In this document: piece after piece, positions 1 through 64,000 of the stretch
How the letters are laid out: each line of letters starts with the position of its first letter
How positions within the stretch are numbered: position 1 is the first letter of the stretch
Source of the DNA: Lactimicrobium massiliense
GTDB taxonomy: Bacteria > Bacillota_I > Bacilli_A > Erysipelotrichales > Erysipelotrichaceae
DNA: 64,000 bases
Reading direction: 5' to 3'
Assembly: GCF_900343155.1 (NCBI RefSeq)
Contig: NZ_OUNG01000002.1
Location: 310,001-374,000, forward strand
Position numbers and translations under genes: made by a program
The notes under the pieces: model-generated
The model's input: only the letters and a program-made list of their open reading frames with translations
Databases searched by the model: none
Told to the model about the DNA's origin: nothing

Positions 1-1
1 T

Positions 2-226
2 GCGCCTGTCATGGCCCATGCGGTCTGGAATATCGTCGGGGGAATCTTCCTGGGAGGAGTTAGTCTTGCGGATGATTATCCACATCTGTTAACACTGCGT
101 GCTTCTGCAAATACCTTGTTATCCGGCGGTACTTACATGATCGAGTCAAGCATCATCACGCTTGTAGTCAATATTCTGCTGTTGATGGTTTTCTGCCGGA
201 AGATCAAAAGTGCAGAAAATTATTGA
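2..226 (+). CDS. CPBP-family intramembrane protease, C-terminal fragment
   Basis: Only the last 74 codons lie in the window; the frame is open to the left edge. The fragment begins APVMAHAVWN, and HAVWN fits the conserved HxxxN motif of the third conserved helix of CPBP (Abi/CAAX-protease-like) membrane proteases. A second hydrophobic helix (about the last 30 residues, IITLVVNILLLMVF) and a short basic cytoplasmic tail follow. CPBP proteins are multi-spanning membrane proteases, in Gram-positives often linked to bacteriocin maturation or self-immunity. It converges on the neighbouring six-gene ABC operon on the other strand, so co-transcription is excluded. The family call rests on one motif plus topology. 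Confidence 0.65.
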   Translation, partial: APVMAHAVWNIVGGIFLGGVSLADDYPHLLTLRASANTLLSGGTYMIESSIITLVVNILLLMVFCRKIKSAENY

Positions 227-243
227 CATCTACTTTTGGGCGA

Positions 244-894
244 CTAATTGCTAGTGCATTTTATAGCCACCCGTTTTTCGATCGGTGTAAATGTAAGGAT
301 CAATGCCATATCTTCGTTTGCGATCTGTTTCCAGCGGCGATCACTCATTCTTCCCTGCGATAAACTAAATACCCACTTCATCTGATATTTCTCATCAGGC
401 AAAAACACCAATGAAGTGCTGGCATCCGTATTGTCCTGAAATACAGGATTTGCATACGCCATTAATTCCCGGTGTGGGAATACATACCAGTCAGGTCCAG
501 TGAGTTCAAATGAATTGAAATTGACAGCATCGTCTGGACTATATGCTCCATCAGATTTTTCTACAAAATCTGGGTTTTGATTATCTATCGTAACAGTTAA
601 CTCAACAATCTTATCTCCCAGCAGAAGTTGAAAATCACTGCGATCCTTATGTATTTTCTGAAGGTAGTCATTTGTGTCATACAAATGGCAGTCATCTACT
701 GTGACATGCAGATTTTTATATAACACTGCTCCTCCACTTTTATCATCTTCAAAGTCTACTGTATCGCCAATCTGATATTGAACCACCGGATTTCTTACGC
801 CTACTTTGAATCCATCATTCAACATTGTATAGCGGACTGCCCACATCAGAATTCCAGCAATTACAAGAATCGTAATCATTCGTTTTTTATTCAT
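244..894 (-). CDS. Membrane-anchored protein of unknown function, last gene of ABC operon
   Basis: 216-residue protein with an N-terminal hydrophobic segment (about residues 5-20, ITILVIAGILMWAV) and an extracytoplasmic remainder of about 195 residues. I choose the ATG at 894 (MNKKRM); an in-frame ATG at 924 lies deep inside the ATPase gene. The start overlaps the stop of the ABC ATPase by 8 bp, so it is the last gene of the operon and probably translationally coupled. The soluble part (VELTVTIDNQNP..., late aromatic-rich segment) resembles in architecture the lipoprotein encoded earlier in the operon (3218-3844): an anchor followed by one beta-rich extracellular domain. I do not recognise a named family with certainty; a DUF4352/DUF5028-like accessory protein of a bacteriocin-type ABC transporter is a guess. 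Confidence 0.7.
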   Translation of the reverse strand: MNKKRMITILVIAGILMWAVRYTMLNDGFKVGVRNPVVQYQIGDTVDFEDDKSGGAVLYKNLHVTVDDCHLYDTNDYLQKIHKDRSDFQLLLGDKIVELTVTIDNQNPDFVEKSDGAYSPDDAVNFNSFELTGPDWYVFPHRELMAYANPVFQDNTDASTSLVFLPDEKYQMKWVFSLSQGRMSDRRWKQIANEDMALILTFTPIEKRVAIKCTSN

Positions 895-1528
895 GAAGCA
901 GTTCCTTTTCAATAATCTGTCCATTATCCATATGGTAAATACAATCAGAAACCTTTCTTAAGAACTGATCATAATGACAGGCAAGAACAATCAAAGCACC
1001 ACGTTTTTTCTCTTCCAGTAAAATCTGTTCAATCATTTCGACACCTGCGGCATCAAGAGCATTTGTAGGCTCATCTAATAAAATGATTTCTGGCTTTTCC
1101 ATTATTGCAGCAGCAATACCAAGTCTTTGTTTCATACCCAGTGAATACTTCTTTACTTTCTTTTGATTATCCCCCAGTCCGACACGATCAAGAGTCTCTC
1201 TGATGTCATCATCATTGATATAGCCATTCAGGTCAGCAAGGAATTTCAGATTGTGAAAGCCATCATATCCACCAAGAAAAACAGGGTTTTCAATCAGAAC
1301 ACCGGTCCTGTCAGGAAAATCAATATCATTTCCAAGCTGCTTGTCATCGATCAACACTTTTCCTTCAGTAGGCAGTATGAGACCGCACATCAGTCTCATC
1401 AACATAGTCTTTCCACATCCGTTATAGCCACACAGACCGTAAATATGACCTTGATGTAATTCCAAAGTCACATTGCGGATCACCGTGTTCTTTTGTATTA
1501 CTTTTGTAACATTTTCAAATTTAATCAT
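887..1528 (-). CDS. ABC transporter ATP-binding protein
   Basis: 213-residue ATPase subunit. Walker A is GYNGCGKT (about residues 34-41), the signature motif is YSLGMKQ, and Walker B with the following D-loop reads IILLDEPTNALD. The LGMKQRLGIA form of the signature region is typical of exporter ATPases of the BcrA/NisF/YtrB type. The ATG at 1528 (MIKFENV) fits the family start better than the upstream ATG at 1546. It overlaps the stop of the permease gene by 8 bp, and the next gene overlaps it by 8 bp. With two ABC-2-like permeases next to it, it should energise export or extraction of a peptide or lipid at the cytoplasmic membrane. The substrate may be the small secreted protein at the head of the operon, but this is inference. 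Confidence 0.93.
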   Translation of the reverse strand: MIKFENVTKVIQKNTVIRNVTLELHQGHIYGLCGYNGCGKTMLMRLMCGLILPTEGKVLIDDKQLGNDIDFPDRTGVLIENPVFLGGYDGFHNLKFLADLNGYINDDDIRETLDRVGLGDNQKKVKKYSLGMKQRLGIAAAIMEKPEIILLDEPTNALDAAGVEMIEQILLEEKKRGALIVLACHYDQFLRKVSDCIYHMDNGQIIEKELLHE

Positions 1529-2369
1529 CGAATTTTTCCCTTTCAATGATATCTGCTTTCTGAAATATCATGTTTCCTAACAGCCATGCGGCGATGATCA
1601 GAAGCAAACCACTGATGATTCCAAGTCGGTAATTCAATCCATCGACAATAAATACTGATGAGTGATTCAGCATGAGGTATCCAGGAAGAATAACCGGGGA
1701 GACAACAAAGAGAACCATTGTCATATAAGCATTCACTAGTATGAAGCTTCCAATCGTTCCGATCAGCAGACTGAAGAAAAGCTGAATCATATTCATAGCA
1801 CCGATAATCGTTATTGGAATGCTTAGCAGTAATGCTGCTGTTGTTCTTGCATCAAGATTGAGGTTATTCTGTGCTGCAGAATATGTTCCATTTGCGGCAG
1901 CTTCAATAATTTCTGATGACAAGATAAATGAAATTCTTCCATTGCTGCAAAGGCAGAAAATTGCAGTAGACAGGATTACCAAAGCAACAAATACTGCACT
2001 CATCAGAATGCAAGATACGCATTTTGATGCCCACCACTTTTTTCTTGTACTCGATCTGATCAGCATCTGTGCTCCATAACCATGAAGATCCTTTTGCACA
2101 AATCCTGTGATGACAAAAAAGCTGATAATCAAAAGAGCCATCCAGAAAAACGGATATTCAAACTGCCCCGACTTAACGAATGGGTCTGTTCCGGAGAAAA
2201 TATAAAGAAGGTAGTCGCCAATGCTGGCGTGTAAATCAGGATTAATGTTGTAAAAAAGACCGCTGATTTGCAAGCAATAAAACCATGTGAACAGGGGAAC
2301 GATAAGATATCTCCTGTTTTTGATAATTTGTTCTGTAAATTCATACCTGAGAAGTCTACAAAACTTCAT
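1521..2369 (-). CDS. ABC-2-type permease, second membrane subunit
   Basis: 282 residues with about six hydrophobic segments (for example ALLIISFFVITGF, IFQKADIIERE preceded by GLLLIIAAWLLG), no signal peptide, and a large extracellular loop near the middle. This is the layout of ABC-2/BcrB-like permeases, roughly 250 residues with six helices. The ATG at 2369 (MKFCRLLRYEF) is preferred over the ATG at 2408, giving a 14-bp overlap with the upstream permease gene. It is the second permease of the operon; two different permeases plus one ATPase match the NisFEG-like immunity/export layout. Family identity rests on topology and context, as ABC-2 permeases have little conserved sequence. Confidence 0.8.
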   Translation of the reverse strand: MKFCRLLRYEFTEQIIKNRRYLIVPLFTWFYCLQISGLFYNINPDLHASIGDYLLYIFSGTDPFVKSGQFEYPFFWMALLIISFFVITGFVQKDLHGYGAQMLIRSSTRKKWWASKCVSCILMSAVFVALVILSTAIFCLCSNGRISFILSSEIIEAAANGTYSAAQNNLNLDARTTAALLLSIPITIIGAMNMIQLFFSLLIGTIGSFILVNAYMTMVLFVVSPVILPGYLMLNHSSVFIVDGLNYRLGIISGLLLIIAAWLLGNMIFQKADIIEREKFDD

Positions 2370-3168
2370 ACTTTCTTCCTCGGAAATAAACAAGCGCTCC
2401 TGATACAAGTATGATACACGCTAAATTTAAGAGTATCGCCCATCCTGGATGATAAGTATTCGGGGCTGCTGTTACAAGATTAATCCATTCCGTTCCAACT
2501 CTGGCTTCGTTTTGATAAATGGGAAAGACCTCGGAAATAACCGCCTGCAGTATATATACGATCAGCATTGAGGGAACCAGGACGATACGTCTGCGAATAA
2601 AGAAGCCTAAGGCACAGCACAACATACTGAAGGCTCCACCCCATAAAAAAGAAATAATAAACCAGATCACTGCATACAAAACAGGATGCGTATAGAAAAT
2701 TACTGAGCAGAAATCTCCAGCGAAAATTCCTGATGTCAGATAATAAATTCTGGGTATAGTAGTTTGCTGCATCATTGACAGCAATAATATATTAACCAGC
2801 AAAGCTGCACTGATCACGGCACCGCCAGAAAGAAAGGAGGCTGTAATCTTGCCCCAGAAATACTCTTTTCTTTTTTCTCTTACCAGCAGTTGAGCAGCAT
2901 ATCCGGACCGCAGGTCTTCTGCCAGACTCCATGCATAAGGAAGAGCTGCAAGCACTGGATACAGAATAAAAAACATTCGTGATGCATAAGTATTATTTGG
3001 CATAGCCATCCATTTAATAAAAATACTTTGAGGATAGTGATAAGCAATAAAATTATGCAATTGCTGCACAAAATCCGCAACCGGAAAAATCATTACAATA
3101 GCTGCTGAAGCCCAGAAGCCCCTGCTTGACAGCATCTTTTGAATCTCTACTTTAATTTTTTCTTTCAA
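2356..3168 (-). CDS. ABC-2-type permease, first membrane subunit (TTG start)
   Basis: 270 residues with about six transmembrane helices (for example GFWASAAIVMIFPVADFV near residues 17-34, ISAALLVNILLLSM, and a C-terminal ILLNLACIILVSGAL). The start codon is TTG at 3168, with a good ribosome-binding site GGGGAG about 8 nt upstream; no ATG fits. It follows the lipoprotein gene by 49 bp and overlaps the second permease by 14 bp. It probably forms the heterodimeric channel with its neighbour and is driven by the ATPase at 887-1528. The EDLRSGYAAQLLVREKRKEY stretch between helices 2 and 3 resembles the cytoplasmic loop of lantibiotic-immunity permeases (the partner has DLHGYGAQMLIRSSTRKK at the same place), so the two permeases are paralogues. 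Confidence 0.82.
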   Translation of the reverse strand: MKEKIKVEIQKMLSSRGFWASAAIVMIFPVADFVQQLHNFIAYHYPQSIFIKWMAMPNNTYASRMFFILYPVLAALPYAWSLAEDLRSGYAAQLLVREKRKEYFWGKITASFLSGGAVISAALLVNILLLSMMQQTTIPRIYYLTSGIFAGDFCSVIFYTHPVLYAVIWFIISFLWGGAFSMLCCALGFFIRRRIVLVPSMLIVYILQAVISEVFPIYQNEARVGTEWINLVTAAPNTYHPGWAILLNLACIILVSGALVYFRGRKYEVL

Positions 3169-3217
3169 CAGTATTTCTCCCCATAGAAACTCATCATCAG
3201 AAATGTGTGATAATTGG

Positions 3218-3844
3218 TCAACTCATATTTACATGAATAAAAAACCCATCGGCTCCGTTTGCGTGATCTGTCAGATAAAGCTGATCCATACTTTCTGCTT
3301 TTACCAGAAAACCAACAGTGTAGTCCATTGAATCTCCCTGGGGCAGCCGATACGCCATCGAATGTATTTTGGAATCATATGGTGAATCAAAATATATTAC
3401 TTCATCCCAATAATCAGGCATATCGCTCACTTGCTCCAGATTTGCCAGATAAATGATATCAGCGCGAAAGCAATCTTCAGGAAGATCATCCCAGCTTGGA
3501 AACATATCTGGATGGGGTACAGCATTCAGATTCGTGACACGCAATTTTACAAGGATCAGATGATAGCCATCCTTTAACTGGTCTTTCGAAGCATCATAAG
3601 CACTTGCAAATGTCTGGAACTCGCTAAGCTGATCTTCATACTGAGCAAAGCTGGTCATCAATCCAGTTTCCAATATCTCATAAGATAATTGCCCAGAAAA
3701 AAAATCTGATGTAAGAACAAAGCTCTGCTCATTCTCGTACTTTTTCACCTGTTTTTTGATTTTTGAACTAGTGAAAGCATTACCACATCCTGTCAATAAT
3801 GATACTAATACTACCAGCAATAAAGCTTTCTTTGAATGACCCAT
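3218..3844 (-). CDS. Lipoprotein associated with the ABC operon
   Basis: 208 residues. The N-terminus is a classical type II signal peptide: basic start GHSKKA, hydrophobic LLLVVLVSL, then lipobox LLTGC with the lipidated Cys near residue 20. The rest is a soluble, beta-rich domain outside the membrane (DGYHLILVKLRVTNLNA in its centre). It lies 4 bp after the secreted protein gene and 49 bp before the first permease, so it is part of the same transcript. Lipoproteins in such operons often serve as immunity proteins or substrate-binding partners of the exporter. No exact family is recognised. Its domain layout resembles the membrane-anchored protein at the end of the operon. Confidence 0.75.
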   Translation of the reverse strand: MGHSKKALLLVVLVSLLTGCGNAFTSSKIKKQVKKYENEQSFVLTSDFFSGQLSYEILETGLMTSFAQYEDQLSEFQTFASAYDASKDQLKDGYHLILVKLRVTNLNAVPHPDMFPSWDDLPEDCFRADIIYLANLEQVSDMPDYWDEVIYFDSPYDSKIHSMAYRLPQGDSMDYTVGFLVKAESMDQLYLTDHANGADGFFIHVNMS

Positions 3845-3848
3845 ATGA

Positions 3849-4310
3849 TCAATACCTTGCTACAATCATTCCTGAAGTTCTAATGCTATCTGCGCTCCAG
3901 CGTCCTGAAACAACATCCGAACGAATGATATTGTCTGACTGCAACTTTAATCCGGCAAAGCGATATCCTGCTTCATAAATACCATTATAAATTTCATATT
4001 CATATCCGATATCCAAACTGACTGAATTGGTCGGACTCCCTGTATAATCTTGCGTAAGATTCGAATTCCACGAAGTAGAACCACACGCCCATGTCTGAGC
4101 TTTGACAGAATTCCCGGCTTTAGTAACGTATGCATATACAGAAGATGCATTCGACTTCTCACGGGGTGCACTTACAGGAGTAAAGCTTCTTGCAGAAATA
4201 GTAAAATTTGTAAAATACTTATCTTCTGTAGACGCATGTACTGCGCTACATGGTGCCAATAATAGTGATGCAAAAAGAGCTGCTCCCCAAACACGTTTTG
4301 ATTTTTTCAT
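3849..4310 (-). CDS. Small secreted protein, first gene of ABC operon
   Basis: 153 residues. It starts MKKSKRV at 4310, with ribosome-binding site GGGAGGAAG just upstream; the longer frame from 4376 has no such site and crosses the promoter. A Sec signal peptide (hydrophobic WGAALFASLLLAPCSAV, cleavage probably after VHA near residue 27) leaves a mature protein of about 127 residues that is rich in Ser, Thr, Tyr and Asn. Repeated polar beta-strand-like stretches and a C-terminal block (YRFAGLKLQSDNII, then GRWSADS) recall DUF2712 or lactococcin-972-type secreted proteins; I cannot assign one. First position in an operon with an ABC exporter and two surface-anchored proteins suggests an exported effector (bacteriocin-like or envelope factor) with its own transport or immunity set. 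Confidence 0.72.
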   Translation of the reverse strand: MKKSKRVWGAALFASLLLAPCSAVHASTEDKYFTNFTISARSFTPVSAPREKSNASSVYAYVTKAGNSVKAQTWACGSTSWNSNLTQDYTGSPTNSVSLDIGYEYEIYNGIYEAGYRFAGLKLQSDNIIRSDVVSGRWSADSIRTSGMIVARY

Positions 4311-4341
4311 TTTCTTCCTCCCTAGAAAAAATATTCTGATA

Positions 4342-4355
4342 TGAAAGCGCTTCCT
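4342..4355. promoter_or_regulatory. cre-like CcpA site at the +1 of the operon
   Basis: The plus strand reads TGAAAGCGCTTCCT, a match to the cre consensus TGNAANCGNTNNCA at all fixed positions except the last. It lies over and just downstream of the predicted transcription start, a position known for roadblock repression by CcpA. This predicts carbon catabolite repression of the operon. Confidence 0.65.
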
Positions 4356-4390
4356 GGAGGAATAATATATGACCATATTTCTGCTGTCAA
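4355..4390 (-). promoter_or_regulatory. Sigma-A promoter of the six-gene operon
   Basis: On the minus strand a perfect -35 TTGACA (plus-strand 4385-4390) is separated by 17 bp from a -10 TATTAT (4362-4367). The predicted transcription start is near 4355. The -35 sits in a short inverted repeat TGCTG-TCAA-CAGCA (4382-4395), a possible operator or a terminator-like hairpin. Confidence 0.8.
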
Positions 4391-4569
4391 CAGCAAAAAA
4401 ACTGGCAAACTATTTTACATTTATCTAACACAGAAATACTATCTTTACCATTTCGCATTAGCAATGATTAACCATTGGCATCCTTCAAAAATTGCGCTGA
4501 AGCTGCCAAAACATCTTTTTGGAATCTAAAGGGATTGGATGTGCTACGATCAGGGCAGGAGGCAATACC

Positions 4570-5034
4570 ATGGAATTTCGCATTGAGGAGAAGAAGGCAT
4601 TTACCGTTGTTGGCATCAGCCGTCATTTTGCATTGGAGGATTGCTATGCCAGAATTCCAGAGTTCTGGGATGAGATCATGAAAGATGGGGATCACAGGCG
4701 CATTCTTGGTATGTTTGGCGTCTGCTATGATTCCGATGGCAAAGGAATGGAGTATATGATTGGAGATCTCTATCAGCCTTGGAAACAGTTTGAAGATGGC
4801 GATACGGCATTCTCATTTGAGGATGGGCTTTGGGCGGTCTTTCCATGCCATGGTGCTTTACCGGATGCTTTGCAGAAAGTAAATACAGAAGTGTGGTCGA
4901 AGTGGGTGCCTGCGCATCGGGATACATATGCACTGCGTGCCAATTACAATATTGAACTGTATGCACCGATGCCAGAGAAGGCAGAAGATATTTACACAGA
5001 GATCTGGCTGCCGGTAAGGAAAATAAATGGCTGA
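4570..5034 (+). CDS. GyrI-like / AraC-type effector-binding domain protein
   Basis: 154 residues with start ATG at 4570 (MEFRIEEKKAFTVVG), preceded by GGAGG (4558-4562). The sequence follows the SOUL/GyrI-like small-molecule-binding fold: an N-terminal strand EEKKAFTVVGI, then FWDEIM, a central repeat GMEYMIGDLY, and a C-terminal block NYNIELYAPM...IYTEIWLPV ending the barrel. No DNA-binding domain is present, so it is a stand-alone effector-binding domain, about the usual length (150-160). Such proteins bind amphipathic or cationic compounds, or inhibit toxins. It has its own extended -10 (TGC-TACGAT at 4540-4545) and is divergent from the ABC operon. Confidence 0.85.
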   Translation: MEFRIEEKKAFTVVGISRHFALEDCYARIPEFWDEIMKDGDHRRILGMFGVCYDSDGKGMEYMIGDLYQPWKQFEDGDTAFSFEDGLWAVFPCHGALPDALQKVNTEVWSKWVPAHRDTYALRANYNIELYAPMPEKAEDIYTEIWLPVRKING

Positions 5035-5088
5035 TTGTAAGTATTCAATGATCATTTTGTAAAATCCGTACTAATCAGGTCAGCTTAC

Positions 5089-5117
5089 TTGAAATCCATG
5101 TGGGATATCATCATAAT
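5089..5117 (+). promoter_or_regulatory. Promoter of the rubrerythrin gene
   Basis: -35 TTGAAA (5089-5094), 17-bp spacer, -10 CATAAT (5112-5117). The leader of about 50 nt carries a small hairpin (TTCACC / GGTGAG) before the SD sequence at 5163-5167. Confidence 0.65.
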
Positions 5118-5177
5118 AGACAGTGTTCACCGAGATGGTGAGATTGGATTGATTAGAAAACTGGAGGAAAATTGAAG

Positions 5178-5753
5178 ATGAAGTACAGATGTGTTGTATG
5201 CGGTCACATTTATGATGAGGAGAAGGAAGGCGTCAAGTTTGCTGATCTGCCTGAGGATTGGGTCTGCCCTGTCTGCAAGGCTCCGAAGTCCAAGTTTGAG
5301 CCGGTTGATGAGACCGAGGATCTGAAGTGGGATTCTGAGCATGTTGTAGGCGTCGCTTCCAATGTTCCGGAAGAGATCAAGGCACAGCTGCGCAATGAGT
5401 TTGCCGGTGAGTGCTCTGAAGTCGGTATGTACCTGGCTATGAGCAGAGCTGCCATCCGTGAGGGTTATCCGGAAGTTGGCATGTTCTACAGACAGGTTGC
5501 TTTCGAAGAGGCTGATCACGCTTCCCGTTATGCTGAGATGCTCGGTGAGGTCGTTTCCGCTTCCACAAAGGAGAACCTGAAGGTCAGAGTCATGGCTGAA
5601 AATGGTGCAACCAATGGCAAGACTGCACTGGCTAAGAAGTGCAAGGAACTCAATCTCGATGCCCTGCATGATTCTATTCATGAAATGGCAAGAGATGAAG
5701 CACGTCACGGCAAGGGCTTCAAGGCTCTGCTCGACAGATACTTCAAGGACTAA
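5178..5753 (+). CDS. Rubredoxin-rubrerythrin fusion (reverse rubrerythrin type)
   Basis: 191 residues from ATG 5178 (MKYRCVVCG); a TTG six bases upstream would leave only 4 nt after the GGAGG site, so the ATG is preferred. The N-terminal rubredoxin domain has both iron-binding pairs (CVVC near residues 5-8, CPVC near 38-41). A ferritin-like four-helix domain follows with the di-iron ligands in [20 protein letters not shown] and [11 protein letters not shown]. Rubredoxin-first order marks the reverse rubrerythrins of anaerobes, which reduce hydrogen peroxide and oxygen in the cytoplasm. Single-gene unit with its own promoter and terminator. Confidence 0.95.
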
Positions 5754-5766
5754 TCTGCTTCATCAG

Positions 5767-5795
5767 GCTCCGGATCTTCCGGAGTCTTTTTCTTT
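5767..5795 (+). terminator. Intrinsic terminator after rubrerythrin
   Basis: CTCCGGA, loop TCT, TCCGGAG, followed by a T-rich run. Confidence 0.85.
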
Positions 5796-5842
5796 TCTTT
5801 GTTTAAGATTTCTTAAGGTTTCGTTTGCATGGGTGGAAATTT

Positions 5843-5859
5843 GCTACAATGATGGCATA
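5843..5859 (+). promoter_or_regulatory. Extended -10 promoter giving a leaderless start
   Basis: TGC-TACAAT (hexamer 5845-5850) ends 8 nt before the ATG at 5859. No Shine-Dalgarno sequence lies between, so transcription should start at or next to the A of the ATG. Confidence 0.6.
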
Positions 5860-7676
5860 TGGGGAAACTATTGAAAAAGGGGATCATTTCCTTGCTTTCT
5901 GTTCTGGCTTTGGCTCTGTGTACTTTGCCGGTGAAAGCAGAAAACCGGACGATCCGGATTCTGTTTACATCCGGTCTTCTGGCACAGCTGGATCCCATTC
6001 TGGAAGTCAATGAAAATGGTGAAACGATACAGACAGGCGGTTTTGCAGGACTGGCAGGCACGATTGCCAGCCAGAAAAACGATGCCACGCTTGTGCTGGA
6101 TGCCGGAGATTTCTCCTATGGCACATCCGCATCCGTTTTGATACCAGACGGCACGGTGTTATCACTGCTGAAACAGATGGGCTATGATGCCGTGATGCCG
6201 GGAGAAAAAGACTTCTCTTATGACCATGACAGTCTTGTCTCCATGTGGAATGCGCCGGTGGAAAAGCCGTATGTTGTGCTGGACAATGTTTCTCTGGAAG
6301 GCACAAACATCTTTCTGCCATCCTTATTATTAGAATGCGGTGGAGTGCAGGTTGGCATCTTCGGCGTCATGTCTGATGGCCTTTCAGGTGATGGCATTTC
6401 GGTGCAGGATCCCCTGGAATCTGCAAGTGCTTCTGTGAAGGCACTGCAGGCAGACGGTGCACAGTACATCATTGCGATGTGCCATGATGCCGCCAGGGAA
6501 GATACATCACGCTTGTGTGATATTCTGGCTGACAAGATCGAAGGGATTGATCTGATCATCAATGGGCACCAGGATGAAATGACTTCTTCACCATCCCGGC
6601 AAAAGGATACCTGGATTGTCAATGGAGACAGCCAGGGCAGAAATCTCGGCGTTCTGGATATCGATGTGGATGCACGCACAATCTCCTCATGCCAGTATGT
6701 CAGAATCGATCCTTCTCTTGCGGATGAATCTGTGCTTACAGCGGTGAATGATGCCAGGCAGCAGGCAAAAGCGAAGCTGCGTGCTCTTGGTCAGGATCCG
6801 GATCAGACTGCCGGCGTGAGTGATCATGTGTATACAGATCCAAATGATGAACAAAGCGACACACGTGATTTCATTATGGATGCCCTGAGTGATGCCTGGA
6901 ATCATCAGACAGCGCTGCCGGGCCGCTATGCCGTGTCACTTGCTGGTGCTGATGAGCTTGCCATGCCATTGCCCAATGGGCAGATCATAGCGATGAATCT
7001 GCTGGATACCGGTCTTGCCGGCAATGATGCCGGCTCCTTGTCACAGCCATTGTATGGTGCCTATGTCAAGGGTTCAGATCTGCGGAAGATCTGTGAGATT
7101 GACTATCATGAGGGGCAGCGGAATGCTTTATCACAGCTTGCCATGGGCAGGATGAAGTATACAGTGCTGGATCAGCGGCTGGCGATGAACCAGGTGGTGG
7201 ATGTCTATGTGCGGGAAACAGATAAATACTGGGCAAAGGTGAGTGATGATGCCTATTATCCGCTTGTCTATACAGCCCGTGTGAAACAGATTCTGGATTC
7301 AGCAGGTACGGAAAGCAGAGGTATCCTGCAGGTGACACTGTATGGTGATCCCAAAGCAGCCACATCTGCCAGCGATACACCTTTGAAGGCATCCGATGGT
7401 ACAGAAATGAATGCGCTGTGGGCAGAGATGGCCTATCTGGAATCTTTCCCGCGCGGTGAAAATGCCGTGCACACTCTGGCGGGGCAGTATCAGAGTACTA
7501 TCCAGAAAGTAACAGCCGTTAAAATGAACGTACACAACTACTTTGTGCATACATCCCGCTTTGGCTGGATGGTGTACCTTGGCATTGTAGGTGCTGTGGT
7601 GCTTCTGATCATCATTGTGCGTATCTTTGCCTGGATTTACAATCGCCTCCATCCATCACAGGCAGGGGATGATTGA
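5859..7676 (+). CDS. 5'-nucleotidase/UshA-like surface protein with degenerate active site
   Basis: 605 residues. Signal peptide (LKKGIISLLSVLALALCTLPVKA, split here: basic KKG, hydrophobic ISLLSVLALALC, cleavage near residue 27), metallophosphatase-like domain (about 30-290), 5'-nucleotidase C-terminal-like domain (about 310-540), then one transmembrane helix (MVYLGIVGAVVLLIIIVRIF) and a short basic tail, so it is anchored outside the cell. The fold and spacing follow UshA/YfkN-type nucleotidases, but metal-ligand motifs are altered: TNDxHG is FTSGLLAQ, GNHE is GEKD, and GHxH is GHQD; only GDFSYGT and the later CHD remain. It is therefore probably not a normal phosphohydrolase. It has its own leaderless promoter. 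Confidence 0.8.
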   Translation: MGKLLKKGIISLLSVLALALCTLPVKAENRTIRILFTSGLLAQLDPILEVNENGETIQTGGFAGLAGTIASQKNDATLVLDAGDFSYGTSASVLIPDGTVLSLLKQMGYDAVMPGEKDFSYDHDSLVSMWNAPVEKPYVVLDNVSLEGTNIFLPSLLLECGGVQVGIFGVMSDGLSGDGISVQDPLESASASVKALQADGAQYIIAMCHDAAREDTSRLCDILADKIEGIDLIINGHQDEMTSSPSRQKDTWIVNGDSQGRNLGVLDIDVDARTISSCQYVRIDPSLADESVLTAVNDARQQAKAKLRALGQDPDQTAGVSDHVYTDPNDEQSDTRDFIMDALSDAWNHQTALPGRYAVSLAGADELAMPLPNGQIIAMNLLDTGLAGNDAGSLSQPLYGAYVKGSDLRKICEIDYHEGQRNALSQLAMGRMKYTVLDQRLAMNQVVDVYVRETDKYWAKVSDDAYYPLVYTARVKQILDSAGTESRGILQVTLYGDPKAATSASDTPLKASDGTEMNALWAEMAYLESFPRGENAVHTLAGQYQSTIQKVTAVKMNVHNYFVHTSRFGWMVYLGIVGAVVLLIIIVRIFAWIYNRLHPSQAGDD

Positions 7677-7691
7677 GCACAGAGGACATGC

Positions 7692-7720
7692 TATAATTTC
7701 TGAAAAGCGAGGGATGATCA
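7692..7720 (+). promoter_or_regulatory. Extended -10 promoter of telA
   Basis: TGC-TATAAT (hexamer 7692-7697) 22 nt before the ATG at 7720, with a short leader carrying the SD-like GCGAGGG. Confidence 0.6.
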
Positions 7721-8877
7721 TGAGTGAAAATAATAAGGAAGCACAGGCAGAACCGGAAATTGAACTGACACTTGCCGGTGCGGATGAAACGCCTGCCGCA
7801 AAGCAGGAAGAGGCAAAGCCGGAAGAACAGCCTGCGGCGGATGTCTATGATGAAAGCAAGCTGAGCCCGAAGGAACAGGCAACGGTAGATAACTTTGCCA
7901 AGCAGATTGATATTACGCAGTCCAATATCGTGCTGCAGTATGGCTCTCAGGCCCAGAAGAAGATCACGGATTTCAGTGATACAGCCTTGAACAATGTGCG
8001 TACCAAGGATCTTGGTGAAGTTGGCAAGCTGCTGGGTGATCTGGTTGTGGAGCTCAAGGGTACGGCAGAGGCTTCAGAAGACAAAGGTCTGTTTGGCATG
8101 TTCCGCAAGAGTGGGACAAAGATCGAAGCCATGAAGGCAAAGTATGCCAAGACCGAAGCCAATGTGGATAAGATCGCTGATGTGCTGGAGGATCATCAGA
8201 TTCAGCTGCTGAAAGATATTGCTTTGCTGGATCAGCTGTATGAGCGCAACCAGCAGAATACAAAGGAACTGACGATGTATATCATTGCCGGTAAGAAAAG
8301 ACTTGCACAGGTGCGGGAGAAGGAGCTGCCTGCTCTGCAGGCCAAGGCAAAGGCATCCGGCCTGCCGGAAGATGCCCAGGCTGCCAATGATCTGCAGAAT
8401 GCGTGTGATCGCTTTGAGAAGAAGCTTCATGATCTGATGCTTACCCGTACCGTGTCCATCCAGATGGCACCGCAGATCCGTCTTGTGCAGAACAATGACA
8501 CAATCATGACGGAGAAGATTCAGTCTACGCTTGTCAATACCATTCCGCTGTGGAAGAACCAGATGGTTCTTGCCCTTGGGGTGGAACATTCCCGCAAAGC
8601 CATGGAGGCAGAGCGTGCTGTTAACGACATGACCAATGATCTGCTCAAGAAGAATGCCGAGACACTGCATCAGGCAACCGTGGATACGGCCAAGGAATCT
8701 GAGCGCGGCATTGTCGATCTGGAAACTTTGCAGCATACCAACCAGGAATTGATTGCCACATTGGATGAAGTGCTGCAGATCCAGAAAGAAGGCCACCAGA
8801 AGCGGATGGAAGCGGAGAAGGAGCTGACCCGTATTGAAGGTGAACTGCATCAGAAGATGCTGCAGGTAAATCAGTAA
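7720..8877 (+). CDS. telA: TelA-family protein (toxic anion resistance)
   Basis: 385 residues from ATG 7720 (MSENNKEAQ), with SD GCGAGGG 6 nt upstream. The acidic, proline-rich first 50 residues are disordered; a long helical region typical of the TelA/KlaA family follows (TVDNFAKQID, then FGMFRK, TKELTMYIIAGK, VSIQMAPQIRLVQNN, TIPLWKNQMVLALG). The family is cytoplasmic and coiled-coil-rich, named for tellurite resistance but also tied to antimicrobial and cell-envelope stress. No terD-type genes are nearby, so a general envelope role is as likely as tellurite resistance. A minus-strand reading frame of 342 codons over this gene is a shadow. Confidence 0.9.
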   Translation: MSENNKEAQAEPEIELTLAGADETPAAKQEEAKPEEQPAADVYDESKLSPKEQATVDNFAKQIDITQSNIVLQYGSQAQKKITDFSDTALNNVRTKDLGEVGKLLGDLVVELKGTAEASEDKGLFGMFRKSGTKIEAMKAKYAKTEANVDKIADVLEDHQIQLLKDIALLDQLYERNQQNTKELTMYIIAGKKRLAQVREKELPALQAKAKASGLPEDAQAANDLQNACDRFEKKLHDLMLTRTVSIQMAPQIRLVQNNDTIMTEKIQSTLVNTIPLWKNQMVLALGVEHSRKAMEAERAVNDMTNDLLKKNAETLHQATVDTAKESERGIVDLETLQHTNQELIATLDEVLQIQKEGHQKRMEAEKELTRIEGELHQKMLQVNQ

Positions 8878-8904
8878 CAGATCAAATAGAAAGACAAAGA
8901 AAAA

Positions 8905-8931
8905 CAGCTGCCGCCGGCAGTTGTTTTTAGA
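8905..8931 (+). terminator. Terminator-like hairpin between telA and the lysozyme gene
   Basis: AACAGCTGCC, loop GCC, GGCAGTTGTT followed by T-run, ending only 8 nt before the next start codon. It must either end telA transcription or act as an attenuator of the lysozyme gene. Confidence 0.6.
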
Positions 8932-8938
8932 GGACACG

Positions 8939-9844
8939 ATGGCAGCGAAAAGAAGACGCAGAACGACACACAGAACAACACGCACAAGAACATACAGAAC
9001 CAGAAGAACATACCGCCGCAGAAAGACATCCAGCCGGATGCCGCTGTTTCTGATCGGTATTTTCGTGCTGATTGTGTGTGCTGCCATCACTTCCTGCATC
9101 AATCGTGAAGATCGTTATGAATATGATCCGGTGACAGATGTGCAGATGAATACAGAAAACCGTGAATACAACATGTATGACATGACCAATCTCATCAGTA
9201 ACAATGGCATTTACAGCTATGAGGATGATCGCTACACATCACAGTTTGGCGTAGATGTGTCTGAACATAATGGCACCATTGACTGGGCAGCCCTGAAAGC
9301 AGATGGTGTGCAGTTTGCCATGATCCGCATTGGCTATCGGGGTTATGACCAGGGTACCATTACCGAAGATTCTGCTTTTGCCAGAAATATCAAAGGTGCA
9401 CATGATGCTGGCATCCAGGTGGGTGTCTACTTCTTCTCACAGGCAGTTTCTGAGGATGAGGCTGCCCAGGAAGCCAAGTGGGTCATAGAGCGTCTGCATT
9501 CGGAATCCATTGATTTGCCGGTAGTCTATGACATGGAAATGTATTCGGATGAAACCAATGCCCGCGGCAATACGACGACCAGAGAGCAACGTACCGCAGA
9601 TGCGGCAGTCTTCCTGGATAATATTGCCAATGCCGGCTATTCACCGATGCTGTATGCCAGCACCGGCACGTATGACACAGTCTTTGATCCCCAGTATCTG
9701 ACCGGCTATCCGTTCTGGGTGGCAGAATATGATACAGTATGCAGCTATCCGTATACCTATGCCATGTGGCAGTATTCAGAAAGCGGCACGTTAAATGGTG
9801 TATCTACTAACGTAGATCTGGATATCCGGCTGATTGAGAAGTAA
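8939..9844 (+). CDS. Membrane-anchored GH25 lysozyme
   Basis: 301 residues from ATG 8939, with SD GAGGA upstream. The first 32 residues are extremely basic (arginine/threonine repeats such as RRTYRRRKT), followed by one transmembrane helix (MPLFLIGIFVLIVCAAITSC), so the catalytic part is outside. The GH25 domain spans about 105-300: it starts FGVDVSEHNG (catalytic Asp), holds the VYDMEMY motif with the acid residues, and ends AMWQYSESG...VDLDI as is usual. It cleaves the MurNAc-GlcNAc bond of peptidoglycan. The basic cytoplasmic tail is unusual and may bind anionic lipid or nucleic acid. Its stop abuts the stop of the convergent YigZ gene with no gap. Confidence 0.93.
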   Translation: MAAKRRRRTTHRTTRTRTYRTRRTYRRRKTSSRMPLFLIGIFVLIVCAAITSCINREDRYEYDPVTDVQMNTENREYNMYDMTNLISNNGIYSYEDDRYTSQFGVDVSEHNGTIDWAALKADGVQFAMIRIGYRGYDQGTITEDSAFARNIKGAHDAGIQVGVYFFSQAVSEDEAAQEAKWVIERLHSESIDLPVVYDMEMYSDETNARGNTTTREQRTADAAVFLDNIANAGYSPMLYASTGTYDTVFDPQYLTGYPFWVAEYDTVCSYPYTYAMWQYSESGTLNGVSTNVDLDIRLIEK

Positions 9845-10453
9845 TTATTCTGCATCTTTGAACGCCATCGTCGTGCGCAGATATTTTGGCGTGACCGTTC
9901 CCCGGGAGAGGTCTTTGACCTTCTCAGGGAACGTTTTGTTTTCGGTTTCCACCAGTACGGTAATGTCTTCATCATACAGCGTGTCTTTGATGGTACCCTG
10001 TTGGCGCAGCCATGTCTCAAGCGTGCCCTGCATGGCATAGGGATAGCGTACCTCATATACATCCACCGGCACTTCCATGACTTTAGGCGCACTGGCAATT
10101 GTATCGGCCGTGATGCCGCCATAGGCACGGATCAAACCGCCGGCGCCAAGCTTGATGCCGCCAAACCATCGCACCACACAGGCACACACATCCTGGATGC
10201 CGCTTTTCTTCAGTGCTTCCAGCATGGGTACCCCGGCAGTGCCGGCTGGCTCGCCATGATCATTGGACCGCTGCAGCTGATTGTTTTCACCCATCACCCA
10301 GGCTGTGCATACATGGGTCGCATCGTGGTATTCCTTCTGCACTTCATGGATGAAGGCACGTGCTTCTTCCTCTGTGTGTACGGGACGCAGAATACATAGA
10401 AAGCGTGATTTGCGGATGATGGTTTCCTGCTGATATTCTTCTTTGATCTGCAT
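9845..10453 (-). CDS. YigZ/IMPACT family protein (UPF0029)
   Basis: 202 residues from ATG 10453 (MQIKEEYQQETIIRKSRF); the frame extends to 10501 but that part covers the promoter. The N-terminal UPF0029 domain has the hallmark THVCTAWVMGE, SNDHGEPAGTAG, CVVRWFGGIKLGAGGLIRAY. The C-terminal DUF1949-like domain follows (VRYPYAMQGTLETWL). Function is not well settled; the eukaryotic relative IMPACT binds GCN1. The -10 TATAAT (plus strand 10461-10466) is 7 nt from the start codon with no SD, so the mRNA should be leaderless. Divergent from mutL, whose promoter shows the same feature. Confidence 0.92.
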   Translation of the reverse strand: MQIKEEYQQETIIRKSRFLCILRPVHTEEEARAFIHEVQKEYHDATHVCTAWVMGENNQLQRSNDHGEPAGTAGVPMLEALKKSGIQDVCACVVRWFGGIKLGAGGLIRAYGGITADTIASAPKVMEVPVDVYEVRYPYAMQGTLETWLRQQGTIKDTLYDEDITVLVETENKTFPEKVKDLSRGTVTPKYLRTTMAFKDAE

Positions 10454-10522
10454 GAAAGGTATTATACACATCCTGCAGGAAAGAAGACAGAAGATGGGCA
10501 ATCGATGATAAAATAGATATGA
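10453..10522. promoter_or_regulatory. Divergent leaderless promoter pair (yigZ / mutL)
   Basis: Minus strand: TATAAT at 10461-10466, 7 nt from ATG 10453. Plus strand: TGA-TAAAAT (hexamer 10509-10514), 7 nt from ATG 10522. Neither gap contains an SD sequence. Confidence 0.65.
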
Positions 10523-12426
10523 TGAGCAGAATACAGCAGCTTGATGTACAGATTGCCAATATGATTGCGGCCGGCGAGGTCGTGGAGCGGCCCATGGGGG
10601 TTGTCAAGGAACTTGTGGAGAATGCCATTGATGCCGGCAGTACGAGAATTGTCGTGTCCATTACGGATGGCGGCATTGAAAAGGTACAGGTAGAGGACAA
10701 TGGCTGCGGCATGGATCATATCGATGCCAGAATGGCTTTTCTGCGCCATGCGACAAGCAAAATCCGTGTCCAGAATGATCTCTGGAATATTCATACATTA
10801 GGATTCCGCGGGGAAGCCTTGCCTTCCATTGCGTCTGTTTCCAAACTGACCATGAACACAAGTGATGGCAATGATGCCACCCACATTGTCATGGAATACG
10901 GCAAAGAGACGGCCTATGAAGCCATGGCATGCCCTGGGGGCACTTCGATCACGGTGGAAGGCCTGTTTTACCATACCCCTGCCAGACTCAAACATCTGCG
11001 CTCCGCCAGTTATGAGGCATCTTTGATCCAGAATCTACTCGTTTCCTTTGCCCTGAGCCATCCGGAGATTGCCTTCCGTCTGTTTTCCCAGGATAAAGAA
11101 GCATTCCGTACATCCGGCAATGGTAATCTGCTGGAAGTGCTGTTTCAGGCTGCCGGCAGACCGGCTGCAGAGAATGCCGTAAAGATTGATCTGAATGACT
11201 TTGATTACCGGGTATCCGGCTATATCGTCAAGCCGGTTATTACCCGTGCTTCCCGCACCATGGAACATGTTTTCATGAATCATCGCATTGTACGGGATTT
11301 CAAATTATACAAGGCGATTCAGGATGGCTATGGCAATGGTCTGCCGGCAGGCAGATATCCATTAACAGTCCTGAATATCGACATGGATCCCCATCTGCTG
11401 GATGTCAACGTGCATCCTTCCAAGTGGGAAGTCCGTCTGTCCAAGGAAACACAGCTGGAATATCTGATCCGTGATGGCATTCATGATGCTTTGAACCAAT
11501 CAGTACCGGTGCCGGAAAGCAAGCCGGTGATCCGTACACCGTATTATCATCCCCAGTCCTTTGATGCCGAAGAGCTGCGGCCCAAAGATCTGGCGGCGAG
11601 CGAAGAGAAAACAGAACAGACAGAAAGCATACGAAATAGACAAAACCGCAGGGACAGCCAGCTTATCCAGAAGCAGGAAACAGAAAATACAGAGCAAATA
11701 CCAGAACCGGAGACAATCGTCACAAGTCAGTCGGAAATATTACCTGCAGAAGAAAGCAGAAATACGGCGGAAACACCTGTGCAGAGTGAAATTGCCCAGG
11801 ACAATGCCCTGCTGTCTCATTACAGTGTGCAGGAACAGACGAAGTATAAGCCAAAGAAAAAGTCGTTTCCGATGATGGATGTGATTGGCCAGTATAAGGG
11901 TAAGTGGATTCTGTGTGCGTGTGAAAAGGGCCTTGCCGTGATTGATCAGAAGCGGGCAATGGCAGTGGCAGAGACACAGAAGGTGATTGACAGTCTGCAG
12001 AAAGCACCGGTGATGTCTTCTTTACTGGTGCCGATTACCATCCATGCCGGCTCTGATCTTGTCAGGCGTCTTGGTGTGATCAATGACCAGGTATCCTGCC
12101 TGTATATTCACTTTGAGCCATTTGGCAGTGATACTCTGATGGTGCGTGAAATTCCTTCCTGGCTGCAGGATCTGGATCCTTCTGCTTTTCTGGAAGATCT
12201 GGTAGATGGGTTCCGCCATGAAGAAAAAGTAGATGCACTGGCACAGTTGAAGAAGGAAATGGCAAAAGCGATCTCTCTGCGCAGTCAGAATACAAATCTT
12301 GGCAAAGAGGAGATGCAGTCTTTGTTAACACAGCTGTCTCAGTGTGAGGATCCGTTTGTGACGGCGGAAGGAAAGCCGGTCTTTGTGATCGTGGATGAAA
12401 AGACACTGGCAAGAGGGTTCCGCTGA
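10522..12426 (+). CDS. mutL: DNA mismatch repair protein MutL, endonuclease motifs lost
   Basis: 634 residues. I choose the second of two consecutive ATGs (10522, MSRIQQLD), which sits 7 nt after the -10. The N-terminal GHKL ATPase is intact (IAAGEVVERP, ELVENAIDAGS, VEDNGCGM, THKI-like RHATSKI, TLGFRGEALPSI), and the transducer domain has VNVHPSKWEVR. The linker (about 340-440) is Gln/Glu-rich. In the C-terminal domain DQHAxxE reads DQKRAMAVAE, the SCK-type motif reads ISLRSQNTN, and CPHGRP reads TAEGKP. Established family knowledge links these three motifs to the MutL nicking activity, so this MutL should bind ATP but not nick. The stop overlaps the miaA start by 1 bp. Confidence 0.95.
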   Translation: MSRIQQLDVQIANMIAAGEVVERPMGVVKELVENAIDAGSTRIVVSITDGGIEKVQVEDNGCGMDHIDARMAFLRHATSKIRVQNDLWNIHTLGFRGEALPSIASVSKLTMNTSDGNDATHIVMEYGKETAYEAMACPGGTSITVEGLFYHTPARLKHLRSASYEASLIQNLLVSFALSHPEIAFRLFSQDKEAFRTSGNGNLLEVLFQAAGRPAAENAVKIDLNDFDYRVSGYIVKPVITRASRTMEHVFMNHRIVRDFKLYKAIQDGYGNGLPAGRYPLTVLNIDMDPHLLDVNVHPSKWEVRLSKETQLEYLIRDGIHDALNQSVPVPESKPVIRTPYYHPQSFDAEELRPKDLAASEEKTEQTESIRNRQNRRDSQLIQKQETENTEQIPEPETIVTSQSEILPAEESRNTAETPVQSEIAQDNALLSHYSVQEQTKYKPKKKSFPMMDVIGQYKGKWILCACEKGLAVIDQKRAMAVAETQKVIDSLQKAPVMSSLLVPITIHAGSDLVRRLGVINDQVSCLYIHFEPFGSDTLMVREIPSWLQDLDPSAFLEDLVDGFRHEEKVDALAQLKKEMAKAISLRSQNTNLGKEEMQSLLTQLSQCEDPFVTAEGKPVFVIVDEKTLARGFR

Positions 12427-13328
12427 TGAAGAAGGTGCTTGTGATAGCCGGGCCGACAGCGGCTGGCAAATCCGATTTTGCCGTAGAAATGGCAAAGCAG
12501 CTGGATGGCATCATCATCTCCGGTGATTCAATCCAGGTATACAGAGGCTTTGATATTGGCTCTGGCAAGATTACCAAGGCAGAGATGCAGGGAATCCCGC
12601 ATGAGCTGATTGATATTCTTGGACCGCGTGATCATTACAGTGCGGCAGACTTTCAGAAGATGGCCCGTGCCATCATTGATGCAACAGAGAAATTTCCGAT
12701 CATCTGCGGCGGCACCGGTCTGTATCTGAAAGCATGTCTGTATGACTATGCTTTCCCGGCAGAAAACCATGAAGAGACAATCGATCCGGCTCTTGATCAG
12801 ATGGACAACGATGCCCTGTATGCACTGCTTGTGGAAAAAGATCCTGTGCAGGCAGAAAAGATTCATCCCCATAACAGAAGGCGGGTGATGCGGGCACTGA
12901 CGATTCTTGCACGTCAGGGCCAGACGATGTCTTCTCTGGAAGCGGCCCAGACGCATATGCCCGTTTATGATATCTGGATTGCCGGCTGTACGATGGACAG
13001 AGACAAGCTGTATGCACGCATCAATGCACGTGTAGAGAAGATGTTTGCATTGGGGCTGGAACAGGAAGTGAAAGACTTGCTGCAAAATGGCAGCGCGTTT
13101 TCGGATCAGGCGATGCAGGGGATCGGTTATCGGGAATTTGAGCCGTATATAAAAGGAGAATGTACGCTGGATGATGTAAAGACACAGATTCAGACACATT
13201 CCCGTCAGTTTGCCAAGCGGCAGTATACATGGCTGCGCCATCAGCTGCCTGTACACTGGTTTGACATTACGGATGAAAAGGAGAAACAGAAGATGGCGGA
13301 AGAGATCATCAATTGGAGTAATTCATGA
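12426..13328 (+). CDS. miaA: tRNA dimethylallyltransferase MiaA
   Basis: 300 residues. The P-loop GPTAAGKS is near residues 8-15; the family motifs GDSIQVYRGFDIGSGK, GIPHELID, GGTGLYL and the C-terminal QAMQGIGYREF follow, then a run ending QFAKRQYTWLR. It transfers a dimethylallyl group to A37 of tRNAs reading codons that begin with U. The length is normal. The start shares one base with the mutL stop (TGATG), so the pair is translationally coupled; mutL-miaA adjacency is widespread in bacteria. The next gene overlaps it by 4 bp. Confidence 0.96.
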   Translation: MKKVLVIAGPTAAGKSDFAVEMAKQLDGIIISGDSIQVYRGFDIGSGKITKAEMQGIPHELIDILGPRDHYSAADFQKMARAIIDATEKFPIICGGTGLYLKACLYDYAFPAENHEETIDPALDQMDNDALYALLVEKDPVQAEKIHPHNRRRVMRALTILARQGQTMSSLEAAQTHMPVYDIWIAGCTMDRDKLYARINARVEKMFALGLEQEVKDLLQNGSAFSDQAMQGIGYREFEPYIKGECTLDDVKTQIQTHSRQFAKRQYTWLRHQLPVHWFDITDEKEKQKMAEEIINWSNS

Positions 13329-13906
13329 ATATGTATGAGAAGATCAGGCACTTGATCCGCACCAATGCCTGGTATGACTTTGGCATCTGGACAGGTATTT
13401 CCATTGTTCTGGCAGGCGTGATTCTGCTGGGATGGCATCAAAGATGGTCGCTGGATGCCTTTGTGCTTGTGGCTGCCATGGTATTGATCCCTGGGGCAGT
13501 GATCCTTCTTTGTGTCTGCCAGCATCGTTTTGCCAAGCTGCGCACCCTGATTCAAAGCGGCGGTACAGTGGACGAATTTAAAGAGGAAGCGTGGATCGTC
13601 TTGCAGAAAGGCCTGTTCCTTGGCAGAAACTGGCTTGTGCAGCAGGATGGCAGCCATGTATTTCCTGTTCAAAGACAGCAGATTCAGGATCTGCAGGTGG
13701 AAAGAAGACTGGATGGCAATGGCATTCTGCATATTCTGGCAAATGGGAAAAAGATGACATGCCTGCTGGACATCCAGAATCATCCTGAAATTGAAAATAT
13801 TCTTGGATCATGGCAGCAGGGCAGCATCATCTGTCCTTCGTGTCTTGGCATCAATGATCCTGAGAATCGTTTCTGCACACATTGCGGTACGCCATTGCCG
13901 CATTAA
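13325..13906 (+). CDS. Two-helix membrane protein with C-terminal zinc ribbon
   Basis: 193 residues, unnamed. Two transmembrane helices lie near residues 20-40 and 46-66 (SIVLAGVILLGW, LVAAMVLIPGAVILLCVC). A soluble domain of about 90 residues follows (similar to a PH-like or YcxB-type domain), then a treble-clef-like zinc ribbon with four cysteines: CPSC at 174-177 and CTHCG near the end. Such zinc-ribbon tails usually bind proteins or nucleic acid on the cytoplasmic side. The ATG at 13325 overlaps the miaA stop by 4 bp (ATGA), so it is the third gene of the mutL-miaA operon. No specific function can be proposed. Confidence 0.8.
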   Translation: MNMYEKIRHLIRTNAWYDFGIWTGISIVLAGVILLGWHQRWSLDAFVLVAAMVLIPGAVILLCVCQHRFAKLRTLIQSGGTVDEFKEEAWIVLQKGLFLGRNWLVQQDGSHVFPVQRQQIQDLQVERRLDGNGILHILANGKKMTCLLDIQNHPEIENILGSWQQGSIICPSCLGINDPENRFCTHCGTPLPH

Positions 13907-13910
13907 TGTG

Positions 13911-13989
13911 AACGTTTGATGAAAGATGAAAACGTTTGGGCATGGTTGTATAGTACCTGGATTGACAAACGTTTTGAAACACGTACACT
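13911..13989 (+). promoter_or_regulatory. Promoter with three AACGTT palindromes
   Basis: -35 TTGACA (13962-13967), 16-bp spacer, -10 TACACT (13984-13989). The palindromic core AACGTT flanked by A/T occurs three times, at 13911-13916, 13931-13936 and 13968-13973; the last lies inside the promoter spacer. This spacing is what is expected of a repressor with several operators (LacI-type cores look alike). A small CCCC-GAT-GGGG hairpin lies in the leader. Confidence 0.6.
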
Positions 13990-14031
13990 GATAAATACCC
14001 CGATGGGGGACAGCGAAAGGAGCTGAAATTC

Positions 14032-14757
14032 ATGGAATTCAATCGTGAAAACGTCTATTCCGCGGGCGGAACCCTGCAGTCGTATCTGTCCCGTGTCTTT
14101 GTGACCATGGGTGCCGGCCTTGGCATTACTGCCCTGGTAGCCGCCCTTGGCTATTTCAATATCATGTCAGGAGGCTGGATGTACAAGATGCTTGCCAATG
14201 GCTCCATCAGTATGGCATTCCTTGTGGCATTCATCGTCCAGATCGGCCTTTGCATTTCAATGGGAAGAAGACTGACAACCATGTCAAATGGCACAGCCAG
14301 AGCCATGTTCTATGTCTATGCCGGTGTCACCGGCTTCACCTTCTCAATCCTGCCTCTGGAGTTTGGCTTAACAACCGTATTTACCGCCTTTGCTTTTGCG
14401 GCAGTCATGTTCTTTGCCTGCGCCGTGATCGGCCACTATACAAACGTGGATCTTTCCCGTTTCTCCGGCATCATGATCGGCGGCCTGTTCGCTCTGGTGC
14501 TGGCCTCTGTACTGGCTCTGTTTATCCCATCACTGCGTGATGGCCTGGTGATCTCCTATATTGGCGTCGTCCTGTTTGGTGCCTTAACTGCATGGGATAT
14601 GCAGAGAGTCAAGGCAATCTACTATCAGACCCAGGGCAATGAAATGCTCAGCGGCAATCTGGCTGTCTATGGTGCCTTTGAGCTGTATCTGGACTTCATC
14701 AACATGTTCCTGTATATCCTGCGGATTGTGGGATCCCGCAGCAGTTCCCGGAACTGA
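14032..14757 (+). CDS. Bax inhibitor-1/YccA family membrane protein
   Basis: 241 residues with seven predicted membrane helices and the BI-1 pattern: N-terminal YLSRVFVTMGAGLGITALVA, central MSNGTARAMFYVYAGVTGF, then the pH-sensor-bearing C-terminus (ALTAWDMQRVK, YGAFELYLDFINMFLYILRI). In bacteria these proteins leak calcium in a pH-dependent way or modulate FtsH. ATG at 14032 has SD AAAGGAG. It has its own promoter with three palindromic operator-like sites and a strong terminator (AAGGCAGG/CCTGCCTT), so it is a single-gene unit. Confidence 0.92.
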   Translation: MEFNRENVYSAGGTLQSYLSRVFVTMGAGLGITALVAALGYFNIMSGGWMYKMLANGSISMAFLVAFIVQIGLCISMGRRLTTMSNGTARAMFYVYAGVTGFTFSILPLEFGLTTVFTAFAFAAVMFFACAVIGHYTNVDLSRFSGIMIGGLFALVLASVLALFIPSLRDGLVISYIGVVLFGALTAWDMQRVKAIYYQTQGNEMLSGNLAVYGAFELYLDFINMFLYILRIVGSRSSSRN

Positions 14758-14768
14758 TTGTGTTTCTT

Positions 14769-14795
14769 GCAAGGCAGGGCTTCCTGCCTTTTTTC
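14769..14795 (+). terminator. Intrinsic terminator after the BI-1 gene
   Basis: AAGGCAGG, loop GCTT, CCTGCCTT followed by T-run. Confidence 0.88.
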
Positions 14796-14815
14796 TTGTT
14801 ATAATCTTGGTGAAA

Positions 14816-15511
14816 ATGAAGATAGAAGAATACAGATTAAATGAATACAGGCATCAGTTTCTGACGATTGAAGCAGATGATCTGACCGAAACCTTGAAGG
14901 ACCGCATTGAGATTCATGAGGATGACTGCTTTGCCTTGTGTTCCTGCTATTGCAGCGATGATGGCGAAGTGATGTTCAATGTGCTTTCCGTCGGCCCGGA
15001 TTGGGAAAACTGTACGCGCGGGCTGGATGATCCCGAGATGCTTGGCTTCTGGTCAATGCAGGATGTCTTTGGCCGTACGGCAAGACTGGTGGAAAGTGAT
15101 GAGGATCTTTTGAAAAAGAATGCATCGTTTCTGGCCGGTGTGGAAAAGAACGTGGATGAGGATCTGCTGTTTCTGCGCAATGATGCCCGTCTGGATGATC
15201 TGCGCAATGCAGCCTATGCCGATATTGTGCTGACTGGTTTTCTTTCAGATGATGAGATTCATGAATATGAAGCCTGTCTGTCAGGAACAGATGGTCCATT
15301 TATCACTGGTTATACAGCTGAGGATGTTCCGGGCTTGCCGGACCATACACCGTTTAAGGCCATGCCGTATGCCGTGGATGATCAGGTCAGGCTGCTGGCA
15401 TTGTTTATAGGAGACAAGCTGAGTGTCTCGGATGAGGAAGCCATGCAGAAAATCAGGCAGCTGTCTGAACAGCTTGGCATTGCATATGAAGGGAGAGTGT
15501 ACCGCAGTTAA
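14816..15511 (+). CDS. Hypothetical acidic protein, first gene of a two-gene operon
   Basis: 231 residues (MKIEEYRLNEYRHQF), strongly acidic and without membrane segments, so cytoplasmic. No recognised domain. An extended -10 (TGT-TATAAT, hexamer 14800-14805) ends only 10 nt before the ATG, predicting a leader of 3-4 nt and no SD site; a GTG at 14810 is in frame but would lie upstream of the expected transcript start. The stop codon overlaps the ATG of the CpXC gene by one base (TAATG), so the two are co-translated, and a joint role is likely. The larger frame starting at 14639 is inside the BI-1 gene and is not used. Confidence 0.75.
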   Translation: MKIEEYRLNEYRHQFLTIEADDLTETLKDRIEIHEDDCFALCSCYCSDDGEVMFNVLSVGPDWENCTRGLDDPEMLGFWSMQDVFGRTARLVESDEDLLKKNASFLAGVEKNVDEDLLFLRNDARLDDLRNAAYADIVLTGFLSDDEIHEYEACLSGTDGPFITGYTAEDVPGLPDHTPFKAMPYAVDDQVRLLALFIGDKLSVSDEEAMQKIRQLSEQLGIAYEGRVYRS

Positions 15512-16158
15512 TGAGCGAGAATCATGATGTGAAATATAAATGTCCGTATTGTGGATATGTGTTTGATATGACAGTCTATGATGCTGTGAACGTCCAGCAG
15601 GATCCGGATCTGCGTGACCGCTGTGTATATGGTGAGATTTTCCAGCAGGAATGTCCGCACTGCCACAAGCAGTTCCTTGTCCAGAAAGATCTGCTGTATG
15701 AAGATCCGATCCATAAGTTTGCCATCTGGGTATGTGCCCATGACTTTGGCAAAATGGATATCAGGGCCTTCACAAAGCCGCTGGTACAAAAGGGCTATGT
15801 GCTGCGCCGCTGTGCCACCGTCAAAGAATTCACGGAAAAAATCCAGATTCTGGAAGATGGTGTCAATGATGTCATGGTGGAACTGGCCAAATATGACTGC
15901 TTCATCGAATTTGTGGACAACAAGAAGGGTAAGCCGGAGGACATCACTTCGATTGAATACCAGCGCACAGAAAATGATGTCATGCACATCAATGTCAAAA
16001 CCGGAGATAAGGGCATGGCCTTCATGATTCCAACAGCGATGCTGGAAGAAGAAATGAACCAGAAGCCGGAACGCTACAAGGTGGATGACAGTGAGATGCC
16101 ACTGGTCAATGCGGACTGGATGGTTTCACTGTTCATGTCGCCGGCTGGCAGAGCCTGA
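15511..16158 (+). CDS. CpXC-domain protein
   Basis: 215 residues. The CpXC domain lies at the N-terminus: CPYCGYVF near residue 11 and ECPHCHKQFLVQKDL near 47 form two CPxC zinc-binding pairs, and the first is followed by a strand typical of the family. The middle and C-terminal parts (about 75-215) are helical/beta without a known motif. CpXC proteins are common in gut Firmicutes; their role is unknown. One-base overlap with the upstream hypothetical gene indicates a two-gene operon. Confidence 0.82.
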   Translation: MSENHDVKYKCPYCGYVFDMTVYDAVNVQQDPDLRDRCVYGEIFQQECPHCHKQFLVQKDLLYEDPIHKFAIWVCAHDFGKMDIRAFTKPLVQKGYVLRRCATVKEFTEKIQILEDGVNDVMVELAKYDCFIEFVDNKKGKPEDITSIEYQRTENDVMHINVKTGDKGMAFMIPTAMLEEEMNQKPERYKVDDSEMPLVNADWMVSLFMSPAGRA

Positions 16159-16167
16159 AACATATAT

Positions 16168-16208
16168 AAAAGGGAGTCTCACCAATGAAAGTGGACTCCT
16201 TTTTTACG
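16168..16208. terminator. Terminator after the CpXC gene
   Basis: GGAGTC ... GACTCC with a T-run at 16199-16205, between convergent genes. Confidence 0.75.
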
Positions 16209-16237
16209 ATAGAAAGACAGATGCCGCAGAAATGGCT

Positions 16238-17383
16238 TTAGATATGTGCCATGTTCAGGCCGATTGCCTCTTTCAGGAAGTCGTTTCCCATCTGGACAGC
16301 AATTTCATCCACCAGTGCTTTGCGGTCTGCCGGATATTCTTTGTACCAGCCGCCGATCCAGCCATCTTCAATCAGAGGCAGAAAATCATTCTCGAGCTGT
16401 CTCATTTCAGTCAGGATGTGATTCTTCTCTGCCCGTGACTTGGAGGTATCCATGGATGCCCGCAGATGTTTCTGATCCAGCAGAGAATCAAAGATGAGTT
16501 TGGAACGGATGGTGCCATACAGATATAACTGATAGGGCGTGATGGCGTTGGGGTTCAGGCCCGCCTGTGTACATGTTTCGGCCAGCAGACTGTGCAGTGC
16601 CCGGTAGGAATAGGCTTGTTTCCGGCTGGTCAGGAAGAACGGACGGTCTTCTTTCTGGTTGCCGATGCCAAGGTGATAGGCGCGCAGTTTCCTGCTGTAA
16701 TCACCAAAGAAGCGCCATACGGCAGTTACCTGCCATGTTGCTGTGCCGCTGGCACTGCGGCTGATGAGCTTCATGCGGGCATCTGGCATTACTCTTCTGC
16801 CGGTTGTCTTCTTCTCCAGATACGTACCATCATTGAATGTCAGCAGCAGTTCTTTCTCATTGCGCGGATTGATGGTGAAACTGTCCAGACGGATGTTTTC
16901 CAACTGCTTTGGCTTGAGGCCCATGTAGATCATGCATTCCAGCAGGATCTGCTTCTTTGCCGGCAGCTTTGGCAAAACATGGATCATAGTCCGGATATCC
17001 GCAGGATTTGCAAAAGTATCTTTCTGATAGGTTGTACGGGCTCTGATTTCATTGTGCATGATGCCGGCAAAGGGATTCTGGTAGCCGGGAAACAGAGATG
17101 GGCAGGCTGCGATGCGGCTGCCTGCTGCCCGCAGTGTTGCCTTGTAGCGGTGGACAGTATTGGCACTCAAGGTGCCGTCTTTTGCCTTCTCATCCAGATG
17201 GTCAAAATAGTCTCGAGCAGCCTGTGGCGTAATGGTCAGAATGGAATACTGGCCATCATGCCAGGCATACAGCAGATTGATCACTTTGCGGTAATCGTTC
17301 ATGGTGGCCGGATGGTCCTGCAGGGTGCGCATCATTGCAGACCACTGCTGATCATTCAGCCCGGCCGGTAAAGATTGTGTCAT
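16238..17383 (-). CDS. Tyrosine-recombinase-like protein with missing catalytic residues
   Basis: 381 residues from ATG 17383 (MTQSLPAGLNDQQW), with SD-like GGGGA upstream; an ATG at 17422 lies too close to a TACACT -10. The N-terminal half is a SAM-like core-binding domain (DYRKVINLLYAW...NTVHRYKATLRAAGSRI). The C-terminal half follows the phage-integrase catalytic fold, but the box I Arg region reads MGLKPKQLENIRLDSF (Lys where Arg is expected) and the HxxR box reads TPYQLYLYGTIRS. It is therefore unlikely to cut DNA, though it may still bind it. No attachment site or phage gene is nearby. It could be a domesticated regulator; the family call is moderate. Confidence 0.65.
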   Translation of the reverse strand: MTQSLPAGLNDQQWSAMMRTLQDHPATMNDYRKVINLLYAWHDGQYSILTITPQAARDYFDHLDEKAKDGTLSANTVHRYKATLRAAGSRIAACPSLFPGYQNPFAGIMHNEIRARTTYQKDTFANPADIRTMIHVLPKLPAKKQILLECMIYMGLKPKQLENIRLDSFTINPRNEKELLLTFNDGTYLEKKTTGRRVMPDARMKLISRSASGTATWQVTAVWRFFGDYSRKLRAYHLGIGNQKEDRPFFLTSRKQAYSYRALHSLLAETCTQAGLNPNAITPYQLYLYGTIRSKLIFDSLLDQKHLRASMDTSKSRAEKNHILTEMRQLENDFLPLIEDGWIGGWYKEYPADRKALVDEIAVQMGNDFLKEAIGLNMAHI

Positions 17384-17514
17384 CGTGGTTTCCCCGCTTT
17401 CTATGGTGCTTTCTGACTGCATGATAGTGTACCCGGCTGTATCGATACAAGTAGGAATTTGTAAAATCACACAAAGTCACATATTTAAGACATAATTCTG
17501 CGGGACGTATTTGC

Positions 17515-17525
17515 TATCTTATAAC
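17515..17525 (+). promoter_or_regulatory. Promoter candidate of small RNA 2
   Basis: Extended -10 TGC-TATCTT (hexamer 17515-17520), overlapped by TATAAC (17520-17525). No clear -35. Confidence 0.4.
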
Positions 17526-17641
17526 TGCACAAGGAAAGTGCACTTTGGATCATTAAAGGAATTGCTCCCCCTTTAGCAATTCGCCAAAGATTCTATCCCC
17601 TTAAATAAAAAGAGAGAAGGCCCGGTGTGAGGGCCTTTTCT
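17526..17641 (+). ncRNA. Candidate small RNA 2 with C-rich loop and CUAUCCCC
   Basis: No reading frame occupies this stretch, but it is highly structured: hairpin TGCAC/GTGCA (17526-17542); outer stem CTTTGG/CCAAAG (17543-17548 with 17584-17589) enclosing stem AATTGCT/AGCAATT (17560-17581) whose loop is CCCCCTTT; a single-stranded CTATCCCC (17593-17600); and an intrinsic terminator AAGGCCC/GGGCCTT plus T-run (17618-17639). Unpaired CCCC tracts in a terminator-ended RNA of about 115 nt resemble the UCCC-motif sRNAs of Staphylococcus (Rsa family) and Listeria (LhrC), which pair with Shine-Dalgarno sequences. An untranslated leader is unlikely because a full terminator precedes the next gene. 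Confidence 0.6.
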
Positions 17642-17647
17642 CATGGT

Positions 17648-17684
17648 TTGACACATATATGAATGCATGGTAAAAATGAGAATA
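17648..17684 (+). promoter_or_regulatory. Promoter with leaderless start (kinase gene)
   Basis: -35 TTGACA (17648-17653), 17-bp spacer, -10 TAAAAA preceded by TGG (hexamer 17671-17676), 7-nt gap, ATG 17684; no SD sequence. Confidence 0.6.
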
Positions 17685-18250
17685 TGTGGGAAAAAGAACG
17701 TGAAATTCTGAGAAAAAGGGCGTCTGAACTTCCGGTGCCCTGCATCATTGCCATTGATGGCAGATGCGGATCAGGCAAGACAACACTGGGGACGCTGCTG
17801 GCCTGTGATCTGCATGCTGACCTGCTGCACATGGATGATTTCTTCCTGCAGGAATATCAGCGTACCTCGGCAAGATATGCAGTACCGGGAGAAAACGTTG
17901 ACCATGAACGTGTGGAAGAAGTGCTGAAACAGTGGCGCTTTCATAAACCCTTTTCCTATCAGAAGTTTGACTGTACACAGATGGCACTTGGAGAGACGGT
18001 ATCTCTTGTGCCTGGAAATATACTTGTTGTGGAGGGGTCCTACTGCATGCATTCGCAGCTGCGGAAATACTATGATTTCTGCGTGTTTGTAACGATTGAT
18101 CCGTCTTTGCAGCAGAAACGCCTTCTGGCGCGTGAAGGGGAGCAGAAGCTTGCCGTGTTCAATGCGCGCTGGATTCCTCTGGAAGAGAAGTATTTTGCGG
18201 CATTTGAGCCGGAGAAACAGGCAGATCTGGTGCTGAAAGCATACGAATAA
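17684..18250 (+). CDS. Uridine-kinase-like P-loop kinase
   Basis: 188 residues from ATG 17684 (MWEKEREILRKRA), chosen because the -10 ends 7 nt upstream; in-frame ATG 17663 would lie before the transcription start. P-loop DGRCGSGKTTLG near residue 28, MDDFF (residues 54-58) and the NILVVEGSYC strand (about 113-122) fit the uridine kinase/phosphoribulokinase superfamily (compare DDFF in uridine kinase). Probable role: phosphorylation of a nucleoside or small alcohol in the cytoplasm; the exact substrate is not evident. Single-gene unit with a weak terminator-like hairpin (GCCAGA...TCTGGC) after it. Confidence 0.82.
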   Translation: MWEKEREILRKRASELPVPCIIAIDGRCGSGKTTLGTLLACDLHADLLHMDDFFLQEYQRTSARYAVPGENVDHERVEEVLKQWRFHKPFSYQKFDCTQMALGETVSLVPGNILVVEGSYCMHSQLRKYYDFCVFVTIDPSLQQKRLLAREGEQKLAVFNARWIPLEEKYFAAFEPEKQADLVLKAYE

Positions 18251-18309
18251 CAGCCAGAAGCGGCGTATTGTCTGGCCTTTCCGGTGATTTGATTGCTTTA
18301 AAAATCAGT

Positions 18310-18351
18310 AGTGCTACAATATTCCTGCCTCTGGGAGGGTTTTTTTAAGTA
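18310..18351 (+). promoter_or_regulatory. Extended -10 promoter of the trk operon
   Basis: TGC-TACAAT (hexamer 18314-18319) with a normal leader carrying SD GGGAGG before ATG 18351, unlike the leaderless genes in this window. Confidence 0.6.
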
Positions 18352-19715
18352 TGAAGATATTAATCGTTGGCGCAGGCAAGGTGGGATATACCTGTACGGC
18401 GCAGCTGTCCAGGGAAGGACATGACATCACGCTTGTGGATGTGCGTCCGGATGTTTTGGAGAAGGCGCAGGGTGCCTATGATGTCATTGCGGTGACGGGG
18501 AATGGTGCATCGCTGTCGACACTGCAGGCAGCAGGCATTACCGATATGGATGTGCTGATTGCGGTGTCCAATGCGGATGAGGTCAATCTGCTGGCTTGCA
18601 TTACCGCCAAGCATCTGAATCCGCACATCAATTGCATTGCGCGTATCCGTGATCCTGAATATGTTGCCCAGGCATATGAAATGCGTGATGAGTTCGGCCT
18701 GTATCTGGTGGTGAATCCGGAACGTCAGGCAGCCCATGAAATTTTCCAGCTTCTGAAGCTGCCGGGATCTCTGACACGTGAGACCTTTGCCAAGGCTCGT
18801 ATGGAGATGATTGAACTGCGGGTGGCAGAAGGATCCCTGCTGTGCGGCAAACGGTTGAGTGAACTGGAAAATGCGGTGCATACACGTGTTCTTGTCTGTG
18901 CAATTGAGCGTCATGGCGAGGTGATCATCCCACGTGGTGATGCGTCTTTGATGGCGGGTGACAGAATCTCCGTTACCGGTTCCAGCAATAATCTGCATCA
19001 GATGCTTGTTCATCTTGGCATTATCAGGAAGAATATCCGCCATGTTCTGATTGCCGGGGGCGGCCGGATCAGCTACTATCTGGCTTCTGAACTGGGACGT
19101 TCTGGCATGACTGCCAATATCATTGAATCGGATGCATCGCGCTGTGAGGAACTGGCTGATCTGCTGCCGGACGCAACGGTAGTGCATGGGGATGCGTCCA
19201 GTCAGTCTTTTCTGGAAACAGAGGATCTGACGGACTATGATGCTGTGGTAAGCTGCACAGGCATTGATGAGCTGAACATTGTTATATCCATGTATGCGTC
19301 CATGTGTCATGTTCCGCTGACGATTACCAAGCTTGGCCGCGGTGACAGCAGCCGTATTCTGGACAGTCTGCCGGTGGGACCGACGGTATGCCCGAAGGAT
19401 CTGTGCACGACGCATATTGTCCGCTATGTAAGAGCGATGGAGCACAGTTCTGGTCTGTCTGCCCTGTCAGTGCATAAGATTGCGTCCGGCAATGCTGAGG
19501 TGCTGGAGTTTGTTGTGGATGAAAATACAAAGCACATCGGTGAAAAGCTCAAGGATATGCCGATTCAGAAGAATGTTCTGATTGCATCGATCAGCAGCGG
19601 CAGAACGACAGAGATTGCCCATGGTGATATGACGTTCCATGCCGGTGATACAGTTGTCATTGTTGCGGCCAGTGATCATGTCATTGGTACGCTGAATGAT
19701 ATTTTCGGGGAGTAA
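18351..19715 (+). CDS. trkA: Trk potassium uptake regulatory protein TrkA
   Basis: 454 residues with two complete RCK units: Rossmann NAD-binding core GAGKVGYTC (residue 6 on) and a second AGGGRISYYLASELG (about residue 232), each followed by a TrkA_C domain (for example MIELRVAEGSLLCGKRL and LEFVVDENTKHIGEKL). The VTGNGASLSTLQAAG stretch is typical. It sits on the cytoplasmic face and gates TrkH in response to NAD(H)/ATP. Six bases separate it from the transporter gene, so the two form the trkAH operon. Normal length and no anomalies. Confidence 0.95.
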   Translation: MKILIVGAGKVGYTCTAQLSREGHDITLVDVRPDVLEKAQGAYDVIAVTGNGASLSTLQAAGITDMDVLIAVSNADEVNLLACITAKHLNPHINCIARIRDPEYVAQAYEMRDEFGLYLVVNPERQAAHEIFQLLKLPGSLTRETFAKARMEMIELRVAEGSLLCGKRLSELENAVHTRVLVCAIERHGEVIIPRGDASLMAGDRISVTGSSNNLHQMLVHLGIIRKNIRHVLIAGGGRISYYLASELGRSGMTANIIESDASRCEELADLLPDATVVHGDASSQSFLETEDLTDYDAVVSCTGIDELNIVISMYASMCHVPLTITKLGRGDSSRILDSLPVGPTVCPKDLCTTHIVRYVRAMEHSSGLSALSVHKIASGNAEVLEFVVDENTKHIGEKLKDMPIQKNVLIASISSGRTTEIAHGDMTFHAGDTVVIVAASDHVIGTLNDIFGE

Positions 19716-19721
19716 GCTGAG

Positions 19722-21179
19722 ATGAATTGGAAAATGATATGGCGCATCATTGCCTGGATTCTGGTTGTAGAAGCGGGCCTGATGCTGCCGGCATTGTTCA
19801 TATCCATTGGCTATCATGAACCTGCTGCCATCTATGGCTATTGCCTGACCCTGCCGATTATTCTTGGCTGTGCCGGTATTCTGTTCCTTCTGACACGGAA
19901 TGCCAGAAAGGGCTTCTATCAGCGGGAAGGCTTTGTTACAACTGGCCTGAGCTGGCTGGTGATGTCTGCTCTTGGCTGTCTTCCCTTCTTCTTTTCCCGG
20001 GAAATTCCCAATTACATCGACTGTTTATTCGAAATGGTCTCAGGTTTCACGACCACTGGTTCTTCCATCCTTACGGATGTGGAAGCACTGGACAAGGGAC
20101 TTCTCTGGTGGCGGTCTTTCTCACACTGGGTCGGCGGCATGGGCGTGCTTGTCTTCCTGATGGCAATTGTTCCCCTTGGCGGAAAGAATCAGGGCTTCAC
20201 CCTGCATATTCTGCGGGCAGAGTCCCCCGGTCCTGCCGTTGGCAAGATGGCACCGCGCATGAAGGAGACGGCACTGATCCTGTACCGTTTGTATCTTGTC
20301 CTGACTGTACTGAACATTATCTTTCTACTGGCTGGCGGGATGGACTGGTTCTCTGCCTGCTGCATTGCCTTTGGCACAGCCGGCACCGGCGGCTTCTCTG
20401 TTCTCAACAGCTCCTGTGCTTCCTATTCGCCTTACATTCAGTGGGTAACAACGATCTTCATGTTTGCCTTTGCGGTTAACTTTTCGATCTATTACCTGCT
20501 TTGGCTGCGCAACTTCAAAGCAGTCTGGAAGGATGAGGAACTTCGCGGGTATCTGCTGATCATTGCTGTGACGATTACAGCTCTGGTGCTCAATGTACGC
20601 GGAATGTATGGCTCACTGTCAGAAACGATCCGGCATTGTGCCTTTACGGTTGCGACAATCATGTCCACAACCGGATATGCAACAACGGACTTCAATCTGT
20701 GGCCTGCTTTTGCCAAGGCCATCATTCTGTTCCTGATGTTTGTTGGTGCCTGTGCAGGCAGTACCGGCGGCGGCATCAAGGTGATCCGGGTGATTCTGCT
20801 TGGCAAGATTCTGCGCCGCAACGTGCATGAAAACCAGCATCCTGATGAAGTCAGTGCCATCCGTATCAATGACCGCAAAGTGGATGAGCAGGTCATCCGC
20901 AATTGTGAGGCATATCTGATTGCCTATGCCGGCATCGTCATCCTCAGCTTCCTGATCGTTTCTCTGGATGGCTTTACGGTAGAAACCAATTTTTCTGCAG
21001 TCATGGCAACGTTCAATAACATCGGGCCTGGTCTGGATGCAGTTGGACCGACTTCCAACTTTGCGGCGTACAGTGCCCTTTCAAAGATTGTCATGACCTT
21101 TGATATGCTGGCCGGCCGTCTGGAGATCTATCCGATCATCATGCTGTTCTCCCGCCGTACATGGCGCAAGAGAAGATAA
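19722..21179 (+). CDS. trkH: Potassium uptake transporter TrkH
   Basis: 485 residues with eight or more membrane helices and four pore-loop selectivity segments: FTTTGSS, GTAGTGGFS, STTGYAT and NNIGPGL. A conserved SFSHWVGGMGVLVF follows the first loop and GACAGSTGGGIKVIR lies in the third unit. It imports K+ (with H+ or Na+) and is regulated by TrkA encoded just upstream. Length is as usual for TrkH/TrkG. The operon ends with a strong terminator. Confidence 0.95.
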   Translation: MNWKMIWRIIAWILVVEAGLMLPALFISIGYHEPAAIYGYCLTLPIILGCAGILFLLTRNARKGFYQREGFVTTGLSWLVMSALGCLPFFFSREIPNYIDCLFEMVSGFTTTGSSILTDVEALDKGLLWWRSFSHWVGGMGVLVFLMAIVPLGGKNQGFTLHILRAESPGPAVGKMAPRMKETALILYRLYLVLTVLNIIFLLAGGMDWFSACCIAFGTAGTGGFSVLNSSCASYSPYIQWVTTIFMFAFAVNFSIYYLLWLRNFKAVWKDEELRGYLLIIAVTITALVLNVRGMYGSLSETIRHCAFTVATIMSTTGYATTDFNLWPAFAKAIILFLMFVGACAGSTGGGIKVIRVILLGKILRRNVHENQHPDEVSAIRINDRKVDEQVIRNCEAYLIAYAGIVILSFLIVSLDGFTVETNFSAVMATFNNIGPGLDAVGPTSNFAAYSALSKIVMTFDMLAGRLEIYPIIMLFSRRTWRKRR

Positions 21180-21197
21180 GCATCACAATAGAAATGC

Positions 21198-21232
21198 ACA
21201 CACTGTCAGCTGATCTGCTGGCAGTGTTTTTT
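21198..21232 (+). terminator. Intrinsic terminator after trkH
   Basis: ACACTGTCAGC, loop, GCTGGCAGTGT, then TTTTTT. Confidence 0.88.
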
Positions 21233-21270
21233 CATCGTGCTATACTGACTGCTATCAGGAGGAAATCGAG

Positions 21271-22407
21271 ATGATTATTCATAATGGACTGGTTCATGAT
21301 GCCATTCACCGTGAGCCATATCGTGCTGACATTCTGGTAAAGGCTGGAAAGATTCAAGATATCGGCACGGATCTGCCATCTGATGAAGAACTGGTGGATG
21401 TAAAGGATGCCAATGTGTATCCGGGCTTTGTAGAGGCGCACTGTCATCTTGGCTTGGATGGCTATGGCATTGGTTTTGAGGGGCGTGACTACAATGAACG
21501 CAATGATATCTGTACGCCGCAGCTGCGTGCGATTGACAGCTTCAATCCCCAGGATCCTGCCATTGCCATGGCAGCGAAGGCAGGCGTGACGTGTGCTGCC
21601 ACCGGACAAGGCAGTTCCAATGCAATCGGCGGTCTTTGGACGTGTGTAAAGACAACCGGCATCTGTGTAGATGACATGATCGTAAGAGACAACATTGCCA
21701 TGAAGTGTGCACTTGGTGAAAATCCGAAGCGCTGCTATCAGGATAAAGGTAATTGTGCAAGGATGTCCACGGCAGCTGTGATTCGCAATATGCTGTTTCA
21801 GACGAAGGATTATATGGCACGCAAAGCTGCTGCCAATGGTGATCCGCTGAAGATGCCTGCCTTTGATATGAAGTATGAGGCCATGATTCCGGTCATTGAG
21901 AAGAAGATCCCGCTGAAGATTCATGCCCATCAGGCCAATGATATTCTGACGGCGATCCGGATTGCCAGAGAGTTTGATGTCAAACTGACATTGGAACATG
22001 TAACGGAAGGTCATCTGATTGTGGATATTCTGAAACGGTATCCGGATCTGCCTCTGGCAGTTGGACCGACTTTGACCAATGCGTCCAAGTTTGAGCTGCA
22101 GAACAAATCCTGGACAACGCCTGGCATTCTTGCCAAAGCGGGCTGCCATGTGTCGATTATTACCGATGCTCCGGTTATTCCGCTGCAGTATCTGCCGCTT
22201 TGTGCCGGTTATGCCATCAAGGCAGGCATGGATCCCTTTGATGCATTGCAGGCCATCACAATCCATCCGGCTGAGCATATCGGTGTTTCAGACAGAGTGG
22301 GTTCCATTGAAGTGGGCAAGGATGCGGATCTTGTCATCATCGATGGCTCACCGTTTGAAGTATCCTCAACTGTCAGACAGGTATACATCGCCGGAGAACA
22401 ATTGTAA
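21271..22407 (+). CDS. Amidohydrolase (imidazolonepropionase/dihydroorotase-like)
   Basis: 378 residues with SD AGGAGG. Metal-dependent hydrolase of the amidohydrolase superfamily: an N-terminal beta-sandwich piece, then VEAHCHLGLDGYG with the HxH metal pair (near residues 56-58), KIHAHQAND and LEHVTEGH with further His ligands, and ITDAPVIP with the catalytic Asp (about residue 297). The C-terminal strand GSIEVGKDADLVIIDG closes the sandwich and is a hallmark of the family. The substrate cannot be named; isoaspartyl dipeptidase/imidazolonepropionase-like relatives often annotate this type simply as amidohydrolase. Promoter TGC-TATACT (21240-21245). Downstream lies the split small RNA 1. Confidence 0.88.
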   Translation: MIIHNGLVHDAIHREPYRADILVKAGKIQDIGTDLPSDEELVDVKDANVYPGFVEAHCHLGLDGYGIGFEGRDYNERNDICTPQLRAIDSFNPQDPAIAMAAKAGVTCAATGQGSSNAIGGLWTCVKTTGICVDDMIVRDNIAMKCALGENPKRCYQDKGNCARMSTAAVIRNMLFQTKDYMARKAAANGDPLKMPAFDMKYEAMIPVIEKKIPLKIHAHQANDILTAIRIAREFDVKLTLEHVTEGHLIVDILKRYPDLPLAVGPTLTNASKFELQNKSWTTPGILAKAGCHVSIITDAPVIPLQYLPLCAGYAIKAGMDPFDALQAITIHPAEHIGVSDRVGSIEVGKDADLVIIDGSPFEVSSTVRQVYIAGEQL

Positions 22408-22470
22408 AAGTTCACCTATTGTTCACATACAGGACATATTTGTATCACATTTTTCTCCTAGTATTACAAC

Positions 22471-22565
22471 TGTCAGATGGGAAAACATCTGATGATAATC
22501 TCCCAAAGATTAGGAAGTTCTCCAGACCCCCCATCCTGGAGAAATACTTCCCCCCCAAAGAAACC
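22471..22565 (+). ncRNA. Candidate small RNA 1, 5' part (split from its terminator by the insertion sequence)
   Basis: Between the amidohydrolase and the first insertion sequence lie three hairpins: TCAGATG/CATCTGA (22473-22492), TAATCT/AGATTA with loop CCCAA (22496-22512), and TTCTCCAG/CTGGAGAA with loop ACCCCCCATC (22518-22543, extended by GGAAG/CTTCC). A single-stranded CTTCCCCCCCAAAG follows (22547-22560). If the two inserted copies are removed, AAACC joins GTCTATCCCCCATGG at 26046, completing a terminator hairpin AAACCGTC/GACGGTTT whose loop is again C-rich. The whole would be about 120 nt with four C-rich exposed segments, like LhrC or Rsa sRNAs. In the present sequence it lacks its terminator, so it is probably inactive or extended. 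Confidence 0.55.
22561..22565. repeat. Target duplication AAACC, left copy
   Basis: AAACC occurs at 22561-22565, 24301-24305 and 26041-26045, exactly bounding and separating the two insertion-sequence copies. Confidence 0.85.
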
Positions 22566-24300
22566 GAGCGTTGTCGAAAACTCTTAGGAGTACAGGCAAC
22601 GCTCTTTTCTCTGTGCTCCTCATTTCATAATCCCCCCACTTTTTCGCTGTCAACTCTTGACAAAATTTCAAGCGTGCCCTGCTCGCTTCGCTCGCTTTTC
22701 TTGAAAAGGTGGGAGGTGAGTGAAATGCTCAAACATATCTCTTCGTCCCTGGAATATCGTGCTTTCCTTAGGGATGAAAAAGATCATCTTGGTTATGCTC
22801 AGCTTAAACGACTGGATACTTCTAAGTTCCATTCTGCTTTGCATAAGCTTCGGAAGCTGGACGTCGATCTTGCCGTAGATGTTCTGTTTCCTCTCTACTC
22901 TGTTACCGGCCGTCCGGCTCATGACCCCGCTGTGCTCATCCGGTCCTTCATTCTCATGCAGCACCTCGGGTATTTGTCCATTCATAACTGGTGTGCAGAT
23001 CTGTCTTCTGATTCTCTGCTTCAATGGCTGATTGGCTCTTTCTCTCCGCCTGGTCCTGCTTCTCATTACGACTTTATCAATCGTTTAACGCACTCAGATC
23101 CACATCTCTCTGATCTGCTGCAGCAGGGTTACTATACGAAGCCTTCTCAAAAGAAACCCAAGAACCATGACAAGCTGATTAACTATTCACATTCCGAAAC
23201 CTTATTTCTCGCTGACAAATATAAAAACGGCGCCGAATGGGATCGGGATCGGATGATCTACACACTTCAGTCTCTCTTCAATGCACTGGCTGTGATTCCT
23301 TCTTCCGACATGGGATTCATTGAGTCGAATAATCTCATCTTGTCCGGAGATGGTTCTTCGCTTCACATCCACGCCTCTCCATTTGGCCACAAAGTCAAAT
23401 TGGATAAGGATGGAAATCCTCTCGTCCGCTATTCTGCACCTGACGCTGACATCGGATGGGACAGTGATCTTGAGTCCTACTATCTCGGCTACACTCTTTA
23501 CAACATCTCGTACCACAATCCCCATAGATCAGTAGACTTGCCTATCTATATCGATCTTGAGAAAGCCTCACGGCACGATGCTTTGACCACCATATCTGCC
23601 TCAGCACGTCTGTTTGACATGAATCCCGATATCCACCCGCGATACATGTGCTTTGACGCAGCTTCTGACAGTCTTGCCATCTTTCAGTTCTTCCGTCACA
23701 AGAATATTATTCCAATCATCGACCGCAATCAACGGTCTGCTGGGGACAATCCCTTTGATAAGTTCAAGCTGAATGAGAATGGCGTGCCTGTTTGTCCGAA
23801 TGGAACACCGATGTATGACTATGGCTACGACATTCAGAGAAAGCGCAGAAAATTCCGCTGCCCACTCAGGATGAATAAGATTTCCTCCTGTCCATTTGCG
23901 AATGAGTGCAGTTCTTCCGCTTATGGAAGAACGATATACGTCAATGACGGTGATGACATCCGGCTCTTCGGACCTGTTCCATACAGGTCTGAAAAGTGGA
24001 AAGAGATTTACCGGAACAGAACTTCGACAGAAAGAATGAACACCAGAATCCTGAACGACTATCATCTTCACCAGATGAAAATCCGTAATGGATCCAAGCA
24101 TGCTTTCTTCGCAATCTTTGCCGGCATCAATATCCATCTTGATGCCTGGATAAAGGATGAGCTGTAAGCATTGAAGATTCAGTTTTGAAAGAACGAGTTC
24201 CAAAGTTGTTTTTATTGCGCCTTGGCCGCAATTTTTTATATCTCCGGCTTCTCAGCCGTCAGATACCTATCAGTTGCCTTCCGGGTTTTCGACACTACTC
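22566..24300 (+). mobile_element. Insertion sequence, copy 1 (1735 bp)
   Basis: Left end GAGCGTTGTCGAAAAC and right end (complement) GAGTAGTGTCGAAAAC match at 13 of 16 positions, giving imperfect terminal inverted repeats. The 5-bp direct repeats AAACC bound it. One transposase gene fills most of it, with an internal terminator (ATTGCG/CGCAAT plus T-run, about 24217-24240) after the gene. The 5-bp duplication and single DDE gene fit the IS4/IS1182 group; the exact family is not settled by eye. Confidence 0.9.
22725..24167 (+). CDS. DDE transposase, copy 1 (IS1182/IS4-like)
   Basis: 480 residues from ATG 22725 (MLKHISSSLEYRAF) with SD GGGAGG; the upstream extension of the frame crosses the element's left end and is not used. 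The N-terminus has a DUF772-like block (GRPAHDPAVLIRSFILMQ, HLGYLSIHNWCADL). The RNase H-like catalytic residues are visible: Asp in LSGDGSSLHIH, Asp in MCFDAASDS, Glu in STERMNTRIL. A Cys-rich segment (CPNGTPM, CPLRMNKISSCPFANEC) between them resembles the zinc-like insertion of IS1182 transposases. It differs from copy 2 at one residue (Ser in CADLSSDSLLQ versus Phe). Confidence 0.92.
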   Translation: MLKHISSSLEYRAFLRDEKDHLGYAQLKRLDTSKFHSALHKLRKLDVDLAVDVLFPLYSVTGRPAHDPAVLIRSFILMQHLGYLSIHNWCADLSSDSLLQWLIGSFSPPGPASHYDFINRLTHSDPHLSDLLQQGYYTKPSQKKPKNHDKLINYSHSETLFLADKYKNGAEWDRDRMIYTLQSLFNALAVIPSSDMGFIESNNLILSGDGSSLHIHASPFGHKVKLDKDGNPLVRYSAPDADIGWDSDLESYYLGYTLYNISYHNPHRSVDLPIYIDLEKASRHDALTTISASARLFDMNPDIHPRYMCFDAASDSLAIFQFFRHKNIIPIIDRNQRSAGDNPFDKFKLNENGVPVCPNGTPMYDYGYDIQRKRRKFRCPLRMNKISSCPFANECSSSAYGRTIYVNDGDDIRLFGPVPYRSEKWKEIYRNRTSTERMNTRILNDYHLHQMKIRNGSKHAFFAIFAGINIHLDAWIKDEL

Positions 24301-24305
24301 AAACC

Positions 24306-26040
24306 GAGCGTTGTCGAAAACTCTTAGGAGTACAGGCAACGCTCTTTTCTCTGTGCTCCTCATTTCATAATCCCCCCACTTTTTCGCTGTCAACTCTTGA
24401 CAAAATTTCAAGCGTGCCCTGCTCGCTTCGCTCGCTTTTCTTGAAAAGGTGGGAGGTGAGTGAAATGCTCAAACATATCTCTTCGTCCCTGGAATATCGT
24501 GCTTTCCTTAGGGATGAAAAAGATCATCTTGGTTATGCTCAGCTTAAACGACTGGATACTTCTAAGTTCCATTCTGCTTTGCATAAGCTTCGGAAGCTGG
24601 ACGTCGATCTTGCCGTAGATGTTCTGTTTCCTCTCTACTCTGTTACCGGCCGTCCGGCTCATGACCCCGCTGTGCTCATCCGGTCCTTCATTCTCATGCA
24701 GCACCTCGGGTATTTGTCCATTCATAACTGGTGTGCAGATCTGTCTTCTGATTTTCTGCTTCAATGGCTGATTGGCTCTTTCTCTCCGCCTGGTCCTGCT
24801 TCTCATTACGACTTTATCAATCGTTTAACGCACTCAGATCCACATCTCTCTGATCTGCTGCAGCAGGGTTACTATACGAAGCCTTCTCAAAAGAAACCCA
24901 AGAACCATGACAAGCTGATTAACTATTCACATTCCGAAACCTTATTTCTCGCTGACAAATATAAAAACGGCGCCGAATGGGATCGGGATCGGATGATCTA
25001 CACACTTCAGTCTCTCTTCAATGCACTGGCTGTGATTCCTTCTTCCGACATGGGATTCATTGAGTCGAATAATCTCATCTTGTCCGGAGATGGTTCTTCG
25101 CTTCACATCCACGCCTCTCCATTTGGCCACAAAGTCAAATTGGATAAGGATGGAAATCCTCTCGTCCGCTATTCTGCACCTGACGCTGACATCGGATGGG
25201 ACAGTGATCTTGAGTCCTACTATCTCGGCTACACTCTTTACAACATCTCGTACCACAATCCCCATAGATCAGTAGACTTGCCTATCTATATCGATCTTGA
25301 GAAAGCCTCACGGCACGATGCTTTGACCACCATATCTGCCTCAGCACGTCTGTTTGACATGAATCCCGATATCCACCCGCGATACATGTGCTTTGACGCA
25401 GCTTCTGACAGTCTTGCCATCTTTCAGTTCTTCCGTCACAAGAATATTATTCCAATCATCGACCGCAATCAACGGTCTGCTGGGGACAATCCCTTTGATA
25501 AGTTCAAGCTGAATGAGAATGGCGTGCCTGTTTGTCCGAATGGAACACCGATGTATGACTATGGCTACGACATTCAGAGAAAGCGCAGAAAATTCCGCTG
25601 CCCACTCAGGATGAATAAGATTTCCTCCTGTCCATTTGCGAATGAGTGCAGTTCTTCCGCTTATGGAAGAACGATATACGTCAATGACGGTGATGACATC
25701 CGGCTCTTCGGACCTGTTCCATACAGGTCTGAAAAGTGGAAAGAGATTTACCGGAACAGAACTTCGACAGAAAGAATGAACACCAGAATCCTGAACGACT
25801 ATCATCTTCACCAGATGAAAATCCGTAATGGATCCAAGCATGCTTTCTTCGCAATCTTTGCCGGCATCAATATCCATCTTGATGCCTGGATAAAGGATGA
25901 GCTGTAAGCATTGAAGATTCAGTTTTGAAAGAACGAGTTCCAAAGTTGTTTTTATTGCGCCTTGGCCGCAATTTTTTATATCTCCGGCTTCTCAGCCGTC
26001 AGATACCTATCAGTTGCCTTCCGGGTTTTCGACACTACTC
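24306..26040 (+). mobile_element. Insertion sequence, copy 2 (1735 bp, tandem)
   Basis: Same length and termini as copy 1, joined to it by a single AAACC (24301-24305). I see one nucleotide difference affecting the protein (C at 23014, T at 24754). Same orientation as copy 1. Confidence 0.9.
24465..25907 (+). CDS. DDE transposase, copy 2
   Basis: Same 480-residue protein as copy 1 except for Ser to Phe in the N-terminal DUF772-like domain (CADLSSDF). The DDE residues, cysteine segment and SD are unchanged, so both copies could be active. The near-identity of the two copies means a recent tandem insertion or duplication, or an assembly artefact; the single base difference argues that both copies were seen in reads. 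Confidence 0.9.
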   Translation: MLKHISSSLEYRAFLRDEKDHLGYAQLKRLDTSKFHSALHKLRKLDVDLAVDVLFPLYSVTGRPAHDPAVLIRSFILMQHLGYLSIHNWCADLSSDFLLQWLIGSFSPPGPASHYDFINRLTHSDPHLSDLLQQGYYTKPSQKKPKNHDKLINYSHSETLFLADKYKNGAEWDRDRMIYTLQSLFNALAVIPSSDMGFIESNNLILSGDGSSLHIHASPFGHKVKLDKDGNPLVRYSAPDADIGWDSDLESYYLGYTLYNISYHNPHRSVDLPIYIDLEKASRHDALTTISASARLFDMNPDIHPRYMCFDAASDSLAIFQFFRHKNIIPIIDRNQRSAGDNPFDKFKLNENGVPVCPNGTPMYDYGYDIQRKRRKFRCPLRMNKISSCPFANECSSSAYGRTIYVNDGDDIRLFGPVPYRSEKWKEIYRNRTSTERMNTRILNDYHLHQMKIRNGSKHAFFAIFAGINIHLDAWIKDEL

Positions 26041-26072
26041 AAACCGTCTATCCCCCATGGACGGTTTTTCTT
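26041..26072 (+). terminator. Terminator of small RNA 1, displaced by the insertion
   Basis: AAACCGTC, loop TATCCCCCATG, GACGGTTT plus TTC. The left arm begins with the AAACC target duplication, so the hairpin was regenerated intact on the right side while the RNA body is now 3.5 kb away. Confidence 0.8.
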
Positions 26073-26103
26073 ATTCGTGCCTATAATAGCCCCGGAGGTA
26101 ATT

Positions 26104-27078
26104 ATGATTCAGAATACAATTCTTCCCGTCCGCTGGGGTATCATTGGTGCCGGTGGGATTGCAAAGCGCTTCTGTGCGTCACTTGCCCATTTTGATAACT
26201 GTCGTCTGTACGCCATTTCCGGCCGCAGTAAGGAAAAAATGGAAGCTTTTCAGAAAGAGTTTCCGTGTGATGTCATTTATACCGATTTTGATGCGCTGAT
26301 TCAGGATGAAAACGTGGATGCCATCTATCTTGCTCTGCCGCATTTTCTGCATGCCGAGTGGGCTGTCAAGGCACTGCAGGCACATAAGCCGGTGCTGTCT
26401 GAGAAACCTGCGGTGATTACAACAGATGAAATGAAACAGGTCATCCAGGCTGCCCGTGACAGCCATACGCTGTATATGGAAGCGATGAAGACGCGCTTTG
26501 AGCCGGCATATACCGCAATGAAAAAACATCTGTCTGAGATAGGGGATATCATGCAGATCAGCGCTGAAAACAGTTCTGTCCTGCCGCCTGCTCTGTTTGG
26601 CAAAGGCTATCATACTTCCGGTAAGGGAAGCGGCTGCCTTCTGGATGGCGGCTGCTATCTGACGGCTCTGGCGATTGATCTGTTTCCGGGGCTGCCGCAG
26701 GTGGAACTGGAAGATCTGGTCCTGAAAGAAGGCGTGGATATGTTTGTCAGAGCAAAGCTTGCCTTTCATAACGGAACAGCAGAGATTGCCTGCGGATTTG
26801 ACAGGAATATTCCATCCCATGCCGTCATTTGCGGCACCAGAGGATCCATAGCCTTTGCCCCGGCCCACCGGCCGGATCACTTCACTGTGAAAACAGCCAA
26901 AGCAGAGAAAACATATCAGGTGCCCTATGAGAATGATGATTTCCATGGAGAGATTGCCCACTTTGTGCAGCTTCTTAAAGAAGGAAAAATCGAAAGTAAT
27001 GTCATGTCATGGGATGATTCATTGCGCAATATGGAAGTGATGGAAGAAATTTCCGGCTGCTGGAGGAAACATGCATGA
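26104..27078 (+). CDS. Gfo/Idh/MocA family oxidoreductase
   Basis: 324 residues from ATG 26104 (MIQNTILPVRW) with SD CGGAGG; promoter TATAAT at 26084-26089. NAD-binding Rossmann motif GIIGAGGIAKRF (about residues 12-23) and the family's ALPHFLHAEW (about 79) and SEKPAVIT (about 100) with the catalytic-region Lys of EKP. The C-terminal domain has MEAMKTRFEPAY and LDGGCYLTALAID. It oxidises or reduces a sugar or cyclitol in the cytoplasm; substrate unknown. The stop overlaps the HAD start by 4 bp, so the HAD phosphatase may act on the same sugar. Confidence 0.92.
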   Translation: MIQNTILPVRWGIIGAGGIAKRFCASLAHFDNCRLYAISGRSKEKMEAFQKEFPCDVIYTDFDALIQDENVDAIYLALPHFLHAEWAVKALQAHKPVLSEKPAVITTDEMKQVIQAARDSHTLYMEAMKTRFEPAYTAMKKHLSEIGDIMQISAENSSVLPPALFGKGYHTSGKGSGCLLDGGCYLTALAIDLFPGLPQVELEDLVLKEGVDMFVRAKLAFHNGTAEIACGFDRNIPSHAVICGTRGSIAFAPAHRPDHFTVKTAKAEKTYQVPYENDDFHGEIAHFVQLLKEGKIESNVMSWDDSLRNMEVMEEISGCWRKHA

Positions 27079-27893
27079 AATATTTGTTCTTTGATATTGA
27101 CGGCACACTGGTCAGCCATGATCATGGCCTGATTCCCAGTGCAAAAAAGGCAATTGAAAGATCCAGGCAGAAGGGCAACTTATGTTTTCTTGCGACTGGA
27201 AGGCACTTGTCATCACTGTGGGCTGTGAAGGATCTTGACATGGATGGTGTGATCTACTGCAATGGTGCCGGTATCTTCATGCATGGAAAGATCCTGTATA
27301 CCAATCCCATTCCCCATGCCATCTGTTCCAGGACGGTCTTTCAGGCAGAGGAAAGAAATGGTGCCTACTCGCTGCAGAGTTCGTATGAGATGTTCAAAAA
27401 TGTGGCAGAGATGGACCGCTTTGAAAAGTCAGCTGCCTTTGATCCAAGGTTTACATCCTTTCAGGATAAGCTGCAGAAATTCGGTGCCAAACCATTCACC
27501 CAGTATCGCAGCCAGGATATTCTGAAAATCGATATCGGCTTTGCCACTGAAGAAATCATGGATGACTTTCAGAAGGTAATGAGTCCACAGCTGACACTAG
27601 TTTCCACAGCCGGCTATCATATCGAAGAAGGCAGGAAATCCGGTGAGATTACCAGGAAAGGCGTCAGTAAGGGTACAGCCATTGAGAAGCTTGTGGAGAT
27701 GTTGCAGGGGGATATGGCCGATACGTATGCCTTTGGCGATTCTGGCAATGATCTGGATATGATTCAAAGATGTCATACTGGTATTGCCATGGGCAATGGG
27801 TTTGATGAGCTCAAGAAGGCAGCAGACTACGTGACCGATGACATTGATCATGATGGTCTTGCCAAAGCCATGGAACACTTTGAACTGGTCTGA
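27075..27893 (+). CDS. HAD hydrolase, Cof/YbiV type
   Basis: 272 residues. HAD motif I is FFDIDGTLVSHD (Asp8 and Asp10), motif II FLATGR, and motif IV FGDSGNDLDMIQ, followed by TGIAMGNGFDELKKAADYVTD, diagnostic of the Cof (class IIb capped) subfamily. The cap domain fills about 80-190. It dephosphorylates sugar phosphates or flavin/pyridoxal phosphates in the cytoplasm. Translationally coupled to the upstream oxidoreductase (4-bp overlap). Its transcript faces a strong hairpin just before the group II intron. Confidence 0.92.
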   Translation: MKYLFFDIDGTLVSHDHGLIPSAKKAIERSRQKGNLCFLATGRHLSSLWAVKDLDMDGVIYCNGAGIFMHGKILYTNPIPHAICSRTVFQAEERNGAYSLQSSYEMFKNVAEMDRFEKSAAFDPRFTSFQDKLQKFGAKPFTQYRSQDILKIDIGFATEEIMDDFQKVMSPQLTLVSTAGYHIEEGRKSGEITRKGVSKGTAIEKLVEMLQGDMADTYAFGDSGNDLDMIQRCHTGIAMGNGFDELKKAADYVTDDIDHDGLAKAMEHFELV

Positions 27894-27979
27894 TATGCAT
27901 AGGCTGGATGCGAGGATGTTGAAATCAGGCATCTTACAAGCATGCAAAGATAAATGATATTAAAATAAAGTAAACAAGA

Positions 27980-28011
27980 CACTGACACCTGCCGAGGGTG
28001 TCAGTTTCATA
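27980..28011 (+). terminator. Hairpin just upstream of the group II intron
   Basis: ACTGACACC, loop TGCCGA, GGGTGTCAGT then TTTCAT. Probable terminator of the oxidoreductase-HAD operon; it ends within a few bases of the intron 5' end. Confidence 0.7.
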
Positions 28012-29969
28012 GTGTGTCGGGCATGGCACACATCTAGCCTGCAATAGAGGCAGGCCGCGGGTATTTGTCGCCAAGCGAAGTGAACTACCAGCCGAGGGTG
28101 AATAACCCAGAGCGAAAGCAGTAGCTAGCATATTTCTGAGCTTACGTACAGAAACCTGATTGAGGCCATAAGGCGGATAAGGCTGCTATGCAAGCTGAAG
28201 TCCAAAAGACAAACGTAAAGCCGACCGGTAAATCAGGAAGCTATGGAAATTACAGATGTGTGTCTTACCCCGAGAGATCCTGCGGACAGATGAACCCAAA
28301 CACAGGGAAACCGAGACGCTTTTAAACAGCTATCGTTATCATCTGGTCGGATAAAGGTCTATCGCAGGAAGTCAGCTGAGGTCATAGTAGTGATGAAGCT
28401 TCTGTAACGGAAGTGGAGCGAAGGACCTAATGTTTGTATAGTGTGCCCCACTATACGCAATGTTCGGATAGTCCGAAAGGGAGGATAAGCCTACAGCAGA
28501 GGATCGTAACCTCTGACGGCAAAGGGCCCCGGGATGATTCTGAATAATCTACAGATAGAAAGGAATGGCACAGCGGTATGGAATTAATTGAAGTGATTCT
28601 GAGTGACGAAAACTTGGAAGAAGCGATCAGAAGGGTTAAGAGAAACCGTGGCGCGGCCGGCGTGGACGGCATGAAAACCAGTGAGCTGGATGAGTATTTC
28701 TCTAAACATAAAGAAATAATCAAACAGCAGATCCGGAACATGCAGTACAGACCGAAACCAGTCCGCAGGGTCTATATACCCAAGCCCAATGGCAAGCAAA
28801 GGCCATTAGGTATTCCGTCAGTCGCAGACCGGGTGGTACAGCAGGCAGCAGCCCAGGTACTCAGCGGCATCTACGACAGCACATTCAGTGACCATAGTTA
28901 TGGATTCAGGCCAAACAGAAGCGCACATGATGCGATGAAGGATGTCCTGAATAATCTGAACAGCGGATACGACTGGGTGATTGATCTCGACATCGAAAAG
29001 TATTTCGATACGGTGAATCATGACAAATTAATCTCCATTTTGAGAGAAAAGGTAAACGACAAGAGAACGTTACACCTGATCCGGTCCTTTCTGAAGGCTG
29101 GCGTCATGGTGAACGGACTCGTATCACCAACTGAACTAGGCGTTCCGCAAGGCGGACCCCTCAGTCCGATACTTAGCCTTATTTATCTCGATAAATTTGA
29201 CAAAGAACTGGAGAGCAGAGGACTGCATTTTGTGCGGTACGCAGATGACTGCGACATCTTCGTGAAGAGCGAAATGGCGGCAGACAGAGTGATGAAGTCG
29301 GTAGCCTCATGGCTGGAACGAAAGCTGTTTCTGAAGGTCAGTCCAACCAAGACAAAGGTGGTCAGGCCAACACACAGCGAGTTCCTAGGCTTTACGTACT
29401 GGAAGGCAAAAGACGGATGGCACTGCAAACCGAGTGATGACAGAAAGAAACGGCTGATGGCGAAAACCAAGGCTGTCCTGCAACGCAAGGAAGCAATATC
29501 CAGACCTCTGGCCGTCACATTCACAAAACTGAATCAGATCGTCAGAGGATGGATCAATTATTTCATCATCGGAGATATGAAGGCTTTCCTCGATGAATAT
29601 GGACAGTGGATGCGGCACAAAGTCAGAGTCATCATCATCAAGCAATGGAAGAAACCGAAGCGTATAGACACAAATCTCCAAAGGCTTAACGCTATGTTCC
29701 ATTGTAATTTCACCGATGAAGATACATACAAGGTAGCCAACTCACGCCTAGGATGGTATCGGAGGAGTGGAATGGATGTGGTAAATTACGCTCTCAGCCC
29801 GAAAGTACTGGCCCTGCCAAGTAGGAAAACAGGTCGACCAGGACTGGTCAACCCGTTGGAATACTACCTCAATAATCGTAAGTAAATACAAACGTAGCGC
29901 CGTATACGGAAAACCGTACGTACGGTGCAACGGGAGGGTCGAGCCGCTAACGCGGCTCACTCTACCCTA
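28012..29969 (+). mobile_element. Group II intron with maturase gene
   Basis: A 5' GTGTG-like end (28012) opens about 565 nt of structured, gene-free RNA (domains I-III, with typical stretches such as GGAGCGAAGGACC). The LtrA gene sits in the domain IV position. Downstream, domain V is recognised at 29896-29928 (AGCGCCGTATACGG, AAAA, CCGTACGTACGGTGC) and domain VI at 29932-29969 (GAGCCGC/GCGGCTC). Exact ends are estimated to a few bases. It lies between a terminator hairpin and the start region of the esterase gene, in the sense direction. Confidence 0.9.
28578..29885 (+). CDS. ltrA: Group II intron reverse transcriptase/maturase
   Basis: 435 residues. The RT domain is complete: RVYIPKPNGKQRPLGIPS, DLDIEKYFDTVNH, VPQGGPLSPIL and the catalytic FVRYADD. 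A maturase X domain follows (RGWINYFIIGDM, W...RHKVRV). No HNH endonuclease domain at the C-terminus, so mobility would use retrohoming into single-stranded or replication-fork DNA. Start ATG 28578 has a weak SD (GAAAGGAATG). It sits in the intron loop and needs the intron RNA for function. Confidence 0.95.
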   Translation: MELIEVILSDENLEEAIRRVKRNRGAAGVDGMKTSELDEYFSKHKEIIKQQIRNMQYRPKPVRRVYIPKPNGKQRPLGIPSVADRVVQQAAAQVLSGIYDSTFSDHSYGFRPNRSAHDAMKDVLNNLNSGYDWVIDLDIEKYFDTVNHDKLISILREKVNDKRTLHLIRSFLKAGVMVNGLVSPTELGVPQGGPLSPILSLIYLDKFDKELESRGLHFVRYADDCDIFVKSEMAADRVMKSVASWLERKLFLKVSPTKTKVVRPTHSEFLGFTYWKAKDGWHCKPSDDRKKRLMAKTKAVLQRKEAISRPLAVTFTKLNQIVRGWINYFIIGDMKAFLDEYGQWMRHKVRVIIIKQWKKPKRIDTNLQRLNAMFHCNFTDEDTYKVANSRLGWYRRSGMDVVNYALSPKVLALPSRKTGRPGLVNPLEYYLNNRK

Positions 29970-29995
29970 TTTGGACCAATATGGAGGAAAACAGA

Positions 29996-30913
29996 ATGCG
30001 GAAACTGAGAAAAGAAATGATTGCCATCATCACAGTGGTGATGGTACTGCTGGCAGGCTGTGGTTCCTCTGCTCTGCCCAAAGTGCCGTTCTATGCCACC
30101 ATGCGTACAGGACATTCCGGAACGCTGGAGATGCTGTACTACGATACCAATACCTATGGCTATAAGGGTGAAAACCGTGACATGCAGAAGTATGCCATTG
30201 TCTATGTGCCCTATGGCTATGATGCAAGCAGGCAGTATGATGTGTTGTTTCTGATGCATGGCATGGGCGGCTCTGCCGCAAGGTTCCTTGGTACACCGGA
30301 TGATCCCCGTGTGGATAAGGTCATGATTGACAATCTGATCCGGACCGGAAAGATGGAGCCGATGATCATTGTGGGCATTTCCTATTATCCCGATAACCAG
30401 GAAGATGATAACGATGACTATGATGCGGCACTGACAAAGAACTTTGGCACTGAGCTCAGAAAAGATCTGCTGCCGGCTGTCGAGGCCAGATACAGTGTGT
30501 ACAAAGATCGTGAGCACCGTGCCTTTGGCGGTTTCTCCATGGGTGCTGTCACAACATGGTACCGCATGTGTGACAGCATGGACCTCTTTTCCAAATACAT
30601 TGCCATGTCTGGCTCCTTGTACTGGGGTGCAGATGATCAGGCGAGAAATGATCCCGCCGGATATATCACAAACGCAATTCAGGCAGAAGGATATGGCAAA
30701 GATGATTTCCGGGTATGGGCAGCCACTGGCAGTGATGACTTTGCCAACGATACGATGGTCAGACAGATGGAATCGTTGAAACAGACAGACCTCTTTGATT
30801 TCTCTGATACTGGCAATACAACATGGCATATCGGGGATGGCGAAAAGCATAACTCCCATGCCACGACAAGATATCTGTATACAGCATTGCCGGCTTTGTT
30901 TTCGGCGGAATGA
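29996..30913 (+). CDS. Esterase lipoprotein (CE1/enterochelin-esterase-like)
   Basis: 305 residues from ATG 29996 (MRKLRKEMIA) with SD GGAGG. Type II signal peptide with lipobox LLAGC near residue 20. The alpha/beta-hydrolase domain has an oxyanion region LFLMHGMGG, and the nucleophile elbow GGFSMGAVT (Ser about residue 183); a late His (KHNSHATTR) is the likely catalytic base. The family covers feruloyl/acetyl-xylan esterases and trehalose mycolyltransferase relatives; as a lipoprotein it should act on plant-cell-wall or envelope esters outside the cell. The group II intron ends about 25 bp before its start, so its original promoter may lie across the intron. Confidence 0.85.
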   Translation: MRKLRKEMIAIITVVMVLLAGCGSSALPKVPFYATMRTGHSGTLEMLYYDTNTYGYKGENRDMQKYAIVYVPYGYDASRQYDVLFLMHGMGGSAARFLGTPDDPRVDKVMIDNLIRTGKMEPMIIVGISYYPDNQEDDNDDYDAALTKNFGTELRKDLLPAVEARYSVYKDREHRAFGGFSMGAVTTWYRMCDSMDLFSKYIAMSGSLYWGADDQARNDPAGYITNAIQAEGYGKDDFRVWAATGSDDFANDTMVRQMESLKQTDLFDFSDTGNTTWHIGDGEKHNSHATTRYLYTALPALFSAE

Positions 30914-30956
30914 TGCGATCTGCGGTACACTTGAGAAGAAAACAAGAGGTATCGCA

Positions 30957-32252
30957 ATGGAAGTATTAGACAAAGAATATCTTGAAAAACTGTCGGATTC
31001 ACTGACAGAACAGGATCATGTGCTATCCGTTATGGCAGGCCATGAGGATCTGATGACATTGGCTCTGGATGCAAGAAAGAGTGCATCGCTGCATCAGGCA
31101 TTCAATGTGGAGGTGGCACATCATGGCATCACTGCCCAGAAACAAAGCGGCAGATGCTGGATGTTTTCTGCACTCAACTACCTGCGTGAGATCACTGCAG
31201 AGAAGATGAATGTCGAACAGTTTGAATTCTCAGAAAACTATCTGGCCTTCTATGACAAGCTGGAAAAGGCCAATAACTGGCTGAATATGGCTATGGAAAC
31301 AGCCGATGAACCACTGTCTTCACGCCAGGTGCAGTATCTGTTCCGTGGTATTGGTGATGGCAATGTCTGGGATCAGGTCAGAGGTCTTGTGACAAAGTAT
31401 GGACTTGTACCAAAGGAAGTCATGCCGGAGACATGGGCTTCCAGCCATACAAAGACAGCGGATCAATTGACCAACCGCATCCTGAGGAAATACGGTGCAG
31501 AGATCCGCAAGGCTGAAAAGAAAGACAGGAATGCCATCAAAGCACAGGCTATGACACAGATCTACCGTCTGCAGTGCATCCTGTTTGGACAGCCGGTTGA
31601 AAGCTTTGATTATGCATGGCGTGATAAAGATAATCACATGCACGAAGAGAAAGCTCTGACTCCGTTATCTTTCTATCAGAAGTATGCCGGCATTGATCTT
31701 TCCCAGTATGTCCATGTGATCTGTGAGCCGACATCCTATGAACCAATGCATGTATGCATTGTGTCTCACGACAATGGCAATATGGCTGAAAACAACCGGG
31801 TCAGATTAAACCTGGAAATGGATAAACTGGAGGGTTTGTGCATTGCCCAGCTCAAAGCAGGAAAGCCGGTATGGATCGGCCTGGATGCAGGTGCCTTCAT
31901 TGACAGAGAAGAAGGAATTCTTGATCCGGACAGCTATGCGCTTTCCGCTGCAGCAGGTGATCTTTCGATGAGTAAGAAAGACCTGCTGGAAACTTGTGAG
32001 AGTTCACCAAACCACAATGTTCTTCTATTAGGCGTGCATCTGGATGAAGATGGTAAGCCGGTCAGATGGAAGATTGAAAACTCCTGGGGCAAAGACAGTG
32101 GAAAAGACGGCATCTATGCCTGCAGTGAAGATTATTTCAGAACCTATGTCTTTGAAGCGGCGATTCACAAGGATTTCCTGAGCAAAGAACAGAAAGAATA
32201 CCTGGAGAAGGAACCTGTGGTATTGAAGCCGTGGGATCTGCCTTGGATGTAG
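30957..32252 (+). CDS. pepC: Aminopeptidase C (C1 cysteine peptidase)
   Basis: 431 residues from ATG 30957 (MEVLDKEYLEKL); the longer frame overlaps the esterase gene. Papain-like motifs: catalytic Cys in KQSGRCWMFSALN (about residue 66), His in NHNVLLLG (about 355) and Asn in KIENSWGKDSG (about 377). The bleomycin hydrolase/PepC family forms hexameric cytoplasmic aminopeptidases that trim peptides for nutrition. Extended -10 TACACT at 30925-30930, 44 bp after the esterase stop region. The C-terminal residue run (LKPWDLPWM) is usual for the family. Terminator follows. Confidence 0.94.
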   Translation: MEVLDKEYLEKLSDSLTEQDHVLSVMAGHEDLMTLALDARKSASLHQAFNVEVAHHGITAQKQSGRCWMFSALNYLREITAEKMNVEQFEFSENYLAFYDKLEKANNWLNMAMETADEPLSSRQVQYLFRGIGDGNVWDQVRGLVTKYGLVPKEVMPETWASSHTKTADQLTNRILRKYGAEIRKAEKKDRNAIKAQAMTQIYRLQCILFGQPVESFDYAWRDKDNHMHEEKALTPLSFYQKYAGIDLSQYVHVICEPTSYEPMHVCIVSHDNGNMAENNRVRLNLEMDKLEGLCIAQLKAGKPVWIGLDAGAFIDREEGILDPDSYALSAAAGDLSMSKKDLLETCESSPNHNVLLLGVHLDEDGKPVRWKIENSWGKDSGKDGIYACSEDYFRTYVFEAAIHKDFLSKEQKEYLEKEPVVLKPWDLPWM

Positions 32253-32265
32253 CAGCAGGATGAAA

Positions 32266-32306
32266 AAATGCTGGCAGGCTGTTTCAAAAACCTGCTGGCA
32301 TTTTTT
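32266..32306. terminator. Bidirectional terminator between pepC and the HAD gene
   Basis: ATGCTGGCAGG pairs (with two G-U pairs) to CCTGCTGGCAT; A-tract before and T-tract after serve both strands. Confidence 0.88.
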
Positions 32307-32307
32307 T

Positions 32308-33156
32308 CTACAATCCCAGTTCATTCAGAATGTGAAATACAACGGCATGGTCTTTGTTGGTGCCGATCTGATAATGTGCTGCTTCTTTGGCTTCTCCACA
32401 GCCATTGGCCATGGCATAGGAGTTGGCAAAGTATTTCAGCATTTCAAGATCATTCAGGCCATCCCCATACACGGCTGTTTCTTCTTCTGTGATATTAAGA
32501 TGCTTTGCCAGCTCTGCGACGCCAACCGCCTTGGAGATACCCCTGGCAGTGATCTCATACATGCCTGCAATGGTCGGGGCATTGGTCAATGTATCTCTGT
32601 GTTCAGAAAGAAAAGCATCCATCTTTCTGCTTTCTGCCTCATTGTCAAAGCTTGTGTTGATCTTGTATATCGGACAGGACAGAATCTGTTCATCTGTACA
32701 GTTGAACACAAAATCCATTACAAAGTTGCGCATCCGGAGGGGTGATCCTGGGATTTCACGAAAGCCAAACCGTTTGAATTCCTCTATTTTGGTTTCCATG
32801 GTGCCTCTGGACAGGGTGCATTCTGCACTGATGAATTCAATCTCGCTGTCTGGGAATGCTTCAAGTATATCGGCGACTGTATCCTGCGGGATAGGATGGC
32901 TGGCAATCACGCTGTTATCCGGGCTGATCACCATGGCCCCATTCATGCATACCCGATAGATATTCTGCAGGCCAAGCCGTTCCAGCTCATGCCTGTGCAG
33001 GGATCTGCCCGTAGCCGCAGAAAAATATCTGCGGTATTTGAACACCTTGGCAATCATATCCAGGGATGCACTGTCGGTCAGATGGTCCTCATTGAGCAGG
33101 GTGCCATCCAGATCACATGCGAATAACTGTATCTTTGTCTGTTCTGTTTTTTCCAT
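32308..33156 (-). CDS. HAD hydrolase, Cof type (leaderless start)
   Basis: 282 residues from ATG 33156 (MEKTEQTKIQLFACD). Motif I ACDLDGTLLNED, motif II AATGRSLH, motif IV YGDGLNDLEML, then SYAMANGCGEAKEAAHY, all of the Cof-like HAD group IIB. Predicted phosphatase of sugar or cofactor phosphates. Its -10 TACAAT (plus-strand 33165-33170) ends 8 nt before the ATG and there is no SD, so the transcript should be leaderless. Convergent with pepC. Confidence 0.92.
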   Translation of the reverse strand: MEKTEQTKIQLFACDLDGTLLNEDHLTDSASLDMIAKVFKYRRYFSAATGRSLHRHELERLGLQNIYRVCMNGAMVISPDNSVIASHPIPQDTVADILEAFPDSEIEFISAECTLSRGTMETKIEEFKRFGFREIPGSPLRMRNFVMDFVFNCTDEQILSCPIYKINTSFDNEAESRKMDAFLSEHRDTLTNAPTIAGMYEITARGISKAVGVAELAKHLNITEEETAVYGDGLNDLEMLKYFANSYAMANGCGEAKEAAHYQIGTNKDHAVVFHILNELGL

Positions 33157-33170
33157 ATGTCAGTATTGTA
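33156..33170 (-). promoter_or_regulatory. -10 giving a leaderless start (HAD gene)
   Basis: TACAAT on the minus strand at plus-strand 33165-33170; 8-nt gap (33157-33164) to the ATG; no SD. Confidence 0.6.
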
Positions 33171-33219
33171 ACCGGCAAATGATAAATGCAGGTTGTAAAT
33201 GATTTTCCTGCAGGCAAAA

Positions 33220-33765
33220 TCAGGATTGATCCGCTGTGTGTTTCGGTGTTCGTCTGACAACAGATACAGCGGTCAGGTCGATGATGATTCCGAATACGAT
33301 AGATGTCAGTACATCAGATGGAAAATGGACAAACAGATACAGTCTTGAGAAACTGATCAGGATGGCAAGAGGAATGGCAGCCCAGCCAAACCTGTGATTG
33401 GCACATGTAATGATCACGGCACTGATGACCGCTGTAAGGGTATGGCCGGATGGAAAGGAATAATCTTTTGGCATATGAATGAGCAGATTTACATTTTCGA
33501 TCCAGCATGGTCTGGGTCTTGCGATGATATTCTTCAGAATGACATCACAGGTAAGGTTTCCACAGAGAATTCCTGCCATCAATGCAATGCCGTATTTCCG
33601 GTATTTCTTTGAGGCAAACAGAAGGACAGCCGCCAGTAACCAGATCAGGCTGCCATTGCCAAGCATCGTGATTTTGGGCATTAGAAAATCCAGTAAGGGA
33701 CAGCGCAAATAGTGCTGGATGAAGTGCAGAATCATCCAGTCTGTGTTTTGAATCCATGTAAGCAT
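33220..33765 (-). CDS. PAP2-family phosphatase
   Basis: 181 residues from ATG 33765 (MLTWIQNTDWMILHF); five to six membrane helices. PAP2 motifs: KNIIARPRPCW (KxxxxxxRP), FPSGHTLTAV (PSGH) and SRLYLFVHFPSDVLTS (SRxxxxxHxxxD). It dephosphorylates undecaprenyl pyrophosphate or phosphatidic acid on the outer face of the membrane. A -10 TACAAT (plus-strand 33781-33786) lies 15 nt upstream with no SD, so the leader is about 8 nt, close to leaderless. It may also be read from the MATE operon 70 bp upstream. Confidence 0.92.
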   Translation of the reverse strand: MLTWIQNTDWMILHFIQHYLRCPLLDFLMPKITMLGNGSLIWLLAAVLLFASKKYRKYGIALMAGILCGNLTCDVILKNIIARPRPCWIENVNLLIHMPKDYSFPSGHTLTAVISAVIITCANHRFGWAAIPLAILISFSRLYLFVHFPSDVLTSIVFGIIIDLTAVSVVRRTPKHTADQS

Positions 33766-33834
33766 GATATTACCGGTATTATTGTAGCGGATTGGCAAAG
33801 AAAAGCCTGATGGATATGCATCAGGCTGGATCAA

Positions 33835-34410
33835 TCAGTACAGCTGGGTGAGGATGTCGACACACTTGTCAATGCCAAGTCTGCCAGAGTCCAGGCAGAT
33901 ATCATAGTTCTGGGCATGGCCCCACTTCATGTCGGTATAGAAGCGGTGATAGGCTGCTCTGCGCTTATCCTTGTCTTTGAGTCTTTGCTCAGGAGATTCC
34001 GGACGCTCGCCATATTCCTTGACAATGCGCTCTGCCCGCTTTTCCATGCTGGCATGGATGAAGACAGTCAGGCAGTCTTCCTTGTCTTTCAGGACATAGT
34101 CGGCACATCTGCCGACAATGACACATGGTGATTTCTCGGCCAGATCGAGAATGACCTTGCACTGGATCTGCCAGATGAGATCCTGGTTGGTCGGGCCTGC
34201 CTGGCGGTTGGCCAGGACGGCACCCAGCCAGCCGCCAGGTGTGTCTTCGCTGTCCTCTTTGAGATAGCTTTCGGCATAGCCGCTTTCTGCCGCAATCTTC
34301 TGAATGATCTCGGCATCATAGCAGGGAATGTTCAGCTTTTTTGCGGTCAGTCTGCCAATGGTGCGGCCGCCGCTGCCAAATTCACGGCTGATGGTAATGA
34401 TTCTGTTCAT
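33835..34410 (-). CDS. Cytidylate-kinase-like protein
   Basis: 191 residues. P-loop variant REFGSGGRTIGRL (residues 9-21) and the LID-like region (RDADYV equivalent GRCADYVL, then KRAERIVKEYGE, KDKDKRRAAYHRFY) place it in the cytidylate-kinase-like family (AAK_CMK-like), separate from the core Cmk. The ATG overlaps the MATE stop by 4 bp (ATGA), indicating tight co-translation. The substrate is probably a nucleoside monophosphate, but this subfamily is uncharacterised. Confidence 0.86.
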   Translation of the reverse strand: MNRIITISREFGSGGRTIGRLTAKKLNIPCYDAEIIQKIAAESGYAESYLKEDSEDTPGGWLGAVLANRQAGPTNQDLIWQIQCKVILDLAEKSPCVIVGRCADYVLKDKEDCLTVFIHASMEKRAERIVKEYGERPESPEQRLKDKDKRRAAYHRFYTDMKWGHAQNYDICLDSGRLGIDKCVDILTQLY

Positions 34411-35813
34411 GCAATTTTCTCCTTTCTATCAAGTTCTCTGTATGTCTGTATGATAATACATAATGCGACGATAAACGTAAGAATATCGGCTGCCGGGAAG
34501 GAATACAGCAGACCGTTCAGCTGGAACTTCAGCGGCAGCAGGATTGGCAGGGAGACACCAAGTACAATTTCTCTGACCATGGAAATGATGGTGGATTCCA
34601 CCGGCTTGCCCATCGCCTGCAGGAAGATGAAGGAACCTTTGTTTACGGTTGCCAGCGGCATCATGCAGAGGTATATGCGGAAACATCTGATGGCAAAGTC
34701 GCGGTAGTATTCGCTTTCGTTCCTTGCACCAAACAGATTGATGATATTGGCAGGGAAGACTTCGACGATGACAAGGGCTGCCAGACCGATCAGGAATTCT
34801 GCTGTCAGCAGATAGGAGAAGAATTTCTTTGCACGGTCATTGCGCTTGGCACCGATGTTATAGCCAACCACCGGAATACAGCCTGCCGCAAGGCCGACGG
34901 CAATGGAAATGACAATCTGGAAGAATTTCATGACAATGCCAAGAACTGCCAGCGGGATCTGGGCATACTGTTCCTGGGAGAAGATCGGATCCAGGGCGCC
35001 GTATTTTGTGCATACATTCTGGACAACGGCCATGGAAACAACGAGTGAAATCTGGGACAGGAAACTTGTGATGCCAAGCGACAGGAATTTCTTCATCAGG
35101 CTTCCCCAAAGGCCGAAGCTGTTTTTATGCAGCTGAATGGCTTTCATGTGGAATAGGTACCAGATGGAAAGAATGGCTGTCAGGATCTGACCCATGACGG
35201 TGGCAATGGCAGCACCGGCCATGCCCATGTGCATCGGGAAGATGAAAACAGGATCCAGGATGATGTTGGCTATCGCACCAGCCAGAGTGGCTGCCATGGC
35301 AAAGTTGGGGGAGCCATCTGAACGGATAATGGAGTTAACGGCCTGACCGAACATGTAGAAGGGGATGCCAAGCGTGATCCAGAAGAAGTATTCTTTGGCA
35401 TTCCTGAATGTGTCTGCGTTGACTCTGCCGCCAAACAATGTCAGTAACGGTTCCTGCAGAATCAGATAGAGGGCTGTGAGAATGATGCTGGCAATGATGC
35501 AGAGTACAATGGCATTGCCTACCGTTTTGTGGGCACGTTCCTGTTCACCGGCACCAAGTGAGATGCTGACATAGGCGCAGGCACCGTCACCGATCATGAC
35601 GGCAATGGCCAGGGCAACAATAGTCAGTGGAAAGACAACTGTATTGGCAGCGTTGCCGTAGGAGCTAAGGTAGCTCGCATTGGCAATGAAGATCTGGTCA
35701 ACAATGTTGTAGAGGGCTGCAACCAGCAGTGAAATGATGCAGGGGACAGAGAACTTCCGCATCAGTCTGCCGACGCTCTCTGTCTCCATGAAGGCATTTG
35801 TTTTTTCTTCCAT
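34407..35813 (-). CDS. MATE-family efflux transporter
   Basis: 468 residues from ATG 35813 (MEEKTNAFMETESVG), with SD AAAGGGG; the frame extends further upstream into the leader. Twelve predicted helices; the MATE repeat GRLMRKFSVPCIISLL at the start and LSLGITSFLSQISLVVS at the half-way point are typical of DinF/NorM-like MATE proteins. It exports cationic drugs or metabolites using Na+ or H+. Its mRNA leader carries an intrinsic terminator before the start (35845-35881), suggesting attenuation. Followed at 4-bp overlap by the cytidylate-kinase-like gene. Confidence 0.93.
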   Translation of the reverse strand: MEEKTNAFMETESVGRLMRKFSVPCIISLLVAALYNIVDQIFIANASYLSSYGNAANTVVFPLTIVALAIAVMIGDGACAYVSISLGAGEQERAHKTVGNAIVLCIIASIILTALYLILQEPLLTLFGGRVNADTFRNAKEYFFWITLGIPFYMFGQAVNSIIRSDGSPNFAMAATLAGAIANIILDPVFIFPMHMGMAGAAIATVMGQILTAILSIWYLFHMKAIQLHKNSFGLWGSLMKKFLSLGITSFLSQISLVVSMAVVQNVCTKYGALDPIFSQEQYAQIPLAVLGIVMKFFQIVISIAVGLAAGCIPVVGYNIGAKRNDRAKKFFSYLLTAEFLIGLAALVIVEVFPANIINLFGARNESEYYRDFAIRCFRIYLCMMPLATVNKGSFIFLQAMGKPVESTIISMVREIVLGVSLPILLPLKFQLNGLLYSFPAADILTFIVALCIIIQTYRELDRKEKIA

Positions 35814-35844
35814 GTATGAATATCCCCTTTCATACCAGACCGAT

Positions 35845-35940
35845 AAAAAAATACAGTGAACGCAAAATGCGCACACTGTATCGTGACAGCCAATGGGCTT
35901 GTTTCGTATCGTGTCTGATAACATTCTGGAGTTTCGCGCC
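35845..35940 (-). promoter_or_regulatory. Structured leader with terminator upstream of the MATE gene
   Basis: On the minus strand: hairpin CTGGTTTT/AAACTCCAG (plus 35927-35950), small hairpin AGCC-CATT-GGCT (35889-35900), direct repeat CACGATAC twice, and an intrinsic terminator ACAGTG/CACTGT with T-run (35845-35880) about 30 nt before the start codon. I could not match it to a riboswitch class I know (purine, guanidine-I, preQ1 and TPP cores are absent). Either an attenuator or the terminator of a short upstream RNA. Confidence 0.5.
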
Positions 35941-36027
35941 AAAACCAGTTTTTGTCAAGCTCGAAAATGGCTGCATCATGGCACAAAAAGTACGGTATGA
36001 TGCAATAAGAAAACAGGAGTGATTGAC

Positions 36028-37506
36028 ATGAAGCAGCGGATGATCATAACAACAGACATGGAATGCGATGACATGAATTCTTTGATTCATTTATGTCTGT
36101 ATCTCAATGAAGTGGATCTGGAAGGTGTGATCTACACATCTTCCCAGTTTCATTTCAATGGTGACGGCATTCATACACAGGGTGAAATACAGCCTGATTA
36201 TCTGTGCGCAGGCGAAGCTGCCTGGAAGAGAAATCCCAGACTGCCAGGACCGGATCCTGATGCGGCGAAGCTGAAATCCTATCGGCCTTTTGAAACTGGC
36301 TGGATCGAGCATCTCTGGCAGAATGAATATGCACAGTGCCTGCCGTATTTACGGGAGAATGCATCGGGATACCCAACCGTGGAAGAGCTGATGAAGATCA
36401 CATGTTATGGCAATACTGCCTTTGAGGGTGATGTCAGCCAGGAAACCGATGGTTCCCGGCTGATTGCAGCAGCGATCAAGAAGGATGATGAAAGACCGCT
36501 GTATTTGTGTTCCTGGGGTGGCGCCAATACGATTGTGCGTGCACTGATGCGTATTGCCAATACGTATCAAGGCACAGACAAATGGGCTGAAATCCAGCAG
36601 TATGTCACAGACAAAGTCAGAATCTTTGGCATCATGGATGGTGTTGGCCAGGATAAGACATGGCTGAAATATGGCAGGCCCTTGTTTCCAAAGCTGAAAC
36701 TGCTGCGGTCTGAAGATATCTATGGCAGCTACTTTGCCTCAAAGAATGCACCGGCTGATTGCCGGTACATGTTTAATCCAGAATGGCTGAATAAATATAT
36801 CAAGCACTGCGGCAGTCCATTAGGAGAAAAGTATGGCCTGATGGGTGATGGCATCTATTACAAAGGAGAGCCGGATGATTATCAGTTTGGCCTGCATCCA
36901 TACATTGACTGGCATTTTCCACAATTGCCGCCGGTGTCCTTTGAAAAGGATGAATTTCTTGGTGAAGGTGACAGCAACACCTATATTCCTTTATTAAATA
37001 CTGGTTTAAGAGGACTGGAAGATGGCAGTTATGGCACATTGATTGGCAGGCTTTACCAGGATGGTACAAAGCTGAACAAGACAGATGATATATATTCCGG
37101 AGAAGCAGGCTGTGACAGTTCCTTCATCAAGGCATATCAGGAAGAATTTGCGGTACGCATGCAATGGACACATATGCATAAAGATCAGTGTACACATGCC
37201 CCGGCTGTGAAACTGGAACAGGATGATTTTACGGCAAAGCCAGGTGAAACAATTTCTCTTTTTGCAGTTGTACAGGATCCTGATGGCAGAGGCTTGCACT
37301 ATGGCTGGCGGCTGTATCATGCCGGTACAACATATCATGGCACCATGAAAGAACTGCGCGTCTTTGATCCGCTGTCACTGCATACATGCTTTACGATTCC
37401 AGAAGATGCTGTCAAAGACGATCAGTTCATCTTCCTGCTGGTGGTACGCAATGATACAGGGCTTCCCATTACCAGATATGGTGAAGCAGTGATTCACATC
37501 ATATAA
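36028..37506 (+). CDS. DUF1593 nucleoside-hydrolase-like protein
   Basis: 492 residues from ATG 36028 (MKQRMIITTDMECDD), with SD ACAGGAG. The IITTDMECDDMNSL opening has the Asp cluster used for calcium binding in nucleoside hydrolases, and LYLCSWGGANTIVRAL is the conserved family motif (about residues 162-177). A C-terminal beta domain (about 390-490, KPGETISLFAVVQDPDGRGLHYGWRLY) is the usual DUF1593 appendix. There is no signal peptide, so it is cytoplasmic. Role unknown; it may cleave a glycosidic bond of a nucleoside or pectic-type substrate. Its 3' end coincides with the promoter of small RNA 3. Confidence 0.85.
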   Translation: MKQRMIITTDMECDDMNSLIHLCLYLNEVDLEGVIYTSSQFHFNGDGIHTQGEIQPDYLCAGEAAWKRNPRLPGPDPDAAKLKSYRPFETGWIEHLWQNEYAQCLPYLRENASGYPTVEELMKITCYGNTAFEGDVSQETDGSRLIAAAIKKDDERPLYLCSWGGANTIVRALMRIANTYQGTDKWAEIQQYVTDKVRIFGIMDGVGQDKTWLKYGRPLFPKLKLLRSEDIYGSYFASKNAPADCRYMFNPEWLNKYIKHCGSPLGEKYGLMGDGIYYKGEPDDYQFGLHPYIDWHFPQLPPVSFEKDEFLGEGDSNTYIPLLNTGLRGLEDGSYGTLIGRLYQDGTKLNKTDDIYSGEAGCDSSFIKAYQEEFAVRMQWTHMHKDQCTHAPAVKLEQDDFTAKPGETISLFAVVQDPDGRGLHYGWRLYHAGTTYHGTMKELRVFDPLSLHTCFTIPEDAVKDDQFIFLLVVRNDTGLPITRYGEAVIHII

Positions 37507-37513
37507 TGATCAA

Positions 37514-37598
37514 AAAAAACAGACTGCCTATCCCTCACAAAGATCAGCAGTCTATGAATCTAACGGAGGACCAGCCGTCATCGGTGGTCCTTTTCCGT
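37514..37598 (+). ncRNA. Candidate small RNA 3 with CUAUCCCU loop
   Basis: A -10 TATAAT (37502-37507) overlaps the DUF1593 stop codon. About 7 nt later starts a stretch with hairpin AGACTGC/GCAGTCT (37521-37553) whose loop carries CTATCCCTC, then a terminator hairpin AGGACCA/TGGTCCT (37567-37591, with outer AACGGA/TCCGTT) and TTTT. The shared CTATCCC with candidates 1 and 2 is the reason to call it. It could simply be the DUF1593 terminator region. Confidence 0.4.
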
Positions 37599-37599
37599 T

Positions 37600-37744
37600 A
37601 TCATGTTAATGCATCAATAGGTCTGAGCAAGGCCATCAGCTGCCCTGCACATCCTTGGATTACTTCTTCAATGCCAGGCCGTCATGGAAGGCTTTTCCAA
37701 CAACCGGTCCAATGACATGGTATGTACTTGTCCCCATGTGAAGC
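37600..37744. other. Unexplained gene-free stretch next to the tnpB element
   Basis: No gene. A minus-strand open stretch ends ...HDGLALKK-stop (stop codon at 37660-37662) and is too short to assign; it may be a remnant of the gene interrupted by the IS200/IS605 element. Confidence 0.3.
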
Positions 37745-37960
37745 TCCCCGCCTAAGTCCTCGCTTACGTCCGGACTATAGATGGGGCTTCCAAAAGCTTG
37801 TGTGCTTTCAGACTTTCGCCTCCTTCAGATACGGTTGCAGCACAGTATAGCTTGCTGACGCTTGCTATACTCATCTGCACTAACTTTTGGGAGACTTATG
37901 TGCAGAACAATCAGCTGACTGCTGTACCTATTGCAGTGTTTAACTGCCATAGATCAGCTA
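37745..37960 (-). ncRNA. Predicted omega RNA / right end of IS605-like element 1
   Basis: Minus strand downstream of and overlapping the tnpB 3' end: hairpin TATAGCAAGCG/AGCAAGCTATA-like stem (about 37849-37874) and a strong nested stem AGCCCC...GGGGAGCT enclosing AGTCC/GGACT (37738-37790). This is where the omega RNA scaffold and right-end hairpin of IS200/IS605 elements lie; the guide would start within a few bases left of 37745. Boundaries are estimates. Confidence 0.5.
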
Positions 37961-39296
37961 ATGTTCTGGAGCTTCCACTGCCCAGATCAGGAACTTCTGC
38001 CTGTATCTGGGGTAATGCTTTCAACAGTTCGCGAATAAAATATCGTGCTCCAATGTTGTATGACGCATTGAGATCACAATTGTACAGCTTTCCATTCATG
38101 AACTGACAAATGTCATAAGGAACTCTTTCTTCCATCCTGCCTTTATAGATGGAATGACGAATCATGGATTCTGTTTTTTCAGAACGCGGTACATCGCTGC
38201 CGCGTTTTACAATGCCAGAACCATCATACGCAAGCTTACTTGTATTCCATGCACAGACGCGCGATATCCGCATGCCATAACGATGCGCTAAGCGTTCAGC
38301 CGTATTCTGCACATCACGATGTTTCCACATGACAAGCTTCTGTTTCTTTGAGCCTTTCTTCTTACCCGCCGTGTTCAGATGCTCAAATACAATTGTGTGG
38401 CATTCATTTGCCATGGCATAGTCCACAATTGCATTGGCAATCAGGCGGGCATGGTTCAGGTTTCTCCGCTTTGCCAGATTCCAGAGTCTGCCGCTGTCAT
38501 GAGAGCCGTGATAGCGCTGGAAATCAGATACGCGGTGCAGCGCATTGGATACAGAGTCTTTTTCTCTGCCAAAGTTAATAAACTTCCTTGACAGGACAGT
38601 TCCCTTAGAATCCAACACACTGCACACGGCATCTGTACCAACGCCAAGATCTACCGCACATATCTTCTGTTCAAAGATCGGCGTGTCATGCAGTCTGACA
38701 TTCTCCTGAATCGTAAAGCGAAGCTGATCGTGTCCATGTTTCTTTTCAATGACGGGTGCGGACAGCTTTGCGTTATGCAGACGCTTTCTGCTGTTCAGAT
38801 ACCTGATATCTGTCTTGGAAAGACGGATTTCTCTCCATACCCAGTCATTGTTAACATAAACCTTTATCTGAGCAGTGCGGCCAAGCTGATCCCAGGCAAA
38901 CATATTGCCATTAAAGAAACACGGCATGAGATGGTCACACGTATCGATCTGCGGCATAACGCCTTCACATTCATTTTTTATCCATTGCTCGAAAAGTTTG
39001 AAATACGCGGTTACTTTGCCAATGGCATCCGCAATCGCAGCTCTTCTCAGATAAACAGGGAACTTATAAAACCGGTCATCGAAGTTATACACTGCCTGGT
39101 TGTTCTTATTGCTGTGGATCAGGCATTCAATAAGGCGCACTCTGCCTTTGCTATAAGAGATCGGTTCAACAGCGTCCCAGTTTACGCGGACTACAGGTAT
39201 CAGATATTTAACAGCAGAAGCGTAATACGCGCTTGTGTTCTTAATTGCTGATTCACTGCCTTTGAAATGTAATCCGTAACTTGACGTCAGTATCAT
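37911..39296 (-). CDS. tnpB: TnpB RNA-guided nuclease (IS200/IS605 type), element 1
   Basis: 461 residues from ATG 39296 (MILTSSYGLHFKG) with SD GGAGG; -10 TATAAT at plus-strand 39313-39318. RuvC-like residues: Asp in AVDLGVGTDAV, Glu in FEHLNTAGKKKG, Asp in NCDLNASYNIGARY. The zinc-finger region lacks the usual four cysteines (CAWNTSKLAYDGSG, CQFMNGKLYNC), a variant seen in other Firmicute TnpBs. Guided by omega RNA it cleaves DNA next to a TAM. Its partner tnpA is truncated, so this copy is not self-mobile but could still act in trans. Confidence 0.9.
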   Translation of the reverse strand: MILTSSYGLHFKGSESAIKNTSAYYASAVKYLIPVVRVNWDAVEPISYSKGRVRLIECLIHSNKNNQAVYNFDDRFYKFPVYLRRAAIADAIGKVTAYFKLFEQWIKNECEGVMPQIDTCDHLMPCFFNGNMFAWDQLGRTAQIKVYVNNDWVWREIRLSKTDIRYLNSRKRLHNAKLSAPVIEKKHGHDQLRFTIQENVRLHDTPIFEQKICAVDLGVGTDAVCSVLDSKGTVLSRKFINFGREKDSVSNALHRVSDFQRYHGSHDSGRLWNLAKRRNLNHARLIANAIVDYAMANECHTIVFEHLNTAGKKKGSKKQKLVMWKHRDVQNTAERLAHRYGMRISRVCAWNTSKLAYDGSGIVKRGSDVPRSEKTESMIRHSIYKGRMEERVPYDICQFMNGKLYNCDLNASYNIGARYFIRELLKALPQIQAEVPDLGSGSSRTLADLWQLNTAIGTAVS

Positions 39297-39357
39297 ATGT
39301 TCCTCCATAGATATTATAACATATTCAGTGGTACAACATTCATAGAGGTGAAGCGCT

Positions 39358-39453
39358 ATGCAATATAGTAATGGATATTACACAAATCTGCATGCGGTGT
39401 ACAGATTGCAGTATCACTTAGTGGTTTGTACAAAATACAGGTATCCTGTATGA
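39358..39453 (+). pseudogene. Truncated tnpA (Y1 transposase) remnant, element 1
   Basis: ATG 39358 with SD AGAGGTG opens 31 codons (MQYSNGYYTNLHAVYRLQYH, then LVVCTKYRYPV and TGA). This is the N-terminus of an IS200-type TnpA (HxVYxLxYHxVxxTKYR); the HUH and Tyr regions are gone. 11 bp after its stop the 3' end of the lipoprotein gene begins, so a deletion joined the two. Divergent from tnpB, as in IS605. Confidence 0.85.
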
Positions 39454-39464
39454 GTAGATGGCAT

Positions 39465-40217
39465 TTACTGCTTTATCACAAAGATCGATACAGTATTGTT
39501 TTGATCTGGCTGAATCGGCTCTGTTGCAAAACTGAAACTGCCGCGGAACGACCAGCCGTCTGGTGCCTGTGTGACCTGCAGGGGACCCACACAGACTGTA
39601 TTGCCATAAACAGTGAATGTCTGGACGCCTGCAGGAAATGACGTATCCACACTGGCCTGACCAACTTTGACATCCTTGTTGTCATAGTCATAGAACGCAA
39701 AGGTGATTGTGCCTGTGGATGCCTGTATTTCCACATCTGTATAAGCAGAATCCTGATTCTGGTCATTTGTGGCACCGATATGTATGTGGATGGGATCAGA
39801 ACCGACCATGTCATTAGGCCATGTGCTTTCATCGGTTGCAAAGGTAAACGATGGATCGCTTGTCAGAAAGTCTGCTCTGCCCCAGGAAATATCATACTGG
39901 GATGCGTTGGCTACAGGCTGCCATTGGATTGTGATCTGATCATCCGAGGCACTGACATCTGTGATGACAGGCGTTGATAAAACGTGTGTGCCGCCGTCTG
40001 CGACCTCTTTGCTGGACCAGCTTTTGATGAGACTGGATGATACCGCAGTTTGTGATGGAAAGGCAGACGGAGCTGGCGTTGGTGAAACGGCTGCTGCAGA
40101 TGAAGAGGGTGAGACAGAAGGAACAGCAGATGGGGAAGAGGAAGAAGCAGTGGATTTACAGCCGCAAAGAGCACTGATACAGGCGGCTGCCATGATGATC
40201 TGTATTCTTGTATGCAT
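39465..40217 (-). CDS. Lipoprotein with Ser/Pro linker and beta-sandwich domain
   Basis: 250 residues. Lipobox ISALCGC near residue 18-20; a Ser/Pro/Ala-rich linker (about 21-65) spans the cell wall. The rest has a fibronectin-III-like start (VITDVSASDDQITIQWQPVANASQYDISW) and a beta-rich end (VCVGPLQVT, WSFRGSFSF). Surface-anchored protein, probably ligand-binding; no catalytic motif. ATG 40217 has SD AGGAGA. Its 3' end lies at the deletion joint with the tnpA remnant, but the stop codon is intact and the C-terminus looks natural. Confidence 0.72.
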   Translation of the reverse strand: MHTRIQIIMAAACISALCGCKSTASSSSPSAVPSVSPSSSAAAVSPTPAPSAFPSQTAVSSSLIKSWSSKEVADGGTHVLSTPVITDVSASDDQITIQWQPVANASQYDISWGRADFLTSDPSFTFATDESTWPNDMVGSDPIHIHIGATNDQNQDSAYTDVEIQASTGTITFAFYDYDNKDVKVGQASVDTSFPAGVQTFTVYGNTVCVGPLQVTQAPDGWSFRGSFSFATEPIQPDQNNTVSIFVIKQ

Positions 40218-40247
40218 AGGATCTCCTGCCTTCAGTCTAGACCAGAT

Positions 40248-40604
40248 TTAGCAATACTTCAAATCACTGCAGATCTTCCTAGTAATTATGGCAGTAAGAT
40301 CAGTGCACCTGCTGATCCAAATGTGCAGGGATATACCTTTACCAGCTGGTATACAGATTCTGCCTGCACACAGAAATATGATCTCTCCCATACTGTAACA
40401 GAGAATCTGACTCTGTATGCAGGATGGGAAACATCAGCCGCTTCTAATGTTTCATCTTCGAATGCGGACAGTAACAGAATCAGTCCGCAGACAGGTGTTG
40501 AGGCAATACTGACAGGAGTGTATGTTATGTTTGGTGGGTCGCTGGCTATGCTTGGTGCAACTATTGTCTCTTCTCTGTTTATCCGCAGGAAATTTCCTCG
40601 TTAA
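40248..40604 (+). pseudogene. C-terminal remnant of a sortase-anchored surface protein (InlB B-repeat)
   Basis: An open frame whose N-terminal part is missing: it holds one InlB B-repeat/Flg_new unit (VQGYTFTSWYTDSACTQKYD, then LTLYAGWE), a Ser/Asn linker, and a cell-wall sorting tail with SPQTG, a hydrophobic helix (GGSLAMLGATIVSSLF) and basic RRKFPR. No start codon or SD belongs to it; the frame begins in the leader of the divergent lipoprotein gene. It is therefore the 3' end of a large adhesin-like gene that was deleted. The left boundary is approximate. Confidence 0.75.
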
Positions 40605-40837
40605 GTTAGATAATTCAGAAACCAGATAACAGCTTGCATGCATAGAGCAGAAGTGGCTGCAACGCCAAGATTCTTTGACTTAACTATGTCAAATCATCTT
40701 ATTCGTTACAGCCCCTTTGAGAAATTCTATTCAAAGCAAACTGTCAAAGTCCCGTTAAATAATGCGTAACAGCGTGCCTTTCCGGAGGAAGGATACATGC
40801 TGTGAGCATCATGCATTTCCTCACCTATTCTTCCATA

Positions 40838-40851
40838 TATAATGTAGTTCA
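40838..40851 (+). promoter_or_regulatory. -10 giving a leaderless start (metallophosphoesterase gene)
   Basis: TATAAT at 40838-40843, 7-nt gap, ATG 40851; no SD. The 230 bp upstream hold only an imperfect inverted repeat TTTGAC/GTCAAA (40676-40695) and no gene. Confidence 0.6.
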
Positions 40852-42038
40852 TGAAAAGAATCACTGTGTTTCTGATGATTTTGGCGATGACTCTGTCTGG
40901 CTGTGCACAGGCAAAGAAAGATGTGTATCAAAGCTCTGATATAACGGACTTTACTGCCATTGTGTCCAGCGATCTGCACTTTACACTGGATCCGGATTCT
41001 GCCAGTACAGTTGTACCGGCAGAGCCGTATTCACGTGAGTTCATGGAGGCCTTTGTCAGTCAGGTGATTGCGGAGCATCCCAATGTATTCATCCTGACCG
41101 GTGATAATACCAATACAGGCAATCCGGATGATGAAAGGGCATTGGCATCGATTCTGGAACGGGTCAGGGATGCCGGTATTCCGGTGGTGATGACAACTGG
41201 AAATCACGACTATGACTTTTCAGGTGCGGATACGTATGAGGAAAACTATGCGTCTTTGCTGGATATGGAAGACAAGGATCCTTCTTCCCTGAGCTATGTG
41301 CGACGCATTGGTGATGTGACATTGCTGGCAATGGATGATGGCGCGGTTGATCAGGGCAGGACACCACAATTCTCCAAAGAGACGATGAAGTGGCTGAAGG
41401 AAAAGCTGAAAGAGGCATCTTTGCGCAATGACAAGATCATCTTCCTGGCACACCGTTCTGTATTATATAAGGCTGATGATGAACGCTATGCCAGCTATCA
41501 TATCCAGAATGAAGGACTGTATGATCTGCTTGTAAAGTATCATGTACAGCTGGCTCTTACCGGCCATCAGCATCACCCCTCAATCCTGGTGAAGGATTCT
41601 CTGCATGAGATCATCAGTGGAATGCCTTTGACGGATACACATTGCTTTGGTGTGCTTTCGATCATGGGAAAGGATGTGTCTTTTTCCACGGAGCCAATTG
41701 ACTTTTCTGCCTATGGCTCTCAACAGTGTGTGAGTGATATGGTAGCTGCTGATCAGCAGGCTGTGGACAATCAGCTGGCAACGGTTGAGGAATTGCTGAA
41801 GAATGCCGAGAGTGATCCGCTGTATGAACAGGGGAAGAGTCTGCTTCTGAACATCTTTACGGCACTGAAGGAGGGGAGTTTAGGAGCGCAGGCTGGTACG
41901 TTTCAGGCCGATCCGGCATTGACACTTGTGCAGGCACAGCTGGCGGATACCAACTATGGGCCATGGCTGAATGATCTGCTTGCGGATCCACCAGCAGATC
42001 CCAATCATCTGTCATTTGTGTGGCAGGATGGTGCGTGA
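40851..42038 (+). CDS. Metallophosphoesterase lipoprotein
   Basis: 395 residues. Lipobox LSGC near residue 18 after a hydrophobic VFLMILAMT, so it is tethered outside the membrane. The calcineurin-like domain is intact: SSDLHFT, LTGDNTNTG, TTGNHDYDF, FLAHRSVL and LTGHQHH carry the Asp, His and Asn metal ligands. A helical C-terminal part (about 290-395) follows. It should hydrolyse a phosphodiester or phosphomonoester in the wall space. Contrast with the UshA-like protein at 5859-7676 whose metal motifs are lost. Predicted leaderless mRNA. Confidence 0.9.
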   Translation: MKRITVFLMILAMTLSGCAQAKKDVYQSSDITDFTAIVSSDLHFTLDPDSASTVVPAEPYSREFMEAFVSQVIAEHPNVFILTGDNTNTGNPDDERALASILERVRDAGIPVVMTTGNHDYDFSGADTYEENYASLLDMEDKDPSSLSYVRRIGDVTLLAMDDGAVDQGRTPQFSKETMKWLKEKLKEASLRNDKIIFLAHRSVLYKADDERYASYHIQNEGLYDLLVKYHVQLALTGHQHHPSILVKDSLHEIISGMPLTDTHCFGVLSIMGKDVSFSTEPIDFSAYGSQQCVSDMVAADQQAVDNQLATVEELLKNAESDPLYEQGKSLLLNIFTALKEGSLGAQAGTFQADPALTLVQAQLADTNYGPWLNDLLADPPADPNHLSFVWQDGA

Positions 42039-42091
42039 GTGTTTTTTGGCACTGCCTGCTGTCCTGGAATGAGACATACGTGATGAACTGG

Positions 42092-42136
42092 TATGACATG
42101 CATATGCATGTTTATTATATGCATGCATACTATGCG
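42092..42136. repeat. ATGCAT palindrome cluster before phosphoketolase
   Basis: CATGCATATGCATG and ATATGCATGCATAC, each self-complementary, lie 8 bp apart and can also pair with each other. They sit between the metallophosphoesterase stop and the phosphoketolase promoter: a hairpin terminator without a T-run, or an operator. Confidence 0.5.
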
Positions 42137-42198
42137 TGATAGCTGTAATATTGTGATAAGAAAATGATATAATCAGAGAACACGAAGGAGAAATTCTC

Positions 42199-44565
42199 AT
42201 GAGTACTGATTTTAATTCTAATGAATATCTGCACCGGATGCAGGAGTGGTGGCGGGCAGCGAATTATCTGTCTGCGGCCCAGCTGTATCTGCTGGATGAT
42301 CCGCTGCTGCGGCGTCCTTTGACCATGACGGATGTGAAGAAGAAGATTGTCGGCCACTGGGGCACGGTGCCTGGCCAGAACTTTGTGACCGTCAATCTGA
42401 ACCGTGTCATCAACAAGTATGATCTGGATATGATTCTCTTGTCCGGACCTGGTCATGGCGGCAACTTCTACATTGCCAATGACTATCTGGATGGCACGTA
42501 TTCTGAAGTGTATCCGAATATCACCCAGGATGAGAAAGGTCTGCAGAAATTGTTCAAGCAGTTCTCGTTCCCGGGCGGCGTGCCTTCACACTGCGCTCCG
42601 GAGACGCCTGGCTCCATCAATGAAGGCGGCGAGCTTGGCTATTCTTTAGCCCATGGCTTTGGTGCTGTGTTTGACAATCCGGATCTGATTGCGGCTGTTA
42701 TTGTTGGTGATGGCGAGGCTGAAACAGGCCCGCTGGCTACCTCCTGGCATTCCAACAAGTTCCTGAATCCGGAACATGATGGTGCGGTGCTGCCGATCCT
42801 GCATTTGAATGGCTACAAGATTTCCAATCCGACCATTCTGTCCCGTATTTCCAAGGATGAGCTGACATCGTTAATGCATGGCTATGGCTGGAAGCCGTAC
42901 TTTGTTGAGGGTGATGATCCTGAGAAGATGTTCCCGCTGATGGCAGAGACGATGGATAAAGTCATCGAAGAGATTCGTGCCATTCAGAAGAATGCCCGTG
43001 AAAATCATGATGATACCCGTCCGTTCTGGCCGATGATTGTCCTGCGTACACCAAAGGGCTGGACCGCACCGAAGAAGGTGGACGGTGTCCCGATTGAGGG
43101 CAGCTTCCATGCCCATCAGGTACCGGTGGAAATCAAGGATGAAGAACATCTGCATATCCTGGAGGGCTGGCTGAAGAGCTATCATCCGGAAGAACTGTTT
43201 GATGAAAATGGCACCTTGAAGGATGAGATTCGCTCGCTTTCTCCGATTGGAGATCACCGTCTGGGAGCCAATCCGCATGCCAATGGCGGCAAGCTTCTCC
43301 GTGATCTGATCATGCCGGACTTCCGTGATTATGCGGTGGATGTGAAAGAACCGGGTTCTGCAGAAGCACAGGACATGATGGAACTTGGCAAGTTTGTCCG
43401 TGATATCTTCAAGGCAAACGACAAGGCACGCAATTTCCGTATCTTTTCACCGGATGAGGGGATGTCCAACCGTTTGAACCATGCCTTTGAGGCAGAGAAT
43501 CGTCCATGGGAGGCAGAGATGCTGCCGACGGATGAGCATCTGGCCAGAGATGGCAGAATCATGGATGGCATGCTTTCCGAGCATATGTGTGAGGGCTGGC
43601 TGGAAGGGTATCTGCTGACAGGCAGACATGGCTTCTTTGATTCCTATGAAGCCTTCGTCAGAGTTGTCGACTCTATGGCTGCCCAGCATGCCAAGTGGCT
43701 CAAAGTATGCAATCAGCTGCCATGGCGCCAGGACATTGCCTCACTGAACTTCATCCTGACATCTCATATCTGGCAGCAGGATCACAATGGCTTCACCCAT
43801 CAGGATCCTGGCTTCATGGACCACATTGCAAACAAGAAGGCTGATGTGGTGCGCATCTATCTGCCGGCGGATACCAACTGCCTGCTGAGTACAATGGATC
43901 ACTGCCTGCGAAGCCGCAACTATGTCAATGTCGTGATTGCTTCCAAGCACCCGCGTCCGCAGTGGTTCTCCATGGAAGAAGCAGTGAATCTGTGCACACA
44001 GGGTCTTGGCATCATTGACTGGGCAAGCAATGACAAGGGATGTGAACCGGATGTGGTCATGGCTTGTGCCGGTGATACACCGACGCTGGAGACACTTGCG
44101 GCCGTATCCATCCTGAGAAAAGAACTGCCGGATCTCAAGATCCGGGTGATCAATGTTGTCGACCTGTTCAAACTGCAGCCATCTCAGGAACATCCGCATG
44201 GACTTTCCGATGCCCAGTATGACATGCTGTTTACAACCGACAAGCCGATCATCTTTGCCTTCCATGGCTATCCGACGCTGATTCATGAGCTGACATACCG
44301 CCGTCATAACCGCAACCTGCATGTACGCGGCTACAAGGAAGAGGGCACGATCACCACACCGTTTGATATGCGCGTGCAGAATGATATCGACCGCTTCCAT
44401 CTGGTTGAAGATGTTCTGCTGCGTCTGCCGCAGGATAAGTTCCATGATCAGACGGCACATCTGTTCCAGCAGATGGAAAACAAGCTGGTGGAACACCGTC
44501 AGTACATCCGTGAATACGGACAGGATCTGCCGGAAGTTGCTAACTGGAAGTGGCAGAAAGGCTGA
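42199..44565 (+). CDS. xfp: Xylulose-5-phosphate/fructose-6-phosphate phosphoketolase
   Basis: 788 residues, normal for the family. Family signatures [21 protein letters not shown] (first 20 residues: [20 protein letters not shown]), [34 protein letters not shown] (thiamine diphosphate motif), HQDPGFMDH and [11 protein letters not shown] are all present. It cleaves xylulose-5-P or fructose-6-P with phosphate to acetyl-P plus a smaller sugar phosphate, the core of the phosphoketolase/bifid pathway. SD AAGGAG; promoter TGA-TATAAT at 42168-42173. With the split transketolase 10 kb away it explains hexose-pentose flow. Terminator follows. Confidence 0.97.
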
Positions 44566-44566
44566 T

Positions 44567-44597
44567 GCAGGGGAGAGATAAGTCTCTCCTTTTTTTG
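44567..44597 (+). terminator. Intrinsic terminator after phosphoketolase
   Basis: GGGGAGAGA, loop TAAG, TCTCTCCTT plus T-run. Confidence 0.88.
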
Positions 44598-44712
44598 GCA
44601 AAAAAGTGAAAAAACTGATTTTACATGTTCTTTACATACACTATACTGAAAGAAGATAGCAGCGTTTTTGGAAGAATGATAAATTTACAAAGAATGCATT
44701 GGGAGGAAAGGT

Positions 44713-45948
44713 ATGTTAAAGAACTTTAACAAGCTGGAGAAGTCGTGGATTATGTATGACATCGGCAACTCGGCATTTACGATGATGGTGTCAACCCTGA
44801 TTCCGATCTGGTTCAATGCGCTGGCAAAGAGTGCTGGCATGTCAGGCAGTGCCTATCTGGCCGCCTGGTCCTATGCGACATCGATTGCAACTGTGGTGGT
44901 TGCCTTCCTGGGACCGATTCTTGGTTCCATTTCGGATAACAAAGGCTTCCGCAAACCGATGTTCATGGCTGTTTTGATCATTGGCGTCATTGGCTGTGCA
45001 ATGCTTGGCGCTGTGCCAAACTGGATGCTGTATCTGGTTACGTATGTGGTTGCCAAGATTGCCTATCAGTCTTCACTTGTTCTGTATGACTCTATGCTGA
45101 TTGATGTGACGACGCCGGAAAGAATGGATCAGGTTTCCTCCTTTGGCTATGCATGGGGATATCTTGGCTCCTGCATCCCGTTCATTGTTGCCCTTGCCCT
45201 GTATCTGCTCGGCAATACCGGCAAGATGAATGAGAAACTGTCTATTTTCCTTGCCTTCCTTGTGGTGGCATTGTGGTGGCTGTTTGTGACGATGCCATTG
45301 CTCAAGGGCTACAAACAGAAGAACTATGTGGAGCACGCTTCGGGAAAGATCCGTGCTTCCTTTGCCCGCATCGGTCATACGCTGACGCACATGTATACAA
45401 ATGAAAAGAAGATATTTTACTTCCTGCTGGCGTTCTTCTTCTATATTGACGGTGTGTATACAATCATCGATGAGGCGGTTGCGATCGGTACTTCGCTCGG
45501 CCTGAATCAGGTCGGCCTGCTGGTTGTGCTGCTGTTAACGCAGGTGGTTGCCTTTGCCTTTGCATCATTGTTTGGCAATCTGTCCAGGAAGTACAGTTCT
45601 TTGACGCTGATCTCCATCTGCATCGGCGGTTACTTTGCCGTTGCTGTATTTGCCCTGTTCATGCATTCTCTGTGGCAGTTTGGCATCATGGCATTTGTGG
45701 TCGGTATGTTCCAGGGGGCAATCCAGGCACTGTCCCGTTCCTACTACGCTTCTTTGATTCCAAACGATGCTTCGGGTGAGTACTTCGGCCTGTATGATAT
45801 CTGCGGCAAGGGTGCTTCTTTCATGGGCACAATGCTTGTCGGCGTCACGGTATCTCTGACCAACAGCGTCAATATCTCGGTTGCAACGCTTGGCATTCTG
45901 TTTATCATCGGCGCCCTGCTTCTGCGCAAATCTGCCGCAACAAAATAA
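44713..45948 (+). CDS. MFS transporter, UMF1/Atg22-like
   Basis: 411 residues, twelve predicted helices. The opening KSWIMYDIGNSAFTMMVSTLIPIWF and the FGYAWGYLGSCIPFIV and FFFYIDGVYTIIDEAVAIG blocks are the marks of the UMF1 (Atg22-like) branch of the major facilitator superfamily. Fungal relatives export amino acids from the vacuole; bacterial substrates are not known. ATG 44713 has SD GGGAGG. Likely a single-gene transcript, followed within 10 bp by the -10 element of the GH1 gene. Confidence 0.88.
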   Translation: MLKNFNKLEKSWIMYDIGNSAFTMMVSTLIPIWFNALAKSAGMSGSAYLAAWSYATSIATVVVAFLGPILGSISDNKGFRKPMFMAVLIIGVIGCAMLGAVPNWMLYLVTYVVAKIAYQSSLVLYDSMLIDVTTPERMDQVSSFGYAWGYLGSCIPFIVALALYLLGNTGKMNEKLSIFLAFLVVALWWLFVTMPLLKGYKQKNYVEHASGKIRASFARIGHTLTHMYTNEKKIFYFLLAFFFYIDGVYTIIDEAVAIGTSLGLNQVGLLVVLLLTQVVAFAFASLFGNLSRKYSSLTLISICIGGYFAVAVFALFMHSLWQFGIMAFVVGMFQGAIQALSRSYYASLIPNDASGEYFGLYDICGKGASFMGTMLVGVTVSLTNSVNISVATLGILFIIGALLLRKSAATK

Positions 45949-45951
45949 CTT

Positions 45952-47493
<1,542 letters not shown>

Positions 47494-47505
47494 GAAGGTG
47501 ATGGC

Positions 47506-48561
47506 ATGAGAGTTGGTGTCTGCGGCAATGGCATGATTGTCCGCCAGGCGCTGTCCTGCTTTGCAAAGGCAGAGATTCCGGTGACCGCACTGTGGTGCCG
47601 CAATCCTGATCATGGCCAGCCGGTGGCAGATGCTTTCCACATTTCATCTGTCTATACAGACTATGATGCTTTTCTGAAAGATGGCAGCTTCGACACGGTT
47701 TATATCGGCCTGGCTAACAGTGCGCATGATGCATTTGCGAAAAAGGCGATGCTTGCAGGCAAGAATGTCATTGTCGAAAAACCGTTCTGTGCTACCTATG
47801 CACAGGCACAGGAACTTGTACAGATTGCCCAAGAAACAGGTGCCTGGCTGTTTGAGGCCATCATGTCCCGCTATTCTGCCAACTATGAAGAGCTGATTCC
47901 GTGGCTGGACAAGCTTGGTGACCTGACTTTGATCCGCTGCAACTTCTCGCAGTATTCCTCCCGCTATGACCGCTATGTCAATCACGATGTGGCACCGGCT
48001 TTTGATCCGGCTCTTGCCGGTGGTGCCCTGTATGATCTGAATGTATATAACGTGCACTTTGTGGCAGGCTTGTTTGGCGCCCCGCGGTTCAGCTATTACA
48101 TGGCCAACAAAGGCTGGAATGGCATTGATACTTCCGGTGTGCTGTTAATGGACTATGGCCAGTTCAAGGCTGTATGTACAGCGGCCAAGGATTCGGCATC
48201 CCACAGCGGCATTGTCATGCAGGGAACCGATGGCACAATCGTGATTGATGACCGTCCTGGGTATATCGACAATGTGACGTTCACGGACCGGAAGACAAAA
48301 GCAGTGACGCGTATTGATACCCATGAGGAGCCGGACAAGATGGTCACGGAGTTTGTCCGCATGCAGGAAGTGATGGATCACAATGAGCGCAGTCAGATGG
48401 AGATCTGGCTGCAGCGTAGCCTGCAGGTGATGGCGGTGCTGGACAATGGCAGACAGGATGCCGGGATTGTGTTTCCGTGTGATGAGGAGACGGAAGAAAC
48501 TCAGGAGCAGACACAGGAAATGCCGGAGATCATGAAGCATTTCAACATGGGCGGCTTTTGA
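47506..48561 (+). CDS. Gfo/Idh/MocA family oxidoreductase
   Basis: 351 residues (MRVGVCGNGMIVRQ). The Rossmann dinucleotide motif is GVCGNGMIVRQAL, followed by VYIGLANSAHDAFAKKAM and VEKPFCATYAQA with the catalytic-region EKP. The C-terminal half lacks a clear signature but keeps the family pattern (GGALYDLNVYNVHFVAG). A Glu-rich tail (EETEETQEQTQ) is unusual. It is 12 bp after the GH1 gene, so it likely processes the released sugar or a related polyol. Confidence 0.9.
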   Translation: MRVGVCGNGMIVRQALSCFAKAEIPVTALWCRNPDHGQPVADAFHISSVYTDYDAFLKDGSFDTVYIGLANSAHDAFAKKAMLAGKNVIVEKPFCATYAQAQELVQIAQETGAWLFEAIMSRYSANYEELIPWLDKLGDLTLIRCNFSQYSSRYDRYVNHDVAPAFDPALAGGALYDLNVYNVHFVAGLFGAPRFSYYMANKGWNGIDTSGVLLMDYGQFKAVCTAAKDSASHSGIVMQGTDGTIVIDDRPGYIDNVTFTDRKTKAVTRIDTHEEPDKMVTEFVRMQEVMDHNERSQMEIWLQRSLQVMAVLDNGRQDAGIVFPCDEETEETQEQTQEMPEIMKHFNMGGF

Positions 48562-48631
48562 ACATTAAGTTTCTGCTGTTCACTTTGAAATAGAGTGAAT
48601 TATAATAAGAATGAACAAAGGAGATATGAAG

Positions 48632-48889
48632 ATGCTGGTAAATGTTAACTCAGCTTTGAAGCGTGATGAGATCCGCAAGCTTCTGGAAGCCAATGAGAAT
48701 CCGAAGTATGTGTATGTAAAGAATCTGAGCCCGATGGAGATGCAGTTTGAGGCTACTTATAAAGAAGGCACGGATGGCAATCCGGCTGATTATGCCAAGA
48801 AGCTGATCAAGTCTCAGCCGTGGGGCGGTGTGCTGATGATCCGTGTTCTGATCAATGGTCAGAAGTTTACGGGCGGCAAAATTGGCTGA
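48632..48889 (+). CDS. Small conserved-looking hypothetical protein
   Basis: 85 residues from ATG 48632 (MLVNVNSALKRDEIRKLL), 8 nt after SD AAAGGAG; in-frame ATGs at 48611 and 48626 lie before or on the SD. -10 TATAAT at 48601-48606. Charged helical start, then PKYVYVKNLSPMEMQFEATY and a basic end. No membrane segment, no known domain. Its own promoter and a good terminator after it show it is a real gene. Function unknown. Confidence 0.75.
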   Translation: MLVNVNSALKRDEIRKLLEANENPKYVYVKNLSPMEMQFEATYKEGTDGNPADYAKKLIKSQPWGGVLMIRVLINGQKFTGGKIG

Positions 48890-48896
48890 TACAGGA

Positions 48897-48925
48897 AGGC
48901 AGGAAGCTGTTTCCTGCTTTTTTTA
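48897..48925 (+). terminator. Intrinsic terminator after the small hypothetical gene
   Basis: GCAGGAAG, loop CTG, TTTCCTGC followed by T-run. Confidence 0.85.
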
Positions 48926-48994
48926 TCTGGATGAAAAGTGTCATGAATACGTAAAATATGACAAAAAAAGACAGTTTCATGACACGGTAAATGA

Positions 48995-49023
48995 TTGAAA
49001 TGATAGCGGTTTCGATATATCCT
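48995..49023 (+). promoter_or_regulatory. Promoter with cre-like site, PTS operon
   Basis: -35 TTGAAA (48995-49000), -10 TATATC (49016-49021, 15-bp spacer) or TATCCT (49018-49023, 17-bp spacer). The spacer holds TGATAGCGGTTTCG (49001-49014), 11 of 14 positions of the cre consensus, so CcpA repression is likely. Confidence 0.5.
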
Positions 49024-49066
49024 AGAAGCAGAAAGGCTAATGTAGCTGAAAGAAAGGTGAATCATT

Positions 49067-49369
49067 ATGGCAAAGAAAATCACATTGTTTTGCTCGGCTG
49101 GCATGTCTACCAGCCTGCTCGTCAATAAGATGAGAGAAGCTGCGAAGAAGAATGGAAAGGATTATGATATCAATGCATATTCTCTTTCAGAAGCGGATGC
49201 CAAGGGAGCAGACGCAGATGTTATTCTGCTTGGCCCGCAGGTTCGTTTCGCATTGTCCAAGATGAAGGGTTTGTTCCCGAACAAGCCGGTTGATGTGATT
49301 GATATGCGTTCTTATGGCCTGATGGACGGTGCTGCTGCACTGGCACTGGCCGAGAAGCATCTGAAGTAA
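49067..49369 (+). CDS. PTS system IIB component (lactose/cellobiose family), copy 1
   Basis: 100 residues. P-loop-like phosphocysteine motif ITLFCSAGMSTSLLVNKM (active Cys near residue 9), then YDINAYSL and DVILLGPQVRFAL, all standard for IIB of the lac/cel family. It takes the phosphate from IIA and passes it to the sugar bound at IIC. SD GAAAGG. First gene of a IIB-IIB-IIA operon; no IIC is in the window, so the permease must be elsewhere. Confidence 0.94.
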   Translation: MAKKITLFCSAGMSTSLLVNKMREAAKKNGKDYDINAYSLSEADAKGADADVILLGPQVRFALSKMKGLFPNKPVDVIDMRSYGLMDGAAALALAEKHLK

Positions 49370-49394
49370 GCATAGATAAAAAGGAGAAAGAATC

Positions 49395-49709
49395 ATGGCT
49401 GAAAAGGTAATCAGATTATTCTGCGCAGCAGGTATGTCTACATCCCTGCTTGTGAACAAGATGAAGGAAGCTGCAAAGGCACAGGGCAAGGATTATGACA
49501 TTGCTGCATATTCACTGGGTGATTTTGACCGTGAGTATGAGAAGGCAGATGCCATTCTGCTTGGCCCGCAGGTTCGTTATGCACTTGGCAAGCTGCAGGC
49601 TGCTCATCCGGATAAGGCAATCAGCGATATCCCGATGCAGATGTATGGCCTGATGGATGGCAAGGGAACGCTGGCCCGCGCTGAAGAGCTGATGAAGAAA
49701 GGAAAGTAA
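49395..49709 (+). CDS. PTS system IIB component (lactose/cellobiose family), copy 2
   Basis: 104 residues, clearly a paralogue of the preceding IIB (shared GMSTSLLVNKM and LLGPQVR). The phosphorylatable Cys is in LFCAAGMS (residue 10). 25 bp after copy 1, with SD AAAGGAG. Two IIB genes side by side with one IIA suggest that either two IICs are served or one copy recently duplicated; the copies are diverged through most of their length, so the duplication is not recent. Confidence 0.94.
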   Translation: MAEKVIRLFCAAGMSTSLLVNKMKEAAKAQGKDYDIAAYSLGDFDREYEKADAILLGPQVRYALGKLQAAHPDKAISDIPMQMYGLMDGKGTLARAEELMKKGK

Positions 49710-49711
49710 GC

Positions 49712-50029
49712 ATGGAAGGAACAGAGCTTGTAGCATTTAATATTATTGCATCTGTAGGAACAGCACGCTCCAATTATATTGGTGCGATTGATGCGGCTGC
49801 AGAAGGAAACTTCGACGAGGCTGAGAAGCTGATCAAGGAAGGCCAGGAGGCTTTCACACAAGGTCATGATGCTCATGCCAAGCTGCTGACAAAGACAGCA
49901 CAGGGTGAGAAGGTTGAGATGGATCTTCTGCTGACTCATGCAGAGGACCAGCTGATGAGTGCTGAGGCATTCGGTATTCTGGCTGAGCGTTTTGTCACAC
50001 TGTACAAGAAGCTTGCTGAAAAGAAGTAA
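49712..50029 (+). CDS. PTS system IIA component (lactose/cellobiose family)
   Basis: 105 residues, three-helix IIA(lac/cel). The region around the phosphohistidine reads LLLTHAEDQLMSAE; in most relatives the same segment is HAQDHLM, so the first His (the phosphorylated one) is present while the second is Gln. Other hallmarks: SNYIGAIDAAAEGNFDEA. 2 bp after the second IIB. It receives phosphate from HPr. Terminator after the gene. Confidence 0.93.
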   Translation: MEGTELVAFNIIASVGTARSNYIGAIDAAAEGNFDEAEKLIKEGQEAFTQGHDAHAKLLTKTAQGEKVEMDLLLTHAEDQLMSAEAFGILAERFVTLYKKLAEKK

Positions 50030-50046
50030 TTCTGTCACACACATGA

Positions 50047-50075
50047 GGGCTCTGCTTTATGCAGAGTCTTTTTTA
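50047..50075 (+). terminator. Intrinsic terminator after the PTS operon
   Basis: GGCTCTGC, loop TTTA, TGCAGAGTC followed by T-run. Confidence 0.88.
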
Positions 50076-50104
50076 TGTTTCAATGGTGGCATGGAGGGTT
50101 TTGC

Positions 50105-50848
50105 ATGACAAAGATGAAGGTTGGTCTGCTTGGCAATTTTGAGCAGATGGACACAAATGATGTATTTATTGGCACAAAGCGTGCCTATGTCAACCAGGAT
50201 TATGTAGACAGTATTTCTCTGGCTGGCGGCATTCCGATCATTCTGCCGGTGATCTCTGATCTGGATGATGTTTCGGACATGTTATCCGGCCTGGATGGTG
50301 TGATTGTGACCGGTGGGGCTGATATGGATCCCTTATTATATGGTGAGCAGGTTCTGCCCTCATGCGGCATGTGTGATACAGGCACAGACCGGTTCTTTCT
50401 GGCTGTGATTCATGCCTGTGATGTTCTTTCAATCCCTGTTTTTGGCATCTGCAAAGGTCTGCAGGCCATCAATGTGGCATATGGAGGCACACTGTACCAG
50501 GATATCCCAAGTCAGTATCCCCATGCCATTCAGCATGATCAGAAGCGGCCCCGTGAACAGGCCACCCATGCCATTTCCATTCAGCAGGATTCCTTCCTTG
50601 CGGGCGTTCTTGGCAAAAAAGCCATGGTCAATTCCTGGCATCATCAGAGTGTTAAGGATATTGCAGATGGTTTCCATGTCACAGCCAAGGCACCGGATGG
50701 GATTGTGGAAGGCATGGAAAAAGATGATGGCACGTTCATGTGCGGGGTGCAGTTTCATCCCGAGATGATGACCGCCTGTGGAAACAAACAGATGCTGTCT
50801 TTGTTCAAGGCATTCCTGCATGTGTGTGAGGAAGCACATCATGATTAA
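50105..50848 (+). CDS. Gamma-glutamyl-gamma-aminobutyrate hydrolase family (peptidase C26)
   Basis: 247 residues from ATG 50105 (MTKMKVGLLGN). Class I glutamine amidotransferase-like fold: GVIVTGGADMDPLLYGE, nucleophile Cys in FGICKGLQAINV (about residue 118), HHQSV, and FHPEMM with the catalytic His/Glu. Related to PuuD, which releases GABA from gamma-Glu-GABA; other members hydrolyse gamma-glutamyl peptides. The stop overlaps the HAD start by 8 bp. Confidence 0.92.
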   Translation: MTKMKVGLLGNFEQMDTNDVFIGTKRAYVNQDYVDSISLAGGIPIILPVISDLDDVSDMLSGLDGVIVTGGADMDPLLYGEQVLPSCGMCDTGTDRFFLAVIHACDVLSIPVFGICKGLQAINVAYGGTLYQDIPSQYPHAIQHDQKRPREQATHAISIQQDSFLAGVLGKKAMVNSWHHQSVKDIADGFHVTAKAPDGIVEGMEKDDGTFMCGVQFHPEMMTACGNKQMLSLFKAFLHVCEEAHHD

Positions 50849-51488
50849 GACGATCTTCTTTGACTTTGATGATACGCTTGGCAACCGGGAACTGTATGCC
50901 TGGAATGCGTATCATGACATTCTGAAAGAGAATACGGATCTTTCGGGAATGGAGTTTGAAGCGGTGCTGCAGGAAGTGATGATCTGGGATCAGAAGGGTG
51001 ATGTAAACAAGAATTACATCAAGGAGATGCTGGCAAAGGTGTTTGATATTCAGCTGCCCTATCCTGACTTCAATACGTACTGGGACTCCCTGCTGTACAA
51101 GTACTGTGTGCCGATGGAAGATGCGGCAGATACGCTTTCTTATCTTGAAAAGAAATACCGGCTTGGCATCATTTCCAACGGACCTTCCGATGCCCAGAGG
51201 AACAAGCTGAAAAAAAGCGGGCTGGAGAGCTTCTTTGATGAAAACATGGTATTTATTTCCGGTGATTTTGGCATCAAAAAGCCAGATCCCAGGCTGTTTC
51301 TGAAAGCCTGTGAACTGGCTGGGGCGAAACCGGAAGAATGTGTCTATGTCGGCGATATCTTCTATCGGGATGTGCTGGGATCCTGGCGGGCAGGCATGAA
51401 GCCGGTATGGATCATCAACCAGGAACGTAAATGCACAGTGGATATCCCGGTGATTCATCACATTTCTGACCTGAAGAAGATCCTTTAG
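50841..51488 (+). CDS. HAD hydrolase (YjjG/phosphoglycolate-phosphatase-like)
   Basis: 215 residues from ATG 50841 (MIKTIFFDFDDTLGN). Motif I FFDFDDTLGNREL (Asp9, Asp11), motif II GIISNGPSD, motif III/IV KKPDPRLFLKAC and VYVGDIFYRDVLGSW, with a helical cap (residues 18-90). Typical of subfamily I HAD phosphatases such as YjjG and Gph. Coupled to the C26 hydrolase. Its stop codon overlaps the stop codon of the opposite-strand transposase gene, leaving no intergenic space. Confidence 0.92.
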   Translation: MIKTIFFDFDDTLGNRELYAWNAYHDILKENTDLSGMEFEAVLQEVMIWDQKGDVNKNYIKEMLAKVFDIQLPYPDFNTYWDSLLYKYCVPMEDAADTLSYLEKKYRLGIISNGPSDAQRNKLKKSGLESFFDENMVFISGDFGIKKPDPRLFLKACELAGAKPEECVYVGDIFYRDVLGSWRAGMKPVWIINQERKCTVDIPVIHHISDLKKIL

Positions 51489-53062
51489 ACTCTTGCCTTA
51501 AGGATCTTGTCCATCTGCCGTTTGGAGATGATCTGGTGGTCGGTGCGGAAACCGGCATTGTCATGCAAAAGATCGGTCAGATCTGTACGGGTATACAGCG
51601 GTACATAGCCTTCCGACTGGATCTTCATGAAGTTCATGCGGCGCAATTGCTCGAGTACTTCGCCAGAACGGCCGAACATATCCAGCCGCTTTACAAGGGC
51701 AGACACAACCGTCAGTGTGCAGAAGCATGTGATGAAGTGAGCCTGGATCTCATCACTCAGCGGGATGCCGTCGGTATTGTCTGGGATTTCCATGCTCAGG
51801 ATGCGGAAGATGTTATGCGCATTGGAACGGGTATCTTCCATCTTGATGATGTCCTTTGCCGGAATCTCTGTGTTGGTGACATAGACGGCAATGCCATCGG
51901 CATAGCTTGGCATATTGGCTGACTGCTGGAAGAGCAGCGGATCACCGCCTCGCAGCATGTTGAGTTCCCGTTCCAGGCGCTCAATCGTGCCATAGTGATT
52001 GGAGTAGGTAATGATGACTCTGCGCAGTCCGCCAGGGGCACGTACCTGCATTTCTTTGTAATAGAAACGAGATGGATTGGTGATTTCACTTTCTTTGCGC
52101 AGTTTGCTCAGATCAAACAGGCCGGCAGTGTCCGAACGGGACCAGCCGGTGGGATCCTGGGCAGCGCGCTTTTCTTCATCCCGCATGTTGTCATAGTTCA
52201 GCCGCATGATGTAGCCATTGGGAATGCCCCAGTCTTTGAAGGTGGTACTGGCACCGGAGACGATGCCGCTGTCGGTAAAGGAAATGGCCTGCGAAGTGCG
52301 GAAGGCATCACGCAGCTGCTTTTCCAGTCTTGTCTGCGGTACTTCCTTGAGATGCTCAGGGTTGATGGAGTAGCAGATCGGCATGAAGTTGCCGTCAAAA
52401 TACAGGTCCATCGGAATAACCGGCAGCTGCCTGCCTTTGATGGTGCCGGCTTCATACAGACAGGTGGTCGCATCAAAGTACAGTGTAGAAGTGCTGTGGC
52501 CGAAGATTCTTCTGGTATTGGCATAGGCTGTTTCCTGAATGCGGTCAGCTTCTTCAGCCAGAACTTCTGTGGCACGGATGATCTGGCGCGGCGTGAAATC
52601 CGGCTGTTCGATGAACAGACGGGACGCATCATACAGCGGCATGCCGGCATCCGGATAAATCAGACGGCTGTAGATCATGCGTGACAGAATCGCATCCAGA
52701 TTGTAATTCAGATGATGGCGCCGCTGGATATCCTTGCAGAGCTGCGGGAAACCAAGCGTGTTGTAAACCTGCTGCAGAAACAGATAGCCGCCATTGAACG
52801 TGCGCTGCTCATTCTTCTCAATCTGCTTGACCGGTGAGTATTTTTCCGTCACTTCACGGCGCTCTTCCTTCTCCAGCCGGTTCATCTCTTCAATGTGTTT
52901 CTTAGCCCAGGCAATCGGATCTTCCCCATTCAGCTTTTCCTGCAGTTCCTCCACCGTGCCAAGCTTCTCGACAATCTTGGTCGAATGAAAGCCGTTGCTG
53001 TATGTGGATTTCAACACATACAGAGACGTAGAATTTTTTGATTTGGACATCCCCAGGTGCAT
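51485..53062 (-). CDS. IS1634-like transposase, degenerate and without an IS end
   Basis: 525 residues from ATG 53062 with SD GGGGAGGTG. N-terminal region as in IS1634/IS1549 transposases (TSLYVLKSTYSNGFHSTKIV). First Asp in LYFDATTCLYE, second Asp in ISFTDSGIVSG. The last block, usually W-x-IE-x-FR, reads DTRSNAHNIFRILSME, so the third acidic residue is missing. There is no room for a terminal repeat at the 3' end, as its stop overlaps the HAD stop. It is a remnant or a domesticated transposase gene with a still open reading frame and good ribosome site. Confidence 0.8.
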   Translation of the reverse strand: MHLGMSKSKNSTSLYVLKSTYSNGFHSTKIVEKLGTVEELQEKLNGEDPIAWAKKHIEEMNRLEKEERREVTEKYSPVKQIEKNEQRTFNGGYLFLQQVYNTLGFPQLCKDIQRRHHLNYNLDAILSRMIYSRLIYPDAGMPLYDASRLFIEQPDFTPRQIIRATEVLAEEADRIQETAYANTRRIFGHSTSTLYFDATTCLYEAGTIKGRQLPVIPMDLYFDGNFMPICYSINPEHLKEVPQTRLEKQLRDAFRTSQAISFTDSGIVSGASTTFKDWGIPNGYIMRLNYDNMRDEEKRAAQDPTGWSRSDTAGLFDLSKLRKESEITNPSRFYYKEMQVRAPGGLRRVIITYSNHYGTIERLERELNMLRGGDPLLFQQSANMPSYADGIAVYVTNTEIPAKDIIKMEDTRSNAHNIFRILSMEIPDNTDGIPLSDEIQAHFITCFCTLTVVSALVKRLDMFGRSGEVLEQLRRMNFMKIQSEGYVPLYTRTDLTDLLHDNAGFRTDHQIISKRQMDKILKARV

Positions 53063-53078
53063 ACCTTCACCTCCCCAA

Positions 53079-53139
53079 TATTATTACATTCATATATTAC
53101 ACCATTTCAAAATAAAATACTCAAAAAAGTAATAATATC
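53079..53139. repeat. 10-bp perfect inverted repeat upstream of the IS1634-like gene
   Basis: ATATTATTAC (53079-53088) and GTAATAATAT (53130-53139) flank an A/T-rich 41-bp stretch that holds the likely promoter. Could be an operator or the remnant of one IS end. Confidence 0.5.
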
Positions 53140-53241
53140 ATGACACTCACAATAATGGGATAACACGTAGTGTGCATGATATGGAGTATGTTTGGAAGAC
53201 AGGTGGAAATGCTACAATGGTGCACGATAAGGGGAAAATGC

Positions 53242-54102
53242 ATGAAATACTACCTGTGTGCCATACTTGCCATCTTTTTCTGGAGTTCATCGGTGATTGC
53301 CACCAAGATTGCCTATGCATCCATTACGCCGATCCTGCTGTGCCTGATCCGCTTTGCCATTTCTTCTGTATTGATGATGGTGGTTTTTTTGTTCCGCAAG
53401 AACAGGGTGCATATTGCAAAGCAGGACTTAAAGCCGGTTCTTGTTTCCGCAATTCTGGGTATCAGTGTGTACTACGCACTGGAGAATGTGGCCCTGGCAA
53501 AGACTTCGGCATCCGATGCCTCCTTAATTGAAGCTGCTTTCCCTGCCTTAACCGCACTAGTGGGACTTGTCGTCTATCGGGAACGGCCATCGAAAAGAAT
53601 GCTGGCAGGCATTGCAGCATCCATCATCGGAGTCGCGGTATTGACCCAGTTTGATCCTGGGCAGTCATCCTCCCTTCTCGGCGATTTGTTATTACTCTTT
53701 GACGGCTTCCTGTGGGGCTTCTATAACTATGAGACCAAGTCGATCTCCCACAAATATGATTCTTTTACACTGACCATGTATCAATGTGCCATCGGGACAG
53801 TCTTCTTTGTGCCGATGCTGGCATTGGAAAAACCAGTTCTGACAAATATCACGCCTGCCTTTATCCTTACCCTTCTGTATCTCAGCACGGCGTGCTCACT
53901 AGGTGCCTTACTGCTGTATAACTATGGCTTAAAGGGGATGAAGGCATCCACAGCTGCAGTCATCATGAACCTGATGCCGATCTTTGGCGTGCTGCTCTCC
54001 TGGGGTATCCTGCATGAAACCATCACACGCAGAAAACTGATCGGCGGTGCCATTATTCTGCTTGGCGTCTGGATTTCGACAACAAGAGATAAGGCAGCGT
54101 AA
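53242..54102 (+). CDS. EamA/DMT-family transporter
   Basis: 286 residues from ATG 53242 (MKYYLCAILAIFFWSS) with SD AAGGGG; extended -10 TGC-TACAAT at 53213-53218. Ten helices in two EamA repeats: AIFFWSSSVIATKIAYASITPILLC in the first, and ISHKYDSFTLTMYQCAIG plus AAVIMNLMPIFGVLLSWGIL in the second. Drug/metabolite transporter of unknown substrate (amino acids, sugars or nucleosides are usual). No partner gene in the immediate operon; a convergent gene does not follow and the transketolase operon starts 146 bp downstream. Confidence 0.9.
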   Translation: MKYYLCAILAIFFWSSSVIATKIAYASITPILLCLIRFAISSVLMMVVFLFRKNRVHIAKQDLKPVLVSAILGISVYYALENVALAKTSASDASLIEAAFPALTALVGLVVYRERPSKRMLAGIAASIIGVAVLTQFDPGQSSSLLGDLLLLFDGFLWGFYNYETKSISHKYDSFTLTMYQCAIGTVFFVPMLALEKPVLTNITPAFILTLLYLSTACSLGALLLYNYGLKGMKASTAAVIMNLMPIFGVLLSWGILHETITRRKLIGGAIILLGVWISTTRDKAA

Positions 54103-54248
54103 AAGAGAAATCATGCCATTCAGAAATGACAGCTTTCCATCTATTGCGCATCATATGATTGTGCCTGCAGTCATGTGAGTATTTTGCCAATGCTGTCAAG
54201 TTTGTGGTTGTGTGTTAGAATATTGCCGATATGGAGGGTCTATAAAAG

Positions 54249-55070
54249 ATGGATCAGAGCGAGCTGCAGCAGCATGCACATAACATTCGGGTGAATATCA
54301 TTCGTGAGGTGTATGCCGGCAAGTCGGGACATCCGGGTGGATCTTTGTCTGCCGCGGATCTTCTGACGGTTCTTTACTTCAATGTCATGGACATCAATAA
54401 GGATAACGTTGGCACGATTGACCGTGACCGGTTTGTTCTCTCAAAGGGGCATGCGGCTCCCCTGCTGTATGCGGTACTGGCAGAGAAAGGCTTTCTTCCT
54501 GAAGAAGAGCTTCTGACGATCCGCCACCTGCATTCCCGCCTGCAGGGACATCCGGATATGAATGACCTGGATGGCATTGATATGAGTACAGGCTCTTTGG
54601 GCCAGGGTGTTGCGGCTGCTGTAGGCATGGCACTTGCCAACCGCCTGGACAAGAATGACCATCGCATTTATACACTGCTTGGTGATGGTGAGTGTGAGGA
54701 AGGCGAAGTGTGGGAGGCTGCCATGGCAGCTGCCCATTACAAGCTGGACAATCTGTGTGCGATCATTGATAACAATGGTCTGCAGATCGATGGCAAGGTA
54801 TCTGATGTCATCGGACCGGAGCCGTTTGCACCGAAGTTTGCGGCCTTTGGCTGGAATACGATCGAGATTGACGGCCACAATTATGATGAGATCCAGAAGG
54901 CTTTTGATGCCGCAAAGGCATGTAAGGGCAAGCCTACCTGCATCATTGCCCATACAATCAAGGGCAAGGGTGTTTCCTACATGGAGAACCAGGTTGGCTG
55001 GCATGGCAAGGCACCGAATGAAGAGCAGTACCATGAGGCAATGAGAGAACTGGGGGTTGAGAAGGCATGA
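54249..55070 (+). CDS. Transketolase, N-terminal subunit
   Basis: 273 residues: the thiamine-diphosphate (PP) domain of a split transketolase. Motifs [53 protein letters not shown] and the ThDP motif [30 protein letters not shown]. Extended -10 TGT-TAGAAT near 54215. It transfers two-carbon units between sugar phosphates with the C-terminal subunit encoded next to it; the genes overlap by 4 bp. Split transketolase is common in anaerobic Firmicutes and Archaea. Confidence 0.95.
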
Positions 55071-55990
55071 AGGCAACACGTGAAGCATATGGTGAGGAGC
55101 TGGCAAAGCTCGTTGCCGAGAATCCGAAGATTGTTGTGCTGGATGCCGATCTGGCCGGCAGCACCAAGAGTGCCATGGCTGGCAAGGTGGCCCCGGAACG
55201 TTTCTTTGATATGGGTATTGCCGAGCAGGATATGATCGGCACGGCAGCTGGTCTTGCGGCCAGCGGCTATATTCCATTTGCCAGCACATTTGCCATGTTT
55301 GCGACCGGCAGATGCTGGGAACAGATCCGCAACAGTGTTGCCTATCCGCATCTGAATGTGAAGATTGCTGGTTCCCATGCCGGCATCACCGTTGGTGAAG
55401 ACGGCTGCACACATCAGGCCATTGAGGATATTGCCATCATGCGTGCCATCACTGGTCTGGCTGTGTTCTGTCCGTGTGACCAGTATGAGACCAAGGCAGT
55501 GGTAGACTATGCGGCTGCCTATGATGGACCATGCTATATCCGTCTTGGCAGATCCAAGGTGGAGGATTTCTATACACCGGACACAAAGTTTGATATTACC
55601 AAGGTCAATGTGCTGCGCCATGGCCACCAGAAGATTTCGGTATTCGCAACAGGTCTGATGGTACAGTCCAGCATGAAGGCGGCAGACATTCTGGCAAAGA
55701 AGGGTATTGATTTGACGGTGGTGGATGTATGCTCATTGAAGCCGGCGGATGAAGAAGGTATTGTCAAGGTACTGGAAGAGAGTGAGAAGGTGTTCACGGT
55801 TGAGGAACATTCCGTGATTGGCGGCCTTGGTTCTCTGATCAGTGATATTGCCAGTGAGTCCTGCCCGCGCTTCATTCATCATATCGGCATGTATGGCTTT
55901 GCCGAGAGTGCTGCAGCGGATGTTCTGCTGCATGAATATCAGCTGGATGGTGAGGGCGTTGCCAGCCAGATTGAGCAGTTCCTGCTTTGA
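55067..55990 (+). CDS. Transketolase, C-terminal subunit
   Basis: 307 residues: pyrimidine-binding domain ([31 protein letters not shown] with the catalytic Glu) and C-terminal transketolase domain ([32 protein letters not shown]). The start overlaps the N-terminal subunit by 4 bp. Its operon terminator appears to have been moved 2.1 kb downstream by the IS605-type element inserted right after the stop codon (see 58097-58116). Confidence 0.95.
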
Positions 55991-56240
55991 GTGTCAACTA
56001 CCCGCGGCTGAAGCCGCAGGCTTGAAGGAACATCAGCACATGCATAGCGTGCGCTGACGCACTCCAACTTACCCTGATACAGCTGACTCGCTTATCTGCC
56101 GCAGCAGGTAAGTGGAGGTCTGCCAGTGAGAGGGCGGTTTTCATAGTGAGTTGCCAAACTATGAGGGCAGAAACGTACTGCCCATACCGCTGATCAGCGG
56201 ATATCTATCGCAATGTCGGATTCCTGTAGTAAGGCAAGAC
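55991..56240 (-). ncRNA. Predicted omega RNA and right end of IS605-like element 2
   Basis: Minus strand, overlapping the tnpB 3' end and running to the right-end hairpin GCGGCT-GA-AGCCGC (56004-56017), the subterminal imperfect palindrome typical of IS200/IS605 ends. The guide should begin within a few bases beyond 55991 and match the end of the transketolase gene on the minus strand. Extent estimated. Confidence 0.55.
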
Positions 56241-57489
56241 CGGCATTTTTAATATTGATGGCGGCGTTATGATCGCGTACATGGTGTGTGCCGCACATTG
56301 GGCACACCCATTCTTCCTGTCCCAGTACGATTCTGTTGTCGTCTGACATAACACAGCCGCATGACGAGCAGGTCTGTGTCGTGTTTCTGGGATCGACAAG
56401 CAGACATATCTTTCCGCGTTTGGAAGCTGTGCTTTGCAACTCAGTCAGAAAAGTTCTCCATCCACTATCTGAGATTGCCTTTGCCAATTTGTGGTTCTTT
56501 TTCAAATTTTGAACTTTGAGATCCTCGGCAAACAAATAGTCGTGGCTTTTGACTTCTTTGTCTGCTGTACATCTGATAAAGTCCAATCTCTGATTTGCCA
56601 CATGACGATGGCATTTGGCCAGTTTGAGACGTGCTTTCTGGTAATTTCTGCACGTACGATAGTCTCGGCCATCTCGTCTGGCAGCTTCGTACTTTCGTGA
56701 AAGGGCACGCTGCGCTTTGCGCAACTTCTTTTCTGCCTGTTTCAGATAACGCGGTGATTCGATCACACAGCCATCACTGTCCATCAGAAAGTTAGAAAGA
56801 TTCAGATCCATGCCTGCCGCTCTGCCAGTTCTGACATAAGCAGTATGAAATGGTTCGTCTGATGCCAGAGCAAGCGAAATATAGCAGTCTCCACACGCAT
56901 CCATCCTGATGGCAACAGTACCAATGCGTGTTTCTGCAACACGATTCAGCAGCGCATCAATCAGCTTACGGGAACCTTTCATGCGGATCGTACCAAGCAT
57001 CGGCAGCACAAGATGATTCCTGTCTGTAAAGCGTACGCTTCCTTCGTACAGGCCGACAACGTGTGGAACGGTATTCAACTTCTTTCCGGCATAATGATTG
57101 CTGGTCTGATAGCAATACGTGTTGTCAAACTTGTGGAATGTTGGAATACTGGTTCCTTTCACTTTTCTGAACTGATTCCACGCCCGCTTATAGTTCATAA
57201 TGGCATGAAGTACCATGTCTGAATCGCAGTCCCACAAGAAAGGAATTGCATTCTTGATAGATTTTGCATCACCATATGCAGATGCCAGATATGCAAGCCT
57301 TTCTGTGTCTGTTGGAGACAGTGATGCACTTTTTCTCAGACGGAACATCTCATTGTGCACAGCCACCAGACGATTGTATACAAAGCGTGAGGCGCCGCCG
57401 TTCATGCGAATCATTGCCTTTTGTCGATCAGACGGATATACACGCATCTGCAGTCCAATATGGAACATGTAATCAGACATCTTCTTCAT
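56194..57489 (-). CDS. tnpB: TnpB RNA-guided nuclease (IS200/IS605 type), element 2
   Basis: 431 residues from ATG 57489 (MKKMSDYMFHIGLQMRVYPS); the -10 TATAAT on the minus strand ends 6 nt before it with no SD, another leaderless candidate. The RuvC residues are all present: GMDLNLSNF (Asp), FAEDLKVQNLKKN (Glu), VRDHNAAINI (Asp). A canonical zinc finger CSSCG ... CPMCG lies before the last motif. Length normal. It is a different TnpB subfamily from the copy at 37911-39296, which lacks the cysteines. Confidence 0.93.
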   Translation of the reverse strand: MKKMSDYMFHIGLQMRVYPSDRQKAMIRMNGGASRFVYNRLVAVHNEMFRLRKSASLSPTDTERLAYLASAYGDAKSIKNAIPFLWDCDSDMVLHAIMNYKRAWNQFRKVKGTSIPTFHKFDNTYCYQTSNHYAGKKLNTVPHVVGLYEGSVRFTDRNHLVLPMLGTIRMKGSRKLIDALLNRVAETRIGTVAIRMDACGDCYISLALASDEPFHTAYVRTGRAAGMDLNLSNFLMDSDGCVIESPRYLKQAEKKLRKAQRALSRKYEAARRDGRDYRTCRNYQKARLKLAKCHRHVANQRLDFIRCTADKEVKSHDYLFAEDLKVQNLKKNHKLAKAISDSGWRTFLTELQSTASKRGKICLLVDPRNTTQTCSSCGCVMSDDNRIVLGQEEWVCPMCGTHHVRDHNAAINIKNAGLALLQESDIAIDIR

Positions 57490-57566
57490 GTTATAATTAT
57501 AACACATATATATTGCTTATTATATATGGTATACATATGATATATAAAACAAAAAAGAGGATACAT

Positions 57567-58049
57567 ATGAAGAGACATATAGATCGAATCGAAGATGCCA
57601 TTTATGAACGTGGATATGTGTATAATCTGCACTTTCATATTATCTGGTGTACGAAGTACCGTAATCCATGGTTTACAACGCCTGAGCTTGTGAATGAGAT
57701 GAAAGATATTCTGCAAAGTCTTGCAAAGCAGGCAGATGTAAACATTCAGGAAATGGAAGTGATGCCAGAATATATCCATTTGCTGTGCAGTTTCAAACCG
57801 AAGTACAGCATTACTGATGTGGTAAAAAACCTGAAAGGAGCGTCTGCCAGACTGTTTCTGAAAGCACATCCGGAAATCAGGAAAGCGATGTTCTGGGGTG
57901 ATAAGCTATGGGCGCCAAGCTATTATGTTGGCAGTGTTGGCAACATGAGCAAAGAAACAGTAAAACGGTATATCCAGAATCAGTATGATGGCAAAGGTGG
58001 AGATCACTCACCTGCAAGAGAAAAGGAAAGCAATTCCTCCCGGCAATGA
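57567..58049 (+). CDS. tnpA: IS200-type transposase TnpA with altered HUH motif
   Basis: 160 residues from ATG 57567 (MKRHIDRIEDAIYERG), with SD AAGAGG. Y1 transposase fold: VYNLHFHIIWCTKYRNPWF opens the domain. The metal-binding HUH block, normally HVHLL, reads MPEYIHLLCSFKP, so the first His is Tyr. The nucleophile Tyr in SKETVKRYIQNQYDGK is present. The longer C-terminal tail (HSPAREKESNSSRQ) runs into the terminal hairpin of the element. Either this copy is weak or dead for transposition, or Tyr can substitute; see findings. Confidence 0.88.
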   Translation: MKRHIDRIEDAIYERGYVYNLHFHIIWCTKYRNPWFTTPELVNEMKDILQSLAKQADVNIQEMEVMPEYIHLLCSFKPKYSITDVVKNLKGASARLFLKAHPEIRKAMFWGDKLWAPSYYVGSVGNMSKETVKRYIQNQYDGKGGDHSPAREKESNSSRQ

Positions 58050-58096
58050 ATTGCCGGGATTCCTTGCTTTATTCTTCATTGAAAGAGTCTGTCCGG

Positions 58097-58116
58097 TGGC
58101 TGCCGGGCAGCTTTTT
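58097..58116 (+). terminator. Terminator-like hairpin, probably the displaced transketolase terminator
   Basis: GCTGC, loop CGG, GCAGC followed by TTTTTT. It lies outside element 2, where the original 3' flank of the transketolase gene should be. Confidence 0.6.
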
Positions 58117-58185
58117 TCTTCTTTTGCGTTGTAAAACGGATGGACACGACCTTTGTGAAATGTTGGTGATCTAACTGTATTGCTG

Positions 58186-58278
58186 TTGATATTTGACGGG
58201 AAAAGGGTTTACAATAACGCATGCAGTTTTATTGCGGAAGTAATTCCGCATTGAGGGGAAATGATCCCCGCTTTTTCT
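58186..58278 (+). promoter_or_regulatory. Promoter and hairpin leader of the ABC exporter operon
   Basis: -35 TTGATA (58186-58191), 18-bp spacer, -10 TACAAT (58210-58215). The leader then folds into TGCGGAA-GTAA-TTCCGCA (58233-58250) and GGGGA/TCCCC followed by GC-TTTTT (58255-58276), a small terminator. The coding start is 50 nt further (58329, SD AAAGGAG), so premature termination control is possible. Confidence 0.5.
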
Positions 58279-58328
58279 TTATGAGGGAGCGGCTGTATGA
58301 TTAGATTTATACAGGGAAAGGAGTATGT

Positions 58329-60104
58329 ATGATTAAAACACTTCTGAAGAGTCTGCGTGAGTATACGCGGGCAACGATCCTGACACCGGTGTTTGTGACT
58401 GGCGAGGTAATCTGTGAAGCTCTGATTCCGTTTCTGATTGCCATGCTTGTCAATGACATCAAGGCTGGGGCGGGACTGAATGTGATCGTCGGCTATGCCT
58501 GGAAGATGCTCTTGCTGGCATTTGCGTCTTTGTTCTGTGGCTGGATGGCGGGCATTTACTGTGCTGACAGTGCCTGCGGCTTTGCCAAGAACCTGCGCCA
58601 TGATGTTTTCTACAACATCCAGAGTTTCTCATTTGCAAACATTGACCAGTTTTCATCTGCCTCTTTGGTGACCAGACTGACCACGGATATCAATAATGTA
58701 CAGATGGCATTCATGATGATTATCCGTACTGCCATCAGAGCGCCGATGAACCTGATTTTCTCTTTCATCATGGCATATATGATGGGCGGCAGGATGTCTT
58801 TTATCTTTCTGATCGTTATTCCTTTCCTCGGTCTTGGCTTGTATATTGTGGCAAAGTCTGCCATGCCGTTATTCCGCAAAGGCTTCCCGAAGTATGATGC
58901 TCTGAATGAATCCGTGGAGGAAAATGTTACTGGCATCCGGGTAGTGAAATCCTATGTGCGTGAAGATTATGAGGAAAAGAAGTTTGATCATGCTTCACAG
59001 GAAATTCAGAAAATTTTCACCAAAGCAGAACGCATTCTTGCCTGGAACAACCCGCTGATGCAGGTTGCCATCTATAGCGTCATGCTGTTTGTGCTTTCGG
59101 TTGGATCCAAAACGGTCATTCTCTCTCATGGACAGGCATTCGATGTCGGACAGTTTTCCACTATGCTGACGTATTCTTTCCAAATTCTTGTCTCACTGAT
59201 GATGCTGTCGATGATCTTTGTCATGATTACTTTCTCTGCTGAGAGTGCTGAAAGAATTGCGGAAGTGCTTAAGGCGAAGAGCACGTTGACTTCGCCGGCA
59301 CATCCGGTCATGGAGGTCAAGGATGGTTCCATTGACTTTGACAATGTTGCGTTCAAGTACAATCCGCTGGCTGACCGCCATGTGCTGGATCATATTGAAC
59401 TGCATATCAGGTCTGGTGAGACGATCGGTATTATTGGCGGTACTGGTTCGTCCAAGTCATCGCTTGTTTCTCTGATTCCGCGTTTGTATGATGCCACGGA
59501 AGGCACGGTGCGGGTTGGCAAGGAAGATGTGCGCAATTATGATCTGAAGGTGCTGCGTGATGCCGTTGCCATGGTGCTGCAGAAGAATGTGCTGTTCTCT
59601 GGTACGATTGCGGACAATCTGCGCTGGGGCAATCCGGATGCGACGGATGAGCAGATCAAAGAGGCGTGTCATCTTGCCTGTGCGGATGAGTTTATCAATC
59701 AGTTCCCGGATGGCTACAATACCCGCATTGAGCAGGGCGGCACGAATGTGTCCGGCGGTCAGAAGCAGCGTCTGTGTATTGCCAGAGCGCTTCTGAAGAA
59801 GCCGAAGATTCTGATTATGGATGATTCTACCAGTGCGGTTGATACAAAGACGGATGCCATGATCCGCAAGGCAATGAAGGAATATATTCCGGAAACGACC
59901 AAGATTATCATTGCCCAGCGTACTTCTTCGGTGGAGGACGCTGACAGGATTATTGTTCTGGATGATGGCAAGATCAATGCCATCGGTACCTCTGAGGAAC
60001 TGCTGAAAACGAATAAGATTTATCAGGAAGTTTATACATCGCAGAACAAGGCGGGCACGGAAACGGTGTCGCCTGCTGCAAAGGAGGTGCCCGCAAATGC
60101 GTAA
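58329..60104 (+). CDS. ABC exporter, half-transporter 1 (heterodimeric)
   Basis: 591 residues: six-helix ABC exporter domain (about 1-310) and ATPase (about 330-570). Walker A is GGTGSSKSS (Ser in place of the usual Gly before Lys), Q-loop, signature NVSGGQKQRL, Walker B ILIMDDSTSAVD with Asp-Ser instead of Asp-Glu, and the H-loop reads AQRTSSV rather than AHR. So the canonical catalytic Glu and His are replaced, the normal asymmetry of the degenerate-site half in heterodimeric exporters (as in TM287, BmrC-type). Pairs with the next gene (8-bp overlap). Confidence 0.93.
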   Translation: MIKTLLKSLREYTRATILTPVFVTGEVICEALIPFLIAMLVNDIKAGAGLNVIVGYAWKMLLLAFASLFCGWMAGIYCADSACGFAKNLRHDVFYNIQSFSFANIDQFSSASLVTRLTTDINNVQMAFMMIIRTAIRAPMNLIFSFIMAYMMGGRMSFIFLIVIPFLGLGLYIVAKSAMPLFRKGFPKYDALNESVEENVTGIRVVKSYVREDYEEKKFDHASQEIQKIFTKAERILAWNNPLMQVAIYSVMLFVLSVGSKTVILSHGQAFDVGQFSTMLTYSFQILVSLMMLSMIFVMITFSAESAERIAEVLKAKSTLTSPAHPVMEVKDGSIDFDNVAFKYNPLADRHVLDHIELHIRSGETIGIIGGTGSSKSSLVSLIPRLYDATEGTVRVGKEDVRNYDLKVLRDAVAMVLQKNVLFSGTIADNLRWGNPDATDEQIKEACHLACADEFINQFPDGYNTRIEQGGTNVSGGQKQRLCIARALLKKPKILIMDDSTSAVDTKTDAMIRKAMKEYIPETTKIIIAQRTSSVEDADRIIVLDDGKINAIGTSEELLKTNKIYQEVYTSQNKAGTETVSPAAKEVPANA

Positions 60105-61989
60105 GAAGAGCGCCGGACAGACCGTAAAGCGTCTGATTCAGATGGAGTTCAGCTTCTTTCCGAAACTGCTGCCATTTGTCATTTTTCTGATTATTGTGAA
60201 TGCTGTGATTTCCTCCATCCCAAGTGTTTTCCAGCAGAAGGTTATCGCCGTTTTGCAGGATGCCTGGACAAATGGGCTGGAATGGAGCCAGGTATCTGGC
60301 CAGATTCTGCATCTGTGTATCATCCTTGGCATCCTCTATGCAATTTCACTGATCGCCGGGTTTATGTATAACCAGCTGATGGCAATTATTACCCAGGGAT
60401 CTCTGCACAAGATGCGGGTTACGATGTTCAATCACATGGAATCTCTGCCGATCCGCTATTTTGATACAACCAAGCATGGCGATATCATGTCGCACTATAC
60501 CAATGATGCGGATGCACTGCGGCAGATGATTTCCCAGTCCTTCCCGCAGCTGATGATCAGTGCGATCACCCTGACAACGATTCTGTGCATCATGCTGTAC
60601 TACAGTGTCTGGATGGCCCTTGTCATCATTATTGGATCTGTTGTTTCTCTGATCATCACGAAGAAGGTTGGCGGCAAGTCTGCCCGTTACTTCATTGCCC
60701 AGCAGAAATATGTCGGCAAGACAGAGGGCTTCATTGAAGAGATGATCAATGGCCAGAAAGTCATCAAGGTGTTCAACCATGAAAAAGCTGCCGAGGCAGA
60801 CTTTGACAAGGTGAATGAGGAACTGTTTGTGGCATCCCGCAATGCCAACAAGTATTCCAATATTCTGATGCCGATTCTGAACAATGTCAGCTATATCATC
60901 TACGTGTTTGTGGCAGTTGCCGGCGGCATCTTCATTGAGAAGAATGTACCGAATCTCTCGATTTCCGGACTGCCGTTCTCGATTGCCGTAGTCGTGCCAT
61001 TCCTTGGCATGTCCCGTCAGTTTGCTGGTAACATTCAGCAGATTTCACCGCAGATCAATGCCATTGTCATGGGCCTTGCCGGGGCAGAGCGCATTTTTGA
61101 TCTGCTGGATGAAAAGCCGGAGCAGGATGAGGGTTATGTCACCCTGGTCAATGCGACGGAAAAGAATGGCGTGCTTGAGGAAACATCTGAAAAGACGGAT
61201 ATGTGGGCATGGAAGCATCCGCATCAGGCAGATGGCTCCGTGACGTATACACCGCTGAAGGGTGATGTCCGCTTCTTTGATGTCACCTTTGGCTATACGC
61301 CGGAAAAGACGGTTCTGCATGATGTGTCTCTGTATGCCAAGCCTGGCCAGAAGGTTGCCTTTGTTGGTGCCACCGGTGCCGGCAAGACGACGATCACCAA
61401 TCTGATCAACCGCTTCTATGACATTCCGGACGGCAAGATCCGCTATGATGGCATCAATATCAACAAGATCCGCAAGTCAGATCTGCGCAGATCCCTGGGC
61501 ATTGTCCTGCAGGATACGGTGTTGTTTACCGGCACCGTCATGGATAATATCCGCTATGGCAGACTGGACGCAACGGATGGTGAGTGTATTGCCGCTGCCA
61601 AGCTGGCTGGTGCGGATGGTTTTATCCGCCATCTGCCAAAGGGCTACCAGACGATGCTGGCTGGAAATGGCAGCAATCTGTCTCAGGGACAGTGCCAGCT
61701 GCTGGCCATTGCCAGAGCAGCCGTCGCCGATCCGCCGGTCATGATCCTGGATGAAGCAACTTCTTCCATTGATACCAGAACCGAGCAGATTGTACAGGCT
61801 GGTATGGACAGACTGATGCAGGGCAGAACGGTATTTGTCATTGCTCACCGTCTGTCTACGGTCAAGAATGCCAATGTCATCATTGTGCTTGACCATGGCC
61901 GCATCATTGAGCGCGGTACGCATGAAGAACTGATTGCCCAGAAGGGACAGTATTATCAGCTGTATACAGGTGCTTTTGAGCTTGAGTAA
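60097..61989 (+). CDS. ABC exporter, half-transporter 2 (heterodimeric)
   Basis: 630 residues from ATG 60097 with SD AAGGAGG. Exporter domain (about 20-330) and ATPase with Walker A GATGAGKTT, signature NLSQGQCQLLA, Walker B MILDEATSSID with the catalytic Glu, and H-loop VIAHRLSTV, all canonical. An insertion between the membrane and ATPase domains (DEGYVTLVNATEKNGVLEE, about 345-385) is found in some multidrug exporters. Together with the upstream subunit it forms a multidrug or peptide exporter with one active and one degenerate site. Terminators follow. Confidence 0.94.
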   Translation: MRKKSAGQTVKRLIQMEFSFFPKLLPFVIFLIIVNAVISSIPSVFQQKVIAVLQDAWTNGLEWSQVSGQILHLCIILGILYAISLIAGFMYNQLMAIITQGSLHKMRVTMFNHMESLPIRYFDTTKHGDIMSHYTNDADALRQMISQSFPQLMISAITLTTILCIMLYYSVWMALVIIIGSVVSLIITKKVGGKSARYFIAQQKYVGKTEGFIEEMINGQKVIKVFNHEKAAEADFDKVNEELFVASRNANKYSNILMPILNNVSYIIYVFVAVAGGIFIEKNVPNLSISGLPFSIAVVVPFLGMSRQFAGNIQQISPQINAIVMGLAGAERIFDLLDEKPEQDEGYVTLVNATEKNGVLEETSEKTDMWAWKHPHQADGSVTYTPLKGDVRFFDVTFGYTPEKTVLHDVSLYAKPGQKVAFVGATGAGKTTITNLINRFYDIPDGKIRYDGININKIRKSDLRRSLGIVLQDTVLFTGTVMDNIRYGRLDATDGECIAAAKLAGADGFIRHLPKGYQTMLAGNGSNLSQGQCQLLAIARAAVADPPVMILDEATSSIDTRTEQIVQAGMDRLMQGRTVFVIAHRLSTVKNANVIIVLDHGRIIERGTHEELIAQKGQYYQLYTGAFELE

Positions 61990-62012
61990 GCAAATGCATT
62001 TATCCTGGAACA

Positions 62013-62046
62013 GACAGAGGAAAATTCCCCCTGTCCGTTTTTGCGT
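62013..62046 (+). terminator. Intrinsic terminator after the ABC exporter operon
   Basis: GACAGAGG, loop, CCCCTGTC followed by CGTTTTT. A second hairpin GGAATTCAGG/CCTGAATTCC (62052-62083) lies between this and the convergent hydrolase gene and serves the other strand. Confidence 0.85.
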
Positions 62047-62108
62047 GAAAAAGGAATTCAGGCCATGATCACCTGAATTCCTTCTTTGTCTAACTGTACT
62101 TTTATTCC

Positions 62109-63083
62109 TTAGTTAATGTTGTTGATCTGCTGCTTTGTGACCAATGGATAGCTGATCAGCTTATCTGCATCCAGATTTTCATGGTGCATATAAACAGCTG
62201 AGATCTGGCTGTTGTCATAGGTGCGGTAGTAGTAAATGCCTTTGTCCATGTTGCAGCAGGAGGAGTAGATGGTGATCTCATATTTGCCATCACCGAGGTC
62301 GCAGCATCCTCTTTGCTGTTCCACAGAAGAAAGGATATGGAAGAACTGGCTGACGGAGGAGTTTTCATCCTCTTTGGATACGGAGTTCAGCTTTGTGAAT
62401 GCCACTTTGACAAAGCGGGATCCAGATGACAGATCGCCCGGCAGGCCGATTCCGCCCATGCCGCGGCTGTATTCATCCAGGTCAATCTTTCCAAATGCGG
62501 ATGGATGAGAAGCAGCGGAAACATTCCGGTAATCATTCAGACGGAACAGCTGCTTGTCAAAGGTTGGATTGTTGGTCATGACACCAACCGGGTTGTCATA
62601 GACATGCAGGCCGTCTTTTGTTGATTCAACGACGATGGATCTTTCCTTGTCCGTGATCATCCAGTGCAATGGCGTGATCGGCAGTTCTTTGGAGAAAGGA
62701 ATGTTGACGAGGCGAATGCTGGCAAGCAGCTTTTCAGCATCAGAAACTGTGGCACACTGGCCAAGAATCCATGGAATAAACTCAAATGGCGAAATTTCAT
62801 CCTTTCCATCGTGTAAAGGTTCCGGGAAATAACCATTGCCTGGGAAGTTGAGTCCGGCCATGGAAAGACCGTCTTCATTGGTGGCATCATAGTACAAAGG
62901 ATAGCCATTGCAGACAAAGGCCATGCCAATCAATGCCTTGTGATTTGTCAGTGTGTCTTTGGTGCGGAAAGGCAGTGGGAAATTGCGCGGGGTGATGGTG
63001 ACAGATTCCTGATAGGAAAATTCCAGGTCCAGGTTTCTGCCAAAGTAATGATCTTTTGTTGTGTACGTAGCACATGTGCACAT
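62109..63083 (-). CDS. Choloylglycine hydrolase family (bile-salt-hydrolase-like)
   Basis: 324 residues from ATG 63083 (MCTCATYTTKDHYFGR) with SD AAGGAGG. The Ntn nucleophile Cys2 is exposed after removal of Met. Further family residues: FGRNLDLE (Arg16, Asp19), ATNEDGLSMAGLNFPG (Asn near 81), MTNNPTFDKQL (Asn near 170) and SSGSRFVKVAF (Arg near 225). Length matches bile salt hydrolases. It cleaves conjugated bile acids or penicillin V; the whole set of residues favours the former but sequence cannot separate them. -10 TATAAT at plus-strand 63124-63129. Supports a gut habitat. Confidence 0.9.
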   Translation of the reverse strand: MCTCATYTTKDHYFGRNLDLEFSYQESVTITPRNFPLPFRTKDTLTNHKALIGMAFVCNGYPLYYDATNEDGLSMAGLNFPGNGYFPEPLHDGKDEISPFEFIPWILGQCATVSDAEKLLASIRLVNIPFSKELPITPLHWMITDKERSIVVESTKDGLHVYDNPVGVMTNNPTFDKQLFRLNDYRNVSAASHPSAFGKIDLDEYSRGMGGIGLPGDLSSGSRFVKVAFTKLNSVSKEDENSSVSQFFHILSSVEQQRGCCDLGDGKYEITIYSSCCNMDKGIYYYRTYDNSQISAVYMHHENLDADKLISYPLVTKQQINNIN

Positions 63084-63157
63084 AATTTTGCCTCCTTGTG
63101 ATGTGATCAAAGCATCTTCCATTATTATAGGATGATTGCGTTGTTTAAGCGTATCAA

Positions 63158-63190
63158 AAAAAACGGGCTGTCTTCATTGATAGTCCGTAT
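63158..63190 (-). terminator. Intrinsic terminator after gltS
   Basis: Minus strand CGGACTATC/GACAGCCCG (with G-U pairs) followed by a T-run. Confidence 0.7.
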
Positions 63191-63193
63191 TTT

Positions 63194-64000
63194 CTATATG
63201 AGATTGATGAAAATCGTGATGATGAGTGAGTTGATGAAGTCCGCAAACAGGGATCCGACAATCGGGATGAGCAGGAATGCCTTGATGCTTTCACCATGCT
63301 TTTCTCTGACTGCCTGCATGTTTGCCATGGCATTGGGAGTGGCACCCATGCCAAAGCCGCACACACCTGCCGCGATCACGGCGGCGTCATAATCACTGCC
63401 CATGCATTTGAAGACAATGAACCGCGCATACACAAACATCAGTGCGGTCTGGCCGATCAGCAGAATGACCAGCGGCAGGGCAAGATCTGCCAGCTGCCAG
63501 ATTTTCAGTGTGATCATGGCAATGCCAAGGAAGATGGAAAGGCAGATGCTGCCAAAGGAGTCAATCTCTTCCATGTGGATGGTGAATCTGCCGGAGATTT
63601 CGGCAATGTTGCGGAAGATGGCAGCCGCAATCATTGCCCCGATGTAGATGGGAAATGTCATGCCTGTTTTGGATAGCAGCCAGGAAAGAATGGTGCCGAT
63701 GCCGGCACAGACAATTAATGCAAATACGGCATTGGGATAGTTCTCAAGGCCTTTGAGGGTTTCCTGGAAGGTTTCATGATGGGCTGCATCATCCTTAGGC
63801 TGCAGATGCTTTTTGGTGATCAGACCATTTGCCAATGGTCCGCCCATTAAGGATCCCATGATCAGACCGAAGGTGGCAGCTGCGGTCGCAATCGTCGTGG
63901 CACCGGTGATGCCGAAATCTTCCAGGACAGGACCGAAGGCACCGGCTGTGCCGTGTCCGCCAACCATAGGAATGGATCCCGTGCAAAGGCCGATCAGGGC
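63194..64000 (-). CDS. gltS: Sodium/glutamate symporter GltS, C-terminal part
   Basis: 269 codons in the window; the frame is open to the right edge, so the N-terminal half is missing. The GltS family pore-loop motif SIPMVGGHGTAGAFGP is near the beginning, followed by multiple helices (TIATAAATFGLIMGSLMGG, ...GAMIAAAIFRNIAEISG) and the second half-repeat VIAAGVCGFGMGATPNAMANMQAV, which mirrors the first reentrant loop. It takes up glutamate with Na+. An internal ATG at 63967 is not a start. Confidence 0.92.
   Translation of the reverse strand, partial: ALIGLCTGSIPMVGGHGTAGAFGPVLEDFGITGATTIATAAATFGLIMGSLMGGPLANGLITKKHLQPKDDAAHHETFQETLKGLENYPNAVFALIVCAGIGTILSWLLSKTGMTFPIYIGAMIAAAIFRNIAEISGRFTIHMEEIDSFGSICLSIFLGIAMITLKIWQLADLALPLVILLIGQTALMFVYARFIVFKCMGSDYDAAVIAAGVCGFGMGATPNAMANMQAVREKHGESIKAFLLIPIVGSLFADFINSLIITIFINLI

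What the first reader, a model, noticed from the sequence alone, without database searches (positions are those of the whole stretch)
17526..37598. Family of three candidate sRNAs sharing a CUAUCCC motif in exposed C-rich segments
Three gene-free stretches (22471-22565 plus 26041-26072, 17526-17641, and 37514-37598) each combine hairpins, a C-rich loop or single strand, and an intrinsic terminator, and each contains CTATCCC (26048-26054, 17593-17599, 37528-37534). From established knowledge, the UCCC-motif sRNAs of Staphylococcus (Rsa) and Listeria (LhrC) use such segments to block Shine-Dalgarno sites. That these three form one regulon is inference.
Basis: partly seen in the sequence, partly recalled or inferred. 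Interest (0 to 1): 0.78.

Follow-up and report, generated by a model that had tools for sequence, protein, structure and literature searches.

The report
C-rich regulator RNAs in gut bacteria
Two of the three spots look like real genes for small C-rich RNAs that probably block protein making under stress-sensing regulators, part of a set found widely in a little-studied family of gut bacteria; the third spot is the leftover of an unrelated toxin-antitoxin gene.

Summary
Coordinates and folds are right, but CTATCCC is not enriched (6 hits, 4.79 expected) and the three loci are not one family. (B) 17526-17642 is a conserved structured RNA with two exposed C-runs, found in 17 of 27 genomes of the host's family, under an 11-bp triple repeat. 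A matrix of that repeat has its best position just upstream of pstS in 3 of 5 pstS loci, second best in one, none in the host's own: PhoP-like control is likely, unproven. (A) 22470-22565 belongs to a second, multicopy C-rich type under another 11-bp repeat (TTCACA-like). Of the 29 best such boxes in 12 genomes, 26 precede a C-rich sRNA; one more is A itself. A is split by two tandem IS1182-like copies; the CTATCCC at 26048 sits in its stranded terminator, and the IS end supplies a hairpin plus U-run. (C) 37514-37598 is a toxin-less copy of a type I toxin-antitoxin tail; its hairpin is a minus-strand terminator. A and B work like csRNA, LhrC and RsaE, but B misses the RsaE cut-off and neither has the CiaR repeat. 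No target was identified. Transcription, regulators and pairing are inferred.

The parts
17466..17498 (+). B-type promoter box: three 11-bp repeats (ATCACACAAAG TCACATATTTA AGACATAATTC)
   Evidence: scores 35.5 on the B matrix, 99.9% background -13.6; it is diverged: the exact-style pattern with up to 3 mismatches gives 0 hits in the own genome
17515..17520 (+). likely -10 element (TATCTT), read by eye against relatives
   Evidence: box to -10 distance as in relatives
17526..17642 (+). sRNA B: 5' hairpin 17526-17542, hairpin with CCCCC loop at 17567-17571, single-stranded ATTCTATCCCC 17590-17600, terminator about 17610-17642; ends inferred
   Evidence: own covariance-model hit 73.5 bits
22411..22449 (+). 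A-type promoter box: four 11-bp repeats (TTCACCTATTG TTCACATACAG GACATATTTGT ATCACA)
   Evidence: 0 mismatches to the box pattern; 38.3 on the A matrix, 99.9% background -8.6
22470..22565 (+). body of sRNA A: conserved 5' hairpin TGTCAGATG..CATCTGA and C-runs in two hairpin loops and one single strand
22566..24300 (+). first IS1182-like copy; its left end is a hairpin and U-run (22566-22611) that can end sRNA A
   Evidence: IS1182 model 71.5 bits, under its cut-off of 270
24306..26040 (+). second IS copy in tandem (1 mismatch of 1735)
26041..26072 (+). stranded original terminator of sRNA A, CTATCCC at the loop
37499..37600 (-). toxin-less tail of a type I toxin-antitoxin locus: bidirectional hairpin about 37561-37595 and minus-strand terminator (AGACTGC..GCAGTCT plus U-run, 37513-37553)

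Best explanation
Loci B and A are two different types of intergenic, trans-acting small RNAs. Each is probably switched on by an OmpR-family response regulator that binds direct repeats of 11-bp period, the first of which begins about 47-48 bp upstream of the -10 element. Each RNA holds C-runs open in hairpin loops and single strands, and would pair with G-rich Shine-Dalgarno sites to block translation. B is probably under a PhoP-like regulator. A belongs to a larger, diverging multicopy set whose regulator also seems to control genes with a VTC domain. In this strain A is cut by two tandem insertion sequences, but the first brings a terminator, so a somewhat longer sRNA may still be made. Locus C is apart: the antitoxin-side remnant of a type I toxin-antitoxin locus. 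Shown: conservation, structure, promoter boxes, copy number, IS junctions, paralogy of C. Inferred: transcription, regulators, pairing, targets.
For: B: 20 of 60 relatives by BLAST; 17 of 27 genomes of the family by covariance model; 92.4% of cells paired, 12 of 16 pairs changed on both sides, against 42.6-54.8% when slid; C-runs unpaired 0.94 on average, whole RNA 0.44. B box: 37 hits in 35 of 70 genomes, 0 in the reversed control; all 30 loci shown of the 37 run into a C-rich sRNA. B matrix best just upstream of pstS in L153, L154, L156. A: box alone in 12 genomes, 72 hits against 8 control; of 29 with 0-1 mismatch, 26 have a -10, a C-run and a terminator, and one more is locus A. Box followed by CCC and terminator: 60 of 67 unique A-boxes, 37 of 39 B-boxes, 76 of 1000 random windows (that pool holds loci first found as sRNAs).
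Against: No transcript data. The central hairpin of B was placed by hand (RNAalifold predicted only the 5' stem and the terminator) and is the weakest helix (86.1% paired). The own copy's B box is diverged (0 pattern hits) and the own pstS has no such site. At 1e-40 TIGR02136 was found in 2 of 30 B-bearing genomes I chose plus G043 (the threshold was strict). Of the 43 A-box hits with 2 mismatches only 8 lead to an sRNA. B keeps its neighbours in part. No recurrent target was found.
Confidence: 0.72

Rival explanations
1. Locus B is a cis-acting leader or attenuator of the downstream kinase gene (17663-18250).
For: The kinase is found downstream in 18 of 50 B loci and is the largest cluster of first downstream frames (14 of 49).
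Against: The other 35 of 49 loci have other first frames, in 24 further clusters, some perhaps because the held stretch is short. B ends in a strong terminator and occurs in tandem pairs.
Confidence: 0.1
2. A and B are driven by one and the same regulator, so they form one regulon as the reader proposed for all three.
For: Same 11-bp period and same distance to the -10. Window A scores 3.0 on the B matrix (99.9% background -13.6), window B -10.6 on the A matrix (99.9% background -8.6).
Against: 0 of 37 B-boxes and 1 of 69 A-boxes exceed the 99.9% background of the other matrix.
Confidence: 0.25
3. Locus C is a working + strand sRNA made from the 3' end of the gene 36019-37506.
For: A stable + strand fold with a terminator follows the gene.
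Against: Its paralogs are tails of small-peptide loci; the hairpin beside the A-run is a minus-strand terminator; no A- or B-type box was reported there by the box searches of the own genome.
Confidence: 0.1
4. The C-runs bind a protein rather than Shine-Dalgarno sites.
For: Repeated motifs in loops are also known from protein-binding sRNAs; the LhrC authors raise this (PMC4132741 section 25).
Against: In RsaE/RoxS and LhrC the C-rich motifs were shown to pair with mRNA (passages and sections).
Confidence: 0.12

Closest known systems
csRNAs of Streptococcus (CiaRH regulon; PMC3091779, passages read)
   Same: Several small RNAs per genome, driven by a response regulator through 11-bp-period direct repeats, with stem-loops and open anti-start segments; one csRNA gene there is also cut by an insertion sequence
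   Different: Their repeat is TTTAAG-N5-TTTAAG; here TTCACA-like x4 (A) or TCACATAATTT-like x3 (B)
LhrC1-5 of Listeria (LisRK; PMC4132741, passages and sections 17 and 25 read)
   Different: No LhrC match at gathering level in the window; regulator here unknown
RsaE/RoxS (Rfam RF01820; PMC4409812, passages read)
   Same: B aligns end to end with the model; C-run in a hairpin loop and again in the strand before the terminator
   Different: 18.7 bits against a cut-off of 79; other box than described for ResD, which I did not test
Type I toxin-antitoxin loci such as TxpA/RatA and Fst/par (recalled, no call)
   Same: Paralogs of locus C: small hydrophobic peptide frame plus shared hairpins on the other strand
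   Different: The window copy has no peptide frame; four of the peptides reach no Pfam or NCBIfam cut-off

Membership tests
RsaE/RoxS (RF01820) | Score at or above Rfam's gathering score | tested here: not met
   18.7 of 79 bits on B; 0 of 70 genus genomes over the cut-off, 28 of 70 at E up to 10, one of 14 control genomes over it
RsaE/RoxS (RF01820) | Transcription driven by ResD/SrrA | not tested
   No regulator was identified
LhrC | Match to the Rfam collection at gathering level | tested here: not met
   The whole-window scan lists only two group II intron matches
LhrC | Control by LisRK | not testable with these tools
   Needs mutants
csRNA | TTTAAG-N5-TTTAAG upstream of the -10 | tested here: not met
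   Box consensus of 69 A and 37 B promoters holds no such repeat
C-rich anti-Shine-Dalgarno sRNA (functional kind) | Exposed C-runs in loops and single strands | tested here: met
   B: 33 of 36 (loop) and 35 of 36 (strand) above 0.7 unpaired; A in the joined empty site: 1.0, 1.0, 0.71, 1.0
C-rich anti-Shine-Dalgarno sRNA (functional kind) | Blocks translation of a target by pairing | tested here: inconclusive
   AGGGGATAG-N1-10-ATG: 120 sites against 51 control in 70 genomes, some being the antisense of B itself, no gene recurring among the 30 loci read
Type I toxin-antitoxin (locus C) | Small hydrophobic toxin frame at the locus | tested here: not met
   None at 37400-37620; present by eye in 15 of 16 related tails
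Type I toxin-antitoxin (locus C) | Antisense RNA with hairpin and terminator | tested here: inconclusive
   Minus-strand fold -39.8 kcal/mol with U-run; promoter not shown

The most novel reading that the evidence does not exclude
In Erysipelotrichaceae one OmpR-type regulator works mainly through RNA: nearly all of its strong binding sites drive quickly diversifying anti-Shine-Dalgarno sRNAs, several per genome, and few protein genes (VTC domain and neighbours). A second, PhoP-like regulator drives a separate, older sRNA (B), which would make B a phosphate-starvation sRNA of this branch of the low-GC Gram-positives.
Probability: 0.45. Interest if true: 0.77.

Novelty: new variant of a known kind. 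Interest (0 to 1): 0.63.

Why it matters
I found no paper on such RNAs in this family in the searches made (none; 225 papers, 15 listed, none of those naming the family). The find gives a covariance model, two promoter boxes and dozens of loci, so a whole sRNA regulon in common gut and rumen bacteria can be tested with existing RNA-seq. It also suggests that response-regulator-driven C-rich sRNA sets, known from streptococci, Listeria and staphylococci, exist in another branch with different sequences: convergent or very old wiring.

Tried and rejected
RsaE membership: the Rfam model aligns end to end with B but at 18.7 bits, and in the genus hits other places at up to 24.9 bits. One of those (G007:C17:132441, 24.5 bits) is itself a C-rich sRNA behind a B-type box (L167), so the likeness is real but under the cut-off. 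One regulon for A and B: matrices do not cross-recognise. A PhoP-like site at the own pstS: not found; a transposase frame lies upstream of that gene. Two-component genes beside the own VTC gene: none seen by eye among frames of 120 residues or more in 16 kb, no family search made. Exact-complement target search: no recurrent gene. BLAST with the left flank of A alone gave four weak hits in other genomes; two (L011, L013) proved to be relatives and led to the 5'-hairpin pattern. Rows dropped: 17 of 53 contigs, in unrelated bacteria and without the structure by eye; 14 of 30 hits for lack of a C-rich continuation or as the reverse of another hit, by eye. A mistake found on checking: one search scanned the wrong stretch for L156; one search repeated it over the whole locus and the site appeared.

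Full report
Observation. The folds are better than shuffles, z -3.12 to -6.34. Rfam at gathering level lists only two group II intron matches in the window.

Host. The window lies in a 2.46-Mb genome in 7 contigs. Named contigs that carry locus B are mostly labelled Solobacterium sp. or Erysipelotrichaceae bacterium, among them NK3D112, so the host is probably an Erysipelotrichaceae gut or rumen bacterium. The own record was not named.

Locus B (17526-17642). BLAST with 171 bases matches 20 of 60 genomes, the own one included, all in the host genus. Aligned (36 sequences), they share a 5' hairpin, a hairpin with a CCCCC-UU loop, a single-stranded ATTCTATCCCCT and a terminator. My patterns required that last stretch, so its invariance in the alignment is imposed. 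In 30 loci found by promoter box alone, 23 keep CTATCCCC and all 30 have a TCCC. RNAalifold predicts 13 pairs in the 5' stem and the terminator, 10 of them with compensatory changes. With three central pairs added by hand, 92.4% of 564 cells pair and 12 of 16 pairs are changed on both sides; slid controls give 42.6-54.8%, shuffles 82.2% on average, 0 of 500 as high. C-runs are unpaired at 0.94 on average, the whole RNA 0.44. The covariance model hits 25 of 296 genomes of the class at E up to 0.01: 17 of 27 in the family, with up to four copies, and 8 of 269 outside it at 36 bits or less. Neighbours are partly kept: upstream gene in 17 of 50 loci, downstream kinase in 18 of 50, first downstream frames in 25 clusters of 49 loci.

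B promoter. Three repeats of 11-bp period, roughly TCACATAATTT-NACATAATNTT-NACATAAT. The pattern with up to 3 mismatches has 37 hits in 35 of 70 genus genomes and none in the reversed control; the own genome has none, as its box is diverged. I saw 30 of the 37: all run into a C-rich sRNA, 7 of other types than B. One exception turned up in a B-bearing contig (L057), a box without CCC behind it. A matrix of 37 boxes was scanned over five pstS loci. Its single best position lies 102, 121 and 95 bases before the pstS start in L153, L154 and L156 (of 7,618, 7,552 and 6,754 positions); 1 and 0 of 500 shuffles do as well for the first two. In L155 the site 100 bases upstream is second best; in the own genome no site scores. 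L154 and L156 are from one genome of another family. TIGR02136 at 1e-40 was found in 2 of 30 B-bearing genomes chosen and in G043, a strict threshold, and in the own genome. A PhoP-like regulator is the leading, unproven guess.

Locus A (22470-22565). A pattern for its 5' hairpin hits 18 of 70 genomes; I kept 16 of 30 hits, in 8 genomes, that go on into C-rich RNA. By eye, 21 of 22 further loci lead to a C-rich sRNA and 34 of 40 more; five of the other six start a gene that looks like a VTC-domain protein. A cleaner count uses the box alone (TTCA-N7-TTCACA-N7-CA-N9-CACA) in 12 genomes that I chose for assembly quality and known hits: 72 hits, 8 control. Of 29 with 0-1 mismatch, 26 have a -10 at the right distance, a C-run and a terminator (tandem copies counted singly); the other three are locus A, a VTC-like gene and one unexplained. 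Of 43 with 2 mismatches, 8 do. Pfam confirms VTC (PF09359) behind the box in the own genome and in G004, and DUF4956 (PF16316) next to it in G068; a Cthe_2159 gene (PF14262) lies near the own VTC gene, and one behind a 2-mismatch box in G082 scores just under its cut-off. The own genome has four sRNA-like A-type loci (C6:332411 = A, C7:495777, C4:248375, C4:139011), the VTC gene (C1:174405), and two more 2-mismatch hits without such features. Tandem arrays: four in G034:C68, three in G069:C14.

A and B share the period and the distance to the -10 (75 of 118 A and 17 of 38 B at 48 bases in a pool with some duplicates and chance hits; same place in both consensus lines). Yet 0 of 37 B-boxes and 1 of 69 A-boxes pass the other matrix's 99.9% background. 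Two related regulators are more likely than one.

Insertion at A. Two 1735-bp copies (1 mismatch) in tandem lie between the sRNA body and its terminator, with AAACC at each junction. The transposase is IS1182-like, under the model's cut-off. The joined empty site folds into four hairpins with the C-runs 0.71-1.0 open. The left IS end is itself a hairpin with a U-run, so sRNA A may still end there. The CTATCCC at 26048 is no longer part of it.

Locus C (37499-37600). A search with it finds four further copies in the own genome and matches in nine other genomes of 60, one of which (L021) covers only the end of the coding part. Of 16 related tails translated, 15 have by eye a frame of 31-64 residues that looks like a small hydrophobic peptide; L017 does not. 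Four peptides reach no Pfam or NCBIfam cut-off. The window copy has no such frame, and its A-run and hairpin form a minus-strand terminator.

Mechanism. From sequence: box, promoter, structured RNA, open C-runs, terminator. From papers: C-rich motifs of RsaE/RoxS and LhrC pair with Shine-Dalgarno regions (PMC4409812, passages; PMC4132741, passages and sections 17 and 25), and csRNAs join response-regulator repeats with anti-start segments (PMC3091779, passages). By inference the same holds here. My target scan found 120 AGGGGATAG-ATG sites against 51 in the control over 70 genomes, some being the antisense of B, and no gene recurring in the 30 loci read.

Known or new. B misses the RsaE cut-off and neither box class holds the CiaR repeat. 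Paper searches gave nothing on this family's sRNAs (0 papers; 15 listed of 225) or on a PhoP-driven sRNA in Bacillus (one Salmonella paper; none). I file A and B as new variants of the response-regulator-driven C-rich sRNA kind.

Noticed in passing
22566-26040; L247 (G021:C79); L283 (G092:C248): IS ends of similar sequence (GAGC..TCGAAAA) lie just behind the C-run of A-type sRNAs in three genomes (3 of 107 loosely defined A-type loci), as if this element likes sRNA terminators. No transposase was checked in the other two.
   Followed up: partly
L014, L024, L027, L030, L031 (own genome): A multicopy small-peptide locus with shared hairpins, apparently an unnamed type I toxin-antitoxin family of this genus.
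   Followed up: partly
L161, L166-L169 (other genomes): A further sRNA type behind B-type boxes, with TCCCTTTCCC and ATCCCCTTTGTAAATGA, recalling RoxS's CCCCUUUGUU repeat (RoxS repeat).
   Followed up: no
L321 (G093:C61:568-639): At least six TTCA repeats of 11-bp period in a row, with no sRNA seen behind them.
   Followed up: no
window 28094-28426: Group II intron domains (Rfam RF02001 and RF01998).
   Followed up: no
L152 (own pstS): A transposase frame sits directly upstream of the own pstS and may have changed its control.
   Followed up: no
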